A stretch of DNA of 64,000 nt from assembly GCF_907163125.1 (NCBI RefSeq), contig NZ_OU015319.1:496001-560000 (forward strand), read 5' to 3'. The notes under the pieces are model-generated. The model was not told the origin of the DNA. It ran no database searches and worked only from the letters and a program-made list of their open reading frames with translations. Positions 1 through 64,000 of this stretch are shown here, piece by piece. The position numbers and the translations under genes are program-made. The first letter of the stretch is position 1, and the number at the start of each line of letters is the position of its first letter. Origin of the DNA: Cloacibacterium caeni. Lineage in GTDB: Bacteria; Bacteroidota; Bacteroidia; Flavobacteriales; Weeksellaceae.

Positions 1-80
1 TTTTATCATATTTTTAAGATTCTTTTGGTAGGCGTTTTAGAAATTTCAATTAACTTTGAGATTCTTTAAAAATAAAATCC

Positions 81-536
81 ATGCAAAACGTTTTTGATGC
101 ACAAGATGCGCAAGAGTACATCAATAGAATCAATAATTTAACACCAGAAACCCCAAGAAAATGGGGTAAAATGAGTGTAGACCAAGTTTTAGCACATTTA
201 AATGTAGCCTATGACCTAACTTTTACGTCAGAAAAATTTCCAAAGCCTAGTTTTATTGCCAAATTTTTACTTTCGAGGTTTGTAAAGCCTAAAATCACCA
301 ACGAAATTCCTTATAAACAGAGTTTGCCAACAAGTCCAGCTTTTATCATTGCCGATGAAAGAAACTTTGAAGAAGAAAAAGCCAAATTAATTGGCAATAT
401 TCAGCGTGTGCAACAATTGGGAAGAGAAGCTTTTGAAGGAAAAGAAAATATTAATTTCGGAAAAATGACGGCTCAATGTTGGAATAATATGTTTGCGAAA
501 CATCTCAATCACCATTTAGAGCAATTTGGAGTTTAA
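81..536 (+). CDS. DUF1569 / DinB-like protein
   Basis: A 151-residue cytosolic protein of the DUF1569 branch of the DinB-like four-helix family. Family knowledge: these proteins often bind a divalent metal through spaced histidines and some are thiol transferases, but the DUF1569 branch has no firm function. Here the candidate ligands are H39 in the motif VLAHLN and H141, H144 and H145 near the C-terminus. No signal peptide or membrane segment is visible. The stop is only 2 bp before the next gene, so it heads a small operon with the VOC and GNAT genes. The length is normal for the family. The family call is firm; the biochemical role is unknown. Confidence 0.8.
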   Translation: MQNVFDAQDAQEYINRINNLTPETPRKWGKMSVDQVLAHLNVAYDLTFTSEKFPKPSFIAKFLLSRFVKPKITNEIPYKQSLPTSPAFIIADERNFEEEKAKLIGNIQRVQQLGREAFEGKENINFGKMTAQCWNNMFAKHLNHHLEQFGV

Positions 537-538
537 AC

Positions 539-991
539 ATGAAAAAAATATTATTTAGTTTTCTGTTGCTTTCGCAATTAATTTTTGCTCAAGAAAATAA
601 TACTTCAAATCAAAAAAATATGGAATTAGGAGCATTTTCAATAAGTCTTAAAGTAAAAGATATTAAAAAATCTGTTGAATTTTACGAAAAACTGGGTTTC
701 ACTTACAAAGCTGGAAACATAGATCAAAATTGGATTGTTCTTAAAAACGGAAATACAGTTATCGGACTTTTTCAAGGGTTTATAGAAGAAAATACACTTA
801 CTTTTAATCCAGGTTGGGACCAACAAGCGCAAAATCTTCCTGAATTTAACGATGTAAGAGAAATTCAAAAAAAATTGAAAGCGAAAGATGTAAAATTAGA
901 CAGAGAAGCTGATGAGAAAACTTCTGGTCCAGAATACATCATCTTGAAAGATCCAGACGGAAATCCTATTTTAATAGACCAACACAGATAA
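539..991 (+). CDS. Exported VOC (glyoxalase-fold) protein
   Basis: A 150-residue protein with a signal-peptide-like N-terminus (MKK, a hydrophobic run to about residue 17, then FAQ) followed by one vicinal-oxygen-chelate domain from about residue 28. The domain has the usual opening SISLKVKDIKKSVEFYEKLG and a C-terminal DPDGNPI motif. The metal-binding positions of true glyoxalase I are not evident, so the reaction is unknown. VOC proteins are normally cytosolic, which makes the leader odd. An internal ATG at 620 would give a leaderless version. It sits between two closely spaced genes, 2 bp after the first and 3 bp before the next. Confidence 0.8.
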   Translation: MKKILFSFLLLSQLIFAQENNTSNQKNMELGAFSISLKVKDIKKSVEFYEKLGFTYKAGNIDQNWIVLKNGNTVIGLFQGFIEENTLTFNPGWDQQAQNLPEFNDVREIQKKLKAKDVKLDREADEKTSGPEYIILKDPDGNPILIDQHR

Positions 992-994
992 GCT

Positions 995-1450
995 ATGAAT
1001 ATTGAAATTATTGATTTTGAACCGAAATATCGTGATGATTTTAAAAATCTAAATGTAGAGTGGCTAGATAAATATTTTGAAGTAGAACCTTATGATAAAG
1101 AGGTTTTATCTAATCCTGAAAAATATATTTTAGAAAAAGGCGGAAAAATTTTTTTTGCAAAACTTGAGGATAAAATTATAGGAACTGTAGCTTTAATGCC
1201 GAAAAATAGTTCTTTTGAATTGACCAAAATGGCTGTTACAGAAAAAATTCAATCAAAAGGAATAGGAAGTCTGCTCATGCAAAAATGTATTGATGAAGCT
1301 AAAAATCTAGGCTTGAAAGAAATCTTTCTTTTTTCTAATACCAAATTGGATAAAGCCATTAATCTTTATAAAAAAGTAGGTTTTTTAGAAGAACATTTTG
1401 ATAGTTCAGATTACAAAAGAGCAAATATTTATATGACTTTAAAACTATAA
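995..1450 (+). CDS. GNAT family N-acetyltransferase
   Basis: A 151-residue GCN5-related acetyltransferase, expected to move an acetyl group from acetyl-CoA to an amine. The acetyl-CoA pyrophosphate loop is seen as Q86-S-K-G-I-G91, preceded by the beta-4 strand FELTKMAV. The length is that of a single GNAT domain with no extra domains. It follows the VOC gene by 3 bp, so it is probably co-transcribed. The substrate cannot be read from the sequence; small-molecule amines or protein N-termini are both possible. Confidence 0.87.
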   Translation: MNIEIIDFEPKYRDDFKNLNVEWLDKYFEVEPYDKEVLSNPEKYILEKGGKIFFAKLEDKIIGTVALMPKNSSFELTKMAVTEKIQSKGIGSLLMQKCIDEAKNLGLKEIFLFSNTKLDKAINLYKKVGFLEEHFDSSDYKRANIYMTLKL

Positions 1451-1468
1451 ACATAAAAATTTAAAAAT

Positions 1469-1915
1469 ATGGCTACAGCAAACATTTATCTTACTTTTGA
1501 TGGAGAATGCGAAGCAGCATTCAAGTTTTATCAATCGGTTTTAGGTGGAGAAATTCCTATGTGGAACAGATTCGGCGAAATGCCTCCACAAGAAGGAATG
1601 CCACCACTTTCTGAAGAACATAAAAACAGAATTATGCACGTTACACTTCCTATTTCTACAGAAACTGTTTTGATGGGAAGCGATTCTATGCCAGGAATTC
1701 ATAAGATTACCAAAGGAAATAATTTTGCAATTTCACTCAATGCACAATCTAGAGCTGAAGCAGAAAAATTATTTAACGGTCTTTCAGAAGGAGGAAATGT
1801 AACGATGCCATTACAAGATACTTTTTGGGGAGCATATTTCGGAATGTGGGAAGACAAGTTTGGGATTCAATGGATGGTGAACTATGATGCCCCTGATAAA
1901 ATTCAGCAACATTAA
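1469..1915 (+). CDS. PhnB-like VOC family protein
   Basis: A 148-residue protein of the PhnB / 3-demethylubiquinone-9 methyltransferase-like VOC group. It shows the typical opening YLTFDGECEAAFKFYQSVLG, the segment RIMHVTLPI, and the C-terminal pattern DKFGIQWMVNY. Members of this group are cytosolic, dimeric and mostly of unknown function despite the inherited methyltransferase name. No signal peptide is present, in contrast to the VOC protein at 539. It follows the GNAT gene by 18 bp and probably belongs to the same transcript. Confidence 0.85.
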   Translation: MATANIYLTFDGECEAAFKFYQSVLGGEIPMWNRFGEMPPQEGMPPLSEEHKNRIMHVTLPISTETVLMGSDSMPGIHKITKGNNFAISLNAQSRAEAEKLFNGLSEGGNVTMPLQDTFWGAYFGMWEDKFGIQWMVNYDAPDKIQQH

Positions 1916-1976
1916 TCAAGATATTTTTTGTAAATTCGAGTATAAATAATTGTTCAATCTTAAAAATGATAACGCT

Positions 1977-2399
1977 ATGCACGATAATGTTAAAATCAGC
2001 GTAAAAGTTAACGCACCAATAGAAAAAGTTTGGGATGCGATTACGAATAGAGAACAGATGAAAGAATGGTATTTTAATATACCAGACTTCGAATTGAAAG
2101 AGCATGCCGCTTTTAATTTCTTTGAAGGAGAAGATAAAAAATTACACCATCACTGCGAAATCGTAGAGATTATTCCTCAGAAAAAATTAAAACATTCTTG
2201 GACGTATCCTGATTATACCCATGATAAAACATTAGTAAAATGGGAGCTCCAGCCAGAAAGCAACGGAACGCTGGTTACTCTTACACACAAAGGTTTAGAA
2301 AACTTTGATCATCTAGGCGCTGATTTTAAGAAAGAAAAATTCCAAAAAGGTTGGGACGAAATCCTAAACAAAGCTTTGAAAAATTTTGTTGAAAACTAA
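1977..2399 (+). CDS. SRPBCC / AHSA1 domain protein
   Basis: A 140-residue START-like (AHSA1, activator of Hsp90 ATPase homologue 1-like) domain protein. The opening VKVNAPIEKVWDAITN and the later VKWELQPESNGTLVTLTHKG are typical. These domains form a hydrophobic cavity and bind lipids or other small ligands; no enzyme function is assured. The open frame extends upstream to a TTG at 1950, but the ATG at 1977 matches where the family starts, so I chose it. A hairpin terminator lies 27 bp downstream. Confidence 0.82.
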   Translation: MHDNVKISVKVNAPIEKVWDAITNREQMKEWYFNIPDFELKEHAAFNFFEGEDKKLHHHCEIVEIIPQKKLKHSWTYPDYTHDKTLVKWELQPESNGTLVTLTHKGLENFDHLGADFKKEKFQKGWDEILNKALKNFVEN

Positions 2400-2426
2400 A
2401 AATTCTTAAAATTTATTAAATATTAG

Positions 2427-2457
2427 GCATCATTCTTATAGAGTGGTGCTTTTTTTG
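2427..2457 (+). terminator. Rho-independent terminator
   Basis: A 9-bp stem (2427-2435 with 2441-2449, two G-U pairs) with a 5-base loop is followed by a run of eight T. It ends the transcript of the SRPBCC gene. Confidence 0.75.
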
Positions 2458-2465
2458 TAATTTTG
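2458..2465 (+). promoter_or_regulatory. Bacteroidetes -7 element (TAATTTTG)
   Basis: The octamer matches TAnnTTTG and lies 18 bp before the ATG of the glutaminyl cyclase gene, right after the preceding terminator. No clear -33 TTG is seen. Confidence 0.55.
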
Positions 2466-2482
2466 AACTAAATAATTTAAGA

Positions 2483-3502
2483 ATGAAAAAAACACTTTTC
2501 GTAAGTATATTTGCCCTATTTTTATTGACTTCATGTAATAAAGACAAAGAGATTTTAGACGCTCTCAATACCTATAATACAGAAATGGAAACCAAAGGTT
2601 ATCATTTCGGGGACAAAATAAACCTACCCAAAGAAGTTACAGAAAACGCAGAAAGCATCAGCATCAGTTTTGGAGACAAGGAAACAAGCGATTTAGTAGT
2701 AGATCCAGCATTTTTTACTTTAGGAGATAATGCGGTAACCATCAATATTACCAGAGATGGAAAAGTGCTGAGTCAAGATGCTACCATAAATGTTTTTGCC
2801 AAAAATCCAGAAGCGCAATTGACTTATGAAATCGTGGCAGAATATCCTCACGATAAGGCTAATTTTGTACAAGGATTTCAGCTAGAAGGAAACACCATTT
2901 ATGAAAGTGATGGACAAAACGGACAATCTAAAATTTTAAAATATACCTTAGGTCAAACCAATGCTACAACTTATACCGCGCAACCTGCAGATGTTTTCTC
3001 TGAAGGAAGCACTATTGTAGGAAATAAAGTGTATCAGTTGACTTGGCAAAATAAAAAAGGTTTTATTTATGATAAATCATCGCTTAAACTTCTATCAGAA
3101 TTTCCTTATCCTAATGTAATGGGAGAAGGTTGGGGTTTAACGTATGATGGTAAAAATCTTATCGCTTCAGACGGAACTAAAAATCTATATTTCTTAGATG
3201 TAAATGACCCTTCTAAAATGGTAAAATACATCTCTGTAGCTGGAAATACTGAAGTGTATGACCAATTAAATGAATTAGAATATTATAACGGTTTTGTTTA
3301 CGCTAATGTTTGGCAAAAACCGTATATTCTAAAAATTAATCCAAAATCTGGAGAAGTGGTGGCAAGAATAGATTTCTCAGAAATTGTGAAAAAACACAAC
3401 ACAGGAACAGATGATGTTCTCAACGGAATTGCCTTCAAAGGGCAAAATATGCTTGTTACAGGAAAAAATTGGGACAAAATCTATGAAGTAAAAATTAAGT
3501 AA
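2483..3502 (+). CDS. Lipoprotein glutaminyl-peptide cyclotransferase
   Basis: A 339-residue lipoprotein. A lipobox LTSC puts the lipid-bearing cysteine at C18. Residues of about 30-110 form a small beta-rich region, and from about residue 120 the plant-type glutamine cyclotransferase fold begins (EYPHDKANFVQGFQLEG), a beta-propeller of about 220 residues ending GQNMLVTGKNWDKIYEVK. The enzyme converts N-terminal glutamine of peptides to pyroglutamate with release of ammonia. In Bacteroidetes many exported proteins begin with Gln after signal cleavage, so the likely targets are periplasmic or surface proteins. It has its own promoter and is transcribed alone or with the next gene, 59 bp on. Confidence 0.9.
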   Translation: MKKTLFVSIFALFLLTSCNKDKEILDALNTYNTEMETKGYHFGDKINLPKEVTENAESISISFGDKETSDLVVDPAFFTLGDNAVTINITRDGKVLSQDATINVFAKNPEAQLTYEIVAEYPHDKANFVQGFQLEGNTIYESDGQNGQSKILKYTLGQTNATTYTAQPADVFSEGSTIVGNKVYQLTWQNKKGFIYDKSSLKLLSEFPYPNVMGEGWGLTYDGKNLIASDGTKNLYFLDVNDPSKMVKYISVAGNTEVYDQLNELEYYNGFVYANVWQKPYILKINPKSGEVVARIDFSEIVKKHNTGTDDVLNGIAFKGQNMLVTGKNWDKIYEVKIK

Positions 3503-3561
3503 ATTTTATACTGAAAGTTTCTGGTTTTTTCTTGATAATACATTTTACAAACACAAATGCC

Positions 3562-4323
3562 ATGAAACGATTATCACTTATTTTTACATTTATTTGTGCT
3601 ACACTTTTTGCACAAAAAGAATTTCCTATTATCATAAAAGATAGTGTTAGAGATGTTCTTATAGATGATTATGAGAACATTTATGTGTATCGCAATACAG
3701 ATTTGAGTATTCTGAAATATGATTCTCTAGGTCATAAAAAAGCACAAGTCATGTTTCCGCAACCGTTTAAAATACAATCGGTTGAAAACCCTCTGAATAT
3801 TTTTTTATTCTCAGAAAACGGACAGGAAATTAAAATTCTAGACCAGAATCTTAATGAAATTCAGTATCTAAACCTATACCAAAAATTCGGACATGTAAAA
3901 GCGGTTTATTCGCAAGATTTACAGTTTATTTGGGTGTTAGATTCTGCTCGAAAGCAATTGATACAGTACAATTATCGAGAGGATAAAATTATCAATATCT
4001 TTCCTTTTGACATGGATTTGAGTACTGTGGTAGATTTTATCGTGTATCAAAATCAATTATACATACTCAGAGAAAATTGTTTCAGCGTTTATGAACTCAA
4101 AGGTGCTCATAAATATTCTATCGACATAGAAAATGGTAAAAGATTAAGACGCGTAAATGATAAAATTTACGTCATAGAACAAAATACCATTTCACTCTAC
4201 ACACCAGCTCAATTATTCTATCCTGTATTTTCTAAAGAAAATTTTATCATTGTGGAAAAAAACAGCAATCAATTTTTGGCTTTGATAGAAGACAAACTTT
4301 ATCTTTACGGAATAGAAAAATAG
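3562..4323 (+). CDS. Exported protein of unknown function
   Basis: A 253-residue protein that I do not recognise as a named family. It starts with a clear signal peptide (MKRLSLIFTF... cleaved near LFA|Q), so I prefer the ATG at 3562 to the upstream TTG at 3532. The rest is rich in short beta-strand-like repeats with aromatic and polar residues (IYVYR, IFLFS, IWVLD, LYILR, IYVIE, LYLYG), which suggests a beta-propeller lacking obvious catalytic residues. The stop lies 5 bp before the kinase gene, so the two are coupled. A role at the envelope is inference from the leader only. Confidence 0.75.
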   Translation: MKRLSLIFTFICATLFAQKEFPIIIKDSVRDVLIDDYENIYVYRNTDLSILKYDSLGHKKAQVMFPQPFKIQSVENPLNIFLFSENGQEIKILDQNLNEIQYLNLYQKFGHVKAVYSQDLQFIWVLDSARKQLIQYNYREDKIINIFPFDMDLSTVVDFIVYQNQLYILRENCFSVYELKGAHKYSIDIENGKRLRRVNDKIYVIEQNTISLYTPAQLFYPVFSKENFIIVEKNSNQFLALIEDKLYLYGIEK

Positions 4324-4328
4324 AATCG

Positions 4329-4943
4329 ATGCATATTGCTGTTACTGGAAACATAGGCGCGGGAAAAACTACTCTAACTACCATGTTGTCAAAACATTAT
4401 GGTTGGGATGCGCAATTTGAAGATGTAGATCATAACCCATATTTAGAAGACTTTTACGAAGACATGAGCAAATGGAGTTTTGCGCTCCAAATCTATTTCT
4501 TAGGAAGCAGATTTCGCCAAGTAAAAGAAATTAGAGAGAGTGGTAAAAATATAGTTCAAGACAGAACCATCTACGAAGATGCTTATATTTTTGCGGAAAA
4601 CTTAAATGATATGGGCTTGCTTACCGAAAGAGATTTTAACAATTATTCTTCGCTGTTTCATCTGATGAAATCCTTTGTTTCGGCACCAGATTTGCTTATT
4701 TATTTAAAGTCAGATGTTCCTAATTTAGTAAAGAAAATCTACAAAAGAGGAAGAGATTATGAAGCCAGCATTAGCATAGAATATTTATCTAAACTAAACG
4801 AAAAATACGAAAAATGGATTTCTAACTACAAAGAAGGAAAACTACTTATTATAGAAGTTGATGATTTAGATTTTGTAGAAAGACCAGAAGATTTCGGGTA
4901 TATTTTAGAGAAAATAGAAGCAGAATTGCACGGACTTTTTTAA
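4329..4943 (+). CDS. Deoxynucleoside kinase family protein
   Basis: A 204-residue kinase of the dNK / deoxyguanosine kinase family, which phosphorylates deoxynucleosides with ATP for nucleotide salvage. The P-loop GNIGAGKT lies at residues 7-14, the DRTIYEDAYIF segment near residue 78 matches the DR[ST] substrate site, and KRGRDYE near residue 139 is the lid. The length is normal. In flavobacteria such genes are common single kinases, and the specific base preference cannot be read here. It follows the unknown exported protein by 5 bp. Confidence 0.9.
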   Translation: MHIAVTGNIGAGKTTLTTMLSKHYGWDAQFEDVDHNPYLEDFYEDMSKWSFALQIYFLGSRFRQVKEIRESGKNIVQDRTIYEDAYIFAENLNDMGLLTERDFNNYSSLFHLMKSFVSAPDLLIYLKSDVPNLVKKIYKRGRDYEASISIEYLSKLNEKYEKWISNYKEGKLLIIEVDDLDFVERPEDFGYILEKIEAELHGLF

Positions 4944-5021
4944 GCATTAGCGTTGTAGAATGATTGAGAATTAGAGAACATTGATAAAAATCCATCATTA
5001 AACATCTAATATCCAAAATTT

Positions 5022-5363
5022 ATGATTACCATCTTACATAATAATCGCTGCGGAAAATCTAGAGCTGCCTTACAGTATTTAGAATCTAAAGGTGTGGCAT
5101 TTGAAGTAAGAAATTACTTAGAAAACCCATTGTCTGAAGTAGAAATAGAAGATTTATTATCTAAATTAGATACTTCAATACATAACATTATCAGAAAAAA
5201 TGAAGATTTGTGGAAAGAAAATTTCTCAGAAACAACGTATTCTGATAGTGGTTTAGTTTCTATTTTGGCAAATTATCCTAAACTTTTGCAAAGACCAATT
5301 GTGATAAAAGATAATAAAGCCATCATCGCAAGAGAAATAGAAAAATTAGAAAAATTTTTATAA
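5022..5363 (+). CDS. arsC: ArsC-family protein (arsenate reductase-like)
   Basis: A 113-residue thioredoxin-fold protein of the ArsC/Spx/YffB family. It opens HNNRCGKSRAALQYLESKG, with the single N-terminal cysteine (C10) followed by G-K-S as in glutaredoxin-dependent arsenate reductases, and keeps the RPIVI cis-proline segment near residue 91. Family knowledge: ArsC reduces arsenate to arsenite; many chromosomal copies without an ars operon have unproven activity. No arsenite pump or ArsR is nearby. An IS3 element begins two bases after its stop, separating the gene from its original terminator at 6681, yet the reading frame looks complete. Confidence 0.8.
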   Translation: MITILHNNRCGKSRAALQYLESKGVAFEVRNYLENPLSEVEIEDLLSKLDTSIHNIIRKNEDLWKENFSETTYSDSGLVSILANYPKLLQRPIVIKDNKAIIAREIEKLEKFL

Positions 5364-5398
5364 ATGACTAATCCTAAAATAGGTTTACAAGTTTTACA

Positions 5399-6283
5399 TT
5401 AAGATACCAATCCGGAAGATATTGATTTTCCGGATTTTTTGTGGATTGTTTCCGGGGTTTTCATCTTCAGACTAAGATGTGGTCTTTTGTTGTTGTAAAT
5501 ATAAATACTTTCTTTAACCATTTGTTTTAAATCCTGAATGTTTTTGCATTTATAAATTAAAAATTCCTGCTTCAATATTCCGTTTATTCTTTCTGCCAAA
5601 GCATTTTGATAACAATCATAGCCATCTGTCATTGAGGGTTTTATTTTGTTTTCAACAAGTACTTTCTGATACACTTCTGAGCAATATTGCAATCCTCTGT
5701 CTGAGTGATGAATAAGCGGAAGATGTGTTGTTCTGTTTTTAACGGCCATTTTCAGAGCTTTGACTACATTTTCAGCATTCATATTTTCACTTAATTCGTA
5801 ACCCATTATTTTTCTGCTGTAAGCATCCGTAACCAAAGATAAATAACAGACATTCGTTTTGGTTTTTATATAAGTGATATCGCTTACAAATACCTGTTCT
5901 TTTCTTTTCAGGCAAGTCGTTTTCAAAAGGTTGGGGTGTTTTCTGAGCCAGTGTTTGGAGAAAGTTGTTCTTGTATATCTTTTCTTAGGATAAATAAGCA
6001 GGTTTTCTCTTCGTAAATAATTGAACAGCGCATCTCTGCCTATTTTTATCTTTTCAAGCTTGAACTTATTTTTAAGCAAATAATAAAGTTTTCTTGTTCC
6101 TATTCTGGGCTGTTCTAAACGAATCTCCTCAACAAATCGTTTAACTTTCTCCAATTCTTTTTCCCGAACACATAATCTTTGGCGCTGCTGGTAAATGGCT
6201 TGTCTGCTTATCCCAAACAATCTGCAGATTTTGGATAAACTCAATCCTTTTTCTTGGAGTTGTCTGACTGTTTGGGCGTAAAC
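5399..6283 (-). CDS. IS3 transposase OrfB (frameshift domain)
   Basis: The catalytic half of the transposase with an rve/DDE integrase core: D in VSDITYIKTK, D in HSDRGLQYCS, and E in NALAERINGILKQEF. Read alone it would start at a TTG (6244) that overlaps the orfA stop as TTGA. The -1 frame is open back to the slippery run at 6283-6289, which adds VYAQTVRQLQEKG before LSLSKICRLFGISRQA. The fused OrfAB would be about 410 residues, normal for IS3 transposases. I therefore give the domain as beginning at the frameshift site. Confidence 0.9.
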   Translation of the reverse strand, partial: VYAQTVRQLQEKGLSLSKICRLFGISRQAIYQQRQRLCVREKELEKVKRFVEEIRLEQPRIGTRKLYYLLKNKFKLEKIKIGRDALFNYLRRENLLIYPKKRYTRTTFSKHWLRKHPNLLKTTCLKRKEQVFVSDITYIKTKTNVCYLSLVTDAYSRKIMGYELSENMNAENVVKALKMAVKNRTTHLPLIHHSDRGLQYCSEVYQKVLVENKIKPSMTDGYDCYQNALAERINGILKQEFLIYKCKNIQDLKQMVKESIYIYNNKRPHLSLKMKTPETIHKKSGKSISSGLVS

Positions 6284-6630
6284 TTTTTTCGAATCTGTGT
6301 GCCGTATTGCTTGTCCGAGATATCAATCATCATATTGAGAACTTTGGTTTTTAGTTTCTCATCAGCTAATTCTTTCTCTAATCTTTTAATCTTTTCGGCG
6401 GGTGTTTCTTTGGATTGTAACATGGTATGAATGGTGGGTTTGCTCCAATCTAAATTACCATATTTTCTGAGCCAAACCAAAACGGTACTTCTACCTTGGA
6501 TACCGTAATGTTGCTGTGCCTGTTTGTAAGTGAATTCGCCCTTTTCTACACGGCTTACAATACCTAATTTAAAAGCCATTGTGTAATCTTGTTGTGTACG
6601 CTTTTCTACTGTCTTCTCTCGATTTTCCAT
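6241..6630 (-). CDS. IS3 transposase OrfA (helix-turn-helix)
   Basis: A 129-residue OrfA with the IS3-type helix-turn-helix (EFTYKQAQQHYGIQGRSTV, then VLVWLRKYG) that recognises the element ends, and a coiled region (AEKIKRLEKELADEKLKTKV) used for multimerisation. Near its C-terminus the codons CGA AAA AAG form the slippery heptamer A-AAA-AAG at 6289-6283, where a fraction of ribosomes should slip by -1 into orfB. OrfA made alone usually acts as a regulator of transposition. Confidence 0.9.
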   Translation of the reverse strand: MENREKTVEKRTQQDYTMAFKLGIVSRVEKGEFTYKQAQQHYGIQGRSTVLVWLRKYGNLDWSKPTIHTMLQSKETPAEKIKRLEKELADEKLKTKVLNMMIDISDKQYGTQIRKKFTPKQSDNSKKKD

Positions 6631-6680
6631 AATAAGTCTATTTGGTGTAAACTTATTTTAGGACGGGTCAAAAATAAACA

Positions 6681-6712
6681 AAAAAGCGAACTCACAAGAG
6701 TTCGCTTTTTTT
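6681..6712. terminator. Bidirectional terminator
   Basis: A perfect 13-bp stem (6681-6693 with 6698-6710) and 4-base loop, with A-run on one side and T-run on the other. It serves the epimerase gene on the minus strand and must originally have ended the arsC transcript before the IS3 element inserted. Confidence 0.85.
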
Positions 6713-6723
6713 ATCTAAACTTT

Positions 6724-7623
6724 TTATTTGTTAATTAAATCATCTAAAGCAGCATTTAAATCTGGGTATTTAAAAGTAAATCCTGTTGATTTTATTTTCT
6801 CGTTTGACGCTCTGCTTCCATCTAAGATAATCGTAGACATTTCTCCCATAATCAGTTTCATCATGAATTCTGGAATAGGAATGGGCAAGAAAAATTTGTT
6901 TGATTTTTGAGCCATACTTTTCATGAAAGTTTCATTGGTCACTGTTTCATCTGCTACCGCGTTGTAACTTCCATTGTATTGAGGGTTTTCTATCGCTTCT
7001 ACATACATATTCGCCAAATCTTCTATATGAATCCAGTTCATCCATTGTTTACCTTTTCCTACAGGTGAAGCCAAGTTGAAATCTGTTAATTTTTTCAATG
7101 GAACAAAACTTCCGCCTTCTTTTGCCAAAACCATTGCTGTTCTTAAGCAAACCACACGTTCTGCAATTTCAGAAAATTGATAGGCAGATTTTTCCCAATC
7201 CACTGATAGTTCTGCCAAAAAATCTAGTTTTTTGATGGGCGAATTTTCAGTGAGAATTTCATCACTCGTAAAAGTTCCGTAATAATTAATTCCAGAAGCT
7301 GAGATGAAACTTTTTAGTTTGATTTGATGCTTTTCGCAGTAAGATTTGAGAAGATTAGCAGCATTAATTCTAGAGCTGTAAAGTTCTTTTTTATATTCTT
7401 TCGTCCATCTTTTGGCAATGGTAGCACCTGCTAAATGAATAATAGCTTCTATGTTTTCAAAAGCAGCATCTTCTATGAAATTTTGATCTGGATTCCATTG
7501 AAATTCATTAGGTTTTCCCGTTTTTTTTCTGGTCAAAATTACAATTTCATGACCTATTTCTTTTAGTTTTCGAACTAAGTATTTCCCGATTAAACCAGTG
7601 GCTCCTGTTACTAAAATTTTCAT
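6724..7623 (-). CDS. TIGR01777 family NAD(P)-binding epimerase
   Basis: A 299-residue extended short-chain dehydrogenase of the TIGR01777 (YfcH-like) family. The Rossmann glycine motif GATGLIGKYL is at residues 7-16, and the C-terminal half holds the DUF1731 region (SNEKIKSTGFTFKYPDLNAAL). Family knowledge: these resemble nucleotide-sugar epimerases, but no reaction is proven and the usual Tyr-Lys pair is not obvious in the expected place. It is the last gene of the exporter operon, after a 58-bp gap that contains a CATCCTT satellite tract, so its co-transcription is uncertain. Confidence 0.85.
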   Translation of the reverse strand: MKILVTGATGLIGKYLVRKLKEIGHEIVILTRKKTGKPNEFQWNPDQNFIEDAAFENIEAIIHLAGATIAKRWTKEYKKELYSSRINAANLLKSYCEKHQIKLKSFISASGINYYGTFTSDEILTENSPIKKLDFLAELSVDWEKSAYQFSEIAERVVCLRTAMVLAKEGGSFVPLKKLTDFNLASPVGKGKQWMNWIHIEDLANMYVEAIENPQYNGSYNAVADETVTNETFMKSMAQKSNKFFLPIPIPEFMMKLIMGEMSTIILDGSRASNEKIKSTGFTFKYPDLNAALDDLINK

Positions 7624-7639
7624 AAGTTAAATTTCAAAA

Positions 7640-7680
7640 TTTATAAATCATCCATCATCCTTCATCCTTCATCCTTCATT
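7640..7680. repeat. Short tandem repeat tract (CATCCTT)
   Basis: Intergenic direct repeats of CATCCTT (catccatcatccttcatcc then ttcatccttcatt). The tract resembles other simple-repeat gaps in the window at 13300, 16826, 23334, 29845 and 56549. Confidence 0.6.
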
Positions 7681-7681
7681 A

Positions 7682-7990
7682 TTACAACATAATTACGCCC
7701 TCAATTTTGGCAACTTCTTGATAAAGTCTGATAACATGTTCCGCATCGAGTACGAAACATTGTATGGAAATGCTGATGTATTTTCCGTTACTGCTTTCTC
7801 TGGTAGAAAAAGTATTTTTGGTGCCGTCAAAAACCTTATAAATTTCGGTAAGTTTTTCTTGATTATTGACAATGATGAATTTATAAAGATAATCTTCAGG
7901 GAAATTGTGATTTTTCTCTAAGTTTATTTTTAAAGAAGCATAAAATTCTGCTTGTTCATCAAATGGTTCGTTTCCTGTTACTTCTATCAT
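7682..7990 (-). CDS. DUF493 (YbeD-like) protein
   Basis: A 102-residue protein of the DUF493/YbeD family with a small alpha-beta fold resembling the regulatory ACT-like domain. Recognisable stretches are FPEDYLYKFIIVNNQEKLTEIYKVF and SNGKYISISIQCFVLDAEHVIRLYQEV (only described here in part). In E. coli ybeD lies beside lipB and its function is not settled. The start overlaps the tolC-like stop by 4 bp, so the two genes are translationally coupled. Confidence 0.8.
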   Translation of the reverse strand: MIEVTGNEPFDEQAEFYASLKINLEKNHNFPEDYLYKFIIVNNQEKLTEIYKVFDGTKNTFSTRESSNGKYISISIQCFVLDAEHVIRLYQEVAKIEGVIML

Positions 7991-9384
7991 TGTTTTAAAG
8001 TGTTGTTTTCCAGCCAGTTCAATTTAAAATAAGTTTTAATCGTTTTGGCTTTCAGTTCTAAAAATTTTTCTTGAGTTTCTAATAGTTTGTTTTCTCTGCT
8101 GTTAATTAAGAAAAGTGAACTTTCACCATTAGAAAATTTTATTTCTTCGGCTTTTAAAAGCCTTTTATAATTCTCAATGAGCGATTCGTTATTTTGAGTT
8201 AAAGATAAGAAATTGCCCATTTCTGCATTGTAAGTCTGTATTTTGGTCTTTAATTCTTGATTTTTAAATTTTATATTCTCATTATTCTGGAGAATTTTCA
8301 GCTTAATGTTTTGATAATCAGCACGAGCTTCTCTCATGAATATGGGTAAATCCAATTTTATACCATATTGATAATTATTGTCAAAAAGTGGCAGAATGTC
8401 CTGATTTTTAAACTCTTTATTGTACAAATTGTAGTTGAAATTGATTTTAGGAAGAAAATTTTGCCATTTTAGTTTCCTTTCCAGTTCCAAAGATTTAGAT
8501 TTTTCAAAATAATAATTCAGCGCATATTGTGCATCAATATTTTGTAAAAGTTTCTCGGTGATGATAAAATAATCTTGGGTAAACTGTGTATTCAGTTGTT
8601 CACTTGGTTTAGTAAACAGCGGAAGATTGTAATTTTTACCGTTTTCTTTCCAAAGAAATTGTGAAAGTTCTATGGTAGAAATGTTATACTTGTTCTGAGA
8701 TTCTATGGTTTTGGCTTCGAAACTTTGCAGTTGCGCGAAAGCTTCTACGGTATCTATGGCTGGTCTCTCTCCCAATTCAAAAGATTTTTTTACCAATTGA
8801 TATCTTTTTTTGTTGAGGTCTAGGACTTTTTTGTTCAATTCTAAAATTTCGTAATTTTTTACCCATTCCCAAAAGCTAAAATTAGCTTCCAAAAGGATTT
8901 CATTTTTGAGCATTTCTTGCTCGTAAAAAGTCATTTTGCTGAAATTTTTAGATTGCTGAATAGCGGTTCTTCGTTTATTGTAAACCAAATCTCTTGCAAG
9001 CGGAATGCTTATTCCTACATGATTCAGAACGCCTTTAGTTTCTTCATTATTCAGTTTATTTCCCGTCAAATCATTGGTGCCAATGTTGAAATCTATTCCG
9101 TACCAAGTTGGTAGATTCAGTTCTATGTTTTTTTGACTGTAATAAAGCGTGTTGTCTATTTTTTTCTCGCCAATTTTTGCTGAAATATTTGGGTCAAGTA
9201 AAGCTTTAGCTTTCAAAATATTATTCTGAGCAATATTTTTTTCCCAATCAGAAATTTTAATAATCGGATGGTTTTTTTGAACCCAAGAAATATAATTTTC
9301 ATAGCTCAAAGCAATAGAATCTTGAGCGAAAAAAGGATAAGACGTGAAAAGAAAAATAAGCAATAAAATTTTATTTTTTCTCAT
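7987..9384 (-). CDS. TolC family outer membrane efflux protein
   Basis: A 465-residue outer-membrane channel subunit. A signal peptide (MRKNKILLLIFLFTSYPFFAQ) is followed by two repeats rich in long amphipathic helices, as in TolC, with SFELGERPAIDTVEAFAQLQ and KFSNGESSLFLINSRENKL marking the equivalent turn regions of the two halves. Three copies should form a tunnel through the outer membrane. Its gene overlaps the HlyD-like gene by 14 bp, and together with the ABC gene upstream it forms a complete type I-like export route. Confidence 0.9.
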   Translation of the reverse strand: MRKNKILLLIFLFTSYPFFAQDSIALSYENYISWVQKNHPIIKISDWEKNIAQNNILKAKALLDPNISAKIGEKKIDNTLYYSQKNIELNLPTWYGIDFNIGTNDLTGNKLNNEETKGVLNHVGISIPLARDLVYNKRRTAIQQSKNFSKMTFYEQEMLKNEILLEANFSFWEWVKNYEILELNKKVLDLNKKRYQLVKKSFELGERPAIDTVEAFAQLQSFEAKTIESQNKYNISTIELSQFLWKENGKNYNLPLFTKPSEQLNTQFTQDYFIITEKLLQNIDAQYALNYYFEKSKSLELERKLKWQNFLPKINFNYNLYNKEFKNQDILPLFDNNYQYGIKLDLPIFMREARADYQNIKLKILQNNENIKFKNQELKTKIQTYNAEMGNFLSLTQNNESLIENYKRLLKAEEIKFSNGESSLFLINSRENKLLETQEKFLELKAKTIKTYFKLNWLENNTLKQ

Positions 9385-10672
9385 TCTTTTGGGTGTTTAC
9401 TTGATAATAATCTGGCGGAAAACCATTGATATTTCTCCATATTTCGTACCAAATCGGCACATCATTCAGAATGGCAATTCCACTGGCTCCTGTTCCAATT
9501 TTCATGTTGGGTGGCCATCTTTTTTGAGTTTTATCTTCGGCAACAATCGCTTTAAACAAACCGTTTTCACTGATGGAATTTTCTACGGCAATAATTTTAC
9601 CAGAAAAAGTTCCGTAGCTAGAATTAGGCCAACCTGAGAAAACAATCGCAGGAAATCCATCGAAAGTGAGCATCACCTTTTGATTTTCTCTAATCAGCGG
9701 TAAGTCTACAGGTTTTACATAAATTTCTGCGATGTAATCTATCTTTTTCGGAACAATAATTCCGATGGTTTCTGCATCTTTTACAATTTCGCCAATTCCA
9801 GCTTTCGTGAGTTGTGTAATTTGTCCGTCTTGCGTAGCCAAAATGTAATACAAACCTTTTCTTACTTTATAGGTTGCCACTTGATTTTCTAATTTTGCAA
9901 TGTCACCAGTGCTTCCTGCAACTTGTCCCATACTTTGGAAACGATCGCCTTCAGTTTTACTTAATTTTTCTGTATATTCTTGAATAACAGCGTTTTGTTC
10001 TATGTTTTGCGCGGCGATTTCTTGTTGAGTTTGTGCCAATTTGTTTTCCGCAGAAGTTTTCTTGGCTAGAGCATTTTGATAACTTACATTTCGTTGTTGC
10101 AACTGAGTAAGAGAAACCAAACCTTCTTCATACATTTTATTCTGACGATTAAGCTGGTCTTGAGCAATTTTTAATTCATTGTTTACCGCGATAAGTTCGG
10201 CTTGTTCTGCTTTTAACTTATTTTGTAACTGAGCAATTTTAATTTTAATTTGATTCAGTTTTAAATCTTTAGCAGCAGTAATCGCTGCAATTTGGTTTTC
10301 TGTTGTAGAAATTTTGGCATTATAGTACTCTCTAACCCCTTTTTTGGCTTGAACTTGTTCCTGAGTTCTTTCTACCAAAAGTGGGTCTAGATAATCGTCT
10401 TTAATTTCAGAAATTTGAAGAATGGTATCGCCTTTTTTGACTACATCTCCGTTTTTTACGTACCATTTGATAATTCTTCCAGGAATAGGAGAGTTGAGTT
10501 TTTGAGGTCTTTGTTCCTGATATAAAGTAGAAACATTCCCTTGAGTTTTAATATTCTGAGTCCAAGGTAAAAACATAATGAAAACAAATGCTAAAAATGT
10601 AAATAAAAACCATTTGGCAACATTTGATTTCTTATTGATATGATAAATATTTTCGAGTGATTTGAGTTGCAT
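9371..10672 (-). CDS. HlyD-like periplasmic adaptor protein
   Basis: A 433-residue membrane fusion protein linking the inner-membrane ABC protein to the TolC-like channel. One membrane segment lies at about residues 19-37 (WFLFTFLAFVFIMFLPW). Then come a biotinyl-lipoyl half (SPIPGRIIKWYVKNGDVVKK), a long alpha-hairpin coiled coil at about residues 95-250, the second lipoyl half (LATQDGQITQLTKAGIGEIV) and a beta-barrel region. The gene is 4 bp downstream of the ABC gene. Cargo is unknown: no RTX or bacteriocin-like gene was seen in the window. Confidence 0.9.
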   Translation of the reverse strand: MQLKSLENIYHINKKSNVAKWFLFTFLAFVFIMFLPWTQNIKTQGNVSTLYQEQRPQKLNSPIPGRIIKWYVKNGDVVKKGDTILQISEIKDDYLDPLLVERTQEQVQAKKGVREYYNAKISTTENQIAAITAAKDLKLNQIKIKIAQLQNKLKAEQAELIAVNNELKIAQDQLNRQNKMYEEGLVSLTQLQQRNVSYQNALAKKTSAENKLAQTQQEIAAQNIEQNAVIQEYTEKLSKTEGDRFQSMGQVAGSTGDIAKLENQVATYKVRKGLYYILATQDGQITQLTKAGIGEIVKDAETIGIIVPKKIDYIAEIYVKPVDLPLIRENQKVMLTFDGFPAIVFSGWPNSSYGTFSGKIIAVENSISENGLFKAIVAEDKTQKRWPPNMKIGTGASGIAILNDVPIWYEIWRNINGFPPDYYQVNTQKNEKK

Positions 10673-10676
10673 CGTT

Positions 10677-12332
10677 TTATTTTTTAGTTTCTAATAGGCC
10701 ATTAATCATGTGAAAATGTTGATGTGCTTTTTGGATAAAGTCATCATCTTGAGTAACCACAATAATGGTTTTTTCCTTGGCTAATTCTTGTAAAAACGCT
10801 ATCATTTTTTCTTTGATTTCTTTTGAAAGTCCATCATAAGGATCTTCTAAAATGATGATTTTATTATCCGTAGCAAGAGCTCTTAGCAGAAGGATTATTT
10901 TCTTATTGCTGTAAGAAAGTTGAGAGTTTCCATCTTGAATTTTGGTCAAAAATCCGTTGGTAAACTTAGTCCCGAAATCATCAATTCCTATTTTTTGAGC
11001 AATATGATTAATTTTTTCTACGGTTATTTTTTCATTTCCCAGTTGAATATTTTCCAGTACTGTTCCTTTGAAAACATCTATATCATCTGTGTGAATACTG
11101 ATTCCTCTTCTGATTTGGTCTTGAGTTAAATTTTTAGAAGAAACATTATTGTATAAAATATGTCCAGAAGTAGGGGCGTAAATACCAGACATCAGATTGA
11201 TAAGCAAAGATTTACCTGAAGAAAGCTCTCCCGAAATCACATTGATGCTGCTTGGTTGAACTTTGAAATTTAAATTTTTCAGAATATCTTCATCTCCAAA
11301 ACCAAAAGAAACATTTTTAAATTCAATAGATTGAATATCATCTTTGATATGGATAATATCGCTTGTTTCATTTTCTTGTGGTAAATCGGTAACCTTCGAA
11401 AGTTTGCTGAGCGCCGTAATGACATCATAATAACTTTCTAAACTTTTAATGAGTTTTTCTACGGCGGTTAAAATGGTAAGCACTACAATTTCAGCAGCGA
11501 TAAACGCGCCAATGTTTAGCTTTTGGTTGACCAATAAATAGGTTCCGATTACTAACATAACCAGTGTAATCAAAACTTTGAAGAAAATAATGGTTTTATA
11601 TTGAAATAATAGAACTTTGAAATGATGCGTTCTGTAACTTAGATAATCCAGAAGTCTGTCATCCGTTTCTCTAAGGTGAAGGTTGGTATGTTTATTAGCT
11701 TTGAAAGATTTCACCGAACTGGCAATATCTTCTAACCAAGATGCGACAAAATATTTCTTATCACTTTCGATTAAACTTGTTTCTATCCCCTTTTCTGAAG
11801 TATAATTAAAAATCAAAACGACTCCTACCAATACAATTCCGCCAAAAGCTAAAAACCATGGATGATAAAAAGAGAGGAGAATAATCCCAAATAAAATATG
11901 AATAATAGCGGTAGGGATTTCAAGGAGAATTTTAGAAATTCCTTTTTGTAAATTTTGGGTGTCAAAAAAACGATTGATAAGTTCTGGTAAGTAATATTGA
12001 TTGGTCTTTTCGAGTTTTATTTTTGGTAAAGTTTCCGAAAAAGAGATGGCATATTCTACGAATATTTTTTGTTGAATTTTTTCAATGATTTCCATTACTT
12101 TCACCCTGAAAAATCCTACTAACCAAGTTCCAAGAACTACAAATGCAATGAGAATATAAATAGAAGTCACCATTGTTGCACCCATCGCAAAACTGATGAT
12201 GGCTTGTATTCCTAGTGGTAAACTCAACTGAACCAGACCACTTAATATGGCATAAAAGTAAATATTCAGAACATCTTTTCTTTCTTTAGTTATATACTTC
12301 AGAAGCCTTTTTCCTTGCTCTTTTGCCGTCAT
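10677..12332 (-). CDS. ABC exporter with degenerate ATPase domain
   Basis: A 551-residue fused ABC protein: about six membrane segments in residues 20-310, then a nucleotide-binding domain. There is no N-terminal C39 peptidase domain, so leader-peptide processing is unlikely. Walker A is intact (GELSSGKS, 368-375). Other motifs are changed: the signature LSGGQ reads LSYSN (472-476), the Walker B end reads LEDP instead of LDEP (496-497 exchanged), the H-loop His is Gln (Q528), and the Q-loop region reads HTDD. A homodimer may therefore hydrolyse ATP poorly or not at all. It heads the operon with HlyD and TolC partners. Confidence 0.88.
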   Translation of the reverse strand: MTAKEQGKRLLKYITKERKDVLNIYFYAILSGLVQLSLPLGIQAIISFAMGATMVTSIYILIAFVVLGTWLVGFFRVKVMEIIEKIQQKIFVEYAISFSETLPKIKLEKTNQYYLPELINRFFDTQNLQKGISKILLEIPTAIIHILFGIILLSFYHPWFLAFGGIVLVGVVLIFNYTSEKGIETSLIESDKKYFVASWLEDIASSVKSFKANKHTNLHLRETDDRLLDYLSYRTHHFKVLLFQYKTIIFFKVLITLVMLVIGTYLLVNQKLNIGAFIAAEIVVLTILTAVEKLIKSLESYYDVITALSKLSKVTDLPQENETSDIIHIKDDIQSIEFKNVSFGFGDEDILKNLNFKVQPSSINVISGELSSGKSLLINLMSGIYAPTSGHILYNNVSSKNLTQDQIRRGISIHTDDIDVFKGTVLENIQLGNEKITVEKINHIAQKIGIDDFGTKFTNGFLTKIQDGNSQLSYSNKKIILLLRALATDNKIIILEDPYDGLSKEIKEKMIAFLQELAKEKTIIVVTQDDDFIQKAHQHFHMINGLLETKK

Positions 12333-12349
12333 TGTGCTTTAAATTTTGT

Positions 12350-12357
12350 CAAAAGTA
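12350..12357 (-). promoter_or_regulatory. -7 element of the exporter operon (TACTTTTG)
   Basis: On the minus strand TACTTTTG matches TAnnTTTG and lies 18 bp before the ATG of the ABC gene. It follows directly on the terminator of the upstream DUF4197 gene. Confidence 0.6.
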
Positions 12358-12363
12358 ATGCAC

Positions 12364-12398
12364 AAAAAAATCAATTGCAATAGCTCGCAATTGATTTT
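12364..12398 (-). terminator. Terminator of the DUF4197 gene
   Basis: An 11-bp perfect stem (12368-12378 with 12387-12397) with an 8-base loop, followed on the minus strand by a T-run. Confidence 0.8.
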
Positions 12399-12421
12399 AC
12401 ATATTATTGTGATGAAAACCT

Positions 12422-13099
12422 CTATTTCAGAATATTCATAGGATTTTCTGGATTTGTTTTTTCGTAATTTTCAACAATATTGAACAGTCCATTCACCATT
12501 TGTTCAGCCGCTAAATTGCTCAGACTCAAACTTGCCGAAGAATTAGAATTTTGGTTTCCTAATAAACCTCCAAGCAAATTATTTCCTTGTAAAGCAAGAT
12601 TTACACTTCTTACAATACCGTATTCATTGAGTTTCGCATCTACTTTTGGTGCAATTGCAGCCATGAGTTGTGCACTGGTTTTTTGTTTAAGATAAGCAGT
12701 TGCAGCGCCACTTCCACCTTGTGCAATTTGTTGAGCTTCTGCCGAAGTCATATCATTAATCGCATTGATTAAAATAGGTTCTGCAATCGGAGCAACAAAT
12801 GCTGCAGCATCTGCAATGTAGCCTTTTTCCTTCTGAACCAAATTGCTTAATCCTAATTTTTCTAGGGTAGAATTAATGTCTTTCAGCTGTTGTGGAAGTG
12901 CAGCATTAATCAATTCATTGCCCAAGAAACTATTTTTATCTTTAAAAATTCCTAAACCTTTAGAAACGCCACCGATTAAAATCTTTTTAAGAACCGAAAG
13001 TCCTACTGTAGTGGCAATTGTCATACAAGATTGCGTGGTAGTGGTAATAATTCCCACCGAACCTAATGCTAATCCTGCTGCTAAAATATATTTTTTCAT
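12422..13099 (-). CDS. DUF4197 domain protein, exported
   Basis: A 225-residue protein of the DUF4197 family, which is found in the periplasm or outer membrane of many Gram-negative bacteria without known function. It starts with a hydrophobic leader (MKKYILAAGLALGSVGII) ending TTTQSC, a weak lipobox. The body is helical with low-complexity Asn/Ser/Leu stretches (NQNSNSSASLSLSNL). The frame is open up to a TTG at 13126, but the -7 promoter element at 13136 would leave that start leaderless, so I chose the ATG at 13099. Confidence 0.8.
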   Translation of the reverse strand: MKKYILAAGLALGSVGIITTTTQSCMTIATTVGLSVLKKILIGGVSKGLGIFKDKNSFLGNELINAALPQQLKDINSTLEKLGLSNLVQKEKGYIADAAAFVAPIAEPILINAINDMTSAEAQQIAQGGSGAATAYLKQKTSAQLMAAIAPKVDAKLNEYGIVRSVNLALQGNNLLGGLLGNQNSNSSASLSLSNLAAEQMVNGLFNIVENYEKTNPENPMNILK

Positions 13100-13135
13100 A
13101 ATATTTTTTTTAAGAGAAGTTTTCAAATATCAAGC

Positions 13136-13143
13136 CAAAGTTA
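13136..13143 (-). promoter_or_regulatory. -7 element (TAACTTTG) for DUF4197 gene
   Basis: TAACTTTG on the minus strand matches the Bacteroidetes consensus. It gives a leader of about 30 bases before the ATG at 13099. Confidence 0.55.
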
Positions 13144-13184
13144 CATTTTTTTTGGCGTGTATTTTTTTCCTTTGCTTTTTCCAT

Positions 13185-13325
13185 GCAAAAAATACCGCGC
13201 TTTTCGCTGCAATTCCTCGTGAAAACTAACGCTCGCTTCGCTCGCGCCATTTTCACTGCGGGATTTTCGCTGCAATCGCTCACGCAAAACAGTTCCGAGT
13301 TTCAACATCCAACATCCAACTTCTA
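13185..13325. repeat. GC-rich intergenic repeat cluster
   Basis: This gap carries two direct copies of TTTTCGCTGCAAT (about 13201 and 13267), the palindromic stretch GCTCGCTTCGCTCGC between them, and then ACATCC/AACTTC satellite-like repeats up to the E1 gene end. Its GC content is clearly above its surroundings. No gene is seen here. Confidence 0.5.
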
Positions 13326-13330
13326 GCTTC

Positions 13331-15310
13331 TCAATATTTCAAAATTTTATCAACAGCTTCTGCCAATTCTTCATTGGGCATAAATTGGTCTTCTAGCTTT
13401 TTGTTGAATGGAATTGGTGTATCCATAGAAGCTACACGTAAAATAGGAGCGTCTAAATCCTCAAAACAATGTTCAGAAATTAATGCAGAAAGTTCCGCTC
13501 CGAAACCACAAGTTAAAGTATCTTCATGCAAAATAATCACTTTATTGCATTTTTTCACAGATTCGTAAATGGTTTCTGTATCGAGTGGAATCAACGTTCT
13601 TAAATCAACAATTTCTAAAGAAATTTCAGGATTTTTTTCTGCAAATTCTAAGGCAATGTGAACTCCTAAACCATAAGTAATAATCGTAAGTTCATTACCT
13701 TCTTTCACTGTTCTGGCTTTACCAAATGGAGTAGTGTAGAAACCTTCAGGTACTTTGCCTTTCAGACTTCTGTATAATTTTTTATGTTCGAAAAACAATA
13801 CTGGATTTGGATCTTCAAAACTTTGAATCAATAAACCTTTTGCGTCATCTGGAAACGCAGGATAGGCAATTTTTAGTCCTGGAGTTTTGGTAAACCAAGC
13901 TTCATTGCTTTGAGAGTGAAAAGGTCCCGCTCCAGTTCCTGCTCCAGTTGGCATTCTTACCACTACATCAGCATTTTGGTTCCATCTGTAATGGGTTTTT
14001 GCCAAGTTATTGATGATTTGATTGAAGCCTTCCGTTACAAAATCTGCGAACTGCATTTCTACCATAGATTTGTAGCCATTAATGCTGAGTCCCAAACCAG
14101 AACCTACAATTGCAGCTTCGCACAATGGTGTATTTCTCACTCTTTTTTTGCCAAATTTTTCAACAAAACCTTCTGTGATTTTAAAAGCGCCACCGTATTC
14201 TGCAATGTCTTGTCCCATTAAAACCAAATTCGGATGGTTTTTCATGGAAATTTCTATGGCTTCAGAAATCGCATCAATGAATCTGATTTCTCTGTTTTGT
14301 AATTTTTGTGGTAAGATTTCGTGATTATCAAAAGGTGCGTAAACATCTTCTAATTCTGTTTTTTTATTGGGAATGATTTCTGGTTCTGCAATGGTTTGGT
14401 CAAGTGCTTCGTCTACTTGTTTTTTATAGGATTCTTTTATTTCTTCAATTAAATTTTGAGTTAAAATTCCTTCAGAAAGTAAGAATTGTTCATAGTTAGC
14501 AATTGGGTCTTGTTTTGTCCATTCTTCAATCATTCCTTCTGGATAATAGGCCGTTCCGGAAGCTTCTTCATGACCTCTGAGTCTAAAAGTATTGCACTCT
14601 ACTAAAACAGGTCTAGGATTTTTTCTGATGCTTTCTGCTAAATTTTTAAAAGTCTGGTAAACTTCCAGAATGTTATTTCCATTAATAGAATGGGCTTCTA
14701 TTCCGTAGCCAATTCCTTTGTCTGCGAATGATTTGCATCTAAACTGTTCACGAGAAGGTGTAGAAAGTCCCCACTGATTATTTTCAACGACGATGATGAC
14801 AGGCAAATTCCAAACTGCAGCGGTATTTACAGCTTCGTGGAAATCACCTTCAGAAGCGCCACCATCACCAGTGTAAACCAGTGTGCATTTTTCTTCTTGA
14901 TTTAATAAATGAGAAAGAGCAATTCCGTCTGCAACTCCCATTTGCGAACCCAAATGAGAAATCATTCCCACAATTTTGAATTCCTGAGTTCCAAAATGAA
15001 AACTTCTGTCTCTTCCTTTGGTGAAACCATTCATTTTTCCTTGAAACTGAGAAAAAAGTCTATCCAATGGAATTTCCCTTGAAGTAAAAACACCTAAATT
15101 TCTATGCATGGTCAAGATGTATTCTTCTTTGTTCATCGCAAGAGCAGAACCTACAGAAGTGGCTTCTTGTCCCCAACTAGAAAACCATTTCGAAATTTTA
15201 CCTTGGCGCAAAGCAATGAGCATTTTTTCCTCTATGGTTCTGGGTAAAACCATTGCTTTATAAAGGTGGAGTAGTGTTTCTTTATCAAGATTTTCGGTGT
15301 TGAAACTCAT
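13331..15310 (-). CDS. 2-oxoacid dehydrogenase E1, alpha-beta fusion
   Basis: A 659-residue fusion of the alpha and beta subunits of a thiamine-diphosphate 2-oxoacid dehydrogenase E1. The alpha part (about 1-320) holds the TPP motif starting GDGGASEGDF and ending VVENN. The beta part (about 345-659) has LMGQDIAEYGGAFK and the C-terminal transketolase-like half. The enzyme decarboxylates a 2-oxoacid and passes the acyl group to lipoyl-E2; branched-chain oxoacids are the usual assignment for this Bacteroidetes fusion, but pyruvate cannot be excluded. The E2 gene at 18186 is on the same strand about 2.9 kb upstream, not in one operon. No E3 is in the window. Confidence 0.88.
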   Translation of the reverse strand: MSFNTENLDKETLLHLYKAMVLPRTIEEKMLIALRQGKISKWFSSWGQEATSVGSALAMNKEEYILTMHRNLGVFTSREIPLDRLFSQFQGKMNGFTKGRDRSFHFGTQEFKIVGMISHLGSQMGVADGIALSHLLNQEEKCTLVYTGDGGASEGDFHEAVNTAAVWNLPVIIVVENNQWGLSTPSREQFRCKSFADKGIGYGIEAHSINGNNILEVYQTFKNLAESIRKNPRPVLVECNTFRLRGHEEASGTAYYPEGMIEEWTKQDPIANYEQFLLSEGILTQNLIEEIKESYKKQVDEALDQTIAEPEIIPNKKTELEDVYAPFDNHEILPQKLQNREIRFIDAISEAIEISMKNHPNLVLMGQDIAEYGGAFKITEGFVEKFGKKRVRNTPLCEAAIVGSGLGLSINGYKSMVEMQFADFVTEGFNQIINNLAKTHYRWNQNADVVVRMPTGAGTGAGPFHSQSNEAWFTKTPGLKIAYPAFPDDAKGLLIQSFEDPNPVLFFEHKKLYRSLKGKVPEGFYTTPFGKARTVKEGNELTIITYGLGVHIALEFAEKNPEISLEIVDLRTLIPLDTETIYESVKKCNKVIILHEDTLTCGFGAELSALISEHCFEDLDAPILRVASMDTPIPFNKKLEDQFMPNEELAEAVDKILKY

Positions 15311-15326
15311 AAGGAATGTTTAAACT

Positions 15327-15334
15327 CAAAAATA
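15327..15334 (-). promoter_or_regulatory. -7 element (TATTTTTG) for E1 gene
   Basis: TATTTTTG on the minus strand with a TTGTTG about 20 bp upstream as -33, 17 bp before the ATG of the E1 gene. Confidence 0.6.
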
Positions 15335-15420
15335 ATCAAATGTGATGAGAGCAACAATTTATAAATTGCCAAATTTTTAATAAAGTCTAGATAAATTATC
15401 TATTTGTGAAATGAAAAGCA

Positions 15421-15452
15421 TAAAAAAACGCTCTCAAAATTTTGAGAGCGTT
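15421..15452 (-). terminator. Terminator of rpsF-rpsR-rplI operon
   Basis: A perfect 26-bp palindrome (15427-15452) followed on the minus strand by a T-run. It lies 24 bp after the rplI stop. Confidence 0.88.
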
Positions 15453-15475
15453 CTTAATATTTATAAGTCTGAATT

Positions 15476-15952
15476 TTAAGCTTCAGTGTTTGCTTCTTCA
15501 GTTGCTACATCAGAAACAACTTCGAATTCATATTCGTATTCTACGTTTCTGTGTGGTCTTACTTTAGCAGAGAATTTACCAGTTCTCTTGATTGTATTAC
15601 CAGGGATTTTGATGTATTTTTTATCAACTTCTACACCAGCTTTAGCAAGAGCTTCTGCTAAGTTTGCATTATTGATAGAACCGAAAAGTTTATCACCTGT
15701 ACCAGCTTTAGCAGTAATAGTAACAGGAGTAGCTTTTAGTTTTTCAACAATTGCAGTAGCTGCAGCTACTAATTTAGCTTCTTCTTCTTTTCTAGCTTCT
15801 AAAGTAGCTTCTAGAGCTGCTTTGTTTTTAGGAGTAGCAAGAAGTGCAAAACCTTGAGGAATTAAGAAATTTCTAGCATAACCAGGTTTTACGTTTACAG
15901 TATCAAACTCAAGACCTAAGTTTTCTACGTCTTTTTTTAGGATAATTTCCAT
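15476..15952 (-). CDS. rplI: 50S ribosomal protein L9
   Basis: A 158-residue L9 with the conserved N-terminal rRNA-binding domain (MEIILKKDVENLGL, then GYARNFLIPQGFA), the long connecting helix (about 45-75) and the C-terminal domain (GDKLFGSINNANLAEAL). The C-terminus has a short acidic tail. It is the last gene of the rpsF-rpsR-rplI operon, which lacks an ssb gene, as is common in Bacteroidetes. Confidence 0.97.
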   Translation of the reverse strand: MEIILKKDVENLGLEFDTVNVKPGYARNFLIPQGFALLATPKNKAALEATLEARKEEEAKLVAAATAIVEKLKATPVTITAKAGTGDKLFGSINNANLAEALAKAGVEVDKKYIKIPGNTIKRTGKFSAKVRPHRNVEYEYEFEVVSDVATEEANTEA

Positions 15953-16026
15953 GTTGTTGTCCTTTTTTTAATTAAAAAGTTAGGTTTAGAATAGACTAAA
16001 ACCAACAATTTATTTTTGTTAAATAA

Positions 16027-16329
16027 TTATTTTAATAAATCTGCTACGTAAGGCATTAAAGCTAAGTGTCTAGCTCTTTTGATAGCTGCAGAAACTTTTC
16101 TCTGATATTTAAGAGAAGTACCTGTGTATCTTCTTGGTAAGATTTTACCTTGTTCGTTTACAAATTGTAATAAGAAATCAGCATCTTTATAATCTACGTG
16201 CTTAATTCCGAATTTTTTGAATCTACAATATTTTTTTTCAGATTTTGTAGTAATATCTAGTGGAGTAAGAAATTTTACTTCAGATTCACCGCCTGCTGAG
16301 GCTTGTTTTGCCATTTCGTCGATTGCCAT
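16027..16329 (-). CDS. rpsR: 30S ribosomal protein S18
   Basis: A 100-residue S18 with the core [18 protein letters not shown], then [20 protein letters not shown] and [18 protein letters not shown]. It binds 16S rRNA as a dimer with S6. The N-terminal 25 residues ([16 protein letters not shown]) are an extension seen in this group; a second ATG at residue 6 is possible. It lies 26 bp downstream of rpsF. Confidence 0.96.
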
Positions 16330-16355
16330 TTTTTTAAATTTTTAAGGGTTAGAAA

Positions 16356-16697
16356 TTAAGCTTTAGAAGTTTTTAACTTAGCTCTTCTTGTTACAGCATA
16401 TTCTACTGCATGTTTGTCAAGCTTAGTTGTTAAGTAACGGATAACTCTCTCGTCACGTTTGAAAGCAGTTTCAAGACCTGCTACTACAGTACCTTCACCT
16501 TTGAATTCGATCAAAGTGTAGAATCCATTCTTTTTTAATTGAATAGGATAAGCTAATTTTTTAAGACCCCAGTTTTCTCTGGTAACGATTTCGCAATTGT
16601 GCTCTTTCAAAAAGTCTTCGAATTTTTTTACTGCTTCCTCCACCTGTGCGTCAGATAGAACGGGAGTTAAAATGAAAACAGTTTCGTAATTGTTCAT
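16356..16697 (-). CDS. rpsF: 30S ribosomal protein S6
   Basis: A 113-residue S6 with the conserved opening [17 protein letters not shown] and the segment [19 protein letters not shown]. It is the first gene of the operon and partners S18 on the small subunit. In several phyla an S6:S18 leader structure controls this operon; I cannot establish one in the 35-base leader here. Confidence 0.96.
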
Positions 16698-16731
16698 AAT
16701 GTTAAAAATATTTGTTAATTATTTCGAGGTG

Positions 16732-16739
16732 CAAAATTA
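16732..16739 (-). promoter_or_regulatory. Promoter of rpsF operon (TAATTTTG)
   Basis: TAATTTTG on the minus strand, with TTG about 20 bp upstream near 16762 as a -33 element. It lies 35 bp before the rpsF ATG. Confidence 0.62.
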
Positions 16740-16825
16740 GTGAAACTTTTTAAAGTACACAATATTAATGCAGTAATTTGTTTGAAGTGGTTTGAAATAG
16801 TTTGATTATTAGTTGCAATTTTGAA

Positions 16826-16880
16826 CTTCTAACCTCCAACTTTTTACTTCGTACTTTTTACTTCCAACTTCGTACTTCTA
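16826..16880. repeat. ACTTC/CAACTT simple repeat tract
   Basis: Imperfect repeats of AACTTC, CCAACTT and TTCGTACTT fill the gap between the GNAT stop and the rpsF promoter. No gene is seen in this gap. Confidence 0.5.
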
Positions 16881-16882
16881 GT

Positions 16883-17359
16883 TTATTTTGCTAGATTTTC
16901 TATTCCTTCTTTGTCTAGGCGGAAAACCGTCCATTCATCCATTGGTTTTGCGCCAAGAGATTTATAGAATTCTATGGAAGGTGTGTTCCAATCTAGAACG
17001 CTCCACTCTAATCTGCCACAATTTCTTTCTTTGGCGATTTTTGCCAATTCTACTAAAAGTGCTTTTCCATAACCTTTTCCTCGCATTTCTGGTTCTACAA
17101 AAAGGTCTTCTAAATAAATACCAGGTTTGCCAACAAACGTAGAAAAATTGTGAAAATAAAGTGCAAAACCAACAGGTTTTTCGTCTTCCTCGGCAATGAT
17201 TACCTCGGCGTAATTTTTTTCAAAAATATTGGTGCGGAGTTCTTCTACAGTGGTGATTACATCGTTTTCAAGTTTTTCATAAACAGCGAGTTTGTAAATT
17301 AAATTGAAGATGGTTGGTGTATCTTCTGGTGTTGCTTTTCGGATTTGGAAGTTGGACAT
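16883..17359 (-). CDS. GNAT family N-acetyltransferase
   Basis: A 158-residue GCN5-related acetyltransferase resembling the spermidine/diamine acetyltransferase group. The acetyl-CoA loop is EMRGKGYGKALL near residues 89-100, preceded by the strand GIYLEDLFVEP and followed by LEWSVLDWNTPSIEFYKSLGA, all typical for that subgroup. Transfer of acetyl from acetyl-CoA to a polyamine or related amine is likely but not proven. It is 3 bp downstream of the unknown gene at 17363, so the two may be co-transcribed. Confidence 0.88.
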   Translation of the reverse strand: MSNFQIRKATPEDTPTIFNLIYKLAVYEKLENDVITTVEELRTNIFEKNYAEVIIAEEDEKPVGFALYFHNFSTFVGKPGIYLEDLFVEPEMRGKGYGKALLVELAKIAKERNCGRLEWSVLDWNTPSIEFYKSLGAKPMDEWTVFRLDKEGIENLAK

Positions 17360-17362
17360 GAT

Positions 17363-17971
17363 TTAAAAATTGTTTTTTAAAAAATTAATTATTTGATTGA
17401 AATTTATTTTATTAAATGTTTTTTTATTACTGATTATTAATTCATTATTGAAAATTTCGATGGTGAAATTTTCTTTCTTAGGAATTGAATTAAAATTTTT
17501 TCTGACTTCTGAATTTAGAAATTGTTTTGCGTTGTTTTCATTATCTGCAAGAACAAAGAATCTATTACTAAATTCTTTGTCATCTTTGAAATCTATTTCT
17601 GTTTTAATCAATATTTCTAAGATTTTATCAAAAACATTTTCTTCACGAATCAATATTCTTCCATAATCTTTCTCTAGCATTTTAATTCCTAATATTTGAT
17701 TTTCGTTATGTATAGAATCTCCGTGTCTTCCGCCAATGAAATGATGTTCAATATTGATGATTAGGACTTGAAATTGAGAATTAAAATTAATTGAGCAAAG
17801 TATTTTTATATCTGAGTAATGTGAAAATGTTTCAAATTTTTTAAAATCAAGAGTAGGATTGTTATCAAAAGATAGAATGTGCTCATCAGAAAGTTCAGTA
17901 ATTATTTCTTGTAATGTTTTTTCTTCTTGTTGAGTTATTAGATAATGATATGGTTTTTGATAGATGTTCAT
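17363..17971 (-). CDS. Hypothetical protein, 202 residues
   Basis: I do not recognise the family. The protein is soluble, with no signal peptide or membrane segment, and is rich in Asn, Lys, Phe and Ile. One short motif stands out, HHFIGGRHGDSIHNENQ near residues 75-91, with several His and Asp residues that could bind a metal, but no named catalytic pattern is clear. The codon use and AT content are higher than in the neighbouring GNAT gene. It probably heads a two-gene unit with that acetyltransferase, 3 bp downstream. Confidence 0.65.
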   Translation of the reverse strand: MNIYQKPYHYLITQQEEKTLQEIITELSDEHILSFDNNPTLDFKKFETFSHYSDIKILCSINFNSQFQVLIINIEHHFIGGRHGDSIHNENQILGIKMLEKDYGRILIREENVFDKILEILIKTEIDFKDDKEFSNRFFVLADNENNAKQFLNSEVRKNFNSIPKKENFTIEIFNNELIISNKKTFNKINFNQIINFLKNNF

Positions 17972-18016
17972 TGGTTGTTTTTTTCAAAAATAGTAATTTT
18001 TTGACGAAAACGTAAC

Positions 18017-18102
18017 TAGCCCCGATTGTAGCGGCATCCTTTTTCTTGAAAAGGAATAAGCTAGGGCAAGAAAAAGATATAGCGAAAAGCGGGAAATAGC
18101 TA
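18017..18102. repeat. REP-like imperfect palindrome
   Basis: An 86-bp intergenic element starting TAGCCCCGATTGTAGCGG and ending AGCGGGAAATAGCTA. It folds on itself through the CTTTTTCTTG and CAAGAAAAAG arms. The left arm resembles that of the element at 44946 (CCCCGAGTTGAGCGG), so both belong to one family. No gene is seen in 17972-18105. Confidence 0.65.
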
Positions 18103-18103
18103 C

Positions 18104-18134
18104 AAAAAAAACCTCCGAAAAATTTCGAAGGTTT
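18104..18134 (-). terminator. Terminator of E2 gene
   Basis: An 11-bp stem (AACCTCCGAAA with TTTCGAAGGTT, one wobble) with a T-run on the minus strand, 50 bp past the E2 stop. Confidence 0.75.
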
Positions 18135-18185
18135 AGTTTTATAAATGGATTGCTTTGCTTCGTTCCTCGCAATGAAGGTGTAAAA

Positions 18186-19529
18186 TTAAATTTCTGTATT
18201 CATATCCCAATTTTGGAGATAATCGTGTACGTGTTTTAGGAACATTCCGCCCAAGCTTCCGTCCACAACTCGATGGTCGTAAGAATGACTCATAAACATC
18301 AGTTGACGAATCGCGATTACGTCTCCGTCTGTGGTTTCTAAAACTGCTGGTTTTTTTACAATGGCGCCAATTGCCAAAATCGCCACTTGCGGCTGTGGGA
18401 TGATAGGAGTTCCCATTAAATTTCCGAAACTTCCAATGTTAGAAATGGTGTAAGTAGCACCTTGCGTATCTTCTGGTTTCAGTTTTTTGTTTCTTGCTCT
18501 GTACGCTAAATCGTTAATTGCTTTTGCTAAACCTGAAAGCGAAAGTTGGTCTGCATTTTTAATGACAGGAACAATGAGATTTCCGTCTGGTAAAGCAGTT
18601 GCCATACCAATATTAATGTTTTTCTTTTTGATGATTTTGTCACCATCGACTGAAATGTTAATTAATGGAAAATCTTGAATGGCTTTTACTACCGCTTTTA
18701 CAAAAATTGGCATAAAAGTAAGTTTTTGACCTTCTCTTTTTTCGAAGGCGTCTTTGTGTTTTGCTCTCCATTTTACAACGTTTGTTACGTCTGTTTCTAT
18801 GAAAGAAGTAACGTGCGGTGAAGTTCTCTTAGAATTAACCATAGCATCTGCAATGATTTTTCTTACTCTATCCATTGGGATAATTTCGTCACCTTCATTT
18901 GTAGAAAGTGGGAGAGTTGGAGTGGGAGAATTGGAGAGTTGGAGAGATGGAGAAATTTCCTCAACCTTTACCTTTGCCTCAACCTTTTCATCACTTCTAT
19001 TTTTTACAAAAGCCAAAATGTCTTCTTTGGTAATTCTGCCTTCTAAACCAGAACCTTTAATGGTTTTAAGTTCTGCTTCAGAGATGTTTTCTTCTTGAGC
19101 AATAGATTTTACGAGTGGAGAAAGATATGCATCTTCCGAAAATTCTTGAGGAGTAGAAGTGGTAGCTAAAGGTTTTTCTAATTCTTTTACTACTTCTGCA
19201 GCAGGAACTTCAGTTTTAGGCTCTTCTGCTTTCGGAGTTTCTGCAACTGGTGCAGCTTCTCCTTCTCCTGCTGTTCTATTGAGCGGAGTCGAAATGTCTA
19301 AAATAGCGATTGCTTCACCAATTTTAGCAACTTCGTCTTTATGTTTTAAAATTTTTACAATTTTCCCAGAAACTGGTGTAGGAACATCAGAGTCTACTTT
19401 GTCGGTAGCAATTTCTACAACAGAATCATCTTCATTTACGGTGTCGCCTTCATTGTATAACCAACTGATAATAGTAGCTTCCATCACGCCTTCTCCCATG
19501 CTTGGAAGGATTAATTTGTATTCTGCCAT
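18186..19529 (-). CDS. Dihydrolipoamide acyltransferase E2
   Basis: A 447-residue E2 of a 2-oxoacid dehydrogenase complex. It has one lipoyl domain with the lipoylated Lys at K44 in TDKVDSD, a peripheral-subunit-binding domain at about 133-170 (AYLSPLVKSIAQEE, GRITKEDILAFV), and the catalytic domain ending with the acyltransferase motif DHRVVDGSLGG. It transfers the acyl group from lipoamide to CoA. The linker at about 190-215 (LSNSPTPTLPLSTNEG) is encoded by a GGAGAGTTGGA-type satellite tract. It presumably works with the E1 at 13331. LipB, encoded at 20017, could supply its lipoyl group. Confidence 0.9.
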   Translation of the reverse strand: MAEYKLILPSMGEGVMEATIISWLYNEGDTVNEDDSVVEIATDKVDSDVPTPVSGKIVKILKHKDEVAKIGEAIAILDISTPLNRTAGEGEAAPVAETPKAEEPKTEVPAAEVVKELEKPLATTSTPQEFSEDAYLSPLVKSIAQEENISEAELKTIKGSGLEGRITKEDILAFVKNRSDEKVEAKVKVEEISPSLQLSNSPTPTLPLSTNEGDEIIPMDRVRKIIADAMVNSKRTSPHVTSFIETDVTNVVKWRAKHKDAFEKREGQKLTFMPIFVKAVVKAIQDFPLINISVDGDKIIKKKNINIGMATALPDGNLIVPVIKNADQLSLSGLAKAINDLAYRARNKKLKPEDTQGATYTISNIGSFGNLMGTPIIPQPQVAILAIGAIVKKPAVLETTDGDVIAIRQLMFMSHSYDHRVVDGSLGGMFLKHVHDYLQNWDMNTEI

Positions 19530-19548
19530 TTTACTTTTTGAATTTTCA

Positions 19549-19556
19549 CAAAGATA
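19549..19556 (-). promoter_or_regulatory. -7 element (TATCTTTG) for E2 gene
   Basis: TATCTTTG on the minus strand, 20 bp before the E2 ATG, in the divergent gap shared with the ABM-domain gene. Confidence 0.55.
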
Positions 19557-19680
19557 AAAATTTTTTGGAATTACGAATTAATAAAAATTAGATACTTTTT
19601 TTATGAATTTTCTAATGGGAAAATTTTAGGATTCTGAGAAACTTTCAGAAATTTATTTCTGATGTGCTTTTAAAAATCAA

Positions 19681-19688
19681 TACTTTTG
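19681..19688 (+). promoter_or_regulatory. -7 element (TACTTTTG) for ABM gene
   Basis: TACTTTTG matches TAnnTTTG, 22 bp before the ATG at 19710. Confidence 0.5.
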
Positions 19689-19709
19689 TTTTAGAAATTA
19701 CAGTCAGTT

Positions 19710-20000
19710 ATGAATTTACACATTGTAGCATTATTCAGATTCAAAGAAAATCATCTTTTTGATGCGATAGAACTATTAAAAAAGTTAGTAATAGAAACCA
19801 GAAAAGAAGAAGGTTGCTTGCAATATGATTTGGTAGAAGACCGAGAAAATAAAGGTACTTTTTTCTTAATTGAACTTTGGGAAACTGAAGAACATCATCA
19901 TTTACATGCAGGAACGGAGCATCTTTTTACTTTTAGACAAAACGCAGCTCCGCTGATGGAATCTCAAACGGAGGTTTACAGAGGAACGAAAATTTTTTAA
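19710..20000 (+). CDS. Antibiotic biosynthesis monooxygenase domain protein
   Basis: A 96-residue ABM-domain protein (YgiN-like, ferredoxin-like dimeric fold). Typical segments are RKEEGCLQYDLVEDRENKG and FFLIELWETEEHHHLHAGTEH. Relatives are quinol monooxygenases or aldehyde-stress proteins, and many have no known substrate. It stands alone, divergent from E2 and convergent with lipB, and overlaps neither. A role in quinone redox handling is possible but is only inferred from the family. Confidence 0.85.
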   Translation: MNLHIVALFRFKENHLFDAIELLKKLVIETRKEEGCLQYDLVEDRENKGTFFLIELWETEEHHHLHAGTEHLFTFRQNAAPLMESQTEVYRGTKIF

Positions 20001-20016
20001 AAAGAAAAAGCGAAAC

Positions 20017-20739
20017 TTAAAAAAGTTCCGCTTCGAAAACATCTTGAAAATGTTTCTTTATTTTTTCTTTTACTTCTTCCACTTCTGTCGTTGTAAATTC
20101 TCTTTCTAGTTCACGTTTTAGAGAAGTAACGGCTTTGTCCTTAATTCCGCAAGGAATAATGTATTCGAAATATCGTAAGTCTGTATTGATATTGATGGCA
20201 AAACCGTGCATAGTCACCCATTTTGAAGTTTTAACGCCCAATGCACAAATTTTTCTAGCATAAGGTTTTCCTACATCTAACCAGACTCCAGTTTCGCCCA
20301 CACTTCTTTCGCCTTTTAAACCATATTCTGCAATGGTTCTGATGATTACTTCTTCCAGATTTCTCATATATAAATGAATATCTGATTTGAAGTTGTCTAA
20401 ATCCAAAATCGGATACCCTACAAGTTGACCAAAACCATGATAGGTAATGTCTCCACCGCGATTGGTTTTTACGAAAGTAGCGTCTATTTCTTTCAGTTTG
20501 CTCTCATTAGCTAGCATATTGTGCTCATCACCAGATTTTCCTAAAGTGTAAACATGTGGGTGTTCTACAAACAGTAAATAATTAGGAGTAGTTTCGGGTT
20601 CTTGGTCTTCGTTTTCTCTGTTTTTGATTTTAATGGCAATGATTTCATCCATTAAAGATTGTTGATATTCAAAAGCCTCAAGATAATTTTTAAGACCCAG
20701 TTCTTCGAATTTTATTTTTTTGTTTTGTGAAGCGTTCAT
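20017..20739 (-). CDS. lipB: Octanoyl-[ACP]-protein N-octanoyltransferase
   Basis: A 240-residue LipB, which moves octanoyl from acyl carrier protein to the lipoyl-domain lysine as the first step of lipoate synthesis. Seen are FVEHPHVYTLGKSG, RGGDITYHGFGQLVGYP (substrate site), the catalytic Cys in KICALGVK, and HGFAININTDLRYF. The open frame reaches a GTG at 20757, but that codon is inside the -7 promoter element, so the ATG at 20739 is the real start. Its likely clients are E2 at 18186 and the glycine-cleavage H protein; gcvT is at 55422. Confidence 0.93.
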   Translation of the reverse strand: MNASQNKKIKFEELGLKNYLEAFEYQQSLMDEIIAIKIKNRENEDQEPETTPNYLLFVEHPHVYTLGKSGDEHNMLANESKLKEIDATFVKTNRGGDITYHGFGQLVGYPILDLDNFKSDIHLYMRNLEEVIIRTIAEYGLKGERSVGETGVWLDVGKPYARKICALGVKTSKWVTMHGFAININTDLRYFEYIIPCGIKDKAVTSLKRELEREFTTTEVEEVKEKIKKHFQDVFEAELF

Positions 20740-20756
20740 TTCTAATTTTTGGTTCA

Positions 20757-20764
20757 CAAAAATA
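20757..20764 (-). promoter_or_regulatory. -7 element (TATTTTTG) for lipB
   Basis: TATTTTTG on the minus strand, 18 bp before the ATG at 20739. It rules out the longer lipB frame as the translated form. Confidence 0.55.
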
Positions 20765-20853
20765 AGTTTTTTTTAATAATTATGCTTTGAATAAATTTTA
20801 AAAAAATATGATATGATTTTTAGCATTTTGAAAAAAGAGAAGGCTTTATTCAC

Positions 20854-20861
20854 TAAATTTG
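20854..20861 (+). promoter_or_regulatory. Promoter of cytochrome c gene (TAAATTTG)
   Basis: TAAATTTG with TTTG about 23 bp upstream (20827-20830) as -33. The ATG follows 31 bp later. Confidence 0.55.
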
Positions 20862-20892
20862 AAAAAATTAAAATAAATAAAATATTATATCT

Positions 20893-21285
20893 ATGAAAAG
20901 AGTAATTTTAACACTAGCTTTCGGTGCATTAGTAGCGGTTTCTTGTTCTAAAAAAGAAGAGCCAGTAAAAGAAACCAATGTAATGTTGCCAGAACCTACA
21001 GAACAAACTGCTGCTACAGCTGCTGCAACTCCTGAAGAAGAAGGTAAAGCATTAATCGCAGGTTCAGATTGTCTTACTTGTCACAAAGAAGATGCTAAAT
21101 TAGTAGGCCCTTCTTATCAAGAAGTAGCGGCAAAATATACTGAAGCAGATATTGATATGTTAGCAGATAAAATCATTAACGGTGGTAGTGGAGTTTGGGG
21201 AGAAGTTCCTATGTCTGCTCACGCTGGAATGGATAAAGAAAATGCTAAAAAAATGGTGAAATATATTCTTACCTTAAAAAAATAA
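20893..21285 (+). CDS. Class I cytochrome c lipoprotein
   Basis: A 130-residue periplasmic electron carrier. The leader ends in AVSC with the lipid cysteine at C18. A low-complexity Pro/Glu/Ala linker (about 22-50) leads to a small cytochrome c domain with heme motif C60-L-T-C-H64 and the likely sixth ligand M107 in VPMSAH. Its compact domain resembles cytochrome c-551/c-552 types that donate to oxidases. It is membrane-tethered by lipid and transcribed alone between its own promoter and terminator. Confidence 0.9.
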   Translation: MKRVILTLAFGALVAVSCSKKEEPVKETNVMLPEPTEQTAATAAATPEEEGKALIAGSDCLTCHKEDAKLVGPSYQEVAAKYTEADIDMLADKIINGGSGVWGEVPMSAHAGMDKENAKKMVKYILTLKK

Positions 21286-21316
21286 ACAATTGTACCAATT
21301 GTGATTTTAACAGAAG

Positions 21317-21340
21317 GCAACCTTTTTGGGTTGCTTTTTT
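21317..21340 (+). terminator. Terminator of cytochrome c gene
   Basis: A 6-bp GC-containing stem (GCAACC with GGTTGC) followed by six T, about 30 bp after the stop. Confidence 0.7.
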
Positions 21341-21389
21341 CTTGACCAAGCTAATTTTTAAGAAATTTAAAAATTCGTAAAAAAATCCT

Positions 21390-21397
21390 TATTTTTG
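21390..21397 (+). promoter_or_regulatory. -7 element (TATTTTTG) for lysS
   Basis: TATTTTTG matches TAnnTTTG and lies 23 bp before the lysS ATG. Confidence 0.5.
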
Positions 21398-21420
21398 CAA
21401 TTCCAAAAAATTGAAAAACA

Positions 21421-23118
21421 ATGTCTTTATCAGAACAGGAAATCATCAGAAGAGAGAAATTACAGAAACTGACCGAAATGGGAATAAACGCATTCCCAGC
21501 AGATGAATATAAAATTACGGATACTACTAAGTCTATCAAGAACGATTTTGCTGAAGGAAAAAAAGTGAAAATCGCAGGTAGATTAATGTCTAGAAGAATT
21601 CAAGGGAAGGCTTCTTTCGCAGAATTACAGGATTCTGAAGGCAGAATTCAGGTGTATTTTAATCGTGATGAAATCTGTACTGGCGAAGATAAAACGCTTT
21701 ATAATGAAGTTTATAAACATCTTTTAGATATTGGTGATATCATCGGTGTAGAAGGAGAATTGTTTAAAACTCAAGTGGGAGAAATGACGGTAATGGTGAA
21801 AAACTTTACGTTATTAACCAAAGCACTTCGTCCGCTTCCTCAACCTAGAACTGATGAAAATGGAGTAATTCATGATGCTTTTAATGACCCAGAACTTAGA
21901 TACAGACAGCGTTATGTAGATTTGACGGTGAATCCTCACGTAAAAGAAATTTTCGTAAAGAGAACCAAGTTGTTCAATGCAATGCGTGAGTTTTTCAATA
22001 ATGCCGGTTATTTCGAAGTTGAAACGCCTATTTTGCAGGCAATTCCTGGTGGAGCTGCTGCAAGACCTTTCATTACGCATCATAATGCACTAGATATTCC
22101 ATTGTACATGAGAATTGCAAACGAATTATATCTGAAAAGATTAATCGTAGGTGGTTTTGATGGGGTTTATGAATTTTCTAAAAATTTCCGTAACGAAGGA
22201 ATGGATAGAACGCACAATCCAGAGTTTACCGCGATGGAAATTTATGTGGCGTACAAAGATTACAACTGGATGATGGATTTCACTGAGAAATTGTTAGAAT
22301 TCTGTGCGGTTTCTGTTAACGGAACTCCAGAATCTCAGTTTGGTGAACATACCATCAATTGGAAAGCTCCATATCCAAGAGTTTCGATGACGGAAGCGAT
22401 TCAGAAATTCACGGGTTTTGATATTACTGGAAAAAACGAAGATGAATTGCGTGATTTTGCAAAATCTATCGGGATTGAAGTAGATGAAACGATGGGTAAA
22501 GGAAAATTAATTGATGAGATTTTCGGAGAAAAATGCGAAGGAAACTTTATTCAGCCAACTTTCATTACCGATTATCCAATCGAAATGTCGCCTTTAACTA
22601 AAAAACACAGAAGCAAAGAAGGTCTTACCGAACGTTTTGAATTAATGGTTTGTGGTAAAGAAATTGCCAATGCATATTCAGAGTTGAATGATCCAATTGA
22701 TCAAAGAGAACGTTTCGAGTCTCAAATGGCGCTTTCTGAGCGTGGTGATGACGAGGCAATGTTCATAGACCAAGATTTCTTAAGAGCGTTAGAATATGGA
22801 ATGCCACCAACTTCAGGTTTGGGAATTGGTATGGATAGATTAATTATGTTCTTGACCAATAATGCATCTATTCAAGAAGTATTGTTCTTTCCGCAAATGA
22901 GACCAGAAAAAGCGGTTCCAAAAGTAGAATTGAATGAAGATGATAAAATTATCATTGAGATTTTAGAAAAAAATGGAGGTGAAATGAGTTTAGCTGAGGT
23001 AAAAACGCAATCTCAATTTTCAGGAAAAAAATGGGACAAAACCTCTAAAAACCTTACCAAACTGAATGTAGTGAAAGTAGAGAAAACAGATGATGATTTG
23101 TTAATGAAATTAGTGTAA
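21421..23118 (+). CDS. lysS: Lysine--tRNA ligase, class II
   Basis: A 565-residue class II lysyl-tRNA synthetase. It has the OB-fold anticodon-binding domain (VKIAGRLMSRRIQGKASF near residue 50), motif 2 (FRNEGMDRTHNPEFT near residue 257) and motif 3 (GLGIGMDRLIMF near residue 470). The last ~60 residues, after about 505, form an added helical segment (LAEVKTQSQFSGKKWDKTS), an extension often seen in Bacteroidetes LysRS. It is transcribed alone, with a promoter 5' and a hairpin terminator 3'. Confidence 0.97.
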   Translation: MSLSEQEIIRREKLQKLTEMGINAFPADEYKITDTTKSIKNDFAEGKKVKIAGRLMSRRIQGKASFAELQDSEGRIQVYFNRDEICTGEDKTLYNEVYKHLLDIGDIIGVEGELFKTQVGEMTVMVKNFTLLTKALRPLPQPRTDENGVIHDAFNDPELRYRQRYVDLTVNPHVKEIFVKRTKLFNAMREFFNNAGYFEVETPILQAIPGGAAARPFITHHNALDIPLYMRIANELYLKRLIVGGFDGVYEFSKNFRNEGMDRTHNPEFTAMEIYVAYKDYNWMMDFTEKLLEFCAVSVNGTPESQFGEHTINWKAPYPRVSMTEAIQKFTGFDITGKNEDELRDFAKSIGIEVDETMGKGKLIDEIFGEKCEGNFIQPTFITDYPIEMSPLTKKHRSKEGLTERFELMVCGKEIANAYSELNDPIDQRERFESQMALSERGDDEAMFIDQDFLRALEYGMPPTSGLGIGMDRLIMFLTNNASIQEVLFFPQMRPEKAVPKVELNEDDKIIIEILEKNGGEMSLAEVKTQSQFSGKKWDKTSKNLTKLNVVKVEKTDDDLLMKLV

Positions 23119-23139
23119 AACTATATAAATACAATTGAT

Positions 23140-23166
23140 AAAAGCGGACTTTAGTTCGCTTTTTTA
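23140..23166 (+). terminator. Terminator of lysS
   Basis: A 10-bp stem (AAAAGCGGAC with GTTCGCTTTT, one wobble), with a T-run, 22 bp after the stop. Confidence 0.8.
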
Positions 23167-23333
23167 TTTGGGGGAAATTGAATGAACTTTGCAAGGGAAT
23201 TTTGTGTTAATGTTGATAACTTTTTATGATTTTTAAAGCCGTTTTTTCTTTCATATCTCACTAATTTTTACGATATTTGTAAGTCTTTGAAAAAAGAAAA
23301 ATTTCAAAAAAAATAATATTAATTTTAATTTGC

Positions 23334-23364
23334 TGAAGGCAAAAAGCTGAAAGCAGAGAGCAAA
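23334..23364. repeat. GCTGAA/GCAGAG simple repeat
   Basis: A short run of GCTGAAGGC, AGCTGAAAGC and AGAGAGC directly before gyrB, like the other satellite-like tracts. Apart from the lysS terminator I see no gene or clear promoter in 23119-23368. Confidence 0.45.
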
Positions 23365-23368
23365 AAAT

Positions 23369-25303
23369 ATGAGTCAAAAACAATATACAGCAGACAGTAT
23401 TCAGGCATTAGAAGGAATAGAACACGTACGTCTTAGACCTTCTATGTACATTGGTGATGTAGGTGTTAGAGGTTTGCATCACTTGGTTTATGAGGTAGTT
23501 GATAACTCTATTGACGAAGCTTTGGCAGGTCATTGTGATACCATTGCAGTAACCATCCACGAAGGAGACGGAATTTCTGTAAAAGATAATGGTAGAGGTA
23601 TTCCTGTAGACTTTCACCAAAAAGAACAAAAATCTGCGCTAGAAGTAGTAATGACCAAAATTGGTGCAGGTGGTAAGTTTGACAAAGATTCTTACAAAGT
23701 TTCTGGTGGTCTTCACGGAGTTGGGGTTTCTTGTGTGAACGCACTTTCTACTTCACTTATCGCTACTGTTTCTAGAAACGGAAAATTATACCAACAAAAA
23801 TATTCTCAAGGAAAAGCATTAGCAGATGTACAAGAAATAGGCACTTCTACTTCTACAGGAACTGAAGTTTTCTTTCAACCAGATGGAAGCATTTTCCAAG
23901 AATTGGTGTACAATTATGATACTTTAGCTGCTAGATTAAGAGAATTGGCGTTCCTCAATAAAGGAATTACTATTACTTTAACAGACGAAAGAAGAAAAAA
24001 TGAAGATGGAAGTTTCCCAACTGAAACGTTCCATTCAGAAGGTGGTCTTAAAGAGTTTGTTGCCTACATTGATGGAAACCGTGAATCAATCATGGAACAC
24101 GTAATCTTCATGGAAGGAGAACGTGATGATATTCCAGTAGAAGTAGCGATGCGTTACAATACTTCATTCAACGAGAATTTACACTCTTATGTAAATAATA
24201 TTAATACGCACGAAGGTGGAACGCATTTAGCAGGTTTCAGAAGAGCTCTTACTAGAACTTTAAAGAAATATGCTGATGAACTAGGTCTTCCTGCAAAAGA
24301 AAAAGTAGAAATTACGGGTGATGACTTTAGAGAAGGTCTTACAGCGATTATCTCAGTAAAAGTAATGGAGCCTCAGTTCGAAGGGCAAACCAAAACCAAA
24401 TTAGGAAACTCAGAAGTTTCTGGTGCTGTAGATAAAATTGTAGGCGAAATGCTTACCAATTTCTTAGAAGAAAACCCTAATGAAGCGAAGCAAATCGTAC
24501 AAAAAGTAGTTCTAGCTGCAAAAGCAAGACAAGCTGCGAAAAAAGCTCGTGAAATGGTTCAGAGAAAATCTCCAATGGGAGGTTCTGGTTTACCAGGAAA
24601 ATTATCTGACTGTTCTTCTAAAGATCCAGAAATTTCAGAAATATTCTTAGTAGAGGGAGATTCTGCAGGTGGAACTGCTAAACAAGGTAGAGATAGACAT
24701 TTCCAAGCGATTCTTCCATTGAGAGGTAAAATCTTGAACGTAGAAAAATCTATGCTTCACAAAGTATATGATAATGACGATATCAAGAATATTTATACTG
24801 CACTTGGTGTTTCTGTAGGAACTGAAGAAGATTCTAAAGCTTTGAATTTGGCAAAACTAAGATATCACAAAATCGTAATCATGACCGATGCTGATATTGA
24901 TGGTTCCCACATTTCTACGTTGATTCTTACGTTCTTCTTTAGATATATGAAAGAACTGATCGAGCAAGGATACATTTACATTGCACAACCTCCTTTATAT
25001 TTATTGAAAAAAGGAAACAAAAAAATGTATGCTTACAACGAGAAAGAAAGAGAAGCAAAAACATTAGAAATGGCTCCAGATGGAAAAGGAGTAGAAGTAC
25101 AGCGTTACAAAGGTCTTGGGGAAATGAACCCAGAACAGTTATGGGAAACGACTTTAAATCCTGAAAACAGAATCTTAAAACAAGTAACCATAGAAAGCCT
25201 TGCAGAAGCAGATAACGTATTCTCTATGTTAATGGGCGACGAAGTGCCACCAAGAAGAGAATTCATCGAGAAGAATGCAATCTATGCAAATATTGACGCT
25301 TAA
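23369..25303 (+). CDS. gyrB: DNA gyrase subunit B
   Basis: A 644-residue GyrB, the ATPase subunit of DNA gyrase, which introduces negative supercoils. The GHKL ATPase domain shows RPSMYIGDVGVRGLHH, DNGRGIPV and GGLHGVGVSCVNALS; the TOPRIM domain shows EGDSAGGTAKQGRDR and IMTDADIDGSHI; the C-terminal end shows RYKGLGEMNPEQLWETT. It lacks the long insertion of enterobacterial GyrB, as is normal for Bacteroidetes. gyrA is not in the window. Confidence 0.97.
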   Translation: MSQKQYTADSIQALEGIEHVRLRPSMYIGDVGVRGLHHLVYEVVDNSIDEALAGHCDTIAVTIHEGDGISVKDNGRGIPVDFHQKEQKSALEVVMTKIGAGGKFDKDSYKVSGGLHGVGVSCVNALSTSLIATVSRNGKLYQQKYSQGKALADVQEIGTSTSTGTEVFFQPDGSIFQELVYNYDTLAARLRELAFLNKGITITLTDERRKNEDGSFPTETFHSEGGLKEFVAYIDGNRESIMEHVIFMEGERDDIPVEVAMRYNTSFNENLHSYVNNINTHEGGTHLAGFRRALTRTLKKYADELGLPAKEKVEITGDDFREGLTAIISVKVMEPQFEGQTKTKLGNSEVSGAVDKIVGEMLTNFLEENPNEAKQIVQKVVLAAKARQAAKKAREMVQRKSPMGGSGLPGKLSDCSSKDPEISEIFLVEGDSAGGTAKQGRDRHFQAILPLRGKILNVEKSMLHKVYDNDDIKNIYTALGVSVGTEEDSKALNLAKLRYHKIVIMTDADIDGSHISTLILTFFFRYMKELIEQGYIYIAQPPLYLLKKGNKKMYAYNEKEREAKTLEMAPDGKGVEVQRYKGLGEMNPEQLWETTLNPENRILKQVTIESLAEADNVFSMLMGDEVPPRREFIEKNAIYANIDA

Positions 25304-25329
25304 AATCAATATTTTATCAATAAATTCAA

Positions 25330-25356
25330 AACCGTTCAATCTTTGGACGGTTTTTT
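25330..25356 (+). terminator. Terminator of gyrB
   Basis: A 10-bp stem (AACCGTTCAA with TTGGACGGTT, one wobble) followed by six T. Confidence 0.8.
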
Positions 25357-25377
25357 GCTATATTTAAGTTCACAAAT

Positions 25378-26187
25378 ATGAATTCCATGAAAACCGTTTT
25401 TCTAGCTTTAGCTACTGCTTTCGTACTCTTTTCTTGCAGCCCAAAAACCACTGGAAATAAAGGAATTATTCCAGAAAATTCCAATGAATTGGCTTCTGAA
25501 AATTTACCTTTTGCAGTAGATTCTCTTCAATTGCAAGATTCTATTTCTGTAGCAAAAACTTTGAAATTAAGAACTTCTTCTACCATTTTGTTATTTCCTA
25601 CGCTTCATAATAAAACTTTGTTAGACAGCATTTATAGTCCATCAGGAATCAGATTAGAGGCTTATTCTAAAGAAAAATTACAGAAAGAATTGGTAAATCA
25701 AAAAGAAGCTTATTTTTCTCAAGGTCAAGAGAATTCCTTAGAATTTCAATCAGGTTACGAACAAACTTGGGATGAAAATTCCTATATGAAGGTCTTCTCT
25801 AATCAAAATGATGTTCTTACTATTTCCTATGAAAATGATGGCTTTTCTGGTGGAGCGCATGGTTACTATAATATATTGTTCAAAAATTTTGACTTAAAAA
25901 CTAATACAGTAATTCAACTTTCTGATATTTTTATGGATATCAATAAAGTAGATTGGAATAAAATTTTAATGAAAAATTTTAAAAATCCAGACCAAAAAGA
26001 AATGCTTTTAGTTGATAAAATTCCCGTAAATAACAATTTCTATTTTGATTCCCAAAACATCACTTTTGTGTACAATCAATACGAAATTACAGCTTATGCA
26101 GCAGGAGTAGTGGAAATTTCTATTCCACTTTCTGAGTTGAAAGCTTATTTAAAACCAGAATTTATTTCGAGGAATAACATTAAATAA
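25378..26187 (+). CDS. DUF3298 / RsiV-like lipoprotein
   Basis: A 269-residue lipoprotein. The leader MKTVFLALATAFVLFSC gives a lipid cysteine at C20 (the ATG at 25387 would also serve as start). The C-terminal two thirds match the DUF4163/DUF3298 architecture known from RsiV, an anti-sigma factor whose outer domain binds lysozyme: ISYENDGFSGGAHGYYN and FDLKTNTVIQLSDIF are typical. No sigma factor gene is next to it and no membrane helix is present apart from the leader, so anti-sigma function is unlikely and the role is unknown. Confidence 0.8.
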   Translation: MNSMKTVFLALATAFVLFSCSPKTTGNKGIIPENSNELASENLPFAVDSLQLQDSISVAKTLKLRTSSTILLFPTLHNKTLLDSIYSPSGIRLEAYSKEKLQKELVNQKEAYFSQGQENSLEFQSGYEQTWDENSYMKVFSNQNDVLTISYENDGFSGGAHGYYNILFKNFDLKTNTVIQLSDIFMDINKVDWNKILMKNFKNPDQKEMLLVDKIPVNNNFYFDSQNITFVYNQYEITAYAAGVVEISIPLSELKAYLKPEFISRNNIK

Positions 26188-26226
26188 AACCAAATCAATT
26201 ATACAATGAGATTTGACTTGGTTTTA
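26186..26226 (+). terminator. Hairpin terminator after DUF3298 gene
   Basis: A 13-bp stem (26186-26198 with 26213-26225, one wobble) and a loop of about 14 bases. The T-run is short, so it is weaker than the others. Confidence 0.6.
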
Positions 26227-26294
26227 TGCCGATAGATAATTTATTGATTTAATTTTAATTAAATAATTATAAATTACTAATCGGTATAATTCCG

Positions 26295-26302
26295 TACTTT
26301 TG
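26295..26302 (+). promoter_or_regulatory. -7 element (TACTTTTG) for lipid kinase gene
   Basis: TACTTTTG ends 5 bp before the ATG at 26308, so the transcript would be leaderless or nearly so. Confidence 0.5.
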
Positions 26303-26307
26303 CACCC

Positions 26308-27156
26308 ATGCAAAATGTAGCATTTATCATCAATCCTTTTTCTGCAAAGAAAAATTATCAGCCTTTTCTTAATTCTTTACAAGCAAAGGTTGAAAATCCG
26401 TTGTATTTAATTTCAAAATCCATTCAAGATACTGAAAATTTCATCAAAGAAAATTTTGAAAAAGTAGACATTTTCGTTGCCATTGGTGGTGATGGAACCA
26501 TTTCTACGGTTGCGAAAAATTTAATTCACACGGATAAAATTCTCGGGATTTTCCCAGCAGGAAGTGGTAACGGTTTCTCTAATGAAACCAAGTTTTCTGA
26601 AAATTTAGACGAACTTTTAGCGAAAATTCAAAAGAAAAATTTTAAAGAAATTGATACGTTTACAGTAAACGAAAGATTTTCGATTAATGTAGCTGGAGTA
26701 GGATTTGATGGAGCGGTTATTGAAGCTTTTGAGAAAACTTCCAGAGGTTTTAAAAATTATATCAAAACTTCTATCCAGACTTTTTTTAAATACCAACCAA
26801 TTTCCATCAAATTCGAAGAAAAATATAAAAAATTTGACGGAAAATATTTGATGCTCAACGTTGCAAACACGCGACAATTCGGAAATAATGCCTACATTGC
26901 TCCTCATGCAAGTAAAAGTGATGGCTTGTTAGAAATTGCTTTGGTAAAGAAGTTTCCTTTCACTCATTCTGGCGTTTTTGCCTACAGAATGTTTACCAAA
27001 AAATTGGTTTCCAATCAGTACATTCATTATTTATCGGTTCCAGAAATTGAGTTTTCTGTAGATTCAGATTTGTGGCATCTCGACGGCGAGTTTAACCAAA
27101 TTTCATCTCCAGTTAAAGTAAAAGTGCTCCCAAAAAGTTTAAGAATTTTAGTCTAA
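26308..27156 (+). CDS. Diacylglycerol/sphingosine kinase-like lipid kinase
   Basis: A 282-residue protein of the DagK/YegS lipid kinase family. Features seen are FIINPFSAKKNYQPF at the start, the nucleotide-binding GGDGTIS near residue 60, GIFPAGSGNGFSNE near 78, and the C-terminal LWHLDGEFNQI. Such enzymes phosphorylate diacylglycerol or related lipids on the inner membrane face. The exact lipid is unknown. Its 3' end overlaps the convergent photolyase gene by 9 bp. Confidence 0.9.
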   Translation: MQNVAFIINPFSAKKNYQPFLNSLQAKVENPLYLISKSIQDTENFIKENFEKVDIFVAIGGDGTISTVAKNLIHTDKILGIFPAGSGNGFSNETKFSENLDELLAKIQKKNFKEIDTFTVNERFSINVAGVGFDGAVIEAFEKTSRGFKNYIKTSIQTFFKYQPISIKFEEKYKKFDGKYLMLNVANTRQFGNNAYIAPHASKSDGLLEIALVKKFPFTHSGVFAYRMFTKKLVSNQYIHYLSVPEIEFSVDSDLWHLDGEFNQISSPVKVKVLPKSLRILV

Positions 27157-28452
27157 ATTATCTAGAGCTTCTTTGTACACTTTCAGTACTTTTTCTCTGG
27201 CTTTTTTATGCTCTACGATAGGTTTTGGATAGTATTTCGTTCCAAATTCAGGAATCCATTTTTTAATATATTTAAAATCAGGATCGAATTTTTTCTGTTG
27301 TTCCTCTGGATTAAAAATTCTAAAATATGGAGCGGCATCACAACCAGAACTTGCGCACCATTGCCAGTTTCCATTATTCGCACTTAAATCGTAATCCATT
27401 AATTTTTCCGCAAAGTAAGCTTCGCCAATTCGCCAGTCGGTAAGCAAATGTTTGATGAGGAAACTCGCTGTAATCATTCTCACTCTATTGTGCATAAAAC
27501 CAGTAGTATTCAGTTCACGCATTCCCGCATCTACAAGAGGAAATCCTGTTTTTCCAGCTTTCCATTTTTCTAGAAATTCAGGATTATTTTCCCAGGGAAT
27601 CGCATCATATTTTGACTTGAAAGAATGATTGACCACTTTCGGAAAATGATACAAAATCTGCATGAAAAATTCTCTCCAAATCAATTCTTTCAAGAAAGTA
27701 AGGTTATTTTCTTTGGCAATTTTGGCTAATTTTCTCACGCTAATGGTTCCAAATCTCAGATGAACACCCAGTTGTGTAGTTCCTTTTACCGCAGGGAAAT
27801 TTCGAGTTTCTTCATAGGTTTTGATGATATGAAGATCTGCTTCTGGAACTTCAAATGTTAAATCTGTTTTTTGAAAACCAATATCTTCAATTTTGAACTC
27901 CTCAAAAGGAATTTCTAATAAATGATCTAGTTTTTTTTCTGATGGAAATCCTTGTAAATCAAATTTTTGAAATTCATTGAGCCAAAGTTTTGAATATGGA
28001 GTATAAACTGTGTAAGGTTTTTTATCGGCTTTTACAATTTCGTCTTTGTGAAAGATAACTTGGTCTTTAAATGGGTGAAAAGCGATATTTTTTGAAGCCA
28101 AAAAATCGGCAATTTCTTGGTCTCTTTTTATTGCGTAAGGTTCATAATCTTCATTGCAATAAACGGTTTCTATTTCATAGTTTTCAGTGAGTTTTTTATA
28201 AATTTCAAGAGGTTTTCCTTTGAAGATTTTGATGCCTTTATTCTTTGATTTTAGAAAAGAATTTAGGGTTTGTAAAGCATGTACAATGAAATCAACTCTC
28301 TTATCCGACTTATTTTCTAATAAATCTAAAATATCTTCGTCAAAAATAAAAATCGGCAGAACCTTTTTTCCCGATTCTAATGCTTGATATAATCCGTGAT
28401 TGTCTTTTAAACGAAGGTCTCGTCTGAACCAAAAAATAGATATTTTATCCAT
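27148..28452 (-). CDS. phr: Class I deoxyribodipyrimidine photolyase
   Basis: A 434-residue CPD photolyase of the cryptochrome/photolyase family. It uses blue light and FADH- to split cyclobutane pyrimidine dimers. The N-terminal antenna domain opens ISIFWFRRDLRLKDNHGL. The FAD-binding domain has LIWREFFMQILYHFP, TGFPLVDAGMRELNTTGF, NRVRMITASFLIKHLLTDWR and NNGNWQWCASSGCDAAPYFR. The second antenna dye cannot be told from sequence. It is the last gene of the minus-strand repair operon, 2 bp after the MarR gene. It is the only photolyase of the three that looks fully standard. Confidence 0.93.
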   Translation of the reverse strand: MDKISIFWFRRDLRLKDNHGLYQALESGKKVLPIFIFDEDILDLLENKSDKRVDFIVHALQTLNSFLKSKNKGIKIFKGKPLEIYKKLTENYEIETVYCNEDYEPYAIKRDQEIADFLASKNIAFHPFKDQVIFHKDEIVKADKKPYTVYTPYSKLWLNEFQKFDLQGFPSEKKLDHLLEIPFEEFKIEDIGFQKTDLTFEVPEADLHIIKTYEETRNFPAVKGTTQLGVHLRFGTISVRKLAKIAKENNLTFLKELIWREFFMQILYHFPKVVNHSFKSKYDAIPWENNPEFLEKWKAGKTGFPLVDAGMRELNTTGFMHNRVRMITASFLIKHLLTDWRIGEAYFAEKLMDYDLSANNGNWQWCASSGCDAAPYFRIFNPEEQQKKFDPDFKYIKKWIPEFGTKYYPKPIVEHKKAREKVLKVYKEALDNLD

Positions 28453-28454
28453 GC

Positions 28455-29102
28455 TTATTCTATCAAATGAAGGAGTTCTTTAATCTCAGAATTTTTGTGT
28501 TCTGTGTACAAAGTGTAATGAAAATCATTTACTTTTTTCAGTAATTCCAGCAATTTTGTTTTTTCATCATTTTTAAGGTTTGCCGAAAGAATTTTAGAAG
28601 TCGTATTGACTTTTTCTACCGATTGATGGAAGGCTTCTTCTCCTTTTTTGGTCAAAGTCAATCTTTTGGCACGTTTGTCATTTTCATCAACGGTTTCTTG
28701 AATCAAACCATCGTCTAGAAGTCTTTTGATGATTTGAATTCCCGTTTGTTTTTCGTGACCGTTTCTTTCGATGAGTTGCATTTTGGTCAAAGAAGGCTCA
28801 TCTTTGAGTCTATACAAATAAGTGAATTCTTCGTTCGCTAAAGTCGGAAAATCGCTTAAACCTTTGCGAATCATTTGTTTAGAGAATCTGCCCAAAAGCA
28901 AAACCTGTTTGCAAATTTCATTTTCGGTGAAACTTACTTCGTGGTTTTCATTTTTAAAAAGTTTGGTCGGACTTTCCGTAGTATATTTTTTTTCGTTGAG
29001 CCAAATTCTGAAATCTTCTATCGTAGCATGATTTTTAAACGATTTAGAATGTTCGTATTCCTGAACTTCTAAAAGGAGATTAATTAAAAAACTGGTTTCC
29101 AT
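28455..29102 (-). CDS. MarR family transcriptional regulator
   Basis: A 215-residue winged helix-turn-helix regulator, longer than the usual 140-160 because of an N-terminal extension of about 60 residues that includes IEDFRIWLNEKKYTTES. The DNA-binding part shows LTKMQLIERNGHEKQTGIQII (reader helix region, shown in part) and the wing DENDKRAKRLTLTKKGEE. MarR proteins repress nearby genes and are released by small ligands or oxidants. It lies between the SDR (5 bp) and the photolyase (2 bp) and may act on this operon in addition to the TetR protein at its head. Confidence 0.85.
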   Translation of the reverse strand: METSFLINLLLEVQEYEHSKSFKNHATIEDFRIWLNEKKYTTESPTKLFKNENHEVSFTENEICKQVLLLGRFSKQMIRKGLSDFPTLANEEFTYLYRLKDEPSLTKMQLIERNGHEKQTGIQIIKRLLDDGLIQETVDENDKRAKRLTLTKKGEEAFHQSVEKVNTTSKILSANLKNDEKTKLLELLKKVNDFHYTLYTEHKNSEIKELLHLIE

Positions 29103-29107
29103 ATTGC

Positions 29108-29806
29108 TTATAATTTAATAGTACTCATTCCTCCGTCAATGCCAAAAATCTGTCCGGTAATCCAAGAAGAAGAATCAGAAAGTAAAAATACAACCATTTT
29201 TGCAATTTCTTCAGGATTTCCTATTTTCTGAAGCGGATGTCTTTTCGCAGCGGCTTCTCTTTTCTCTGGCGATGCCAATAAAGCAGTGGCTAAATTGGTG
29301 TCTGAAAGTGACGGCGCAATAGCGTTAAATCTTATTTTCTGTAGCGAAAATTCTGCCGCTAAACTTTTTACCAAACCTTCTACAGCGCTTTTACTAGCAG
29401 CGATAGAAGAATGAAAAGGCATCCCTAATTTTGCTGCAATGGTGCTGAATAGAACCACACTTGCACTGTCAGATTTTTTAAGATTTGGCAATAATTTCTG
29501 AATGATTTTAATAGCTCCCAAAACGTTAATTTCAAAGTCTTTTTTAAAATCTTCGTCAGATAATCTTCCGAAAGGTTTTAGGTTAATGCTTCCTGGTGCA
29601 TAAACCAATCCATCAATTTTTTCAGGAAAAGAAACGTCATCCAAACTGTCTGTTAAAATATCTTTTTGATAAAAATGAAGTTTTACATTATTCAATTCTG
29701 GAGTTTCTGTTCTAGAAATTCCGATGATTTGAGCTTGGTTTTGTAATTGTTTTGCGGTGGCTAAACCTATTCCGCTTCCACAACCGATGATGACTATATT
29801 TTTCAT
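29108..29806 (-). CDS. SDR oxidoreductase lacking catalytic Tyr
   Basis: A 232-residue short-chain dehydrogenase with the Rossmann motif GCGSGIG at residues 8-14 and the C-terminal SSWITGQIFGIDGGMS. The catalytic Ser (S121 in LFSTIAA) and Lys (K139) are present, but the YxxxK Tyr is replaced: SSIAASKSAVEG has I135. Dehydrogenase chemistry is therefore doubtful; it could bind a nucleotide or a partner only, or use another acid. It is in the photorepair operon, 77 bp after the TIGR03643 gene and 5 bp before marR. The gap upstream holds a satellite-like tract. Confidence 0.85.
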   Translation of the reverse strand: MKNIVIIGCGSGIGLATAKQLQNQAQIIGISRTETPELNNVKLHFYQKDILTDSLDDVSFPEKIDGLVYAPGSINLKPFGRLSDEDFKKDFEINVLGAIKIIQKLLPNLKKSDSASVVLFSTIAAKLGMPFHSSIAASKSAVEGLVKSLAAEFSLQKIRFNAIAPSLSDTNLATALLASPEKREAAAKRHPLQKIGNPEEIAKMVVFLLSDSSSWITGQIFGIDGGMSTIKL

Positions 29807-29844
29807 GTTATTTTAATTTTTTGTTTTATTTTTTCTCACAGATT

Positions 29845-29882
29845 TTAAATCTAAAATCTAAAATCTTACATCTAAAATCTCA
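29845..29882. repeat. ATCTAAA tandem repeat tract
   Basis: Repeats of AAATCTAA and ATCTAAAATC in the only sizeable gap (77 bp) of the photorepair operon. Confidence 0.55.
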
Positions 29883-29883
29883 T

Positions 29884-30168
29884 TTATCTCTTTGATATTT
29901 TATTTAAACTTATGGTTCTCTGTCTGGTACATTTAAATCTCTCAATTTCTGGATTTCTTTTTTTGAGATGTTTTTGACTAATGCCAGAATTCACTCTTTT
30001 TCTCCAAAGATTGAAGGAACTTCTTTTCAGTTCAGTTCTCATAATAGCGATGGTTTCAGCTTCAGAAATCCCAAACTGAAAAGTGATGGCTTCAAATGGC
30101 GTTCTGTCTTCCCATGCCATTTCTATAATTCTGTCGATTTGTTCTACACTAAGATTTTTTTTCGTCAT
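29884..30168 (-). CDS. TIGR03643 (DUF2805) family protein
   Basis: A 94-residue protein of the TIGR03643 family. The N-terminal half is a small helix-turn-helix-like domain (IDRIIEMAWEDRTPFEAI, then FGISEAETIAIMR); the C-terminal half is strongly basic (LWRKRVNSG, KHLKKR, KCTRQRT), as would suit binding to nucleic acid. The family is typically found beside cryptochrome/photolyase genes and has no proven function. It overlaps the photolyase gene at 30165 by 4 bp, so it is translationally coupled to it. A DNA-binding helper role is inference. Confidence 0.85.
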   Translation of the reverse strand: MTKKNLSVEQIDRIIEMAWEDRTPFEAITFQFGISEAETIAIMRTELKRSSFNLWRKRVNSGISQKHLKKRNPEIERFKCTRQRTISLNKISKR

Positions 30169-31646
30169 TGGTCTAATTTTTCTAAAAAGTTTTGAACTCT
30201 CACGAGATGTAATTCTTTTTGCTGTTCCGTCATTTTATTCCAAGTGATAAGCATCATGCTCAATCTTGGAGTTTTTCTAAAAAATTCTTGATTTTTAGCA
30301 ATAAAATTCCAAAAAAGGGAATCCCAAATTTCTCCCCAATTTTCGGTTGAATAATCACTCATTTTTTTGAGATAATTGCTTCCGCTGATATACGGTTTTG
30401 TGCTCATCAATCCGCCATCAGCAAACAAACTCATGCCATACACATTAGGAACCATCACCCAATCATACGCATCAATGAACATCTCCATAAACCATTGATA
30501 GACGTCATCTGGATGAAATTCACACAAATTCATAAAATTGGCAAGAATCATCAGTCGTTCAATGTGATGAGCGTAACCTGTTTTCAATATTTTTTTAATG
30601 GTTTTGTCAATCGGAGCAATTCCTGTAGTTCCATCGTAAAAAGATTTTGGAATTTTTCTTTGATGATTCCAAAAATTTCGGGTTCTTTCGAAACTTCCTT
30701 TGTACAAATAGATTCCTCGAATAAATTCTCGCCAACCTAAAATCTGACGAACGAATCCTTCTAATGAATTGAGCGGAATTTCATTTTTTTGAGCAAATTC
30801 TATGGATTTTTCGATGATGTAATTTGGGGTTAAAAAGCCAATGTTCATCAATGGAGACAGCACGCTGTGATGCAAAAAATGCTCATGCTCTACGATGCTG
30901 TCTTCATAAATTCCAAATTCCAAAAATCTATTTTCCAAGAAATTTTCAAGCCAAATTTCCGCTTCTGAATAGGTAATTGGATAGATTTGATAATCTGTTA
31001 ATTCCCCGTAATGATTTCCGAAATTTTCAGAAACATAAACTTTCGCTTCTTTGTAAAAACGGTTATTCTGAGGAAATGAAATAGAAGGCGATTTTTTATT
31101 TTTTGGATATTTTTTTCGGTTTTCTGTATCGAAAGTCCATTTTTCGCCAATTGGTTTTCCATTTTCTAAAAGTATATTTCTAGAAATCCGCTGTTGCTTG
31201 TAAAAATCGGTTTGATGATAATGCTTTTTTCCTTCAAAATATACTTTTAAATCTTCTTTTGAATTGATAAAACTTGGGTTTTCAATAATCTCAACTTCTA
31301 GTTTTGTCTTTAAAATTCTCTTTTCCAACCAATCGTCACAAACATCTATGATTTTGATTTTTTCAAAACCTTCTTGTTCTAAAAATGGAATTAAATTTCG
31401 AATGTCTGAAAGCTGCGAAATGCTTTCTATATAATGAACTTGGAATCCTTTTTCGAGTAAAAAGTTTTCATAGAATTTCATCGTAGCTCTATGAAATGCT
31501 AATTTCTGTTGGTGAAATGTATACTGTTTGAAAAACAAAAATTCTTCCACTAAAAACATAGGAATTTCCTTTTCAAGAAAAGAAATCTCTTGAAATAACT
31601 GATTCGGAAATATCAATTGTGCCGTTTTTAGTGGTTTTTCAGCCAT
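30165..31646 (-). CDS. FeS-BCP-like cryptochrome/photolyase without Fe-S cysteines
   Basis: A 493-residue member of the PhrB/CryB group (bacterial (6-4) photolyase, FeS-BCP). Recognisable parts are LIFPNQLF at the start, QILGWREFIRGIYLY, AHHIERLMILANFMNLCE, and WVMVPNVYGMSLFADGGL with TKPYISGSNYL. In known members four cysteines near the C-terminal FAD domain bind a 4Fe-4S cluster. Here the whole protein has only two Cys (C103 and C375), and the region after the SNYLKKMSDY motif reads STENWGEIWDS. The cluster should be absent. Its start overlaps the cry-DASH remnant by 19 bp. Confidence 0.88.
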   Translation of the reverse strand: MAEKPLKTAQLIFPNQLFQEISFLEKEIPMFLVEEFLFFKQYTFHQQKLAFHRATMKFYENFLLEKGFQVHYIESISQLSDIRNLIPFLEQEGFEKIKIIDVCDDWLEKRILKTKLEVEIIENPSFINSKEDLKVYFEGKKHYHQTDFYKQQRISRNILLENGKPIGEKWTFDTENRKKYPKNKKSPSISFPQNNRFYKEAKVYVSENFGNHYGELTDYQIYPITYSEAEIWLENFLENRFLEFGIYEDSIVEHEHFLHHSVLSPLMNIGFLTPNYIIEKSIEFAQKNEIPLNSLEGFVRQILGWREFIRGIYLYKGSFERTRNFWNHQRKIPKSFYDGTTGIAPIDKTIKKILKTGYAHHIERLMILANFMNLCEFHPDDVYQWFMEMFIDAYDWVMVPNVYGMSLFADGGLMSTKPYISGSNYLKKMSDYSTENWGEIWDSLFWNFIAKNQEFFRKTPRLSMMLITWNKMTEQQKELHLVRVQNFLEKLDQ

Positions 31647-32134
31647 AAATTTCTAAATTTTTTATCGCTATCGTATTGTTCTGCTTGTTTTTCTGTGTTG
31701 AAACTTCTGTCTCGTGCATCATTCCCAATTCCAGCCAAATACAACCAGTTTCCGTAATTGCTGTGAACATCATAATCGATGAGCATTTGCTCGAAATATG
31801 CAGCGCCAATTCGCCAATCTAGTTTCAGATTTTTACAGAAATAAGAAGCTACATTTTGTCTTCCTCGATTGCTCATGAAACCCGTTTTTTGGAGTTCAAT
31901 CATGTTGGCATTCACAAATTCTGAGTGCGTTTTTCCAGAAACCCACTGTTCTAATTTTTTAGGATTATTCTGAAATTCTACATTTTTATGGGATTGAAGT
32001 CCGTTTTTGTAAAAAATTTCGTTGTGGTGTTGCAAAGCAATAAATTTGAAATAATCTCGCCACAGCAATTCGAAAATCAACCAATACGTAGATTCATTGG
32101 CTCCGAATTTTTGTTCAAATTTTTTCACTTCATC
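31628..32134 (-). pseudogene. Cry-DASH, C-terminal fragment cut by IS1380
   Basis: The 168-codon C-terminal part of a DASH-type cryptochrome/photolyase. It has WLIFELLWRDYFKF, FMSNRGRQNVASYFCKN, DWRIGAAYFE and the DASH hallmark NYGNWLYLAGIGNDARD. Upstream it runs straight into the insertion sequence; a GTG at 32128 could start a fragment but would lack the antenna domain. It is the 3' piece of the gene whose 5' piece lies at 33538-34332. Confidence 0.93.
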
Positions 32135-32139
32135 ATAAA
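32135..32139. repeat. Target site duplication ATAAA (left)
   Basis: ATAAA flanks the IS1380-family element on the left and recurs at 33538-33542 on the right. Confidence 0.9.
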
Positions 32140-33537
32140 CCCAAATTCCGCAATAGAAAAAAAAGAGTATTTTAGTATTCTAATATCCAACTGCGTAGCA
32201 GTAGAAAAAAATAAGCGATGAAATTCGAGCTATCCTTTACCAATAAAGAGATTACGCCTTGGGGAGGCATGGTGTTTTTAAAGCAAATGTTGGACAAAAT
32301 CGGCTTTAGAGAGCAAATTGAAAAATGCGAATCTTTACCTGTGTCACTTTCCAATAATTCTTATAAAAAAGAAGTTTTGCTTGAATCTTTTATTACGAGT
32401 ATTTGGTGTGGTGCCAATCGTTTTTTGCACACAGAAATTACCCGTGCAGATAAGGCTCTTGGGGAAATATTTGACTGGCGAAAGACCCCTGCTCAGGACG
32501 CATATAAACGCTATTTTGGCAAGTTTACACAACACATCAACCAGCAAGTTGGGCATTATTTTTTCAGTTGGTTTTTTCAGAATTTGAACCTCAATTATTT
32601 TACGTTAGACATTGATTCATCTGTAATTACTCGATACGGAGAGCAAGAGGGAGCAAAAAAAGGCTACAATCCTAAGAAAAAAGGAAGAAACAGCCATCAT
32701 CCTATCATTGCATTTGTGAACGATGTAAAGATGGTCGCTAATTTTTGGCTCAGGAGCGGCAATACTTCTTCGGCAAATAATTTTGTAGGATTTTTAGAAG
32801 AAACACTCTTAAATTTTGGGGATAAGAAAGTAGGATTAGTTCGTTTGGATAGTGGTTTTTTCCAGAAAGACATTATGGATTATCTTGAATTAAAAACACT
32901 CCAATACATCATCGCTGCAAAATTTACTCACCCCATTCAACACTTGATAGACCAGCAAGATTTTTGGATAAAAGTTGATGAGGGCATCGAAATTTGCGAC
33001 AAATATTATCAAGCAAAAAACTGGGAAAAGCCAAGAAGGATAGTCATTGTAAGGCAAAAAATAGCACAACGGCCGAATGCGGCAGGCCGAATATTAAGCC
33101 TGTTTCCGGAAGATGAAATCCATAGAAATTATCGCTATTCAGCCTATATTACCAACCAAGAACAATCGGCAACAGATGTTTGGAGAACGTACCGAAACAG
33201 AGGCGATGCAGAGAATCGAATCAAGGAATTAAAGGCAGATTTTGGAGCCGAAAGTTTTAACCTTAAAGGCTTTTTCCCTACAGAAGCTGCACTTATATTT
33301 TCGATGATTGCTTATAATCTGATGTCAATTTTCAGACTGTTTGTTCTTCAGGAAAAAACGCAGAAAACATTATCTACACTACGATATAGAACCTTTGCTA
33401 TTGGAGCTTATTTTGAAAAAGTAGGTGACACACTCAAACTGAAGATTGCACTCACCAAAAAACGCAGAAAATGGTTCGTCGGAATTTGGGATTACCCCAT
33501 AGACTTATCTCAAAAAATTTCAACTGCGTGATTTGGG
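32140..33537 (+). mobile_element. IS1380-family insertion sequence (1398 bp)
   Basis: A complete element bounded by inverted repeats CCCAAATTCCGCA (left, 32140) and, read inward from 33537, CCCAAATCACGCA. A 5-bp target duplication ATAAA flanks it (32135-32139 and 33538-33542). It holds one transposase gene on the plus strand and lies in the cry-DASH gene, which is read from the minus strand. The exact duplication and intact transposase suggest a recent insertion. Confidence 0.95.
32218..33531 (+). CDS. IS1380 family transposase
   Basis: A 437-residue DDE transposase of the IS1380 group. The first catalytic Asp is in TLDIDSSVITRYG, followed by the family-typical KGYNPKKKGRNSHHPII. The second is in LVRLDSGFFQKDI, and the Glu is in YRNRGDAENRIKELKADFG. 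The length is normal and no frame break is visible. Its stop codon TGA runs into the right inverted repeat. The gene is antisense to the surrounding repair operon. Confidence 0.93.
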   Translation: MKFELSFTNKEITPWGGMVFLKQMLDKIGFREQIEKCESLPVSLSNNSYKKEVLLESFITSIWCGANRFLHTEITRADKALGEIFDWRKTPAQDAYKRYFGKFTQHINQQVGHYFFSWFFQNLNLNYFTLDIDSSVITRYGEQEGAKKGYNPKKKGRNSHHPIIAFVNDVKMVANFWLRSGNTSSANNFVGFLEETLLNFGDKKVGLVRLDSGFFQKDIMDYLELKTLQYIIAAKFTHPIQHLIDQQDFWIKVDEGIEICDKYYQAKNWEKPRRIVIVRQKIAQRPNAAGRILSLFPEDEIHRNYRYSAYITNQEQSATDVWRTYRNRGDAENRIKELKADFGAESFNLKGFFPTEAALIFSMIAYNLMSIFRLFVLQEKTQKTLSTLRYRTFAIGAYFEKVGDTLKLKIALTKKRRKWFVGIWDYPIDLSQKISTA

Positions 33538-34332
33538 ATAAATGGAAACCGCCGAAATACTTCCATTGGCTATCCACGCCGAAAATTTGGAACTGTAATC
33601 ACTTCCTACCAATCCATTTCTGGTATTTTTATAATCTTTAACCAATTGAGTTTCTTCAAAATAATAATCCAATCTTTCCCAAGCTGCATTTTCACCGCCA
33701 GAAAAAGGAAATGCTGAGTCAGGATGTGTTTCGAAATCCTCAAAACCTAATTTTTCTAAATCAATTTTTTCTGATGGAATTTCTAGCTTAAAAAACGCTC
33801 TTATTTTTTCTATTTTTAAAGGTTTTCTTACGCTGAAATTCTTTTCAACCTTATTTCTGAAGGTGGTAAAAAGCGCAGGAATTTTTTCTAATCTTTCGAA
33901 AACAAAATCTGGTTCTAATAAAAATTGTGAATAAGATTTTTCAAATTTCACATTGGATAGAGCAGAAGCAACACTTTTTTCTAAATCTATTTCTTCTTGA
34001 GTAAATTCTTCTTCACAAAAGATTTTTTGAATAGAGTAGTGTTCATTCAATTTTTCAAAAATCTCCTTAGTCTTTCCAAATTTTATCAAAAAAGTTATGT
34101 TGAGTTCAGCAAGATTGTGTTGTAAATCTTGAACACTTTCCAACAAAAATTTTGCACGGAATTTCCCGATTTTTCTGAAACCAAACTGCTTTTTTTGATA
34201 AAAATCTTCATCGAAAATATACAAAGCTATAAAAGGCAAATCTTCTTGAGATGCCTTAAATAGAGATATTTGGTCTTTGGTTCTTAAATCATTTTTGAAC
34301 CAAACGATGTTGATTTTTTGTTTTTCCTGCAT
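33538..34332 (-). pseudogene. Cry-DASH, N-terminal fragment cut by IS1380
   Basis: The 265-codon N-terminal part of a DASH-type cryptochrome: antenna domain ([19 protein letters not shown]) and the start of the FAD domain with the DASH motif VGSDYSSKFSAWIANGS. The frame then enters the IS end and stops at 33520. Joining codon TAT at 33538-33540 to GAT at 32134 restores NGSISAVSIY-DEVKKFEQKFGANES and a 433-residue protein, a normal bacterial DASH length. DASH proteins repair CPDs in single-stranded DNA or act in light sensing. The insertion should also be polar on the downstream repair genes. Confidence 0.95.
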
Positions 34333-34439
34333 TTTTCGCTACAGTATTTCACTTCTTCCCAGTCTTTTTTCCATTTTTTGCGCCAGTTAAAAGGTAAACC
34401 GCAAACTTCACAGATTTTTGAGGGCAAATTTTTAGGCAT
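34284..34439 (-). CDS. DUF2256 small zinc-finger-like protein
   Basis: A 51-residue protein ([19 protein letters not shown] at the start) with two cysteine pairs, C10-x2-C13 and C33-x3-C37, that likely bind zinc, and a Trp/Lys-rich middle ([14 protein letters not shown]). This is the DUF2256 family, typically encoded beside cryptochromes and photolyases and of unknown function. The start overlaps the ABC1 kinase stop by 8 bp and its end overlaps the cry-DASH start by 49 bp, so all three are coupled. It remains intact although its neighbour is broken. Confidence 0.88.
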
Positions 34440-35757
34440 TTTCTACCATAAATTTTTGAAAATGATTAATTTCTATTCCTTCAGCTCTTAAATCATGCAT
34501 CATATTATATAAACCAAAAAACGTTCGGTTCAGATAAATAAAATGTCTAGAACCACGATTGGTATTCATGTTTTTTAAATCACTAAGTTTAGCATAACGC
34601 TGACCTAAATCTGCAATTTCTTGAAAGAAACTCTCATCAGAAAAATCGAAAAATTCTTGATTAAAAGGTCTGGTAAATAGTTCTAACATTTCATGGAAAA
34701 GTTTACTGAAAAAGACTTTTTCTTCAGATGAATCTTCTGCTTTTAGAATTTCTAATTCATATAATTTTTGTTCAAAAAACGCTTGATTCATTAAGTTTTC
34801 CACTTTTGCCAATTCAAAATAAGGCTCATAAAAATCACTCGGAATTTCCTTCACGCAACCGAAATCGATCACCATTAATTCGCCTTTTTCCGAAATCAAA
34901 AAATTTCCAGGATGTGGATCTGCGTGAACTTGCTTCAAAACGTGCATTTGATACATGTAAAAATCCCAAAGCGTTTGTCCGATTTTATTCAGCGTTTTCT
35001 GTGGATGCTTGGTTTTAATAAATTCAGAGAAATGTTTTCCGTGCAACCAATCCATCGTGATGATTTTTTCACACGAAAATTCTGGATAATATTTTGGAAA
35101 TTTTATATTTTCTAAGTGAGCACATTGTTGCGCAATTTGCTCACTTCTAGAGAGTTCTAAATCATAATTGGTTTCTTCATACAATTTATCTTCTACTTCT
35201 TTAAAATAGGATTCAGAACCTTCTTTTCTGATGTTGAACATCTTCATTGCGATTGGTTTTACCAATTTCAAATCGCTGGAAATGCTTTCTTGAACTCCAG
35301 GATATTGAATTTTTACGGCCAATTCTTGACCGTTTTTCTTAGCTTTATGAACCTGACCAATACTCGCTGCATTGACTGATTCTGGTGAAAATTCATCAAA
35401 AATATCTTCAGGATTTTTGCCAAAATATTTTCTAAAAGTCTTTTTAACCAAAGCTCCAGAAAGTGGCGGAACCGAAAACTGCGAAAGCGAAAATTTTTCT
35501 ACATAAGCTTGTGGCATGATATTTTTTTCCATACTCAGCATTTGTGCTACTTTCAGCGCAGAACCTTTCAATTCCTTTAAGCTGTCATAGATGTCTGCTG
35601 CATTGTCTTCGTTTAGAATTTTTTTGGCTTCTTCTTCGTCTTTGGTGATTTTGTTGCCGTAATATTTAATGTAATTTACGCCAACTTTTGCACCAGCTTT
35701 CAGTAAATTGCTGGCGCGTTCTATTTTTCCCGTGGGAATTTTATTGAGGGTTTTCAT
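34432..35757 (-). CDS. ABC1/UbiB-family atypical kinase
   Basis: A 441-residue member of the ABC1 (AarF/UbiB/COQ8) kinase-like family. It has the family segments [47 protein letters not shown], and the metal/ATP sites [12 protein letters not shown] and [12 protein letters not shown]. The KxGQ motif that restrains activity reads KVAQ (69-72). In other bacteria the family aids quinone synthesis; in photoprotection islands its substrate is unknown. It lies 3 bp after the TetR gene and overlaps DUF2256. Confidence 0.9.
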
Positions 35758-35760
35758 TTT

Positions 35761-36417
35761 TTACGATTTTTGAAATTTTTCTTTCCACAAGAATTTTCCT
35801 AAATCAATGATTTTTTTCAAAGGTTCATTGTTTAAGAATTCAAAACCTGTGTCAATGGTTTTTTCGATGAATAAATCTGTTTTTTCAAAACTTGGAGATT
35901 CGTCTTTTTGCCAAAATTCAATGATAGAGAGAAAATGCAACCAAAGCGCTTCTTCTCTAGATTTTTCATTGAAATTTTTAATAGAATCTTTAGCTTTTTC
36001 TAAAATTTCTAAGTCATTAAAGTCTAATGTTTTGATAAATTTTTGATGTTCAGATTTTAGTTCATGTAGTTTTTGTACAGTAGAAAGATTCTTTTTTCCT
36101 AAAATCATAAGAACTAAAGACCTATTCATGGTAAGGTTTTCAAAAAAGATGAAATAAAGATTCAGTAATCTTTCTTTAGCGCTCATGTCTTCATAACCTT
36201 CGATTTCTAGAGAAAGTTCTAAAGATTTTTGAAAAAAATGCTTTAAAATTTCTTTCTCCAGATGTTCGAAGCTTGAAAAGAATTGATAAAATTCTTTTTC
36301 ATCAAAGTGATTTTCTTGTGCAAAAACGTAGATATTTTTGGGTCTTTCTCCGTGAGTAAGTAGATAATTTCCGTAATCGGATAATATTTTTTCTGAATTG
36401 ATGGTTTTATTTTTCAT
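35761..36417 (-). CDS. TetR family transcriptional regulator
   Basis: A 218-residue TetR-like regulator. The N-terminal helix-turn-helix covers about residues 6-52 (ILSDYGNYLLTHGERPKNIY, then DEKEFYQFFSSFEHLEKEI). The C-terminal ligand domain is all-helical and of a type frequently paired with ABC1 kinases in Bacteroidetes. It heads the minus-strand repair operon and diverges from the carotenoid operon. The 24-bp palindrome at 36517-36540, over its own promoter, is the natural operator candidate, so it probably represses itself and both operons. The ligand or light signal is unknown. Confidence 0.85.
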   Translation of the reverse strand: MKNKTINSEKILSDYGNYLLTHGERPKNIYVFAQENHFDEKEFYQFFSSFEHLEKEILKHFFQKSLELSLEIEGYEDMSAKERLLNLYFIFFENLTMNRSLVLMILGKKNLSTVQKLHELKSEHQKFIKTLDFNDLEILEKAKDSIKNFNEKSREEALWLHFLSIIEFWQKDESPSFEKTDLFIEKTIDTGFEFLNNEPLKKIIDLGKFLWKEKFQKS

Positions 36418-36513
36418 ATTTGAATTTTTTTAAATCGGTTTGTATTCCTTTAATAATGAGTTTTTTTGAATTAATTTCTATTAATTGATACATTCAATAG
36501 AATTTATTGATGA

Positions 36514-36521
36514 CAAAAATA
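36514..36521 (-). promoter_or_regulatory. -7 element of tetR/repair operon (TATTTTTG)
   Basis: TATTTTTG on the minus strand. Its last five bases are inside the 24-bp palindrome. It predicts a leader of about 90 bases before the tetR ATG at 36417. Confidence 0.6.
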
Positions 36522-36540
36522 GTAAAATATTTTACTATTT
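36517..36540. promoter_or_regulatory. Perfect 24-bp palindrome, putative TetR operator
   Basis: The half-site AAATAGTAAAAT is followed by its exact reverse complement. The palindrome overlaps the -7 element of the tetR promoter and covers the -33 region of the carotenoid promoter, whose -7 starts at 36555. Size and position are those expected of a TetR-dimer operator controlling both directions. Binding by the TetR protein encoded next to it is inference. Confidence 0.75.
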
Positions 36541-36554
36541 AACAAAATAAAGTA

Positions 36555-36562
36555 TAAATTTG
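36555..36562 (+). promoter_or_regulatory. -7 element of ribA-crt operon (TAAATTTG)
   Basis: TAAATTTG lies 15 bp after the palindrome and 31 bp before the ribA ATG. It is the only good promoter seen for the eight-gene plus-strand operon. Confidence 0.6.
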
Positions 36563-36593
36563 TACAATAATTATGATTTAAAAAATAGATAAT

Positions 36594-37196
36594 ATGATCA
36601 AGATACAAGCAGAATCAAAATTGCCTACAGATTTTGGGAATTTCAAAATTGTAGCGTTTTCAGAATCACAAGAAGATTGGATGCCGCACATTGCATTAAT
36701 CTCTGAAAACACAGATTTTAACGGAGTGGTAAACGTAAGAATTCATTCAGAATGTATTACGGGAGAGATTTTTCATTCTCAAAAATGCGAGTGTGGTCAA
36801 CAATTAGACGCATCTATGAAATATATAGATGAAAATGGAGGAATTATTTTATATCTTCGTCAGGAAGGTAGAAATATTGGGATTATCAATAAAATAAAGG
36901 CTTATCAGTTGCAAGAATTGGGACTTGATACGGTAGAAGCTAATCTTCAGTTGGGTTTACCAGCAGATGATAGAGATTTTAATGTAGCGATAGAAATTCT
37001 TAATATATTAGGCGTTAAAAAAATCAATCTTTTAACGAATAATCCCGAAAAATTAAGTTTTGTGGAAAACAGTAATATTCAATTAGTTAAAAGAATTCCA
37101 CTGAATATTAAGGCTAATCATATCAATAAATCATATTTAGAAACCAAAAAAACTTATTTTGGACATCAATTAGAAGAAGCATTATCATCAATATAA
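36594..37196 (+). CDS. ribA: GTP cyclohydrolase II
   Basis: A 200-residue stand-alone GTP cyclohydrolase II, the first enzyme of riboflavin synthesis. Zinc ligands are in HSECITGEIFHSQKCEC; the substrate site YLRQEGRNIGI and DTVEANLQLG follow, then LLTNNPEK. The usual His of DTVEANHQLG is Leu here. The DHBP synthase half of fused RibBA is absent. It is the first gene of the carotenoid operon, 14 bp before crtI. A role in feeding FAD/FMN demand of the photolyases made in the divergent operon is inference. Confidence 0.92.
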   Translation: MIKIQAESKLPTDFGNFKIVAFSESQEDWMPHIALISENTDFNGVVNVRIHSECITGEIFHSQKCECGQQLDASMKYIDENGGIILYLRQEGRNIGIINKIKAYQLQELGLDTVEANLQLGLPADDRDFNVAIEILNILGVKKINLLTNNPEKLSFVENSNIQLVKRIPLNIKANHINKSYLETKKTYFGHQLEEALSSI

Positions 37197-37210
37197 AAAA
37201 TTAAATACCC

Positions 37211-38665
37211 TTGAAAACAACAGTAATTATTGGTTCCGGATTTTCTTCGCTAGCTTCTGCTTGTTATATGGCAAAAGCGGGTTACAAAGTGACGGTTTTA
37301 GAAAAAAATGAACAATTAGGAGGAAGAGCTTCCATGATGGAAATTGATGGCTATAAGTTTGATATGGGCCCAAGTTGGTATTGGATGCCAGATATTTTCG
37401 AGAGATTTTTTGCAGATTTTGGTAAAAAAGTTTCAGATTATTATAAGCTAGAAAAACTTTCGCCAGCTTATAGAGTGGTTTTTGGTGAAAATGATTACAT
37501 CGACATCGAAGATACTCCAGAAAAAATCATTGCAACTTTCGAAAGAATAGAACCAGGCAGCGGAAAACATCTGAAAAAATTCATGGATGAAGCTCAAGAA
37601 AACTACCGAATTGCGATGCAGGATTTGGTGTATAATCCAGGTTTATCATTGCTAGAATTGGTTTCTGTAGAAAGTGCAAAAAGACTAAATTTATTTGTCA
37701 AAAATATTTCTGAGCAAGTAAGAAAGGAAATTAAAAATCCTAAATTGAGAAGTATTTTAGAATTTCCTGTATTATTTTTAGGGGCAAAACCGAATAAAAC
37801 TCCTGCTTTCTACAACTTTATGAATCACGCAGATTTCGGGTTGGGAACTTGGTATCCGAAAGGAGGTTTCAATGCGGTTGCTGTTGGAATGGTAAAATTG
37901 GCGAAAGAATTAGGTGTGCAATTTAAAGTAAATGAAGAAGTTACAGCAATTGAATATTCAAATAGTCAAGCTAAAAAAATAAAAACCAACAACGGAATTT
38001 ACGAAGCAGATATTTTCATTTCGGGAGCAGATTACGCTCACACCGAAAAACTTTTAAACGGAAACCGAAATTACAGTGAAGAATATTGGCAAAAGAAAAC
38101 CTTTGCGCCGAGTTCTTTCTTATATTATGTAGCTTTTAACAGAAAAGTGAACCATCTTTTGCATCATAATTTGTTCTTTGATACAGATTTTGAAGCGCAT
38201 GCAAAAGAAATTTATGATACCAAAGAATTACCAAAACAACCTTTGTTTTATGCTAATTTTTCGAGCAAAACAGATGATTCTCTTTGTGAAGAAGGTAAGG
38301 AAGTTGGATTTTTCCTTATTCCAGTTGCGGTTGATTTAGAAGACAACGAAGAAATTCACGAAAAATATTTCCAATTGATTCTCGATAGAATTAAAAAATG
38401 TACGGGAGAAGATTTAAGTGATGCCATAGTTTTCAAAAAATCATTCGGTGTAAAAGATTTCAAAGAGCGTTATCATTCTTGTAGAGGAAACGCTTATGGT
38501 TTGGCAAATACTTTATTGCAAACCTCGGTTTTAAGACCAACGATTAAGAATAAAAAATTGAAAAATTTCTTTTATACAGGGCAATTAACTGTTCCAGGAC
38601 CTGGAGTTCCGCCTGCATTAATTTCTGGAAAAGTAGTGACAGATTATATTCTAAAGAACAATTAA
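37211..38665 (+). CDS. crtI: Phytoene desaturase
   Basis: A 484-residue FAD-dependent CrtI that turns phytoene into lycopene. The N-terminal dinucleotide fold shows IIGSGFSSLASACYMAKAGY and LEKNEQLGGRA; the C-terminal signature is YTGQLTVPGPGVPPALISG. The start codon is TTG (37211); no ATG occurs early enough to replace it. It is membrane-associated in this family. Downstream, CrtB is 52 bp away. Confidence 0.95.
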   Translation: MKTTVIIGSGFSSLASACYMAKAGYKVTVLEKNEQLGGRASMMEIDGYKFDMGPSWYWMPDIFERFFADFGKKVSDYYKLEKLSPAYRVVFGENDYIDIEDTPEKIIATFERIEPGSGKHLKKFMDEAQENYRIAMQDLVYNPGLSLLELVSVESAKRLNLFVKNISEQVRKEIKNPKLRSILEFPVLFLGAKPNKTPAFYNFMNHADFGLGTWYPKGGFNAVAVGMVKLAKELGVQFKVNEEVTAIEYSNSQAKKIKTNNGIYEADIFISGADYAHTEKLLNGNRNYSEEYWQKKTFAPSSFLYYVAFNRKVNHLLHHNLFFDTDFEAHAKEIYDTKELPKQPLFYANFSSKTDDSLCEEGKEVGFFLIPVAVDLEDNEEIHEKYFQLILDRIKKCTGEDLSDAIVFKKSFGVKDFKERYHSCRGNAYGLANTLLQTSVLRPTIKNKKLKNFFYTGQLTVPGPGVPPALISGKVVTDYILKNN

Positions 38666-38717
38666 TCTATTGAAAATTTGTTAGACTCAATTTTAAACCA
38701 CACAAAACACAAGAAAA

Positions 38718-39566
38718 ATGAATAATTTTCAAATTTTTAATCACATTTCTGGATTAACCTCGAAAATGGTTACCGAAAAATACAGCACTTCGTTTTCTAG
38801 AGCTTCTACTTTGTTTAAGCCAGAAATTCGTCAGCATATTTATAATATTTATGGTTTCGTGCGTTTTGCAGACGAGATTGTAGATACTTTTCATGATTAT
38901 GACAAAGCAAAATTGCTAGATGAGTTCGAGAAAAACTACAGAGATGCACTGGAAAATGGTATTTCTCTCAATCCTATTCTTCATTCTTTTTGTACTACTC
39001 AGAGAGAGAAAAATATTCCTCAACACTTGGTAGATGCGTTTTTGCATTCTATGAGAATGGATTTGGGTGATATCAAGGATTTAAATGACGAAAAATACAA
39101 TGAATATATCTACGGAAGTGCAGAAGTAGTTGGTTTAATGTGTTTGAAAGTATTTGTAGATGGCAATGAAGAAGAATATCAAAAACTGAAACCTTATGCA
39201 CAAAGTTTAGGAGCGGCGTTCCAAAAAATCAACTTTTTAAGAGATATTTCTGCAGATTATACAGATTTAGGAAGAACTTATTTTCCAAATGTGAATTTCA
39301 GAAATTTTTCTCAACAGGATAAATTAGAAATAGAAAAAGACATTGCTAAAGATTTTGAACATTCTTTAATCGGGATTAAAATGTTGCCGATGTCTTCTAG
39401 ATTAGCGGTTTTTATGGCGTATAAATACTACACGAATTTATTCAAGAAAATTAAAAAATGTAAGCCAGAAATATTGATGCACAAAAGAATCAGTGTTTCT
39501 AATGCTAGAAAAGTTTATCTTTTCGGAGAGATGATTTTGTTTAAAAATCTTAACTTCGTAAGATAA
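38718..39566 (+). CDS. crtB: Phytoene synthase
   Basis: A 282-residue squalene/phytoene synthase family enzyme that condenses two geranylgeranyl diphosphates to phytoene. Aspartate-rich motifs are FADEIVDTF (about residue 52) and INFLRDISADYTDLGRTYFP (about residue 172), both needed for Mg2+ and diphosphate binding. The gene for the GGPP synthase is not in the window; idi (56617) provides precursor isomerisation elsewhere. Confidence 0.94.
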   Translation: MNNFQIFNHISGLTSKMVTEKYSTSFSRASTLFKPEIRQHIYNIYGFVRFADEIVDTFHDYDKAKLLDEFEKNYRDALENGISLNPILHSFCTTQREKNIPQHLVDAFLHSMRMDLGDIKDLNDEKYNEYIYGSAEVVGLMCLKVFVDGNEEEYQKLKPYAQSLGAAFQKINFLRDISADYTDLGRTYFPNVNFRNFSQQDKLEIEKDIAKDFEHSLIGIKMLPMSSRLAVFMAYKYYTNLFKKIKKCKPEILMHKRISVSNARKVYLFGEMILFKNLNFVR

Positions 39567-39577
39567 ATTTAAAATCT

Positions 39578-40033
39578 ATGAAAAAGTTAGTTCTTGTATT
39601 TTTATTGTTTTGCAGTTTCGTGAATGCGCAAAGTTTAGTAGAGTTAAGAGGTTACCTTCAAAAAGGAGAAAACTCAGAAGAAGTAAGTAAAACACTTATT
39701 TCAAAATCTAAAAATGCTTATGATACAACTAAAAAGCCTATTTATATGGCATTTTATGCGGTAGGTAATTTTTTTATGGCAAAACACGCATCTAATCCTT
39801 TGAATAAATATTCTTATTTCAATAAAGGGAAAAAGTTGCTTGAAGATGCAATTAAAAAAGAGCCCAACAATATAGAAATCAGATTAATGAGATTAATTTC
39901 TCAAGAAAAAACACCAAGTTTTTTGGGTTACAATAAAAATATAGAAGCAGACCGAAATTTCATTATTAAGAACTATAAAAATTCAGATGATGAAAATCTA
40001 GTGAAATTCATTAAAAACTATCTAAAAATCTAA
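39578..40033 (+). CDS. Exported protein within carotenoid operon
   Basis: A 151-residue protein with a signal peptide (MKKLVLVFLLFCSFVNA|Q). The mature part is helical, with tetratricopeptide-like spacing (AFYAVGNFFMAKHAS, LLEDAIKKEPNNIEIRLMRL). I do not recognise a named family. It lies 11 bp after crtB and 9 bp before crtZ, so it is an integral part of the operon. An envelope role with the membrane pigment is possible but not shown. Confidence 0.75.
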   Translation: MKKLVLVFLLFCSFVNAQSLVELRGYLQKGENSEEVSKTLISKSKNAYDTTKKPIYMAFYAVGNFFMAKHASNPLNKYSYFNKGKKLLEDAIKKEPNNIEIRLMRLISQEKTPSFLGYNKNIEADRNFIIKNYKNSDDENLVKFIKNYLKI

Positions 40034-40042
40034 AATAAAAAA

Positions 40043-40513
40043 ATGGAAGCATTACAATATTTTTTCATCACATTAGGCGTTTTCGTTGCCATGGAAGGCA
40101 TTACTTGGCTCACGCACAAGTATATTATGCATGGTTTAGGTTGGTATTTTCACGAAGATCACCACCAACCAGGTTATCCTCATGTTTTTGAAAAAAATGA
40201 TTTCTTTTTTGTGATTTTTGCAATTCCTAGTATTCTGTTATTCTATTTCGGAACGGTAAATGGAATCAACTATCTTTTTTTCATAGGACTAGGGATTTTA
40301 CTGTACGGAATGGCTTATTTTTTAGTGCATGATGTTCTCATTCACAGACGTTTTAAATGGTTTGATAAAACCAATAACTGGTATTTACGTGGATTGAGAA
40401 AAGCGCACAAAATGCACCATAAACATCTTGGGAAAGAAGAAGGAGAGTGTTTCGGAATGCTTTTCGTGCCTTTGAAATATTTCAGAGAAGCTATGAATTC
40501 AAAAATGGCATAG
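40043..40513 (+). CDS. crtZ: Beta-carotene hydroxylase
   Basis: A 156-residue CrtZ-type di-iron membrane hydroxylase, which adds 3-hydroxyl groups to beta-carotene to give zeaxanthin. The eight-plus His motifs are THKYIMH, HEDHH, HDVLIH and HKMHHKH, separated by three to four hydrophobic helices. Length and motif spacing match bacterial CrtZ. It sits between the exported unknown protein and the lycopene cyclase. Confidence 0.93.
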   Translation: MEALQYFFITLGVFVAMEGITWLTHKYIMHGLGWYFHEDHHQPGYPHVFEKNDFFFVIFAIPSILLFYFGTVNGINYLFFIGLGILLYGMAYFLVHDVLIHRRFKWFDKTNNWYLRGLRKAHKMHHKHLGKEEGECFGMLFVPLKYFREAMNSKMA

Positions 40514-40535
40514 TCAATAATTTAAAATCAAAGTT

Positions 40536-41255
40536 TTGCAACATTATTATTACATAGCTCTAGATATCTTGAGTTTCAGCATTCCTTTTATATTCAGTTT
40601 TGAGAAAAAATGGATGAATTTTATCCGTTTTTGGCAGCCTTATTTTTTGGCAATCATTACGGTGGGAATTTTCTTTATTCTATGGGATATTTATTTTGCT
40701 TACCAAAATGTTTGGGGTTTTAATGACGAATACTTAATGGGAATCAGATGGTTTAAATTGCCACTCGAAGAATGGTTATTTTTCTTGCTCATTCCATATT
40801 CCAGCAATTTTATTCACTATTCTTTAGAATATTTCTTCCCGAAATTGCAGTTGCCCAAAAAATTGACACAATGGATTTCTGTTCTTCTATTAATCGTAAG
40901 CGCAAGTGTTTTTGTCACCAATTTAGATAGAATTTACACCGCAGCAAGTTTTGGTTTGTTTGCATTATTGATGATTTTTCAAATATTTTACCAATGGGAA
41001 TATGCACGAAAGTTTTACATCAGTTTTGTGCTGATTTATGTGCCGTTTTTCTTTGTTAATTCCGCTTTGACGGGAAGTTATTCAGAAAATCCAGTGGTTT
41101 TTTATGACAACAATGAAAACCTAGGAATCAGAGTGGGAACCATGCCTTTAGAAGACAGTTTTTACTGTTTTTCGATGCTTTACGGAAGTGTTTTATTGTT
41201 TGAATATTTTAGAAGAAAATGGAACTATTCTCTATCAATGTCTGTAAAATCTTAA
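40536..41255 (+). CDS. Lycopene cyclase (CrtYc/Yd-type fusion)
   Basis: A 239-residue membrane protein with two copies of the lycopene-cyclase domain that are separate subunits (CrtYc, CrtYd) in Gram-positive bacteria. Both copies show the PxEE/PLED pattern: PLEEWLFFLLIPYSSNF and PLEDSFYCFSMLYGS. About six or seven helices are predicted by eye. It converts lycopene to beta-carotene. The start codon is TTG. It is unrelated to the flavoprotein CrtY. Confidence 0.9.
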   Translation: MQHYYYIALDILSFSIPFIFSFEKKWMNFIRFWQPYFLAIITVGIFFILWDIYFAYQNVWGFNDEYLMGIRWFKLPLEEWLFFLLIPYSSNFIHYSLEYFFPKLQLPKKLTQWISVLLLIVSASVFVTNLDRIYTAASFGLFALLMIFQIFYQWEYARKFYISFVLIYVPFFFVNSALTGSYSENPVVFYDNNENLGIRVGTMPLEDSFYCFSMLYGSVLLFEYFRRKWNYSLSMSVKS

Positions 41256-41274
41256 TTTAAAATAAATTTCAAAG

Positions 41275-41760
41275 ATGAAAATCAATATAAAAAAGCAGTC
41301 AGGAATTTATACACTTACTTCGGAACAGATTCTTCCTATTTCTTTAGAAAAAGCTTGGGAATTTTTTACCCATCCTAATAATTTAGACAGAATTACACCG
41401 AAAGAAATGCAGTTTGAAATCACCAATAATCCACCAGATAAAACGTATCTTGGTCAAATTATTACCTATAAAATAGGAATTTTACCAATGGTAAAAAGCA
41501 ATTGGATTACAGAAATTACGCATTTCGAAGACCAAAAATTTTTCGTAGATGAACAGCGTTTTGGACCTTATGCAATGTGGCATCACGAACACCATTTCGA
41601 AGCTACAGAAGATGGAAAAGTGAAAATGACGGATATTGTCAATTTCAAACTTCCTCTTGGAGTTTTTGGAGATTTATTGGCAGGTTTTTATGTGAAAAAT
41701 AAAGTGAAATTTATTTTTGAAAGTCGTTTTAAAATTTTAGAAGAAATCTTTAAATCATGA
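41275..41760 (+). CDS. SRPBCC family protein
   Basis: A 161-residue START/Bet v1-like domain protein of the polyketide-cyclase/ligand-binding group. Visible are PISLEKAWEFFTHPNNLDRI, FGPYAMWHHEHHFEA and MTDIVNFKLPLGVFG. These proteins bind hydrophobic ligands in a cavity. In photolyase-carotenoid islands of other bacteria it recurs next to the SDR-DUF2867 gene, which it overlaps here by 4 bp. A role with a pigment or a lipid is inference. Confidence 0.85.
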   Translation: MKINIKKQSGIYTLTSEQILPISLEKAWEFFTHPNNLDRITPKEMQFEITNNPPDKTYLGQIITYKIGILPMVKSNWITEITHFEDQKFFVDEQRFGPYAMWHHEHHFEATEDGKVKMTDIVNFKLPLGVFGDLLAGFYVKNKVKFIFESRFKILEEIFKS

Positions 41761-43184
41761 AAATTTTTCTTACAGGAGCCACAGGTTATATCGGGAAAAG
41801 ACTTCTCATTCAGTTGTTAGAAGAAGGTCATGATGTGGTGTGTTCTGTAAGAGACCAAAAAAGATTAAGCCTTAAACTCTATCAAAATCATCTTGAAAAA
41901 ATTCAAATCATAGAAAATGATTTTCTAGATGAAAATTCTTTACAAAATATTCCACAAGATATAGATTTTGCTTATTATCTGGTGCATTCTATGTCTTCTG
42001 GTAGTGGAAATTTCTCAGAAAAAGAGAAAATTTCTGCCGAAAATTTCAGAAAAGCATTAGAAAAAACTTCAGTAAAGCAAGTCGTTTTCCTCACTGGAAT
42101 TATCAATGAAGAAAAACTTTCAGAACATCTTCAGTCTAGAAAAAATGTAGAGCAAGCCTTGAAAAGTGATAAATACGCTTTAACCTGTCTCAGAGCTGGA
42201 ATTATCGTAGGTTCTGGTAGTGCTTCTTTTGAAATTATCAGAGATTTGGTAGAAAAACTGCCGATTATGGTGGCTCCTAAATGGTTGAAAACAAAATGTC
42301 AACCGATTGCCATCAGAAATGTGATTCAGTTTTTAACCAAAGTTATCGGTGTAGAAAAAACCTACAATCAAAACTACGATATTGCAAGTCAAGATGTTCT
42401 TACTTACAAAGAAATGTTGTTGCAATACGCCGAAGTGAGAGGTCTGAAACGGTGGATTTTCACTGTTCCAGTAATGACGCCTAAATTGTCTTCGTATTGG
42501 TTATACTTTATTACTTCTACCACCTATTCTTTGGCGGTGAATTTGGTAGACAGCATGAAAATAGATGTCATTGCAAGACAAAATTCTTTGGCTTCGGACT
42601 TAGGAATTCATTTATTTTCTTACAAAGAAGCAATTAACATGGCTTTTGACAAAATCAAGCAAAATGACGTGTTAAGTAGTTGGTATGATTCTTTTACCAA
42701 TCAGTTTCACAAGCGAAATGTTTGGCAATATTTAGAAGTTCCAGAGAAAGGTTGTTTTACAGATTTCAGAATTATGAAAGTAGACAATGAGGAATTGGCG
42801 TTGGAGAGAGTTTTCAGTATTGGTGGAAAAACAGGTTGGTATTACGCTAATTTTCTTTGGAAAATCAGAGGTTTTTTAGATAAATTAATCGGTGGAGTAG
42901 GATTAAGAAGAGGCAGAAGAAATCAAAACGAATTAGAAGCAGGAGATTCTGTAGATTTTTGGCGCGTTTTATATGCCAACAAAGAAGAAAAACGCCTTTT
43001 ACTCTTCGCCGAAATGAAAGTTCCTGGCGAAGCTTGGTTAGAATTTTACATTAAAAATGGAGAGTTGTACCAAGAAGCAACTTTCCGACCACTAGGTTTA
43101 TCAGGAAGGTTGTATTGGTACTCAGTTTTACCATTCCACGGTTTAATTTTCAATGGAATGCTTCGTAAATTAGCTGGGAAATAA
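41757..43184 (+). CDS. SDR with C-terminal DUF2867
   Basis: A 475-residue two-domain protein. Residues 1 to about 300 are an NAD(P)-binding NmrA/atypical SDR domain opening KIFLTGATGYIGKRLLIQLL. The C-terminal 150 residues match DUF2867, a START-like ligand-binding domain (GCFTDFRIMKVDNEELAL, then LGLSGRLYWYSVLPFHG). It overlaps the stand-alone SRPBCC gene by 4 bp and ends the operon. The reaction is unknown; quinone or pigment reduction has been suggested only by context. Confidence 0.86.
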   Translation: MKIFLTGATGYIGKRLLIQLLEEGHDVVCSVRDQKRLSLKLYQNHLEKIQIIENDFLDENSLQNIPQDIDFAYYLVHSMSSGSGNFSEKEKISAENFRKALEKTSVKQVVFLTGIINEEKLSEHLQSRKNVEQALKSDKYALTCLRAGIIVGSGSASFEIIRDLVEKLPIMVAPKWLKTKCQPIAIRNVIQFLTKVIGVEKTYNQNYDIASQDVLTYKEMLLQYAEVRGLKRWIFTVPVMTPKLSSYWLYFITSTTYSLAVNLVDSMKIDVIARQNSLASDLGIHLFSYKEAINMAFDKIKQNDVLSSWYDSFTNQFHKRNVWQYLEVPEKGCFTDFRIMKVDNEELALERVFSIGGKTGWYYANFLWKIRGFLDKLIGGVGLRRGRRNQNELEAGDSVDFWRVLYANKEEKRLLLFAEMKVPGEAWLEFYIKNGELYQEATFRPLGLSGRLYWYSVLPFHGLIFNGMLRKLAGK

Positions 43185-44873
43185 TTATTCTACGGCAACA
43201 GAATCATCACCACGACTATCGGCAACAGCAGTAGCATTACCCTTTTCATCAATAACGATCATTTCTGTTCTACCAATTCCGCCACGTTTTTCAAATTTGT
43301 AATTTTTTTGTTCTATAATTTTCAAAGTACTTTCAGGGAAATTTTTCTCTACAAAAACCATTTCTGGCAACCATTGATGATGAAATTTTGCAGAATTCAC
43401 CGCTGAACTTGGTATCATTTTAAAATCAATCACATTCACGATGCTTTGATACACAGAAGTAGGAATAGTAGTTCCTCCTGGAGTTCCCACCACAATGTAA
43501 GGTTTTCCGTTTTTTAGAACGATAGTTGGCGTCATCGAAGAAAGCATTCTTTTATTGGGTTCAATTTTATTGGCTTCACCACCAACTGCACCAAACATAT
43601 TCGGAACGCCCGGTTTTACAGAAAAATCATCCATTTCATTATTCAAGAAATATCCGCCACCTTTTACCACGACTTTGCTTCCGTATAAACCGTTTAAAGT
43701 AGTTGTTACAGCAACTGCATTTCCGAATTTATCAATAATAGAAATATGCGTAGTTTCTGTAGATTCTTTGGGTTGGGCAATGATTTTCCCCACTTCTGCA
43801 CTTGGAGTAGCTTTTTCAAAACTGAAATTTTTCCAACGATTTTTTAAATATTCCTCAGAAATAAGGATTTGGGTTTTGTCTTCTATAAAATCAGGGTCTC
43901 CCATAAATTCTGCACGGTCTGCAAAAGCTCTGCGTTCTGCTTCTACCATTACTTGAACTGCTTCTGGAGAATTCTGTCGGAAATTTTCTAAATTTTCAAA
44001 ACTGCTCATTTTAAGCATTTGAGCCAAAAGAATTCCACCACTCGAAGGAAGCGGCATCGAAACAATTTCGTGATTTTTATAATCGAATTGTAATGCTTTT
44101 CTTTCTTTGGTTTTATAATTTTTCAAATCTTCAAGGGTAATGATTCCGTTTCCTCGCTTCATTTCGGAAACTAAAAGTTGAGCGTTTTTTCCTTCGTAGA
44201 AAGCTTTTTGACCTTGTTTTTGAATTAATTTTAAAGTTTGAGCCAATTCTTTTTGAACTAAAATATCTCCTTTCTTCCAAGGAATTTCTTTGGTAAAAGC
44301 TGTTGGATGTGAATTGTGTTTTAGAAAATCTTCTCTGGTTTCATTAAGTAAATTCGCTTCTCTTTCTGTAAGGGCAAAACCTTTTTGTGCTAAATCAATG
44401 GCAGGTTGAATTAAATCAGCCATCGGCAATTTCCCGAATTTTTGATGCGTGTAAAACATCCCCGAAACCGAACCAGGAACACCGACTGCCAATCTTCCGT
44501 TTTGTGACAAATCAGTATTGGCTTTTCCTTTTTCGTCAAGATACATATCTCTAGATGCATTTTTAGGAGCAGTTTCTCTATAATCCAATGCGATTTTTTC
44601 ACCTTTTTTGGTATAACCTACCAAAAATCCACCACCACCAATATTTCCAGCTTGTGGATAAACAACTGCCAAAGCAAATTGCGTAGCAATCGCAGCGTCA
44701 AAGGCATTTCCACCTTTTTTTAGAATTTGAGCACCCGCTTCACTTGCCAATGGATGCGCAGAAACGACCAAACCTTTTTCTTTTGCCTTGACTTCTTTGA
44801 CAATAGAAATGTCAGTGAATTGAGCAGAAACTGTTTGTGCTAAAATGAGGAGAAGGAAAAGTAGATTTTTCAT
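43185..44873 (-). CDS. ggt: Gamma-glutamyltransferase
   Basis: A 562-residue periplasmic enzyme that cleaves glutathione and gamma-glutamyl peptides or transfers the glutamyl group. A signal peptide (MKNLLFLLLILAQTVSAQ) is followed by the large subunit (KGGNAFDAAIATQFALAVV). The autocleavage site precedes TTHISIIDKFGNAV, whose first Thr becomes the catalytic nucleophile of the small subunit. GTPGGTTIPTSV is also conserved. It converges with the carotenoid operon, 0 bp apart, with no obvious terminator between. Confidence 0.93.
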   Translation of the reverse strand: MKNLLFLLLILAQTVSAQFTDISIVKEVKAKEKGLVVSAHPLASEAGAQILKKGGNAFDAAIATQFALAVVYPQAGNIGGGGFLVGYTKKGEKIALDYRETAPKNASRDMYLDEKGKANTDLSQNGRLAVGVPGSVSGMFYTHQKFGKLPMADLIQPAIDLAQKGFALTEREANLLNETREDFLKHNSHPTAFTKEIPWKKGDILVQKELAQTLKLIQKQGQKAFYEGKNAQLLVSEMKRGNGIITLEDLKNYKTKERKALQFDYKNHEIVSMPLPSSGGILLAQMLKMSSFENLENFRQNSPEAVQVMVEAERRAFADRAEFMGDPDFIEDKTQILISEEYLKNRWKNFSFEKATPSAEVGKIIAQPKESTETTHISIIDKFGNAVAVTTTLNGLYGSKVVVKGGGYFLNNEMDDFSVKPGVPNMFGAVGGEANKIEPNKRMLSSMTPTIVLKNGKPYIVVGTPGGTTIPTSVYQSIVNVIDFKMIPSSAVNSAKFHHQWLPEMVFVEKNFPESTLKIIEQKNYKFEKRGGIGRTEMIVIDEKGNATAVADSRGDDSVAVE

Positions 44874-44890
44874 TGGGAAATATTTTTTTT

Positions 44891-44898
44891 CAAAAATA
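44891..44898 (-). promoter_or_regulatory. -7 element (TATTTTTG) for ggt
   Basis: TATTTTTG on the minus strand, 17 bp before the ggt ATG. Confidence 0.55.
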
Positions 44899-44945
44899 AT
44901 CGAAAAATTTTAAATATTTTTCAAAAGTTTCTACTGATAACTAAA

Positions 44946-45017
44946 TTGCGCCCCGAGTTGAGCGGAACTCTTTTTGCGGAGCAAAAAAGTGGGAGCGGAA
45001 CGAGGAAATTTGGCGCC
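44946..45017. repeat. REP-like palindrome with GGCGCC ends
   Basis: A 72-bp element running from TTGCGCCCCGAGTTGAGCGG to AACGAGGAAATTTGGCGCC, with inner arms CTTTTTGC and GCAAAAAAG. It shares the CCCCGA...AGCGG head and CTTTTT arm with the element at 18017. It fills the gap between ggt and the threonine dehydrogenase gene, where no gene is seen. Confidence 0.65.
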
Positions 45018-45098
45018 ATAAAAAAATAAATTAGAAGAAGTGAAATTTGGTACTCAAAAGATTTTTAAAAATAAATTTCTTAAAACCTCCAAAATTTT

Positions 45099-45106
45099 TA
45101 AATTTG
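45099..45106 (+). promoter_or_regulatory. -7 element (TAAATTTG) for threonine dehydrogenase
   Basis: TAAATTTG lies 21 bp before the ATG at 45128. Confidence 0.55.
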
Positions 45107-45127
45107 TGAAAATCCTAAAATTTAAAA

Positions 45128-46096
45128 ATGGAAACCGATACGCACACGGAAAAAATTCTTATTACTGGTGCTTTAGGACAAATAGGCACCGAACTGACCA
45201 ATAGATTAGTGGAAATTCATGGCGCAGAAAATGTGATTGCTTCTGGACTGGATAGATGGGACAAGAAGTTGACTTCTGCGGGATTTTATGAGAGAATGGA
45301 CGTTTCTAACACGCAATTGGTAAGACAAGTCTGTAAAGATTACGAAATTACGACTGTCTATCATTTGGCTTCTTTATTGTCTGGAACTTCAGAAAGACAG
45401 CCCCAATTTGCCTGGAAACTGAATGTAGAGCCGCTACTGAATTTTCTGGAATTGGCAAAAGAAGGACTAATTCAAAAGATTTTTTGGCCAAGTTCTATTG
45501 CGGTTTTCGGGAAAGGAATTCCTAAGGAAAACGTTGGTCAAGATGTAGTTTTAAATCCTACAACGGTCTACGGAATTTCTAAAATGGCAGGAGAAAAATG
45601 GTGCGAATATTACCATGAAAAATACGGAGTAGATATTAGAAGTATCAGATATCCTGGTTTAATTTCTTGGAAAACTCCAGCTGGTGGTGGAACTACTGAT
45701 TATGCAGTAGAAATCTTCTACGAAGCAATTGAAGAAGGAAAATACAAATCTTTCATCTCTGAAAATACAGCAATGCCAATGTTGTACATGAATGATGCGA
45801 TTAATGCAACGCTAAAACTTATGGAAGCGCCATCTGAAAATCTCACTGTAAGAAGTTCGTATAATTTGGGCGGAATGAGTTTTACGCCAAAAGAATTGGC
45901 AGCAGAAATTAAAAAAGAAATTCCAGAATTTGAGATTTCTTATGAGCCAGATTTCAGACAAGCGATTGCGGATTCTTGGCCAGCTTCTATAGATGATTCT
46001 GTGGCGAAAAAAGATTGGGGATTAACCTATGATTTTGGCATTACAGAAATGACCAAGGATATGATTAAAAACCTGAAAGTGAAATTGGGAAAATAA
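45128..46096 (+). CDS. L-threonine 3-dehydrogenase, SDR type
   Basis: A 322-residue extended SDR. The NAD-binding motif is ILITGALGQIGTELT (residues 10-24) and the catalytic pair is YGISK (Y-x3-K near residue 144) with Ser in FWPSSIAVFG. The whole pattern, including IRYPGLISWKTPAGGGTTDY and PMLYMNDAINAT, matches the epimerase-like threonine dehydrogenases of flavobacteria rather than UDP-sugar epimerases. It oxidises L-threonine to 2-amino-3-oxobutyrate, which splits to glycine and acetyl-CoA. The substrate is assigned by family resemblance. Confidence 0.88.
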   Translation: METDTHTEKILITGALGQIGTELTNRLVEIHGAENVIASGLDRWDKKLTSAGFYERMDVSNTQLVRQVCKDYEITTVYHLASLLSGTSERQPQFAWKLNVEPLLNFLELAKEGLIQKIFWPSSIAVFGKGIPKENVGQDVVLNPTTVYGISKMAGEKWCEYYHEKYGVDIRSIRYPGLISWKTPAGGGTTDYAVEIFYEAIEEGKYKSFISENTAMPMLYMNDAINATLKLMEAPSENLTVRSSYNLGGMSFTPKELAAEIKKEIPEFEISYEPDFRQAIADSWPASIDDSVAKKDWGLTYDFGITEMTKDMIKNLKVKLGK

Positions 46097-46163
46097 TCAA
46101 GTGATAGAATTTTAGAATAGTAGAGTTCTAGAGAACTTAAATTCTTCACCACAAAATAATTTT

Positions 46164-46197
46164 AAACTTTGTCTGCGGATTGTAGACAAAGTTTTTT
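46164..46197 (+). terminator. Terminator of threonine dehydrogenase gene
   Basis: A perfect 11-bp stem (46164-46174 with 46184-46194) with a 9-base loop and T-run, just before the next gene. Confidence 0.85.
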
Positions 46198-46208
46198 ATT
46201 TTTACGTT

Positions 46209-46961
46209 ATGGTTTTACTTACTTTTAACATCATCGCTCCCGAAATTCCAGTTTCTTATCAAAAAATAGTTACAGAAGAGGAACTTTTAAAGATTACAAC
46301 AGATGGAACACAGAAAATTCTGGAAATCCTAGAAAAATATCAAGTTCACACTACTTTTTTTGTGGAAATTTCTTTGGTGGAAAAGTTACCAGAACTTTTA
46401 AAAACCATTGCTAAAAAAGGTCATGAATTGGGCTTGCTCAATAAATATTCTTATCAAAAAGAAATAGAAACGGCTAAAGATTTCTTAGAAGAACTGACAG
46501 GGAAAACCATCAGAGGAATGAGACAGTTTCCCGAAAAAAGATTGAGTTCTGAAAAACTGAAAGCCATGCAATTTATTTATCGTTCACCGATGGACTTTTC
46601 TAATATTTTCTTTTTCAAGAATACTTTGGAAAGAAAAATTGCTTACGAAGAACATGAAATTATGGTGATTCCAGAAAGTGTTTCGCCATATTCTAGACTT
46701 CCGTATAATGATTTTACGTTTCAGATGATTCCCATGAAATTTTATCAAAATATGGTAACGGAAACGCTGCAAAAAGAAGAATATGTGATGATTTATCTAA
46801 ATTCTTGGCAGTTTGTAGAGCTCAATGATCAAAAGTTTGGATTGTCTTTTTACAGAAAATACAATCTTGGCGTACAAATGGAAGAAAAACTCGATCGTTT
46901 TCTAAAATTTGTAGAAGAAAATGATTTGGCTATTACCAGAATGAAGGATTTCTTTTTCTAA
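46209..46961 (+). CDS. NodB-fold protein with degenerate active site
   Basis: A 250-residue protein with the layout of flavobacterial polysaccharide deacetylases of the PuuE-like type (TTDGTQKILEILEKYQVHTT, FFVEISLVEKLPELL, IRGMRQFPEKRLSSEKL). The residues needed for catalysis are gone: the TFDDG/SFDTEE motif reads TFNIIAPE and the His-rich SHxxxH motif after GHELG reads LLNKYSYQ. It should not bind the usual metal. It may have become a carbohydrate-binding or structural protein. The start is only 12 bp past the preceding terminator. Confidence 0.78.
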   Translation: MVLLTFNIIAPEIPVSYQKIVTEEELLKITTDGTQKILEILEKYQVHTTFFVEISLVEKLPELLKTIAKKGHELGLLNKYSYQKEIETAKDFLEELTGKTIRGMRQFPEKRLSSEKLKAMQFIYRSPMDFSNIFFFKNTLERKIAYEEHEIMVIPESVSPYSRLPYNDFTFQMIPMKFYQNMVTETLQKEEYVMIYLNSWQFVELNDQKFGLSFYRKYNLGVQMEEKLDRFLKFVEENDLAITRMKDFFF

Positions 46962-46973
46962 AATTCAACTAAA

Positions 46974-47123
46974 AAAACGCAAAGATTTATACCCTTTTTA
47001 TACTGATTAAGTAAGCAAAGAATTATTCGCTTTAGCGAATTGAATAAGCGAGAGCTTTATGCGAATTTATTCGCTCCTTTGCTTTCTTCAAAAAAACAAT
47101 GGATAGATAAATCTTTGCGTTTT
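46974..47123. repeat. Nested inverted-repeat element (150 bp)
   Basis: Outer arms AAAACGCAAAGATTTA (46974-46989) and its exact reverse complement (47108-47123) enclose inner arms AAGCAAAG / CTTTGCTT (47013-47020, 47077-47084) and two short palindromes, ATTCGCTTTAGCGAAT (47025-47040) and GCGAATTTATTCGC (47061-47074). It lies between converging genes and could end transcription from both sides, or be a small non-autonomous mobile element. No gene is seen in it. Confidence 0.7.
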
Positions 47124-47131
47124 AAAATAAT

Positions 47132-48337
47132 TTATACCAACTCTATAACCGTAATTTCTGGATTGATGCCCACTCTTCCAGGATAAGCAATGACGCCGAA
47201 ACCTCTGTTTACATAGAGATATTTTCCTTCTGACTCATATAAATCAGCCCATTTTTTGTATTTGAATTTTACGGGCGACCATTTGATGTTTTTCAAATCT
47301 AAACCAAATTGCATTCCGTGAGTATGACCAGAAAGGGTAAGATGAACATGGGTTTTGTGCTTTTTTACCACTTCGTCAAAGTGAGTAGGGTCATGGCTCA
47401 TCAAAACTTTAATCGCGTCTTCAGGAACGCCCTTCAAAGCTTTGTCTAAATCACCATATTGTGGAAAAGGTTTGATTCCCCAATTTTCTACGCCCAAAAG
47501 ATAAATTTTCTCTCCATTTTTTTCTAAAGCAATATTTTCATTGCGCAGAAGTTTAAAACCTGCTTCGGCTTGATAGTTTTTCAAAGTTGGGATGTTTTGT
47601 GCTTTTTCTTCTCGAGAATTCCATGCTCCATAATCGCCATAATCATGATTTCCTAAAATAGAAAATTTTCCATCTTTGGCTTTAATGCTTTTAAAAAGTG
47701 GAATAAATGGTTTGAATTCATCTGCATAATTATTCACCATATCACCGGTGAATAAAACCACATCTGCATCTTGTTCATTAATCAGATCAATCGCTTTTTG
47801 TAATTTTTGAGGATTGAAAAAACTTCCGCTGTGAACATCTGAGATTTGTACGATTTTGTAGCCTTTAAAATTTTCAGGGAGGTTTTTAAATCTCAATTTT
47901 ACTTTTCTTACCGTGTGTCTGTATTTTCCGAAAATAATGCCATCAATTGCCAATAAAGAGAAAATTCCAGCAGCAGCAAGAGCGGTGGTAGAAATAAATT
48001 TTCTGCGCTCAGGGAAATAGTTTTCTTTAGCGGTGAAATATTTAAAACCAAATTCTACAAATCTGGTAAAATCTCCAATTAATAAAAATATTACAGACAA
48101 TAGTTTCGGAAGAACGAAAATCATCATCGCAGAAACCATTAATTGAATTTGTTGATGGTCTCTGGAAGCTCTATTAAATGTTAAAATCCAATATAAGATG
48201 ATTCCATAAGCCAAAAGCGTAAAAACCCAATATCCAATTCTAATGTAATTATTGGTAGTAATATTTCTAATCGCTTGATAAACATATATTTCGATGATGA
48301 AAAATACAGCGAGTAATATTATAAAATTTGTTTTCAT
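47132..48337 (-). CDS. Membrane metallophosphoesterase
   Basis: A 401-residue protein with about four N-terminal membrane helices (residues 1-150) followed by a calcineurin-like phosphoesterase domain. Metal-ligand motifs are QISDVHSGSFF, LFTGDMVNNY, ILGNHDYGDYG and LSGHTHGMQFG, all intact. It resembles the YkuE-like group, which may act on phospholipid or nucleotide phosphates at the outer face of the membrane; substrate unknown. The frame begins at a TTG (48367), but the ATG at 48337 is a better start since the TTG lies in a terminator stem. Confidence 0.88.
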   Translation of the reverse strand: MKTNFIILLAVFFIIEIYVYQAIRNITTNNYIRIGYWVFTLLAYGIILYWILTFNRASRDHQQIQLMVSAMMIFVLPKLLSVIFLLIGDFTRFVEFGFKYFTAKENYFPERRKFISTTALAAAGIFSLLAIDGIIFGKYRHTVRKVKLRFKNLPENFKGYKIVQISDVHSGSFFNPQKLQKAIDLINEQDADVVLFTGDMVNNYADEFKPFIPLFKSIKAKDGKFSILGNHDYGDYGAWNSREEKAQNIPTLKNYQAEAGFKLLRNENIALEKNGEKIYLLGVENWGIKPFPQYGDLDKALKGVPEDAIKVLMSHDPTHFDEVVKKHKTHVHLTLSGHTHGMQFGLDLKNIKWSPVKFKYKKWADLYESEGKYLYVNRGFGVIAYPGRVGINPEITVIELV

Positions 48338-48351
48338 AAATAATTTTTCAT

Positions 48352-48386
48352 AAAAAAACTTCGACAAGTAGAGTAGTCGAAGTTTT
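48352..48386 (-). terminator. Terminator of KAS III-like gene
   Basis: A perfect 11-bp stem (48355-48365 with 48376-48386) with a 10-base loop and a T-run on the minus strand. It lies between the KAS III gene and the phosphoesterase gene. Confidence 0.85.
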
Positions 48387-48410
48387 GTTTATTTTGTTTC
48401 AGAATTCTGA

Positions 48411-49493
48411 TTAAGGCATCTTGTAAATAATACAGTTGATGTTCATTCCTGCACCTACAGAAGCCATTACTACGTAACCACCTTTTTTGAAAGAATGACC
48501 TTTCATTTCTCCTTTTGCAATTAAATCATACATAGTAGGAATAGTCGCTACAGAAGAATTTCCTAAATATTGAATCGTCATAGGAGACACATTTTCGTCA
48601 TATTCTGATTTCCCGTATAATTTATATAATCTAGAAACCATAGCATGGTCCATTTTAGCGTTGGCTTGGTGCATTAAGATTTTATCAATGTCTTCTATAC
48701 CAATTTGAGCGTTATCCATTGTTTCTTTTACCGCAGCAGGTACATTTTTGAGAGCATATTCGTAAATTTTACGGCCATGCATTCTGATATACATTTTTTC
48801 TTGATCTGCTTCTGGATTAAGAGAATGAGAATTTTCTAAATACAATAGTTCTTCGGCATTATCACAAACGGTATTGGTAGCAATAATTCCCACGTTTTCT
48901 TGTTCAGATTTTTGTAAAACTACAGCTCCAGCTCCATCTGCGAAAATCATTTTATTTCTGTCAAATGGGTCAGTAACACGACTTAAAGTTTCACCACCGA
49001 TAACTAAGATGGTTTTTGCTTTTCCTAGTTTAATTAAATCGTCTGCCAAAATCATCGCTTCTACCCAACCTGGACAACCGAAAATCATATCATAAGTGAT
49101 GCATTTTCTGTTTTTAATGCCCAATTTGTGTTTTACTCTTGCTGCCATATTCGGCATGAAATTCGCCATTCCGTTAGCAGAAACTTCTCCAAAATTACTC
49201 GCGAAAATAATATAGTCGATTTCTTCTTTTTCTATTTTAGCATCATAAATGGCTTCTTTAGCAGCTTGTACACCTAGGTCAGAATTAAATTGGTCATTTC
49301 TCAGATATCTTCTTTCTTCAATTTCTGTGATGTCTACAAATTTTTTAATAATTTCTTCATTGGGTTTATCAATAAAATCTCCTGCGTCTGTATAAAACTT
49401 AGAGTTGATAAAATGAGAGCCATCAATTACTCTTTCTGGAATGCAACTACCTGAACCTACAATTACTGAACTTGGCATAATTTCTATATACAT
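48411..49493 (-). CDS. 3-oxoacyl-ACP synthase III family protein
   Basis: A 360-residue thiolase-fold enzyme of the KAS III type, distinct from the fabH at 61802. The catalytic Cys is C140 in MIFGCPGWVEAM, the His is in LMHQANAKMDHAM and the Asn in YLGNSSVATIPT. The Cys motif differs from the housekeeping FabH (SAVCSGG), so it probably uses another acyl donor, as in secondary lipid, head-to-head hydrocarbon or pigment pathways. Which one is not shown by neighbours. An alternative ATG lies at 49478. Confidence 0.88.
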   Translation of the reverse strand: MYIEIMPSSVIVGSGSCIPERVIDGSHFINSKFYTDAGDFIDKPNEEIIKKFVDITEIEERRYLRNDQFNSDLGVQAAKEAIYDAKIEKEEIDYIIFASNFGEVSANGMANFMPNMAARVKHKLGIKNRKCITYDMIFGCPGWVEAMILADDLIKLGKAKTILVIGGETLSRVTDPFDRNKMIFADGAGAVVLQKSEQENVGIIATNTVCDNAEELLYLENSHSLNPEADQEKMYIRMHGRKIYEYALKNVPAAVKETMDNAQIGIEDIDKILMHQANAKMDHAMVSRLYKLYGKSEYDENVSPMTIQYLGNSSVATIPTMYDLIAKGEMKGHSFKKGGYVVMASVGAGMNINCIIYKMP

Positions 49494-49507
49494 TTATAAT
49501 TAAGGAG

Positions 49508-49515
49508 CAAATTTA
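49508..49515 (-). promoter_or_regulatory. -7 element (TAAATTTG) for KAS III-like gene
   Basis: TAAATTTG on the minus strand, 14 bp before the ATG at 49493. Confidence 0.55.
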
Positions 49516-49552
49516 TAAATTAAATCATAACAAACGCATAGAAAATAATTAT

Positions 49553-49560
49553 TAACTTTG
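49553..49560 (+). promoter_or_regulatory. -7 element (TAACTTTG) for gene at 49584
   Basis: TAACTTTG, 23 bp before the ATG, in the divergent gap with the KAS III-like gene. Confidence 0.55.
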
Positions 49561-49583
49561 CAATTCTCAATATTTTTTTAAAT

Positions 49584-50150
49584 ATGAAAAAAAACGCTCC
49601 TCTTATTGGGCTTATTGTCTCGGCAAGTGTAATGCTAATTGCCTTCGGAATTTATTATTTATTTTTAGCAAAGAAAAATGAATATTTAGTAGATAATCCT
49701 ACTACTAAAACGTATTATTTTAAAATAAATAACGGCGAAGAAAAAATCATTACTTCTGGTCAGTTTGTAAAAGTAGACCTTAACAGAGGGAAACAAAACA
49801 GCATTAAGGTTTTTGATGATAAAAAGAAGCTTCTTTTTGATTCTGCTTTTAATGTTTCACAATACAGAGGTTTATTGAATATTGCCGGAGAAGAATATTT
49901 TGTACACCGTCAGTTTTATGGCTATATTCCGAATAAAGATTCCCTTTTAATGGCGAGTACTTTTGAAATGGACGGCGTAAAACTTCCTGGGCATGTTACC
50001 AAGCATAAAAAATTATATATAGAAGACTTTTATTATAATGTAGACGAAGATTATGATAAAGTGATTAAAAATATTGATAAATTAGAGTCCAGAACTAAAA
50101 TTTATAGAAAAGAAGATTTTAAACTTTTCTACAAAGAGAATTATCAATAA
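49584..50150 (+). CDS. Single-pass membrane protein, unknown
   Basis: A 188-residue protein with one N-terminal membrane segment (LIGLIVSASVMLIAFGIYYLFL, about residues 6-27, quoted in part) and a polar outer domain rich in Lys, Asp and Tyr. The outer part has short beta-like segments (YYFKINNGEEKIITSG, YFVHRQFYGYIPNKD). I do not recognise a family. It precedes ubiE by 58 bp and may be part of the ubiE-porT transcript. Envelope location is supported by the membrane segment only. Confidence 0.72.
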   Translation: MKKNAPLIGLIVSASVMLIAFGIYYLFLAKKNEYLVDNPTTKTYYFKINNGEEKIITSGQFVKVDLNRGKQNSIKVFDDKKKLLFDSAFNVSQYRGLLNIAGEEYFVHRQFYGYIPNKDSLLMASTFEMDGVKLPGHVTKHKKLYIEDFYYNVDEDYDKVIKNIDKLESRTKIYRKEDFKLFYKENYQ

Positions 50151-50208
50151 TACACCTAGGAAAAAGTTAGCTAAAATTAATATTACTCAATACTTATTAC
50201 ATAAATAG

Positions 50209-50925
50209 ATGCAAGTAAAACCATACAATACCGATCAAAGTAAAAAAACTGAAGTAGAAGATATGTTTGACAACATCGCTCCAAAATATGATTTATTAAA
50301 TCATGTTTTATCGATGAAAATAGACGTACTTTGGAGAAATACTTTAGTGAAATGGATGAATAAAGATGCTCCGAAACTCGTACTAGATGTAGCGACAGGA
50401 ACAGGTGATCTTGCCATTGCGGTACAAAAAGGAACTGAAGCAGAAGTTGTAGGTTTAGACCTTTCTCAACAAATGCTAAATGTAGGGATTGATAAAATTA
50501 AGAAGATTAATCTAGACCAAAAAATATCAATGCAAAAAGGAGATGCAGAAAATCTTCCTTTTGAGGATAATAAATTCGATGCAGTTTCCGTTGCATTTGG
50601 AGTAAGAAATTTCGAAAATTTAGAAAAAGGTTTAGCCGAGCTAAGAAGAGTGGTGAAAGAAAATTCTAGCGTTTATATTTTAGAATTTTCAAAAGTAGAA
50701 GGGTTTTTAGCGCCATTTTATATGTTTTATTTTAAAAATATTTTACCGCAAATCGGTAAGTTAGTTTCTAAAGATAATAGAGCATATACGTATTTGCCAG
50801 ATTCTGTAAATGCTTTTCCTTTTGGTGAAAAAATGAAACAAATTTTACTAGACACAGGATACAGCAAAGTAGAATATAAAAAACTAAGTTTAGGGATAGC
50901 TACCATTTATAAAGCCACTAAATAA
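50209..50925 (+). CDS. ubiE: Demethylmenaquinone methyltransferase
   Basis: A 238-residue class I SAM methyltransferase of the UbiE/MenG family that makes menaquinone, the respiratory quinone of Bacteroidetes. Motifs are MFDNIAPKYDLLNHVLSM, the SAM loop VLDVATGTGDLAIAV, and DAVSVAFGVRNFENLEKGL followed by EFSKVEGF. The length is normal. It is followed by porT after 6 bp, a gene pair that recurs in this phylum. Confidence 0.95.
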   Translation: MQVKPYNTDQSKKTEVEDMFDNIAPKYDLLNHVLSMKIDVLWRNTLVKWMNKDAPKLVLDVATGTGDLAIAVQKGTEAEVVGLDLSQQMLNVGIDKIKKINLDQKISMQKGDAENLPFEDNKFDAVSVAFGVRNFENLEKGLAELRRVVKENSSVYILEFSKVEGFLAPFYMFYFKNILPQIGKLVSKDNRAYTYLPDSVNAFPFGEKMKQILLDTGYSKVEYKKLSLGIATIYKATK

Positions 50926-50931
50926 TCACCC

Positions 50932-51678
50932 ATGAAAAAAATATTAATTAAAACATTCTCGCTCCTTTTTTTAGGAATTTTTTTGTTTACTCAAGCTCAA
51001 TTTAGAAACAGAGATAGACAAGACAGAAGACAAGAGCAAGATTCTTATCAATACAGTTATGGTTTTTATTTAAATCTTAACCAATTTGACTATAAACTCG
51101 TTCTAGACCCGAATTATGGAATGGAAGACAAAAAAAATCTTGTTCAAACCAAACCCACTTACAGTTTTGGAGCTGGTTTAATTGGGAGAATGAGATTGAA
51201 TGACAACTTTGATTTAAGAATAGAGCCAGGTTTACAGTTTGTAGAAAGAGAACTTACTTTTAATACACATAATAATTCTGATGCTTTGGTTCTTACAGAT
51301 GCAGACAAAATAAGAAAAGTAAAATCTACGTATGTAGATATTCCTATTATGCTAGAATTTCACGCAGACAGATGGTATAATTCTAGACCTTATGCAGCAG
51401 CTGGACTTAATTATATGGTGAACGTACAGTCTAATTCTAGTGCGGCAGAAGACAATCAACAAGGGATTTTCAGAAGCACTACTCATAATTTTGCATGGAG
51501 CGCAGAAGCAGGAATACAGTTTTATTTCTCAAGATTTAAGTTAACTCCAGCTTTTAGAGGAACCTTTGCCTTTAATAACGAAATTGTAGCAGATAACGCT
51601 GGAACGCCACCTTATTGGACGACAGCAATCTCTACCATGCAAACAAGAGCTTTCATGTTTGTATTGAAATTTGAGTAA
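50932..51678 (+). CDS. porT: PorT/SprT outer-membrane T9SS protein
   Basis: A 248-residue outer-membrane beta-barrel of the PorT family, required in Porphyromonas and Flavobacterium for type IX secretion (and for gliding in gliders). A signal peptide (MKKILIKTFSLLFLGIFLFTQ...AQ) precedes a basic, polar stretch (FRNRDRQDRRQEQD) and alternating strand patterns (LRIEPGLQFVERELTF, YAAAGLNYMVNV, FMFVLKFE). Position right after ubiE is typical. It implies the cell exports proteins through T9SS, a likely source of substrates for the glutaminyl cyclase at 2483. Confidence 0.9.
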   Translation: MKKILIKTFSLLFLGIFLFTQAQFRNRDRQDRRQEQDSYQYSYGFYLNLNQFDYKLVLDPNYGMEDKKNLVQTKPTYSFGAGLIGRMRLNDNFDLRIEPGLQFVERELTFNTHNNSDALVLTDADKIRKVKSTYVDIPIMLEFHADRWYNSRPYAAAGLNYMVNVQSNSSAAEDNQQGIFRSTTHNFAWSAEAGIQFYFSRFKLTPAFRGTFAFNNEIVADNAGTPPYWTTAISTMQTRAFMFVLKFE

Positions 51679-51706
51679 CAAAAATTTTTCTAAATATTTG
51701 ATTTAA

Positions 51707-51735
51707 AGAAGATTCTAAGGAGTCTTCTTTTTTTA
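51707..51735 (+). terminator. Terminator of porT
   Basis: A 9-bp stem (AGAAGATTC with GAGTCTTCT, one wobble) and 4-base loop with a T-run. Confidence 0.8.
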
Positions 51736-51792
51736 TTTAAAGTTTTGCTTTAAATTATTATTAAATTTCTGTTTAACTGATTATTTTTTTTA

Positions 51793-51800
51793 TATTTTTG
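51793..51800 (+). promoter_or_regulatory. -7 element (TATTTTTG) for zapA operon
   Basis: TATTTTTG, 24 bp before the ATG at 51825. A short palindrome (TTAGTTAGAACTAA) follows in the leader. Confidence 0.55.
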
Positions 51801-51824
51801 CATTAGTTAGAACTAACACCTGAA

Positions 51825-52127
51825 ATGCTTAAAGAATTAGAGAATAATTTTTCTTTACTTGAAAAAAAGATTTTTGAGATGAATAAAAGTTATCAAAATC
51901 TTTTAGAAAAGCATGCTATTCTCTCAGAAGACTTTGAGAATCTGAAAGTTAAATATGAAGAAGAGCATAAGAGAAATCAGGAGTTAACAGAAGAGCAAAA
52001 AAAAATAAAATTAATCTCAGCAATATCTGGCAATCCAGACCACAATCGATTGATGAAAAATCATATCAATAGATTGGTCAAAGAAATAGATGCTTGTATT
52101 GCACAACTTCAAAATAGTGGCTTGTAA
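51825..52127 (+). CDS. Short coiled-coil protein before zapA
   Basis: A 100-residue protein that is almost entirely coiled coil in its first 70 residues (KELENNFSLLEKKIFEMNKS, then YQNLLEKHAILSEDF). It overlaps zapA by 1 bp (TAATG), so both are made together. By position and shape it resembles the ZapB-like coiled-coil partners of ZapA/FtsZ, but that is inference, since coiled coils give little family signal. Confidence 0.75.
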   Translation: MLKELENNFSLLEKKIFEMNKSYQNLLEKHAILSEDFENLKVKYEEEHKRNQELTEEQKKIKLISAISGNPDHNRLMKNHINRLVKEIDACIAQLQNSGL

Positions 52128-52414
52128 TGGAAGTAAGAAGAATTACCATAAACATTGCCGGAAGAAATTATCCTCTTAATGTTCCTGCCGCCGAAGAAGA
52201 AACGCTTCGTAGAGTAGGGAAACAGATAGAAGGAATGATTAGAGAATTTGAAGCTAATTTTGATGTTAAGGATAAACAAGATGCACTCGCAATGTGCGCC
52301 CTAAAATTAGGAGCTAATGCAGAAGTACATCAACTTAACTCAGAAAAAATTATAAAAAATGCTAATGATAGATTAATGCAAATTAATCAGCAATTAGATG
52401 AATTAGAAAAGTAA
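52127..52414 (+). CDS. zapA: Cell division protein ZapA
   Basis: A 95-residue ZapA, which bundles FtsZ filaments at mid-cell. It has the N-terminal strand pattern VRRITINIAGRNYPLNVP and the following helices (EEETLRRVGKQIEGMIREFE, QDALAMCALKLGANAEV). It sits directly upstream of the 6S-like RNA, the same order known from E. coli (zapA then ssrS). Confidence 0.9.
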   Translation: MEVRRITINIAGRNYPLNVPAAEEETLRRVGKQIEGMIREFEANFDVKDKQDALAMCALKLGANAEVHQLNSEKIIKNANDRLMQINQQLDELEK

Positions 52415-52431
52415 AAACTTTTCTATAAAAA

Positions 52432-52602
52432 CTTGCCTACAATAGTTCTAACACATTACAGGTAAACTCAACGCTAAACAATTACCGAACGAATGTCTTT
52501 GCAATGGCGTGCTGCTTTACGCAGATTACAGAGCATAGAAAACAGTTCAAATCGTGTTGATTAGGAGTTTACTCTATATCACTGAACTGTTGTAGGTTTT
52601 TT
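52432..52602 (+). ncRNA. ssrS: 6S-like RNA (putative 6S-Flavo)
   Basis: An intergenic segment of about 170 bases between zapA and rny that folds as a long closed hairpin. The closing stem pairs CCTACAATAGTTC (52436-52448) with GAACTGTTGTAGG (52584-52596), 13 bp with one wobble. A second stem pairs 52462-52469 (GTAAACTC) with 52565-52572 (GAGTTTAC). A large open middle and a GC-richer tip hairpin (GCGT/ACGC, 52507-52522) follow, and a T-run (52597-52603) ends it. This is the 6S RNA layout that mimics an open promoter and binds RNA polymerase. No reading frame spans it. Confidence 0.72.
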
Positions 52603-52645
52603 TATTTTTAAAAATTAAGTAATTGACAATTAAAACTCGATATAT

Positions 52646-54217
52646 ATGGATATAACCACTATTATTATCGGTGCTATTTGCCTGATTTTAGGTTTGGTTG
52701 CAGGAACGTTGTTCGCAAAAAGTTCCCTAAACTCTAAAGCTAAATTCATCGTAAAAGATGCTAAAAAAAGCGCCGAAAACATTATAGAAAACGCGAATGT
52801 AAAGGCTGAAGCTATTAAAAAAGAAAAAGAAGCTCAAGCAAAAGTAAAATTCTTAGAACTCAAATCTCAGCATGACGAAAACATTAACAGTCGTGAGAAA
52901 AAAATGCAGGAGGCTGAGAAAAGAATTAGAGACAAAGAACAAAAACTAAATGACGAACTTTCTAAAACTGGAAAACTAGAAAAAGATTTAGAAAGACAAA
53001 AAGCAGAGTACGAAAAAAAACACGAAATCGTACAGAAAAAACAACAAGAATTAGACGTTGCAATTGCTCAAAAAGTAGAAATGTTACAAAAAATTTCTAA
53101 CTATTCGGCAGAAGAAGCAAAAGCAGAACTCGTAGAGTCTATGAAAGCTGAAGCGAAAACCAAAGCTCAGGCTCTCGTTCAATCTATCATGGAAGAAGCG
53201 CAATTGAACGCTAAAAATGAGGCAAGAAAAATTGTGATTCAAACCATTCAGAGAATCGGTACGGAACAAGCAATTGAAAACTCAGTGTCTGTATTTAATA
53301 TAGAATCTGATGAGGTAAAAGGTAGAATCATCGGTAGAGAAGGTAGAAACATCAGAGCGTTAGAAGCAGCAACAGGTGTAGAAATCATCGTAGATGATAC
53401 TCCAGAAGCAATTTTGCTTTCTTGTTTTGACCCAGTAAGAAGAGAAGTGGCAAGATTATCACTTCACAGATTGGTAACAGATGGTAGAATTCACCCAGCG
53501 AGAATAGAAGAAGTAGTAGAAAAAACGCGTAAACAAATAGAAGAAGAAATCATAGAAGTGGGTAAAAGAACCATTATTGATTTAGGAATTCATGGTTTAC
53601 ACCCAGAATTGGTTAAAATCGTAGGTAGAATGAAATTCCGTTCTTCTTATGGTCAAAACTTACTACAGCACTCTAGAGAAGTGGCAAATATCGCTGCTAC
53701 TATGGCTGCTGAATTAGGCTTAAACGTAAAATTAGCAAAAAGAGCAGGTTTATTACACGATATTGGTAAAGTTCCAGAGCAAGAATCAGAACTTCCTCAC
53801 GCACTTTTAGGAATGCAGTGGGCAGAGAAATTTGGAGAAAATCCAGAAGTGGTAAATGCCATAGGAGCGCACCATGACGAGGTAGAAATGACATCTTTAT
53901 TATCACCAATTATTCAAGTAGCCGATGCAATTTCTGGTGCAAGACCAGGAGCAAGAAGACAAGTTTTAGAATCTTATATTCAAAGGTTAAAAGACTTAGA
54001 AGCAGCTGCATTAAGCTTTGACGGCGTGTCTAGTGCATTTGCGATTCAGGCAGGTAGAGAATTGAGAGTGATGGTAGAATCTGCAAAAGTAACAGACGAA
54101 GTGGCTCACCAACTTTCTTATGATATTTCTGAAAAAATTCAGAATGAGTTAACTTACCCAGGTCAGGTAAAAGTTACGGTAATCAGAGAAACGAGAGCGG
54201 TAAATATCGCAAGATAA
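52646..54217 (+). CDS. rny: Ribonuclease Y
   Basis: A 523-residue membrane-anchored endoribonuclease that starts mRNA decay. One N-terminal membrane helix ([21 protein letters not shown], quoted in part) is followed by a long coiled coil (about 30-190), a KH domain ([20 protein letters not shown]), and an HD domain whose metal motif is [12 protein letters not shown] with [11 protein letters not shown]. The C-terminal [19 protein letters not shown] region is conserved (in part). The length is normal. Confidence 0.96.
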
Positions 54218-54240
54218 TTACTCTTCAAAATAACAAATTA

Positions 54241-54275
54241 AAACTCCTTTCAATTTTTTGAAAGGAGTTTTTTTA
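54241..54275 (+). terminator. Terminator of rny
   Basis: A 13-bp stem (AAACTCCTTTCAA with TTGAAAGGAGTTT) with T-rich loop and T-run, 23 bp after the stop. Confidence 0.87.
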
Positions 54276-54327
54276 TTGCAAATTTTTACAAATAATAGAT
54301 TCTGAGAGTGTAAAAATAATTTGATTT

Positions 54328-54491
54328 AACCTTTCCTGAATTGGGATGAAGAGAAATTCTTTTGATTGAAACTTTCCCAACTTGGGACGGATAGAAATTG
54401 TTTTACTTTAAACTTTCCTAATTTGGGATGAATAGAAATATTTTTGGTTCAACTTTTCCCAACTTGGGACGGATAGAAACTGTTTTGCGGC
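54328..54491. repeat. Four tandem 41-bp repeats
   Basis: Units start at 54328, 54369, 54410 and 54451. Each has the core TTTCCnnAnTTGGGAnGnAnAG and an AT-rich tail. Units 2 and 4 share CCCAACTTGGGACGG, a small palindrome; units 1 and 3 share the TTGGGATGA variant, so the order is A-B-A-B. The array ends exactly at the stop codon of the thioesterase pseudogene. No Cas genes are near. Confidence 0.85.
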
Positions 54492-54955
54492 TTACAAGAA
54501 CGGTTTCATTTCGTCTTCTATTTGTTTCCTCAGATCCATCAATTTGATGGCGTATTGTTCCATTTGTTTTTCCTGCTCAGTTTCGGGGATGAATTTGGGA
54601 ACTTCTATGGTGTTTCCTTCGTCATCTACTGCCACAAAAACGATGATGCAATGTGTTTTTTCTCAAATTCTTTGCGTTTTATATTTCTAGAAAATACATT
54701 GATGGCAATATGCATACTGCTTTTGCCAGTGTAAATCACTTCTGCTTCCACTTTTACAATGTGACCAATTTTTATAGGCGAAAAAAATCTGATTCCACCT
54801 ACGTAAACCGTTACACAATAGCTAGAACTCCAAGAACTTGCGCATGCATAACCAGCTTGGTCTATCCATTTCATTACGCTTCCACCGTGTACATTTCCGC
54901 CATAATTTACGTCTCCAGGCTCAGAAATAAACTGAAAAATAGTCTTGTTGCTCAT
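54492..54955 (-). pseudogene. Acyl-CoA thioesterase with frameshift
   Basis: A hot-dog-fold acyl-CoA thioesterase (YciA-like), which would hydrolyse acyl-CoA in the cytosol. The first part, from the ATG at 54955, has MSNKTIFQFISEPGDVNYGG and NVHGGSVMKWIDQAGYACAS. At a run of six A (minus strand, 54656-54661) the frame breaks: it reads KKHIASSFLWQ and stops at 54626. One extra A restores THCIIVFVAVDDEGN and about 50 more residues to a stop at 54492. This is either a real one-base deletion in a homopolymer or a sequencing error. Restored length would be 154. Confidence 0.85.
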
Positions 54956-55012
54956 TTGCTCTAAAATTTGAATAAAGATATTCAATAATTTTTGAAATAT
55001 TGAGATTAATCT

Positions 55013-55020
55013 TATTTTTG
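55013..55020 (+). promoter_or_regulatory. -7 element (TATTTTTG) for ArsC-like gene
   Basis: TATTTTTG ends 4 bp before the ATG at 55025, so the transcript would be leaderless or nearly so. Confidence 0.5.
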
Positions 55021-55024
55021 AAAG

Positions 55025-55372
55025 ATGAAAAAAGTATATTTTTTAAAGACTTGCAGCACTTGCAAAAGAATCATGTCTGAATTTGATTTATCTGATTTTG
55101 AACAAAGAGAAATCAAATCAAAAGCTGTATCTGAAGAAGAATTGCAAGAAATGTATGCTTTGTCAAAGTCTTATGAAGCGCTTTTCAGCAAAAAATCTAC
55201 TCAAATCAAGGAACGAAATATAGACGTGAAATCTTTACAAGAAGAGGATTTTAAAAAATTGATTTTAGAGGATTATCGTTTTCTAAAACGCCCCGTTTTT
55301 ATCATCAGTCAAGAGATTTTTATAGGAAGTGACAAGAAGAATATTGAACTTTTAAGAGAAAAATTAAAATAA
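55025..55372 (+). CDS. ArsC/Spx-family protein with CxxC
   Basis: A 115-residue thioredoxin-fold protein of the ArsC/Spx/MgsR family. Unlike the one at 5022 it has a redox C-S-T-C pair at residues 10-13 (FLKTCSTCKRIMSEF), as in Spx, and the RPVFII cis-proline segment near residue 93. Bacteroidetes members are annotated as arsenate reductase-like, but partner proteins such as RpoA contacts of Spx are not proven here. It stands alone between the thioesterase pseudogene and gcvT, with its own terminator. Confidence 0.83.
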   Translation: MKKVYFLKTCSTCKRIMSEFDLSDFEQREIKSKAVSEEELQEMYALSKSYEALFSKKSTQIKERNIDVKSLQEEDFKKLILEDYRFLKRPVFIISQEIFIGSDKKNIELLREKLK

Positions 55373-55401
55373 AAAAGCAGTTCGAAAAGAACTGCTTTTT
55401 G
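55371..55401. terminator. Bidirectional terminator
   Basis: A 12-bp stem (AAAAAGCAGTTC with GAACTGCTTTTT) and 5-base loop between the converging ArsC-like and gcvT genes. Confidence 0.88.
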
Positions 55402-55421
55402 AGTATGTTATAAAAGTTTCC

Positions 55422-56504
55422 TTATACAAATGGTAATTTTACCACTTTAGCAGGAATATTTTTATTTCTGATTTGAATAAAGATTTCAGAATCTAATTTG
55501 AAGTAAGGTTTAGCTACGTAAGCAAGACCAACTCCCACTTTTTTCAAAGGACTCATGGTTCCAGAAGTTACTTTCCCGATTTCATTTCCTTCAGCATCTA
55601 CCACCAAATAATCATGTCTAGGAATGGCTTTTTCCTGCATTTCGAAGCCAACTAATTTTCTAGAAACTCCTTCTTCTTTTTGTTTCAAAAGGAATTCTTT
55701 ATCTACAAATTCTTTGTCGAATTTAGTAATCCAGCCTAATCCAGCTTCTAATGGAGAAGTGGTATCATCAATATCATTTCCGTAAAGACAAAAACCTTTC
55801 TCTAATCTCAAAGTATCTCTAGAAGCCAATCCACAAGGAATAAGTCCGAATTCTTCACCTGCATTTGTCAATTCGTCCCAAAGTTTTTCTGCACTTTCGT
55901 TTCCGAAATAAATTTCAAAACCGCCACTTCCTGTATAGCCAGTGTTTGAAATAATTACGTTTTCTACGCCAGCAACAGTTCCTACTGTAAAATGATAGTA
56001 AGAAATTTCAGAAAGATTGGTGTTGGTAAGTTTTTGAAGGGTTTCTACAGCCTTCGGACCTTGAATCGCAATGAGAGAAGTTTCATCTGAAATATTGCTT
56101 AATTGAGCCCCGAATTTTTCATTATAATGAGAAAAATGATTCCAATCTTTTTCGATGTTAGAAGCGTTAACGACTACAAAATACTTTTCGTCATTCATTT
56201 TATAAACGATTAAATCGTCTACTATTCCGCCTTTACCATTCGGTAGACAAGAATATTGTGCTTGTCCGTTCGTCAGTTTTTCTACATTATTAGAAGTGAT
56301 AAATTGGAGTAAGTTTTTAGCTTCTGGACCTTCTACATAAAACTGTCCCATGTGTGAAACATCAAAAATTCCTACTTTTTCGCGTACAGCAAAATGCTCT
56401 TCTGTAACGCCAGAATATTGTACAGGCATTTCGAAACCTGCGAAAGGAACCATTTTAGCTCCTAAAGAAACGTGCTTGTTATACAGCGCTGTTTTTTTAT
56501 CCAT
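55422..56504 (-). CDS. gcvT: Aminomethyltransferase (glycine cleavage T protein)
   Basis: A 360-residue GcvT that transfers the aminomethyl carbon from lipoyl-H protein to tetrahydrofolate, releasing ammonia. Conserved are GAKMVPFAGFEMPVQYSG, VGIFDVSHMGQF and LEAGLGWITKFDKEF. The length and domain order (folate-binding domain, then C-terminal barrel GKVTSGTMSPLKKVGVGLAY) are normal. The gcvH and gcvP genes are not in the window. A hexamer repeat array lies between it and idi. Confidence 0.95.
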   Translation of the reverse strand: MDKKTALYNKHVSLGAKMVPFAGFEMPVQYSGVTEEHFAVREKVGIFDVSHMGQFYVEGPEAKNLLQFITSNNVEKLTNGQAQYSCLPNGKGGIVDDLIVYKMNDEKYFVVVNASNIEKDWNHFSHYNEKFGAQLSNISDETSLIAIQGPKAVETLQKLTNTNLSEISYYHFTVGTVAGVENVIISNTGYTGSGGFEIYFGNESAEKLWDELTNAGEEFGLIPCGLASRDTLRLEKGFCLYGNDIDDTTSPLEAGLGWITKFDKEFVDKEFLLKQKEEGVSRKLVGFEMQEKAIPRHDYLVVDAEGNEIGKVTSGTMSPLKKVGVGLAYVAKPYFKLDSEIFIQIRNKNIPAKVVKLPFV

Positions 56505-56548
56505 TTTTTATTTTTTTAACTTGATAAAAGATATTTTTTAATTTTTAA

Positions 56549-56614
56549 CCTTTGCCTTTACCTTTACCTCTACCTCTACCTCTACCTCTACCTTTACCTC
56601 TACCTTTACCTCTA
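56549..56614. repeat. Hexanucleotide repeat CCTTTA/CCTCTA
   Basis: Eleven hexamers: one CCTTTG, then CCTTTA and CCTCTA units in mixed order, directly after the idi stop codon and 44 bp before the gcvT start. Read on the minus strand it is a G-rich GGTAGA/GGTAAA array between idi and gcvT. Confidence 0.9.
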
Positions 56615-56616
56615 CC

Positions 56617-57126
56617 TTAAAGATGATGTTTGTATTCTTCTAAAATGATTTTAAACCATTCAGTAAAATGTTCAGGGTTTTGTTTCATTTCTTGGTCTAA
56701 TTTTTCCATAGAAATGTATCTTACTTCGGCTACTTCTTCTAAATTGAGTTGAAAATCTCCTTCGTAATTACCTACAAAAACATGGTCTAATTCGTGTTCC
56801 CAAAGATTTCCACCTACATCTGCTTTATAAATAAAATAGAATTTTTCCGAAATTTCGGTATCTATTCCCAATTCTTCTTTTAATCTTCTTTTGGCTGCTT
56901 CTTCATAGGTTTCATTCGCTCTAGGATGGGAGCAACAAGCATTCGTCCATTGATTGGGAGAATGGTATTTTTCTGCGGCTCTTTTTTGGAGTAACATTTC
57001 GCCTTTTGAATTAAATAAAAATACAGAAAACGCTCTGTGCAACAAGCCATTGATATGTGCTTGCTGTTTTTCCATCAAGCCCAGAACTTCATCATTTTCG
57101 GTAACTAAAACTACTTTTTCTTCCAT
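56617..57126 (-). CDS. idi: Isopentenyl-diphosphate delta-isomerase
   Basis: A 169-residue type 1 IPP isomerase of the NUDIX fold, which interconverts IPP and DMAPP for isoprenoid synthesis. Metal and catalytic sites seen are the Cys in WTNACCSHPR, the NUDIX-like EEAAKRRLKEELGI and WEHELDHVFVGNY. The ATG at 57126 is preferred to an in-frame TTG at 57144, which overlaps the promoter element. It serves menaquinone and the carotenoid pathway encoded at 37211-41255. Confidence 0.94.
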   Translation of the reverse strand: MEEKVVLVTENDEVLGLMEKQQAHINGLLHRAFSVFLFNSKGEMLLQKRAAEKYHSPNQWTNACCSHPRANETYEEAAKRRLKEELGIDTEISEKFYFIYKADVGGNLWEHELDHVFVGNYEGDFQLNLEEVAEVRYISMEKLDQEMKQNPEHFTEWFKIILEEYKHHL

Positions 57127-57141
57127 AATTGTTCGAATTCT

Positions 57142-57149
57142 CAAATTTA
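57142..57149 (-). promoter_or_regulatory. -7 element (TAAATTTG) for idi
   Basis: TAAATTTG on the minus strand, 15 bp before the idi ATG. Confidence 0.55.
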
Positions 57150-57276
57150 ATGATAATCTACGAGATAAAGAATTGATTTTAGAAATTTGAATTTTTTATA
57201 CTTAACATAGCTTTTTTGTGCGTAAAATTTTTAAAAAACCTTTATTAATTAGGGATTTAATATCTATAATTTTCTC

Positions 57277-57284
57277 TAACTTTG
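57277..57284 (+). promoter_or_regulatory. -7 element (TAACTTTG) for serA
   Basis: TAACTTTG in the long serA leader. Transcription from it would give a leader of about 125 bases that includes a coding-like stretch (57293-57418). Confidence 0.55.
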
Positions 57285-57292
57285 CAACTTGA

Positions 57293-57418
57293 AAATCAGA
57301 TATTAGAGCATTCAATACAAATGCTGCTGCTGCTGAAACTCTTGTTAAAGACAAAAATTTTGAGCAACAAGAATTTATAGATTCTAAAATTTTAATGATT
57401 AATCTAAAAAAAATATAA
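57293..57418 (+). other. Coding-like stretch without start, before serA
   Basis: A 41-codon open frame after an in-frame TGA at 57290, reading about KSDIRAFNTNAAAAETLVKD and on to a TAA immediately before the serA ATG (TAAATG). It has no ATG, GTG or TTG at a sensible place apart from a late ATG. The codon pattern looks protein-like. It may be the 3' remnant of a lost gene or a leader with an unusual start. I do not recognise the family. Confidence 0.4.
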
Positions 57419-58375
57419 ATGAAGGTATTAGCAAATGATGGATTGACACTATCAGGAATCAATGCTTTAGAAGAAAAAGGTTTCACTGTAATTACGGAAA
57501 AAGTTCCTCAAGAAGAGCTTATTTCTTACATCAATGCAGAAAAAATTAGAGCACTTTTGGTAAGAAGTGCAACTAAGGTGACTAAGGAAATTATAGACAA
57601 CTGCCCATCTCTACAAATCATAGGAAGAGGCGGAGTAGGAATGGATAATATAGAAGTAGCATACGCTAGAGAAAAAGGACTTCATGTAATCAATACACCA
57701 GCTGCTTCCTCTGAAAGCGTGGCAGAATTGGTTTTTGCACATTTATTTACAGGATGCAGATTTTTACAAGATTCTAATAGAAAAATGCCAGTTTCGGGTC
57801 AAGCAGAATTTGCGAAACTTAAAAAATCTTACGAAAAAGGCTTAGAATTAAGAGGGAAAACCATTGGTATTGTTGGATTGGGTAGAATTGGTCAAGAAGT
57901 CGCAAGAATCGCACTAGGATTAGGAATGAAAGTCATCGCTTCTGATCTAATGATAGATAAAACGAGTATTAGATTAGATTTCTATAACAATCAATATATC
58001 GATATAGAAATTGTAACTGAACCTTTTGAAGAAGTGATAAAAAAAGCGGACTTTATTACGCTTCACGTTCCTGCCCAAAAATCTGCGATTATTGGCAAAG
58101 AAGAAATCGCTAAAATGAAAGATGGAGTAGCGTTAATCAATTGTGCAAGAGGTGGAGTAATAGATGAAGAAGCCTTAATAGAAGCATTAGATGCGGGTAA
58201 AGTTTCTTTTGCTGGATTAGATGTTTTCGTGAATGAACCTACACCATCAGAAAAAATTCTTACCCATCCTAAAATTTCTTTAACACCTCATACTGGAGCG
58301 TCTACTTTAGAAGCCCAAGACAGAATTGGCGAAGAATTGGCGATGCAGGTTGCAAATATTTTAAAAATTTCATAA
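57419..58375 (+). CDS. serA: D-3-phosphoglycerate dehydrogenase family protein
   Basis: A 318-residue D-2-hydroxyacid dehydrogenase of the SerA type, the first step of serine synthesis (3-phosphoglycerate to phosphohydroxypyruvate with NAD+). Seen are GRGGVGMDNIEVAYAREKGL, the NAD-binding GIVGLGRIGQEVARIALG, the catalytic Arg in NCARGGVIDEEAL, the Glu in NEPTP and the His in LTPHTGAST. It lacks the C-terminal ACT regulatory domain of long SerA forms, so no allosteric serine control is expected. serC is not adjacent here. Confidence 0.9.
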   Translation: MKVLANDGLTLSGINALEEKGFTVITEKVPQEELISYINAEKIRALLVRSATKVTKEIIDNCPSLQIIGRGGVGMDNIEVAYAREKGLHVINTPAASSESVAELVFAHLFTGCRFLQDSNRKMPVSGQAEFAKLKKSYEKGLELRGKTIGIVGLGRIGQEVARIALGLGMKVIASDLMIDKTSIRLDFYNNQYIDIEIVTEPFEEVIKKADFITLHVPAQKSAIIGKEEIAKMKDGVALINCARGGVIDEEALIEALDAGKVSFAGLDVFVNEPTPSEKILTHPKISLTPHTGASTLEAQDRIGEELAMQVANILKIS

Positions 58376-58378
58376 TAA

Positions 58379-58410
58379 AAAAACTCCGAAAATTTTCGGA
58401 GTTTCTTTTT
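58379..58410. terminator. Bidirectional terminator
   Basis: A perfect 24-bp palindrome (58381-58404) with A- and T-runs on the two sides, between the converging serA and mscL genes. Confidence 0.88.
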
Positions 58411-58418
58411 GTATTAAT

Positions 58419-58802
58419 TTATGATTTGTTTTTTAATAAATCTCTTATTTCTGCTAAAAGTTCTTCTTGTGTTGGTCCTGCAGGTGCAGCTGGAGCAGGT
58501 TCTTCTTTCTTTTTCATTCCATTAATCACTTTTATTAATAAAAAGATGACAAAAGAAATAATCAAGAAGCTGAGTACAGCAGCAAGGAAATTACCATATA
58601 AAATTCCACCATCAGTTTTTAATTCTTGGATTTTTTCTAAGTTTGCAGCCTTTAGAGCTGGTGTTAGTAAAGCAGGAGTGATGACATCATCTACCAATGA
58701 ACTAACGATTTTTCCGAAAGCAGCACCTATGATTACTCCTACTGCTAAATCCATTGCATTTCCTTTAGCAATAAATTCTCTAAATTCTTTTATTAATCCC
58801 AT
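58419..58802 (-). CDS. mscL: Large-conductance mechanosensitive channel
   Basis: A 127-residue MscL, the pentameric emergency valve opened by membrane tension in osmotic downshock. It has the N-terminal amphipathic helix (MGLIKEFREFIAKGNAMDLA), the pore-lining first helix (GVIIGAAFGKIVSSLV), the second helix near residue 75 (LSFLIISFVIFLLIK) and the cytosolic bundle (EELLAEIRDLLKN). The length is normal. Confidence 0.95.
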   Translation of the reverse strand: MGLIKEFREFIAKGNAMDLAVGVIIGAAFGKIVSSLVDDVITPALLTPALKAANLEKIQELKTDGGILYGNFLAAVLSFLIISFVIFLLIKVINGMKKKEEPAPAAPAGPTQEELLAEIRDLLKNKS

Positions 58803-58824
58803 AGTTTTATAATTAATATTTTAA

Positions 58825-58832
58825 CAAATTTA
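58825..58832 (-). promoter_or_regulatory. -7 element (TAAATTTG) for mscL
   Basis: TAAATTTG on the minus strand, 22 bp before the mscL ATG. Confidence 0.55.
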
Positions 58833-58911
58833 AAAATTTAATCTAAACATTCTTTGAAATTTGTTCAAAAATTTAGCTCAAAACAGTCTCTATATTGATT
58901 AGTTTTTGTTG

Positions 58912-58919
58912 TAAATTTG
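58912..58919 (+). promoter_or_regulatory. -7 element (TAAATTTG) for nnr
   Basis: TAAATTTG, 17 bp before the ATG at 58937. It lies downstream of the TTG that opens the frame at 58895, which supports the ATG start. Confidence 0.55.
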
Positions 58920-58936
58920 TAAAACACAATCCCTGT

Positions 58937-60436
58937 ATGAAAATTTTTTCAGCTGCTCAAATTAAAAATGGAGATTTATTTACCATCAAAAATGAACCCA
59001 TTGCTTCTGTTCATTTAATGGAAAAAGCAGCGATGGCTTGCACCGATTTTATTCACCATAAATATCTTAAAACGCAGAATATTCTTATTTTTTGTGGCTA
59101 TGGAAATAATGGAGGAGATGGTTTGGCAATGGCTAGATTACTTTATCAAAAAGGTTTTGATGTAGATGTATTCATTGATAAAAGTAAGAAAGATTTTTCA
59201 AAAGATGCGGAAATCAATTACCATAGATTAAAAGAATTTTTGGGAATCAGAATTCTAGATTTTATAGATTTTAATGAGAGTTTCATTAATGAAGATTCCA
59301 TCATTATTGATGCTTTGTTCGGTACAGGATTGAACAGAAAAATCGAAGGTGAAATAGCCAAAATTATTCTAAAACTCAACCCAATTCATGTTCATAAAGT
59401 CGCAATCGACATTCCTTCAGGAATTTTGGCAGATGGAAATATTCCCGGAAATGCAGTCGTTTTTAAAGCAGATGAAACCTTGTCTTTAGAGTTCTGCAAA
59501 CAATCATTTTTGCATCCAGAAATCGGCGAATATTGTGGTAAAATTCACATTTTAGAAATCGGAATCAGTAAAAAATATATAGAAAATACTGAAACGCCGC
59601 ATTATATTATAGACGAAGAAGTCATAAGAAAAATTTATAAAAAAAGAAAAGATACTTCTCACAAAGGAAATTATGGCAAAACATGCATTGTAGCGGGAAG
59701 TTTTGGGAAAATTGGAGCTGCGGTTTTGGCCACGAAATCAGCTTTGTTTTCCGGGAGCGGTTTAACTTATATTTTGGCGCCAAAATGCGGTTACGAAATC
59801 CTGCAAACCACTTGTCCAGAAGCGATGTATTTATACGGAGGAGAAGATTTTATTAAAAATTTTACAGTAGAGAATGATTTCACGTATGGAATAGGTCCTG
59901 GATTGGGAACAGATTACGAAACTGAGGAAAAATTAATGCATTTTCTCAAAAATTATAATGAACCATTGGTTTTAGATGCAGATGCGTTGAATTTGATTTC
60001 CAAAAATCCAGAAAATTTAAATTTAATTCCAAAAAATTCAATTATTACGCCTCATCCTAAAGAGTTTTCTAGACTTTTTGGAGAATCCAAAGATTCTTTT
60101 GAACGATTAGAATTAGCCAAATCAAAGGCAAAAGAATTGAATATTTATATCGTTCTCAAAGGTCATCACACCCAAATCATCACTCCTGAAGGAAACGTAT
60201 TTTATAACATTACAGGAAACTCTGGCTTGGCAAAAGGTGGAAGTGGAGATGTTTTATTGGGAATCATTACCTCATTTTTAGCACAAGGTTATTCGCCTGA
60301 AAATGCAGCAATATTTGGAGTTTGGCTTCATGGGAAAGCTGCGGATTTCACCGCCGAAAAATATTCTAAAGAAGCGATGCTCGCTTCAGATGTCATTCAG
60401 CATATTGGCGAAGTCTTTAAATATTTACAAAAATAA
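58937..60436 (+). CDS. nnr: Bifunctional NAD(P)H-hydrate epimerase/dehydratase
   Basis: A 499-residue metabolite-repair fusion. The N-terminal part (YjeF_N, about 1-210) epimerises damaged NAD(P)H hydrate; it has MEKAAMACTDFI and CGYGNNGGDGLAMARLL. The C-terminal part (ADP-dependent dehydratase, from about residue 225) restores NAD(P)H; it has GKTCIVAGSFGKIGAAVLA, GPGLGTDYETEE, LDADALNLI and the catalytic NSGLAKGGSGDVLLGI. Fused forms are normal in bacteria. The start was set by the promoter element just upstream. Confidence 0.94.
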   Translation: MKIFSAAQIKNGDLFTIKNEPIASVHLMEKAAMACTDFIHHKYLKTQNILIFCGYGNNGGDGLAMARLLYQKGFDVDVFIDKSKKDFSKDAEINYHRLKEFLGIRILDFIDFNESFINEDSIIIDALFGTGLNRKIEGEIAKIILKLNPIHVHKVAIDIPSGILADGNIPGNAVVFKADETLSLEFCKQSFLHPEIGEYCGKIHILEIGISKKYIENTETPHYIIDEEVIRKIYKKRKDTSHKGNYGKTCIVAGSFGKIGAAVLATKSALFSGSGLTYILAPKCGYEILQTTCPEAMYLYGGEDFIKNFTVENDFTYGIGPGLGTDYETEEKLMHFLKNYNEPLVLDADALNLISKNPENLNLIPKNSIITPHPKEFSRLFGESKDSFERLELAKSKAKELNIYIVLKGHHTQIITPEGNVFYNITGNSGLAKGGSGDVLLGIITSFLAQGYSPENAAIFGVWLHGKAADFTAEKYSKEAMLASDVIQHIGEVFKYLQK

Positions 60437-60465
60437 AGGGAAACAATTTGCTGTTTCCCTTTTTT
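60436..60465. terminator. Bidirectional terminator
   Basis: A 10-bp stem (AAGGGAAACA with TGTTTCCCTT) and 6-base loop with a T-run, between converging nnr and lgt. Confidence 0.85.
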
Positions 60466-60471
60466 ATGATG

Positions 60472-61329
60472 TTAAAATTTGTCTTCGTATTTGAAATTTT
60501 TAGAATAAAGCATTACCGCTAATCCTATAATGACCAATGGAATTGATAAAACCTGACCTGTATTGAGAATTCCAAGGGTGATTTTTTCTTCTCCTTGAGG
60601 TTCTTTTAAGAATTCTACTAAAAATCTGATGGTCCAAAGTACAGCAAAGAAAAACCCGAAAAGCCAACCTTGACTGTATTTTTTCTTCGTGTAAAGATAA
60701 ATTCCCCACATTACAAAAAATAATGCCAAATAAGAAAATGCCTCAAACAATTGAGTAGGATAGCGTGGAACAATTTCTCCGTATTCCATACTTTGTTGAG
60801 GAAACAATACGGCAAATGGTGAATCTGGTGCTGGTTTTCCTACGATTTCTGAGTTGAAAAAATTTCCCATTCTGATGAAAAATCCTGCTAAAGCCACAGT
60901 AATCGCCAATCTATCTAATAACCAAAGTGGATTTTTCTTCAACACTTTTATCGCAATAATAATGGTAGAAATAACCAGGACTATTGCAGCACCGTGACTT
61001 GCAAGTCCCGAAAATCCTGTGAATTTGAATTCTGGAACCGTCTGAATTGGCAAGAAAACACTCCAGAAATCTTGTTTAAATAATTCTGGTTGATAGAAAA
61101 TAACGTGACCTAATCTCGCGCCGAGAATCGTTCCGATTAAAGTCCAAGTGAAAATGGTGTCTAAACTTTTTTCGCTTTCGTGGTCTATTTTGAACATTTT
61201 TACAAATAAATAATAACCAATTCCGAAGGCTAAAACAAACATTAAACTGTAATAATGTAAGGTAAAAGTTCCGATTTCTATTCCTTTAGAAGGATCCCAA
61301 GTGAAATATAATAGCGTAGCTAAATTCAT
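60472..61329 (-). CDS. lgt: Prolipoprotein diacylglyceryl transferase
   Basis: A 285-residue integral membrane enzyme that attaches diacylglycerol to the lipobox cysteine of prolipoproteins, such as those encoded at 2483, 20893 and 25378. Seven or so helices are evident, with the conserved GIGYYLFVKMF, GARLGHVIFYQPE, GFSGLASHGAAIV, and the Lgt signature RMGNFFNSEIVGKP with RYPTQLFEAFSYL. The yidD gene lies 28 bp upstream on the same strand. Confidence 0.95.
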   Translation of the reverse strand: MNLATLLYFTWDPSKGIEIGTFTLHYYSLMFVLAFGIGYYLFVKMFKIDHESEKSLDTIFTWTLIGTILGARLGHVIFYQPELFKQDFWSVFLPIQTVPEFKFTGFSGLASHGAAIVLVISTIIIAIKVLKKNPLWLLDRLAITVALAGFFIRMGNFFNSEIVGKPAPDSPFAVLFPQQSMEYGEIVPRYPTQLFEAFSYLALFFVMWGIYLYTKKKYSQGWLFGFFFAVLWTIRFLVEFLKEPQGEEKITLGILNTGQVLSIPLVIIGLAVMLYSKNFKYEDKF

Positions 61330-61357
61330 ATATTTTTATTGATTTGTTAGTATTTTT

Positions 61358-61603
61358 TCAATGTTGATGCTCTTTTTTGGGCGGTACAGGATCGTAACCG
61401 CTTCCTCCCCAAGGATGACAGCTAGAAATTCTCTTTGCACTGAGATAAATTCCTTTAAAAAGTCCGTGAACTTTTAATGCTTCCACCGTATAATGCGAAC
61501 AGGTAGGTTCATATCTGCAATTTTTTCCCAACCATGGAGAAATTCCGTATTGATAAATTTTTATCAATACAATAAGCGGAAATATGAGAATTTTATTCAG
61601 CAT
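61358..61603 (-). CDS. yidD: Membrane protein insertion efficiency factor
   Basis: An 81-residue YidD with the conserved [20 protein letters not shown], the motif [13 protein letters not shown] and the end [14 protein letters not shown]. It assists YidC/Sec-dependent insertion at the inner membrane. It heads a two-gene unit with lgt. The usual neighbours rnpA and yidC are not in the window. Confidence 0.93.
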
Positions 61604-61616
61604 GAGGTATAAAATA

Positions 61617-61624
61617 CAAATGTA
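61617..61624 (-). promoter_or_regulatory. -7 element (TACATTTG) for yidD-lgt
   Basis: TACATTTG on the minus strand, 13 bp before the yidD ATG. The rest of the divergent gap (61625-61801) is AT-rich and shows nothing else I can support. Confidence 0.55.
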
Positions 61625-61801
61625 AGTTTTTTTTAAGTTTTCCTGAAACTTGATTTTTAAATTATTTATTTCATTTTAATAATATTAGCAATGAATTTTA
61701 TAAAAATTTGTTTAATTAGGTTTTTAAAATGATAAAAAAATGCGTTAATATTTTTTATTTACAATTTTTATCATGACATTTGTTAGTAAAATAATAAGAT
61801 T

Positions 61802-62773
61802 ATGAAGAGAGCGTATATCAAAGGGACGGGTTCTTATACTCCGCCAAAAGTGATAAAAAATGATTTTTTTGAAGCAGTAGGTTCTAATGATGAATGGATT
61901 TTTAAAAATTTAGGAATTAAAGAACGCAGGATTGTAGAAGGTGAAGTAACCAGTGATTTGGCTTCTAAAGCGGCTTTAATTGCACTAGAAGATGCTGGAA
62001 TTACAGCTGAAGAAGTGAACCTCATTATCGTAGCTACTTCTACACCAGACAGACAAGCGCCTTCTACGGCTTGTTTCGTACAAGAAAAAATAAATGCACC
62101 TCATGCTGTCGCTTTTGATATTTCTGCAGTTTGTTCGGGCGGAATTTATGGTTTAGCCATTGGTAGCCAATTTATACAAACCGGAATGTATAAAAATGTT
62201 TTGGTGATAGGAGCTGATGTTTTTTCGAGCATTACAGATTGGTCACGTAAAGATTCTGTATTTTTTGGAGATGGAGCAGGAGCGGTATTGTTATCGGCAA
62301 CTACTGAAGACAAAGGGTTTATAGATTTTAAACTTCATGCAGATGGTACAGGAAAATATCATTTTAATATTCCGGCTGGTGGTTGTGAAATTCCGGCAAG
62401 TGAAGAAACCATCAAACAAGGGCTTCACTATTTCCAGATGAATGGAAAAGAAGTTTTTAATACAGCGACTAAAGTATTGCCAGAAGTAATCCACGAAGTT
62501 TTAGCGGATAATAACTTAACGGTAGATGATATAGACTGGGTGATTCCACATCAGCCAAGTGTTAGAATTTTACAAAAAGTAGCAGAAGAAGTAAATATTC
62601 CGTTTGAAAAAGTAATGACCAATATGGATAAATACGCCAATACTTCTGGGGGAACCATCCCAATAGTTTTAGACGAAACCTATAAAAGTGGAAAAATAAA
62701 AGAAGGGAATACCTTACTTTTTGCAGCCGTAGGTTCTGGTTGGACTTGGGGAGCAGCCTTATATAAAGTCTAA
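61802..62773 (+). CDS. fabH: 3-oxoacyl-ACP synthase III (FabH)
   Basis: A 323-residue housekeeping KAS III that starts fatty acid synthesis by condensing an acyl-CoA with malonyl-ACP. The catalytic Cys is C111 in DISAVCSGGIYGL, the His in WVIPHQPSVRIL and the Asn in KYANTSGGTIP. In flavobacteria FabH accepts branched acyl-CoA primers, which fits the branched-chain dehydrogenase parts at 13331 and 18186, though that link is inference. The SDR (FabI-like) gene follows by 55 bp. Confidence 0.94.
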   Translation: MKRAYIKGTGSYTPPKVIKNDFFEAVGSNDEWIFKNLGIKERRIVEGEVTSDLASKAALIALEDAGITAEEVNLIIVATSTPDRQAPSTACFVQEKINAPHAVAFDISAVCSGGIYGLAIGSQFIQTGMYKNVLVIGADVFSSITDWSRKDSVFFGDGAGAVLLSATTEDKGFIDFKLHADGTGKYHFNIPAGGCEIPASEETIKQGLHYFQMNGKEVFNTATKVLPEVIHEVLADNNLTVDDIDWVIPHQPSVRILQKVAEEVNIPFEKVMTNMDKYANTSGGTIPIVLDETYKSGKIKEGNTLLFAAVGSGWTWGAALYKV

Positions 62774-62828
62774 AATTTCAGACGTGTATTAAAAATTTTA
62801 TCAATTATTTCAAACCCCCTATTTTATT

Positions 62829-63653
62829 ATGTTTACTAATCAAACCTTTTTAATTACAGGAATCGCAGACGAAAATTCACTCGCTATGTACGTTGCCAAA
62901 AAAATCATCAAATATAACGGAAACGTAGTGTGTACAGGTCTTGGCGTAACTCCATTTCATAAAAATCTTTCAGAAAAAGCAGAAAGTTTTCTTAATAAAT
63001 CTTACAATGACTTTGAAAATGCTTGTAAAAAATTATTAGGAGAAAATGTGCTAACTTTTCCTTTAGATATTACCTTGCCAGAAAGTTTAGAGGCTCTCAC
63101 AGATTTTCTAAATGAAAAGAATGTTAAGCTCAATGGTTTTCTTCATGCAATTGCTATGGACAAAACCATACGTCAGAAATCTGTAAAACCCATGCTGGAA
63201 GTTACAGCAGATGAATTTAATGATACCATGAAGGTGTCTGCATTTTCTTTAATAAGCCTTTCTCACGCATTATTGAAAAGCAAAGTTTTACAAAACGGCT
63301 CATCTATAGTTACTTTAAGTTACATTGCAGCAGAGAAGGTTTCATTCTTTCCATATATCAATATGAGTATTGCAAAAGCAGCATTAGAAAGGTTGACGAT
63401 TGAAATGGCTTATGAATTAGGTAGAGATTTCGGCATTAGAGCAAATTGTGTTCGTTTTTCACCATATATGGGAAGTAAAGCAGGAAATGCGACGCTAAAA
63501 ATTGAAGATGTAGAAAGAGCCAATAGAATCAGTCCTTTAGGTAATGCACATCCCGAAGATTTAGCTCATGAAGTAGTACATTTATTCAGAAAAGACATTA
63601 GAATTACAGGCGAAATTCGTCATGTAGACGGTGGTTTTCACATTATGGGTTAA
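62829..63653 (+). CDS. FabI-like enoyl-ACP reductase / SDR
   Basis: A 274-residue SDR close to the enoyl-ACP reductase FabI. It has an N-terminal fold opening FLITGIADENSLAMYVAKKI (FabI type, with the GIADxxSLA cofactor loop) and the Y-x6-K catalytic spacing in FPYINMSIAKAALERL. The end GEIRHVDGGFHIMG is also FabI-like. It would reduce trans-2-enoyl-ACP in fatty acid elongation. Another fabI may exist elsewhere, and the middle of the protein diverges from standard FabI, so a specialised substrate is possible. It follows fabH on the same strand. Confidence 0.83.
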   Translation: MFTNQTFLITGIADENSLAMYVAKKIIKYNGNVVCTGLGVTPFHKNLSEKAESFLNKSYNDFENACKKLLGENVLTFPLDITLPESLEALTDFLNEKNVKLNGFLHAIAMDKTIRQKSVKPMLEVTADEFNDTMKVSAFSLISLSHALLKSKVLQNGSSIVTLSYIAAEKVSFFPYINMSIAKAALERLTIEMAYELGRDFGIRANCVRFSPYMGSKAGNATLKIEDVERANRISPLGNAHPEDLAHEVVHLFRKDIRITGEIRHVDGGFHIMG

Positions 63654-64000
63654 AATTTTTAGAAGCACACGCTTTCTACATTTTTTCACTTGTCTTCGTG
63701 CTGCAGCCACTCGCTTTTTTTCCCAAAGCTTATGCCAACATAAAAAAGAGCTCAAACAATGGCAGCATCACGGCTATTTTTCACCATTTTTCTTCTTTTC
63801 ACTTTCTTAAAAAGAATAGGTTTCAAATTTTAGAAATAGTAAAAAGAATAAATTCGCGAATTTTAAAAATATCAATAGGAACGGGCTTTAGCCCGTTTCT
63901 TTTTTTTAGAAAATTCCATTTGGCTTTAGCCAAAATTTAAAGATTTTATACTTTAACGGAATTTAAAATCAAATTCAAATAGAAAATCCTAAAAATTTTC
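63654..64000. other. Gene-free tail with palindromes
   Basis: No credible gene is visible in this 347-bp tail; the open frames in it lack family signal. It holds GTGCTGCAGCCACTCGC near 63698, the terminator hairpin at 63879, and a second smaller GGCTTTAGCC palindrome near 63921. Confidence 0.5.
63879..63908 (+). terminator. Hairpin terminator ACGGGC-TTTA-GCCCGT
   Basis: A 6-bp GC-rich stem with 4-base loop, flanked by A and followed by a long T-run. It is 230 bp past the FabI-like gene, so it may be the end of a longer 3' UTR. Confidence 0.7.

What the first reader, a model, noticed from the sequence alone, without database searches (positions are those of the whole stretch)
27148..43184. 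Photoprotection island: photorepair and carotenoid operons share one control region
Nine minus-strand genes (TetR, ABC1 kinase, DUF2256, cry-DASH, FeS-BCP-like photolyase, TIGR03643, SDR, MarR, CPD photolyase) diverge from eight plus-strand genes (ribA, crtI, crtB, unknown exported, crtZ, lycopene cyclase, SRPBCC, SDR-DUF2867). Gaps are mostly under 20 bp, so each side looks like one operon. No B12-type light sensor (LitR/CarH) is present, so the light or oxidant signal must come another way. DUF2256, TIGR03643, ABC1 kinase, SRPBCC and the SDRs lack known roles in photoprotection, which makes the group a candidate multi-protein system.
Basis: partly seen in the sequence, partly recalled or inferred. 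Interest (0 to 1): 0.75.

Follow-up and report, generated by a model that had tools for sequence, protein, structure and literature searches.

The report
Light-damage gene island, one gene broken
This stretch holds a conserved pair of back-to-back gene sets for repairing light-damaged DNA and making protective pigment, joined by one switch region with two matching protein-binding sites, but in this strain a jumping gene has cut one of the repair genes in half.

Summary
The gene list is right, with one large miss: a 1,398-bp IS1380-family element (32140-33537, 5-bp duplication, 9 copies in the genome) splits cry-DASH and interrupts the minus operon; no other cry-DASH was found in the genome. 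The organism is a Cloacibacterium. The island is real and old: four of six relatives in the genus keep it whole, and 16 of 16 Kaistella loci keep most of both operons and both flanking genes. The 176-bp region between the operons holds twin palindromic sites (AGTA-N8-TACT) 30 bp apart, found in 69 of 128 distinct promoters against 4 of 2,560 shuffles. No CarH/LitR was found genome-wide. In Flavobacteriaceae the same cluster instead carries a TGTTTAA-N16-TTAAACA dyad that tracks CarH-like genes (141 of 183 against 10 of 112 genomes), not TetR. So control was probably swapped when CarH was lost. The likeliest new repressor is the operon's own MarR; the 'TetR' is the rival, and it looks partly COQ9-like beside a COQ8-family kinase. 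The 'FeS-BCP' lacks the four Fe-S cysteines. Chryseobacterium lacus, a relative, induces a crt cluster of this gene order by light without car/lit genes, so the question is testable.

The parts
27148..28452 (-). class I CPD photolyase (phr)
   Evidence: Pfam PF03441 1.7e-74 and PF00875; best solved-structure hits are annotated DNA/deoxyribodipyrimidine photolyases
28455..29102 (-). MarR-family regulator with about 85-residue N-terminal extension; best candidate for the operator-binding repressor
   Evidence: PF12802 2.5e-8; co-occurrence with the twin sites
29108..29806 (-). short-chain dehydrogenase
   Evidence: PF13561 8.4e-43
29884..30168 (-). TIGR03643/DUF2805, small protein with predicted HTH-like core
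   Evidence: TIGR03643 109.9 bits, cut-off 66.55; AlphaFold model pLDDT 79.9, pTM 0.57; fold hits only at E>1, many of them HTH domains
30165..31646 (-). DPRP-family photolyase, homologue of FeS-BCP (6-4) photolyases but without the four cluster cysteines
   Evidence: PF04244 2.6e-50; PhrB/CryB/CryPro hits 4e-78 to 1.6e-68; cysteine check
31628..32128 (-). cry-DASH, C-terminal half (disrupted)
   Evidence: TIGR02765 positions 266-430
32135..32139 (.). 5-bp target site duplication, copy 1
32140..33537 (+). IS1380-family insertion sequence, 1398 bp, imperfect terminal inverted repeats; transposase 32218-33531
   Evidence: NF033539 5e-72; nine copies in genome; ends by comparison of copies
33538..33542 (.). 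5-bp target site duplication, copy 2
33543..34332 (-). cry-DASH, N-terminal half (disrupted); the reading frame listed runs on into the IS to 33520
   Evidence: TIGR02765 positions 1-264
34284..34439 (-). DUF2256 small Cys-rich protein
   Evidence: PF10013 2.3e-21
34432..35757 (-). ABC1/UbiB/COQ8-family atypical kinase
   Evidence: PF03109 1.7e-56; bacterial ABC1 and COQ8A/COQ8B structures among the hits
35761..36417 (-). TetR-fold protein, TetR_C_23; no TetR_N HTH match
   Evidence: PF17931 4.3e-30; TetR_N reported for 0 of 50 homologues; AlphaFold pLDDT 87.1
36418..36593 (.). shared control region between the two operons
36521..36536 (.). operator O1 AGTAAAATATTTTACT, core of a perfect 24-bp palindrome 36517-36540; abuts a TAnnTTTG element reading toward tetR
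36551..36566 (.). operator O2 AGTATAAATTTGTACA, 30 bp from O1; overlaps a TAnnTTTG element reading toward ribA
36594..37196 (+). ribA, GTP cyclohydrolase II
   Evidence: PF00925 1e-57; TIGR00505 over cut-off
37211..38665 (+). crtI-type desaturase
   Evidence: NF058655 706.6 bits, cut-off 640
38718..39566 (+). crtB phytoene synthase
   Evidence: PF00494 6.2e-43; NCBIfam CrtB models below their cut-offs
39578..40033 (+). unknown exported protein of carotenoid operons
   Evidence: no family match; found in 9 loci of the 11 with crtI (counts) and 17 of 17 crtI-bearing loci
40043..40513 (+). crtZ hydroxylase (FA_hydroxylase)
   Evidence: PF04116 1.4e-10
40536..41255 (+). lycopene cyclase
   Evidence: PF18916 3.6e-35; TIGR03462 82.3 bits, cut-off 39.4
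41275..41760 (+). SRPBCC-like protein
41757..43184 (+). SDR with DUF2867 domain
   Evidence: PF11066 4.4e-33

Best explanation
This is the Cloacibacterium copy of an old Weeksellaceae photoprotection island: a photorepair operon and a flavin/carotenoid operon transcribed away from each other from one 176-bp region. Shown by sequence: two palindromic sites (AGTA-N8-TACT) 30 bp apart, one beside each presumed start signal, conserved in many relatives. Inferred: a dimeric repressor binds both sites in the dark or unstressed state, shuts both operons together and represses its own gene; light or a photo-oxidation product releases it. The most likely repressor is the MarR encoded in the photorepair operon, working like the light-dependent MarR repressor CrtR of Corynebacterium; the divergent 'TetR' is the main rival. 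ribA plausibly supplies flavin for the photolyases. Inferred history: in Flavobacteriaceae the same cluster carries a box that tracks the B12 photoreceptor CarH; Weeksellaceae lost CarH and its box and use this operator pair instead. In this strain an IS1380 element has destroyed cry-DASH and may weaken expression of everything downstream, including marR and phr.
For: Island whole in 4 of 6 genus relatives; most of both operons with both flanking genes in 16 of 16 Kaistella loci. Twin sites at 30-bp spacing in 69 of 128 promoters distinct in their first 100 bases, 4 of 2,560 shuffles; 38 of 40 rows (window and 39 loci; L060 left out). CarH not found genome-wide. The dyad tracks MerR-B12 genes, 141/183 v 10/112 genomes, p about 1e-32, and not TetR (odds 1.1), and lies within 0.8 kb of that gene in 22 of 32 genomes for which both places were printed. 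Dyad (28) and twin sites (69) never coincide in the 128 promoters. For MarR: pair in 57 of 70 TetR+MarR+ promoters but 6 of 44 TetR+ promoters without MarR in the locus; pair kept in five genomes with no TetR hit, G048, G154, G179 (MarR beside crtI), G221, G276; an AGTA-N8-TACT site precedes a separate MarR-crtI operon in C. shigense and a close MarR in C. carnipullorum (read by eye). Precedent: CrtR (PMC6739363, abstract and passages). Light-induced crtI-crtB-hyp-crtZ-cyclase in C. lacus without car/lit genes (PMC7064467, abstract and passages).
Against: MarR presence is confounded with phylogeny. Only 3 of 10 promoters with MarR but no TetR in the locus keep the strict pair; 13 of 70 promoters with both regulators fail it; one counted pair (L056) is in a doubtful register. 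C. cheonjiense (L052) has the sites with no MarR in the 19.5 kb read. L141 has a MarR-crtI operon without the site. O2 contains a promoter element, so part of its conservation may be promoter conservation. In C. lacus only 11 genes changed with light; the 8 induced were four crt genes, two in or beside that cluster and two of unknown function, so the passages I saw name no photolyase or regulator among them: this speaks against joint light control of both operons, if that strain has this island, which I could not inspect. No expression or binding data exist for this strain; light as signal and polarity of the IS are not shown.
Confidence: 0.48

Rival explanations
1. The divergently encoded TetR-fold protein itself binds O1 and O2 and represses both operons and itself; its ligand is a lipid or photo-oxidation product.
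For: Divergent position: of 40 family loci the next detected gene is ribA in 32 and crtI in 4; two operators at the two promoters fit classic autoregulation; the profile's best solved-structure hits are FadR-type TetR repressors over the N-terminal part, E 7e-4; HTH helix 29-35 is fairly conserved, mean top frequency 0.71.
Against: TetR_N reported for 0 of 50 members at E<=10 (the program's filters drop most weak matches); HTH region net acidic, median -2, range -5 to 2; orthologues in Flavobacteriaceae lack these sites; sites persist in five genomes without a TetR hit.
Confidence: 0.28
2. The 'TetR' is not a repressor: it is a COQ9-like lipid-binding protein that works with the COQ8-family ABC1 kinase next to it, handling isoprenoid lipids (carotenoid or menaquinone) under light stress, while MarR does the switching.
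For: ABC1 is the nearest detected neighbour in 40/40, 80/80 and 20/20 loci with TetR, sets partly overlapping; Foldseek hits to human COQ9, apo and isoprene-bound, TMq 0.53-0.56; PF08511 COQ9 is the second most frequent Pfam match, 29 of 50 members at E<=10, best 0.002; ABC1 matches COQ8A/COQ8B structures at 4e-20 to 3e-25; the last two helices and helix 80-97 are the most conserved parts.
Against: For the window protein PF08511 scores 11.9 bits, cut-off 20.5; a profile search of solved structures lists ten sequences, all named as transcriptional or fatty-acid regulators, and no COQ9; Foldseek ranks TetR regulators first and no hit passes E 0.001; the ABC1 is closer to bacterial ABC1 structures than to COQ8; in some loci a gap of about 500 bp separates the two genes.
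Confidence: 0.22
3. The minus and plus operons are merely neighbours in a gene-dense region with constitutive promoters; the palindromes are promoter conservation.
For: O2 overlaps a TAnnTTTG promoter element; single-site matches are not enriched in the own genome, 58 against 51 control matches; in C. lacus the named light-induced genes are crt genes only.
Against: O1 is conserved beyond the promoter element and the 30-bp spacing recurs; 69 of 128 promoters against 4 of 2,560 shuffles; a CarH-tracking box sits at the tetR promoter in relatives.
Confidence: 0.12

Closest known systems
LitR/CarH-controlled light-response clusters (MerR-B12 photoreceptor with phr and crt genes; general description recalled)
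   Same: photolyase and carotenoid genes gathered under one control; flavobacterial versions of this same cluster carry a box that tracks CarH-like genes
   Different: no MerR-B12 gene found in this genome; a different, twin palindromic operator; MarR/TetR-type regulators instead
CrtR-crt cluster of Corynebacterium glutamicum (PMC6739363, abstract and passages)
   Same: MarR-family repressor, light-dependent carotenoid operon, operator region between divergent promoters, no B12 sensor
   Different: MarR is not the first divergent gene here but the second-last gene of the opposite operon; [quoted passage not shown] clear twin palindromes, while the CrtR authors found no inverted repeats
Chryseobacterium lacus YLOS41 crt cluster (PMC7064467, abstract and passages)
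   Same: gene order crtI-crtB-hypothetical-crtZ-cyclase, light-induced, no car or lit operon found by its authors
   Different: its upstream genes were not in the passages seen and its genome could not be inspected; the gene after the cyclase is described there as a lipocalin/outer membrane lipoprotein
Photolyase gene-proximity cluster of marine Flavobacteriia (PMC5932025, passages)
   Same: photolyase and photolyase-related genes reported as neighbours, enriched in proteorhodopsin-bearing genomes
   Different: no regulator, operator or carotenoid link in the passages seen
FeS-BCP (6-4) photolyases PhrB/CryB/CryPro
   Same: 30165-31646 is a homologue over nearly its full length
   Different: the four cluster cysteines are missing here and in all 55 Weeksellaceae-type sequences read (window included); all 12 flavobacterial ones read keep the four-cysteine spacing
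COQ9 and COQ8 of ubiquinone biosynthesis
   Same: a TetR-fold protein with weak COQ9 signal beside an ABC1-family kinase
   Different: below Pfam's COQ9 cut-off; profile search favours TetR regulators

Membership tests
LitR/CarH light-response cluster | MerR-B12 photoreceptor gene in cluster or genome | tested here: not met
   PF02310 only in 715-, 910- and 1166-aa frames; Lutibacter CarH-like protein finds nothing in G000 at E<=1e-10
LitR/CarH light-response cluster | CarH-tracking box at the promoter | tested here: not met
   0 exact TGTTTAA-N16-TTAAACA matches in G000
LitR/CarH light-response cluster | photolyase and carotenoid genes together | tested here: met
CrtR-like MarR-controlled carotenoid cluster | MarR-family gene linked to crt genes, with palindromic sites at the crt promoter | tested here: met
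CrtR-like MarR-controlled carotenoid cluster | MarR binds the operator and light releases it | not testable with these tools
   needs EMSA and light/dark expression
FeS-BCP photolyase | homology to PhrB/CryB over nearly full length | tested here: met
   E 4e-78 to 1.6e-68
FeS-BCP photolyase | four cysteines for the 4Fe-4S cluster (role recalled) | tested here: not met
   only C103 and C375 in the window protein
cry-DASH | one intact reading frame | tested here: not met
   IS between TIGR02765 positions 264 and 266
IS1380 family | IS1380 transposase over curated cut-off | tested here: met
   242.8 bits, cut-off 180
IS1380 family | terminal inverted repeats and target duplication | tested here: met
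   imperfect repeats at both ends, 5-bp duplication
TetR/AcrR repressors | N-terminal TetR_N helix-turn-helix | tested here: inconclusive
   TetR_N reported for 0 of 50 members, yet the profile aligns to FadR N-termini at 7e-4 and the model has helices at 29-35 and 40-44
COQ9 | PF08511 over cut-off | tested here: not met
   11.9 bits, cut-off 20.5, window protein
COQ9 | TetR fold | tested here: met
   fold hits to TetR regulators and COQ9, best E 3.8e-3

The most novel reading that the evidence does not exclude
In Bacteroidota a COQ9-like/COQ8-like pair (the so-called TetR plus ABC1 kinase) is the constant core of a light-damage island, not its switch. Its switch was exchanged during evolution: CarH with its TGTTTAA-N16-TTAAACA box in Flavobacteriaceae, a MarR with twin AGTA-N8-TACT operators in Weeksellaceae. 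This MarR is the missing light-linked regulator of species such as Chryseobacterium lacus.
Probability: 0.17. Interest if true: 0.8.

Novelty: new variant of a known kind. Interest (0 to 1): 0.6.

Why it matters
Light-induced carotenoid synthesis without car/lit genes was reported in Chryseobacterium lacus, whose authors suggest a new regulator (PMC7064467, passages). This island offers named candidates (MarR, then TetR), exact operator sequences and a natural set of genomes lacking one or the other, so the question becomes a gel-shift and two gene deletions. The dyad that tracks CarH-like genes gives a handle on light control across Bacteroidota. Photolyases of the FeS-BCP type without cluster cysteines raise the question whether the iron-sulphur cluster is needed in this enzyme class.

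Tried and rejected
Regulon search. The full 24-bp palindrome has one further place in the genome at 3 mismatches, against one in the reversed control. The single-site pattern in the own genome gave 58 matches against 51 control matches. The stricter O2 pattern gave one match in each of 62 of 296 family genomes, 2 in the reversed control: 43 beside tetR, 2 at ribA in genomes without tetR, 17 elsewhere. The 17 exceed that control, but the pattern contains a promoter element; of the 10 off-locus places inspected, 2 are the ribA ones and the other 8 showed no common target, apart from two genomes that share nearly the same place. No wider regulon is claimed.

TetR as owner of the flavobacterial dyad: rejected, the dyad tracks MerR-B12 genes.

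DUF2256 and TIGR03643 as strict partners of cry-DASH/DPRP: rejected on 8 Kaistella genomes with both small proteins and a single PF03441 match; caveat: DPRP proteins score close to the PF03441 cut-off and could be missed.

DUF2805 fold: only E>1 hits; no function claimed.

Literature: DUF2256 with photolyase, TIGR03643, and FeS-BCP with DASH and carotenoid gave no paper; TetR/carotenoid/photolyase/Bacteroidetes gave 10 papers, seen only as a listing; the last combined search gave none. The library is open-licence only, so absence from print is not shown.


Full report
WHAT IS THERE. The window is bases 496001-560000 of a single-contig 2.98-Mb genome. A same-genus genome (G010) has a contig of the same length as Cloacibacterium rupense NZ_BMLV01000001.1 (922,888 bases), with the same locus, so the organism is a Cloacibacterium.

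THE MISSED INSERTION. Between the two parts of cry-DASH lies an IS1380-family transposase on the plus strand. Comparing copies set the element at 32140-33537, with imperfect inverted ends and a 5-bp duplication. The genome has nine copies, seven matching the query protein at the top score and two slightly below. With the flanks joined, L041, L043 and L044 align over 800 bp without a gap, and L045 without a gap around the site. PF03441 finds only the CPD photolyase, the cry-DASH C-half and DPRP in the genome. Among the seven genomes of the genus read, cry-DASH is uninterrupted in four, absent together with DPRP in two (L042, L046) and IS-split here. Hence 'one operon' on the minus side fits the lineage, not safely this strain.

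CONSERVATION. Window proteins were compared by tblastn with 40 loci of 39 genomes, chosen by hand among 102 TetR-positive of 296 family genomes, with the best 80 named loci of 499 candidates and with 20 more. The loci were fetched because they hold the TetR-fold gene. Its nearest detected neighbour on one side is ABC1 in 40/40, 80/80 and 20/20 (the sets overlap; gaps reach about 500 bp in some loci). Three Kaistella-group loci with only a TetR fragment beside crtI show no ABC1. In the 40 loci DUF2805 occurs in 38, MarR in 37 (in L056 only a 32% match), DUF2256 in 36, SDR in 35, ribA in 32, DPRP in 25, cry-DASH in 24. In 16 of 16 Kaistella loci the order DAGK-phr-MarR-SDR...ABC1-TetR / crtI-crtB-exp-crtZ...SRPBCC-SDR2-GGT holds, including both flanking genes; ribA, cry-DASH and DPRP are not there, and the cyclase was not detected in 7. 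Chryseobacterium loci mostly have ribA and the SDR there, with crt elsewhere. Flavobacteriaceae loci examined add flavin reductase, GTP cyclohydrolase I, a pterin-synthase-like gene, glutathione peroxidase and TspO.

THE CONTROL REGION. The 176 bp between the operons hold a perfect 24-bp palindrome at 36517-36540, unmatched elsewhere in the window at up to 3 mismatches, none expected. Two AGTA-N8-TACT sites 30 bp apart, with at most 2 mismatches each, stand in 38 of 40 rows (window and 39 loci, L060 left out; L056 has 31 bp, L058 one site). O2 overlaps TAAATTTG reading toward ribA and O1 abuts TATTTTTG reading toward tetR; TAnnTTTG as the Bacteroidetes -7 element is recalled. Across 128 promoters distinct in their first 100 bases the pair occurs in 69, against 4 of 2,560 shuffles: TetR+MarR+ 57/70, TetR+MarR- 6/44, TetR-MarR+ 3/10, TetR-MarR- 3/4. 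Several MarR- loci are short pieces where MarR may lie outside, and one pair (L056) is in a doubtful register.

WHICH REGULATOR. In loci L155-L190 the half-site TGTTTAA pairs with TTAAACA at one spacing (49 of 57 close pairs), and 28 of the 128 promoters carry this TGTTTAA-N16-TTAAACA dyad, none together with the twin sites. In 295 class genomes the dyad is in 141 of 183 with a CarH-like MerR-B12 protein and 10 of 112 without, and is unrelated to TetR (42 of 79 v 109 of 216). Where both places were printed it lies within 0.8 kb of that gene in 22 of 32 genomes. Lutibacter L174 has the MerR-B12 gene, the dyad and crtI in a row. G000 has neither dyad nor a CarH-like gene. The natural reading is that control was swapped. 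For MarR as the new repressor speak the co-occurrence, the persistence of the pair in G048, G154, G179, G221 and G276, which have no TetR hit, and an AGTA-N8-TACT site before a separate MarR-crtI operon in C. shigense (L049/L114) and before a close MarR in C. carnipullorum (L113, where the next gene lies beyond the locus); I read these by eye, whose own palindrome list does not name them, and L141 lacks such a site. Against it speak phylogenetic confounding and incomplete persistence (7 of 10 TetR-less MarR+ promoters fail the strict test; two of those genomes, G145 and G139, have an intact TetR elsewhere).

THE TETR-FOLD PROTEIN. TetR_N is reported for none of 50 homologues at E<=10; COQ9 is for 29, weakly. 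The HTH region is net acidic (median -2, range -5 to 2); helix 80-97 and the last two helices are the most conserved parts, with HTH helix 29-35 not far behind. The model (pLDDT 87.1) resembles TetR regulators, FadR among them, and human COQ9; the sequence profile lists only regulators, not COQ9. ABC1 is closest to bacterial ABC1 structures, then COQ8B/COQ8A. COQ8's ATPase activity and proposed metabolon role were read as passages of PMC7615680.

THE PHOTOLYASES. DPRP matches FeS-BCP structures over nearly its full length. The window protein and 54 other Weeksellaceae-type sequences (some genomes read twice; L133, L144 and L152 are Sphingobacterium or Flavobacterium records) have at most 3 cysteines and lack the four; all 12 flavobacterial ones read keep the four-cysteine spacing. 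The cysteines' role in PhrB, and ribA as a source of flavin or of the DMRL antenna, rest on recalled biochemistry.

EXPERIMENTAL ANCHOR. C. lacus YLOS41 is yellow in light and white in dark. Eight genes rose with light: crtI, crtB, crtZ and the cyclase, two in or beside that cluster (one the hypothetical gene between crtB and crtZ), and two of unknown function; its authors found no car or lit operon (PMC7064467, abstract and passages). No photolyase is named among them in what I saw, which counts against joint control if that strain has this island. Its genome was not among the loci I could identify.

VERDICT. A real, conserved island of a known general kind with a new control arrangement, one broken gene in this strain, and an unusual photolyase and TetR-fold protein worth testing.

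Noticed in passing
window 30165-31646 and orthologues: FeS-BCP-type photolyase without the four cluster cysteines in all 55 Weeksellaceae-type sequences read, while the 12 flavobacterial ones keep them.
   Followed up: partly
L259, L260 (G276, G221): Two genomes of the Chryseobacterium group (g20) lack tetR, ABC1, DUF2256 and cry-DASH between ribA and DPRP but keep the twin sites before ribA: apparently natural deletion strains.
   Followed up: partly
L293, L297, L304 (G139, G136, G161): Only fragments of the TetR-fold gene remain next to crtI in three Kaistella-group genomes, with MarR now the neighbour; G139 has an intact TetR elsewhere.
   Followed up: partly
L077 near 16399: A 99% identical copy of the window's IS transposase lies near the same island in a genome of another genus, suggesting recent spread.
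   Followed up: no
L132, L133, L144: Sphingobacterium and Flavobacterium ichthyis records carry TetR-fold proteins 60-62% identical to the window's, much closer than the 41-47% of other Flavobacteriaceae; possible horizontal transfer of the island.
   Followed up: no
window 18014-18100: Flavo-1 small RNA, Rfam RF01705, 71.8 bits.
   Followed up: no
G000:C1:6297 and 1299538: The same near-palindromic site AGTAAAATATTCTACT occurs at two distant places; context not read.
   Followed up: no
window 37211-38665: crtI passes the NCBIfam cut-off for a bifunctional phytoene desaturase/3,4-desaturase (NF058655), so the end product may not be plain zeaxanthin.
   Followed up: no
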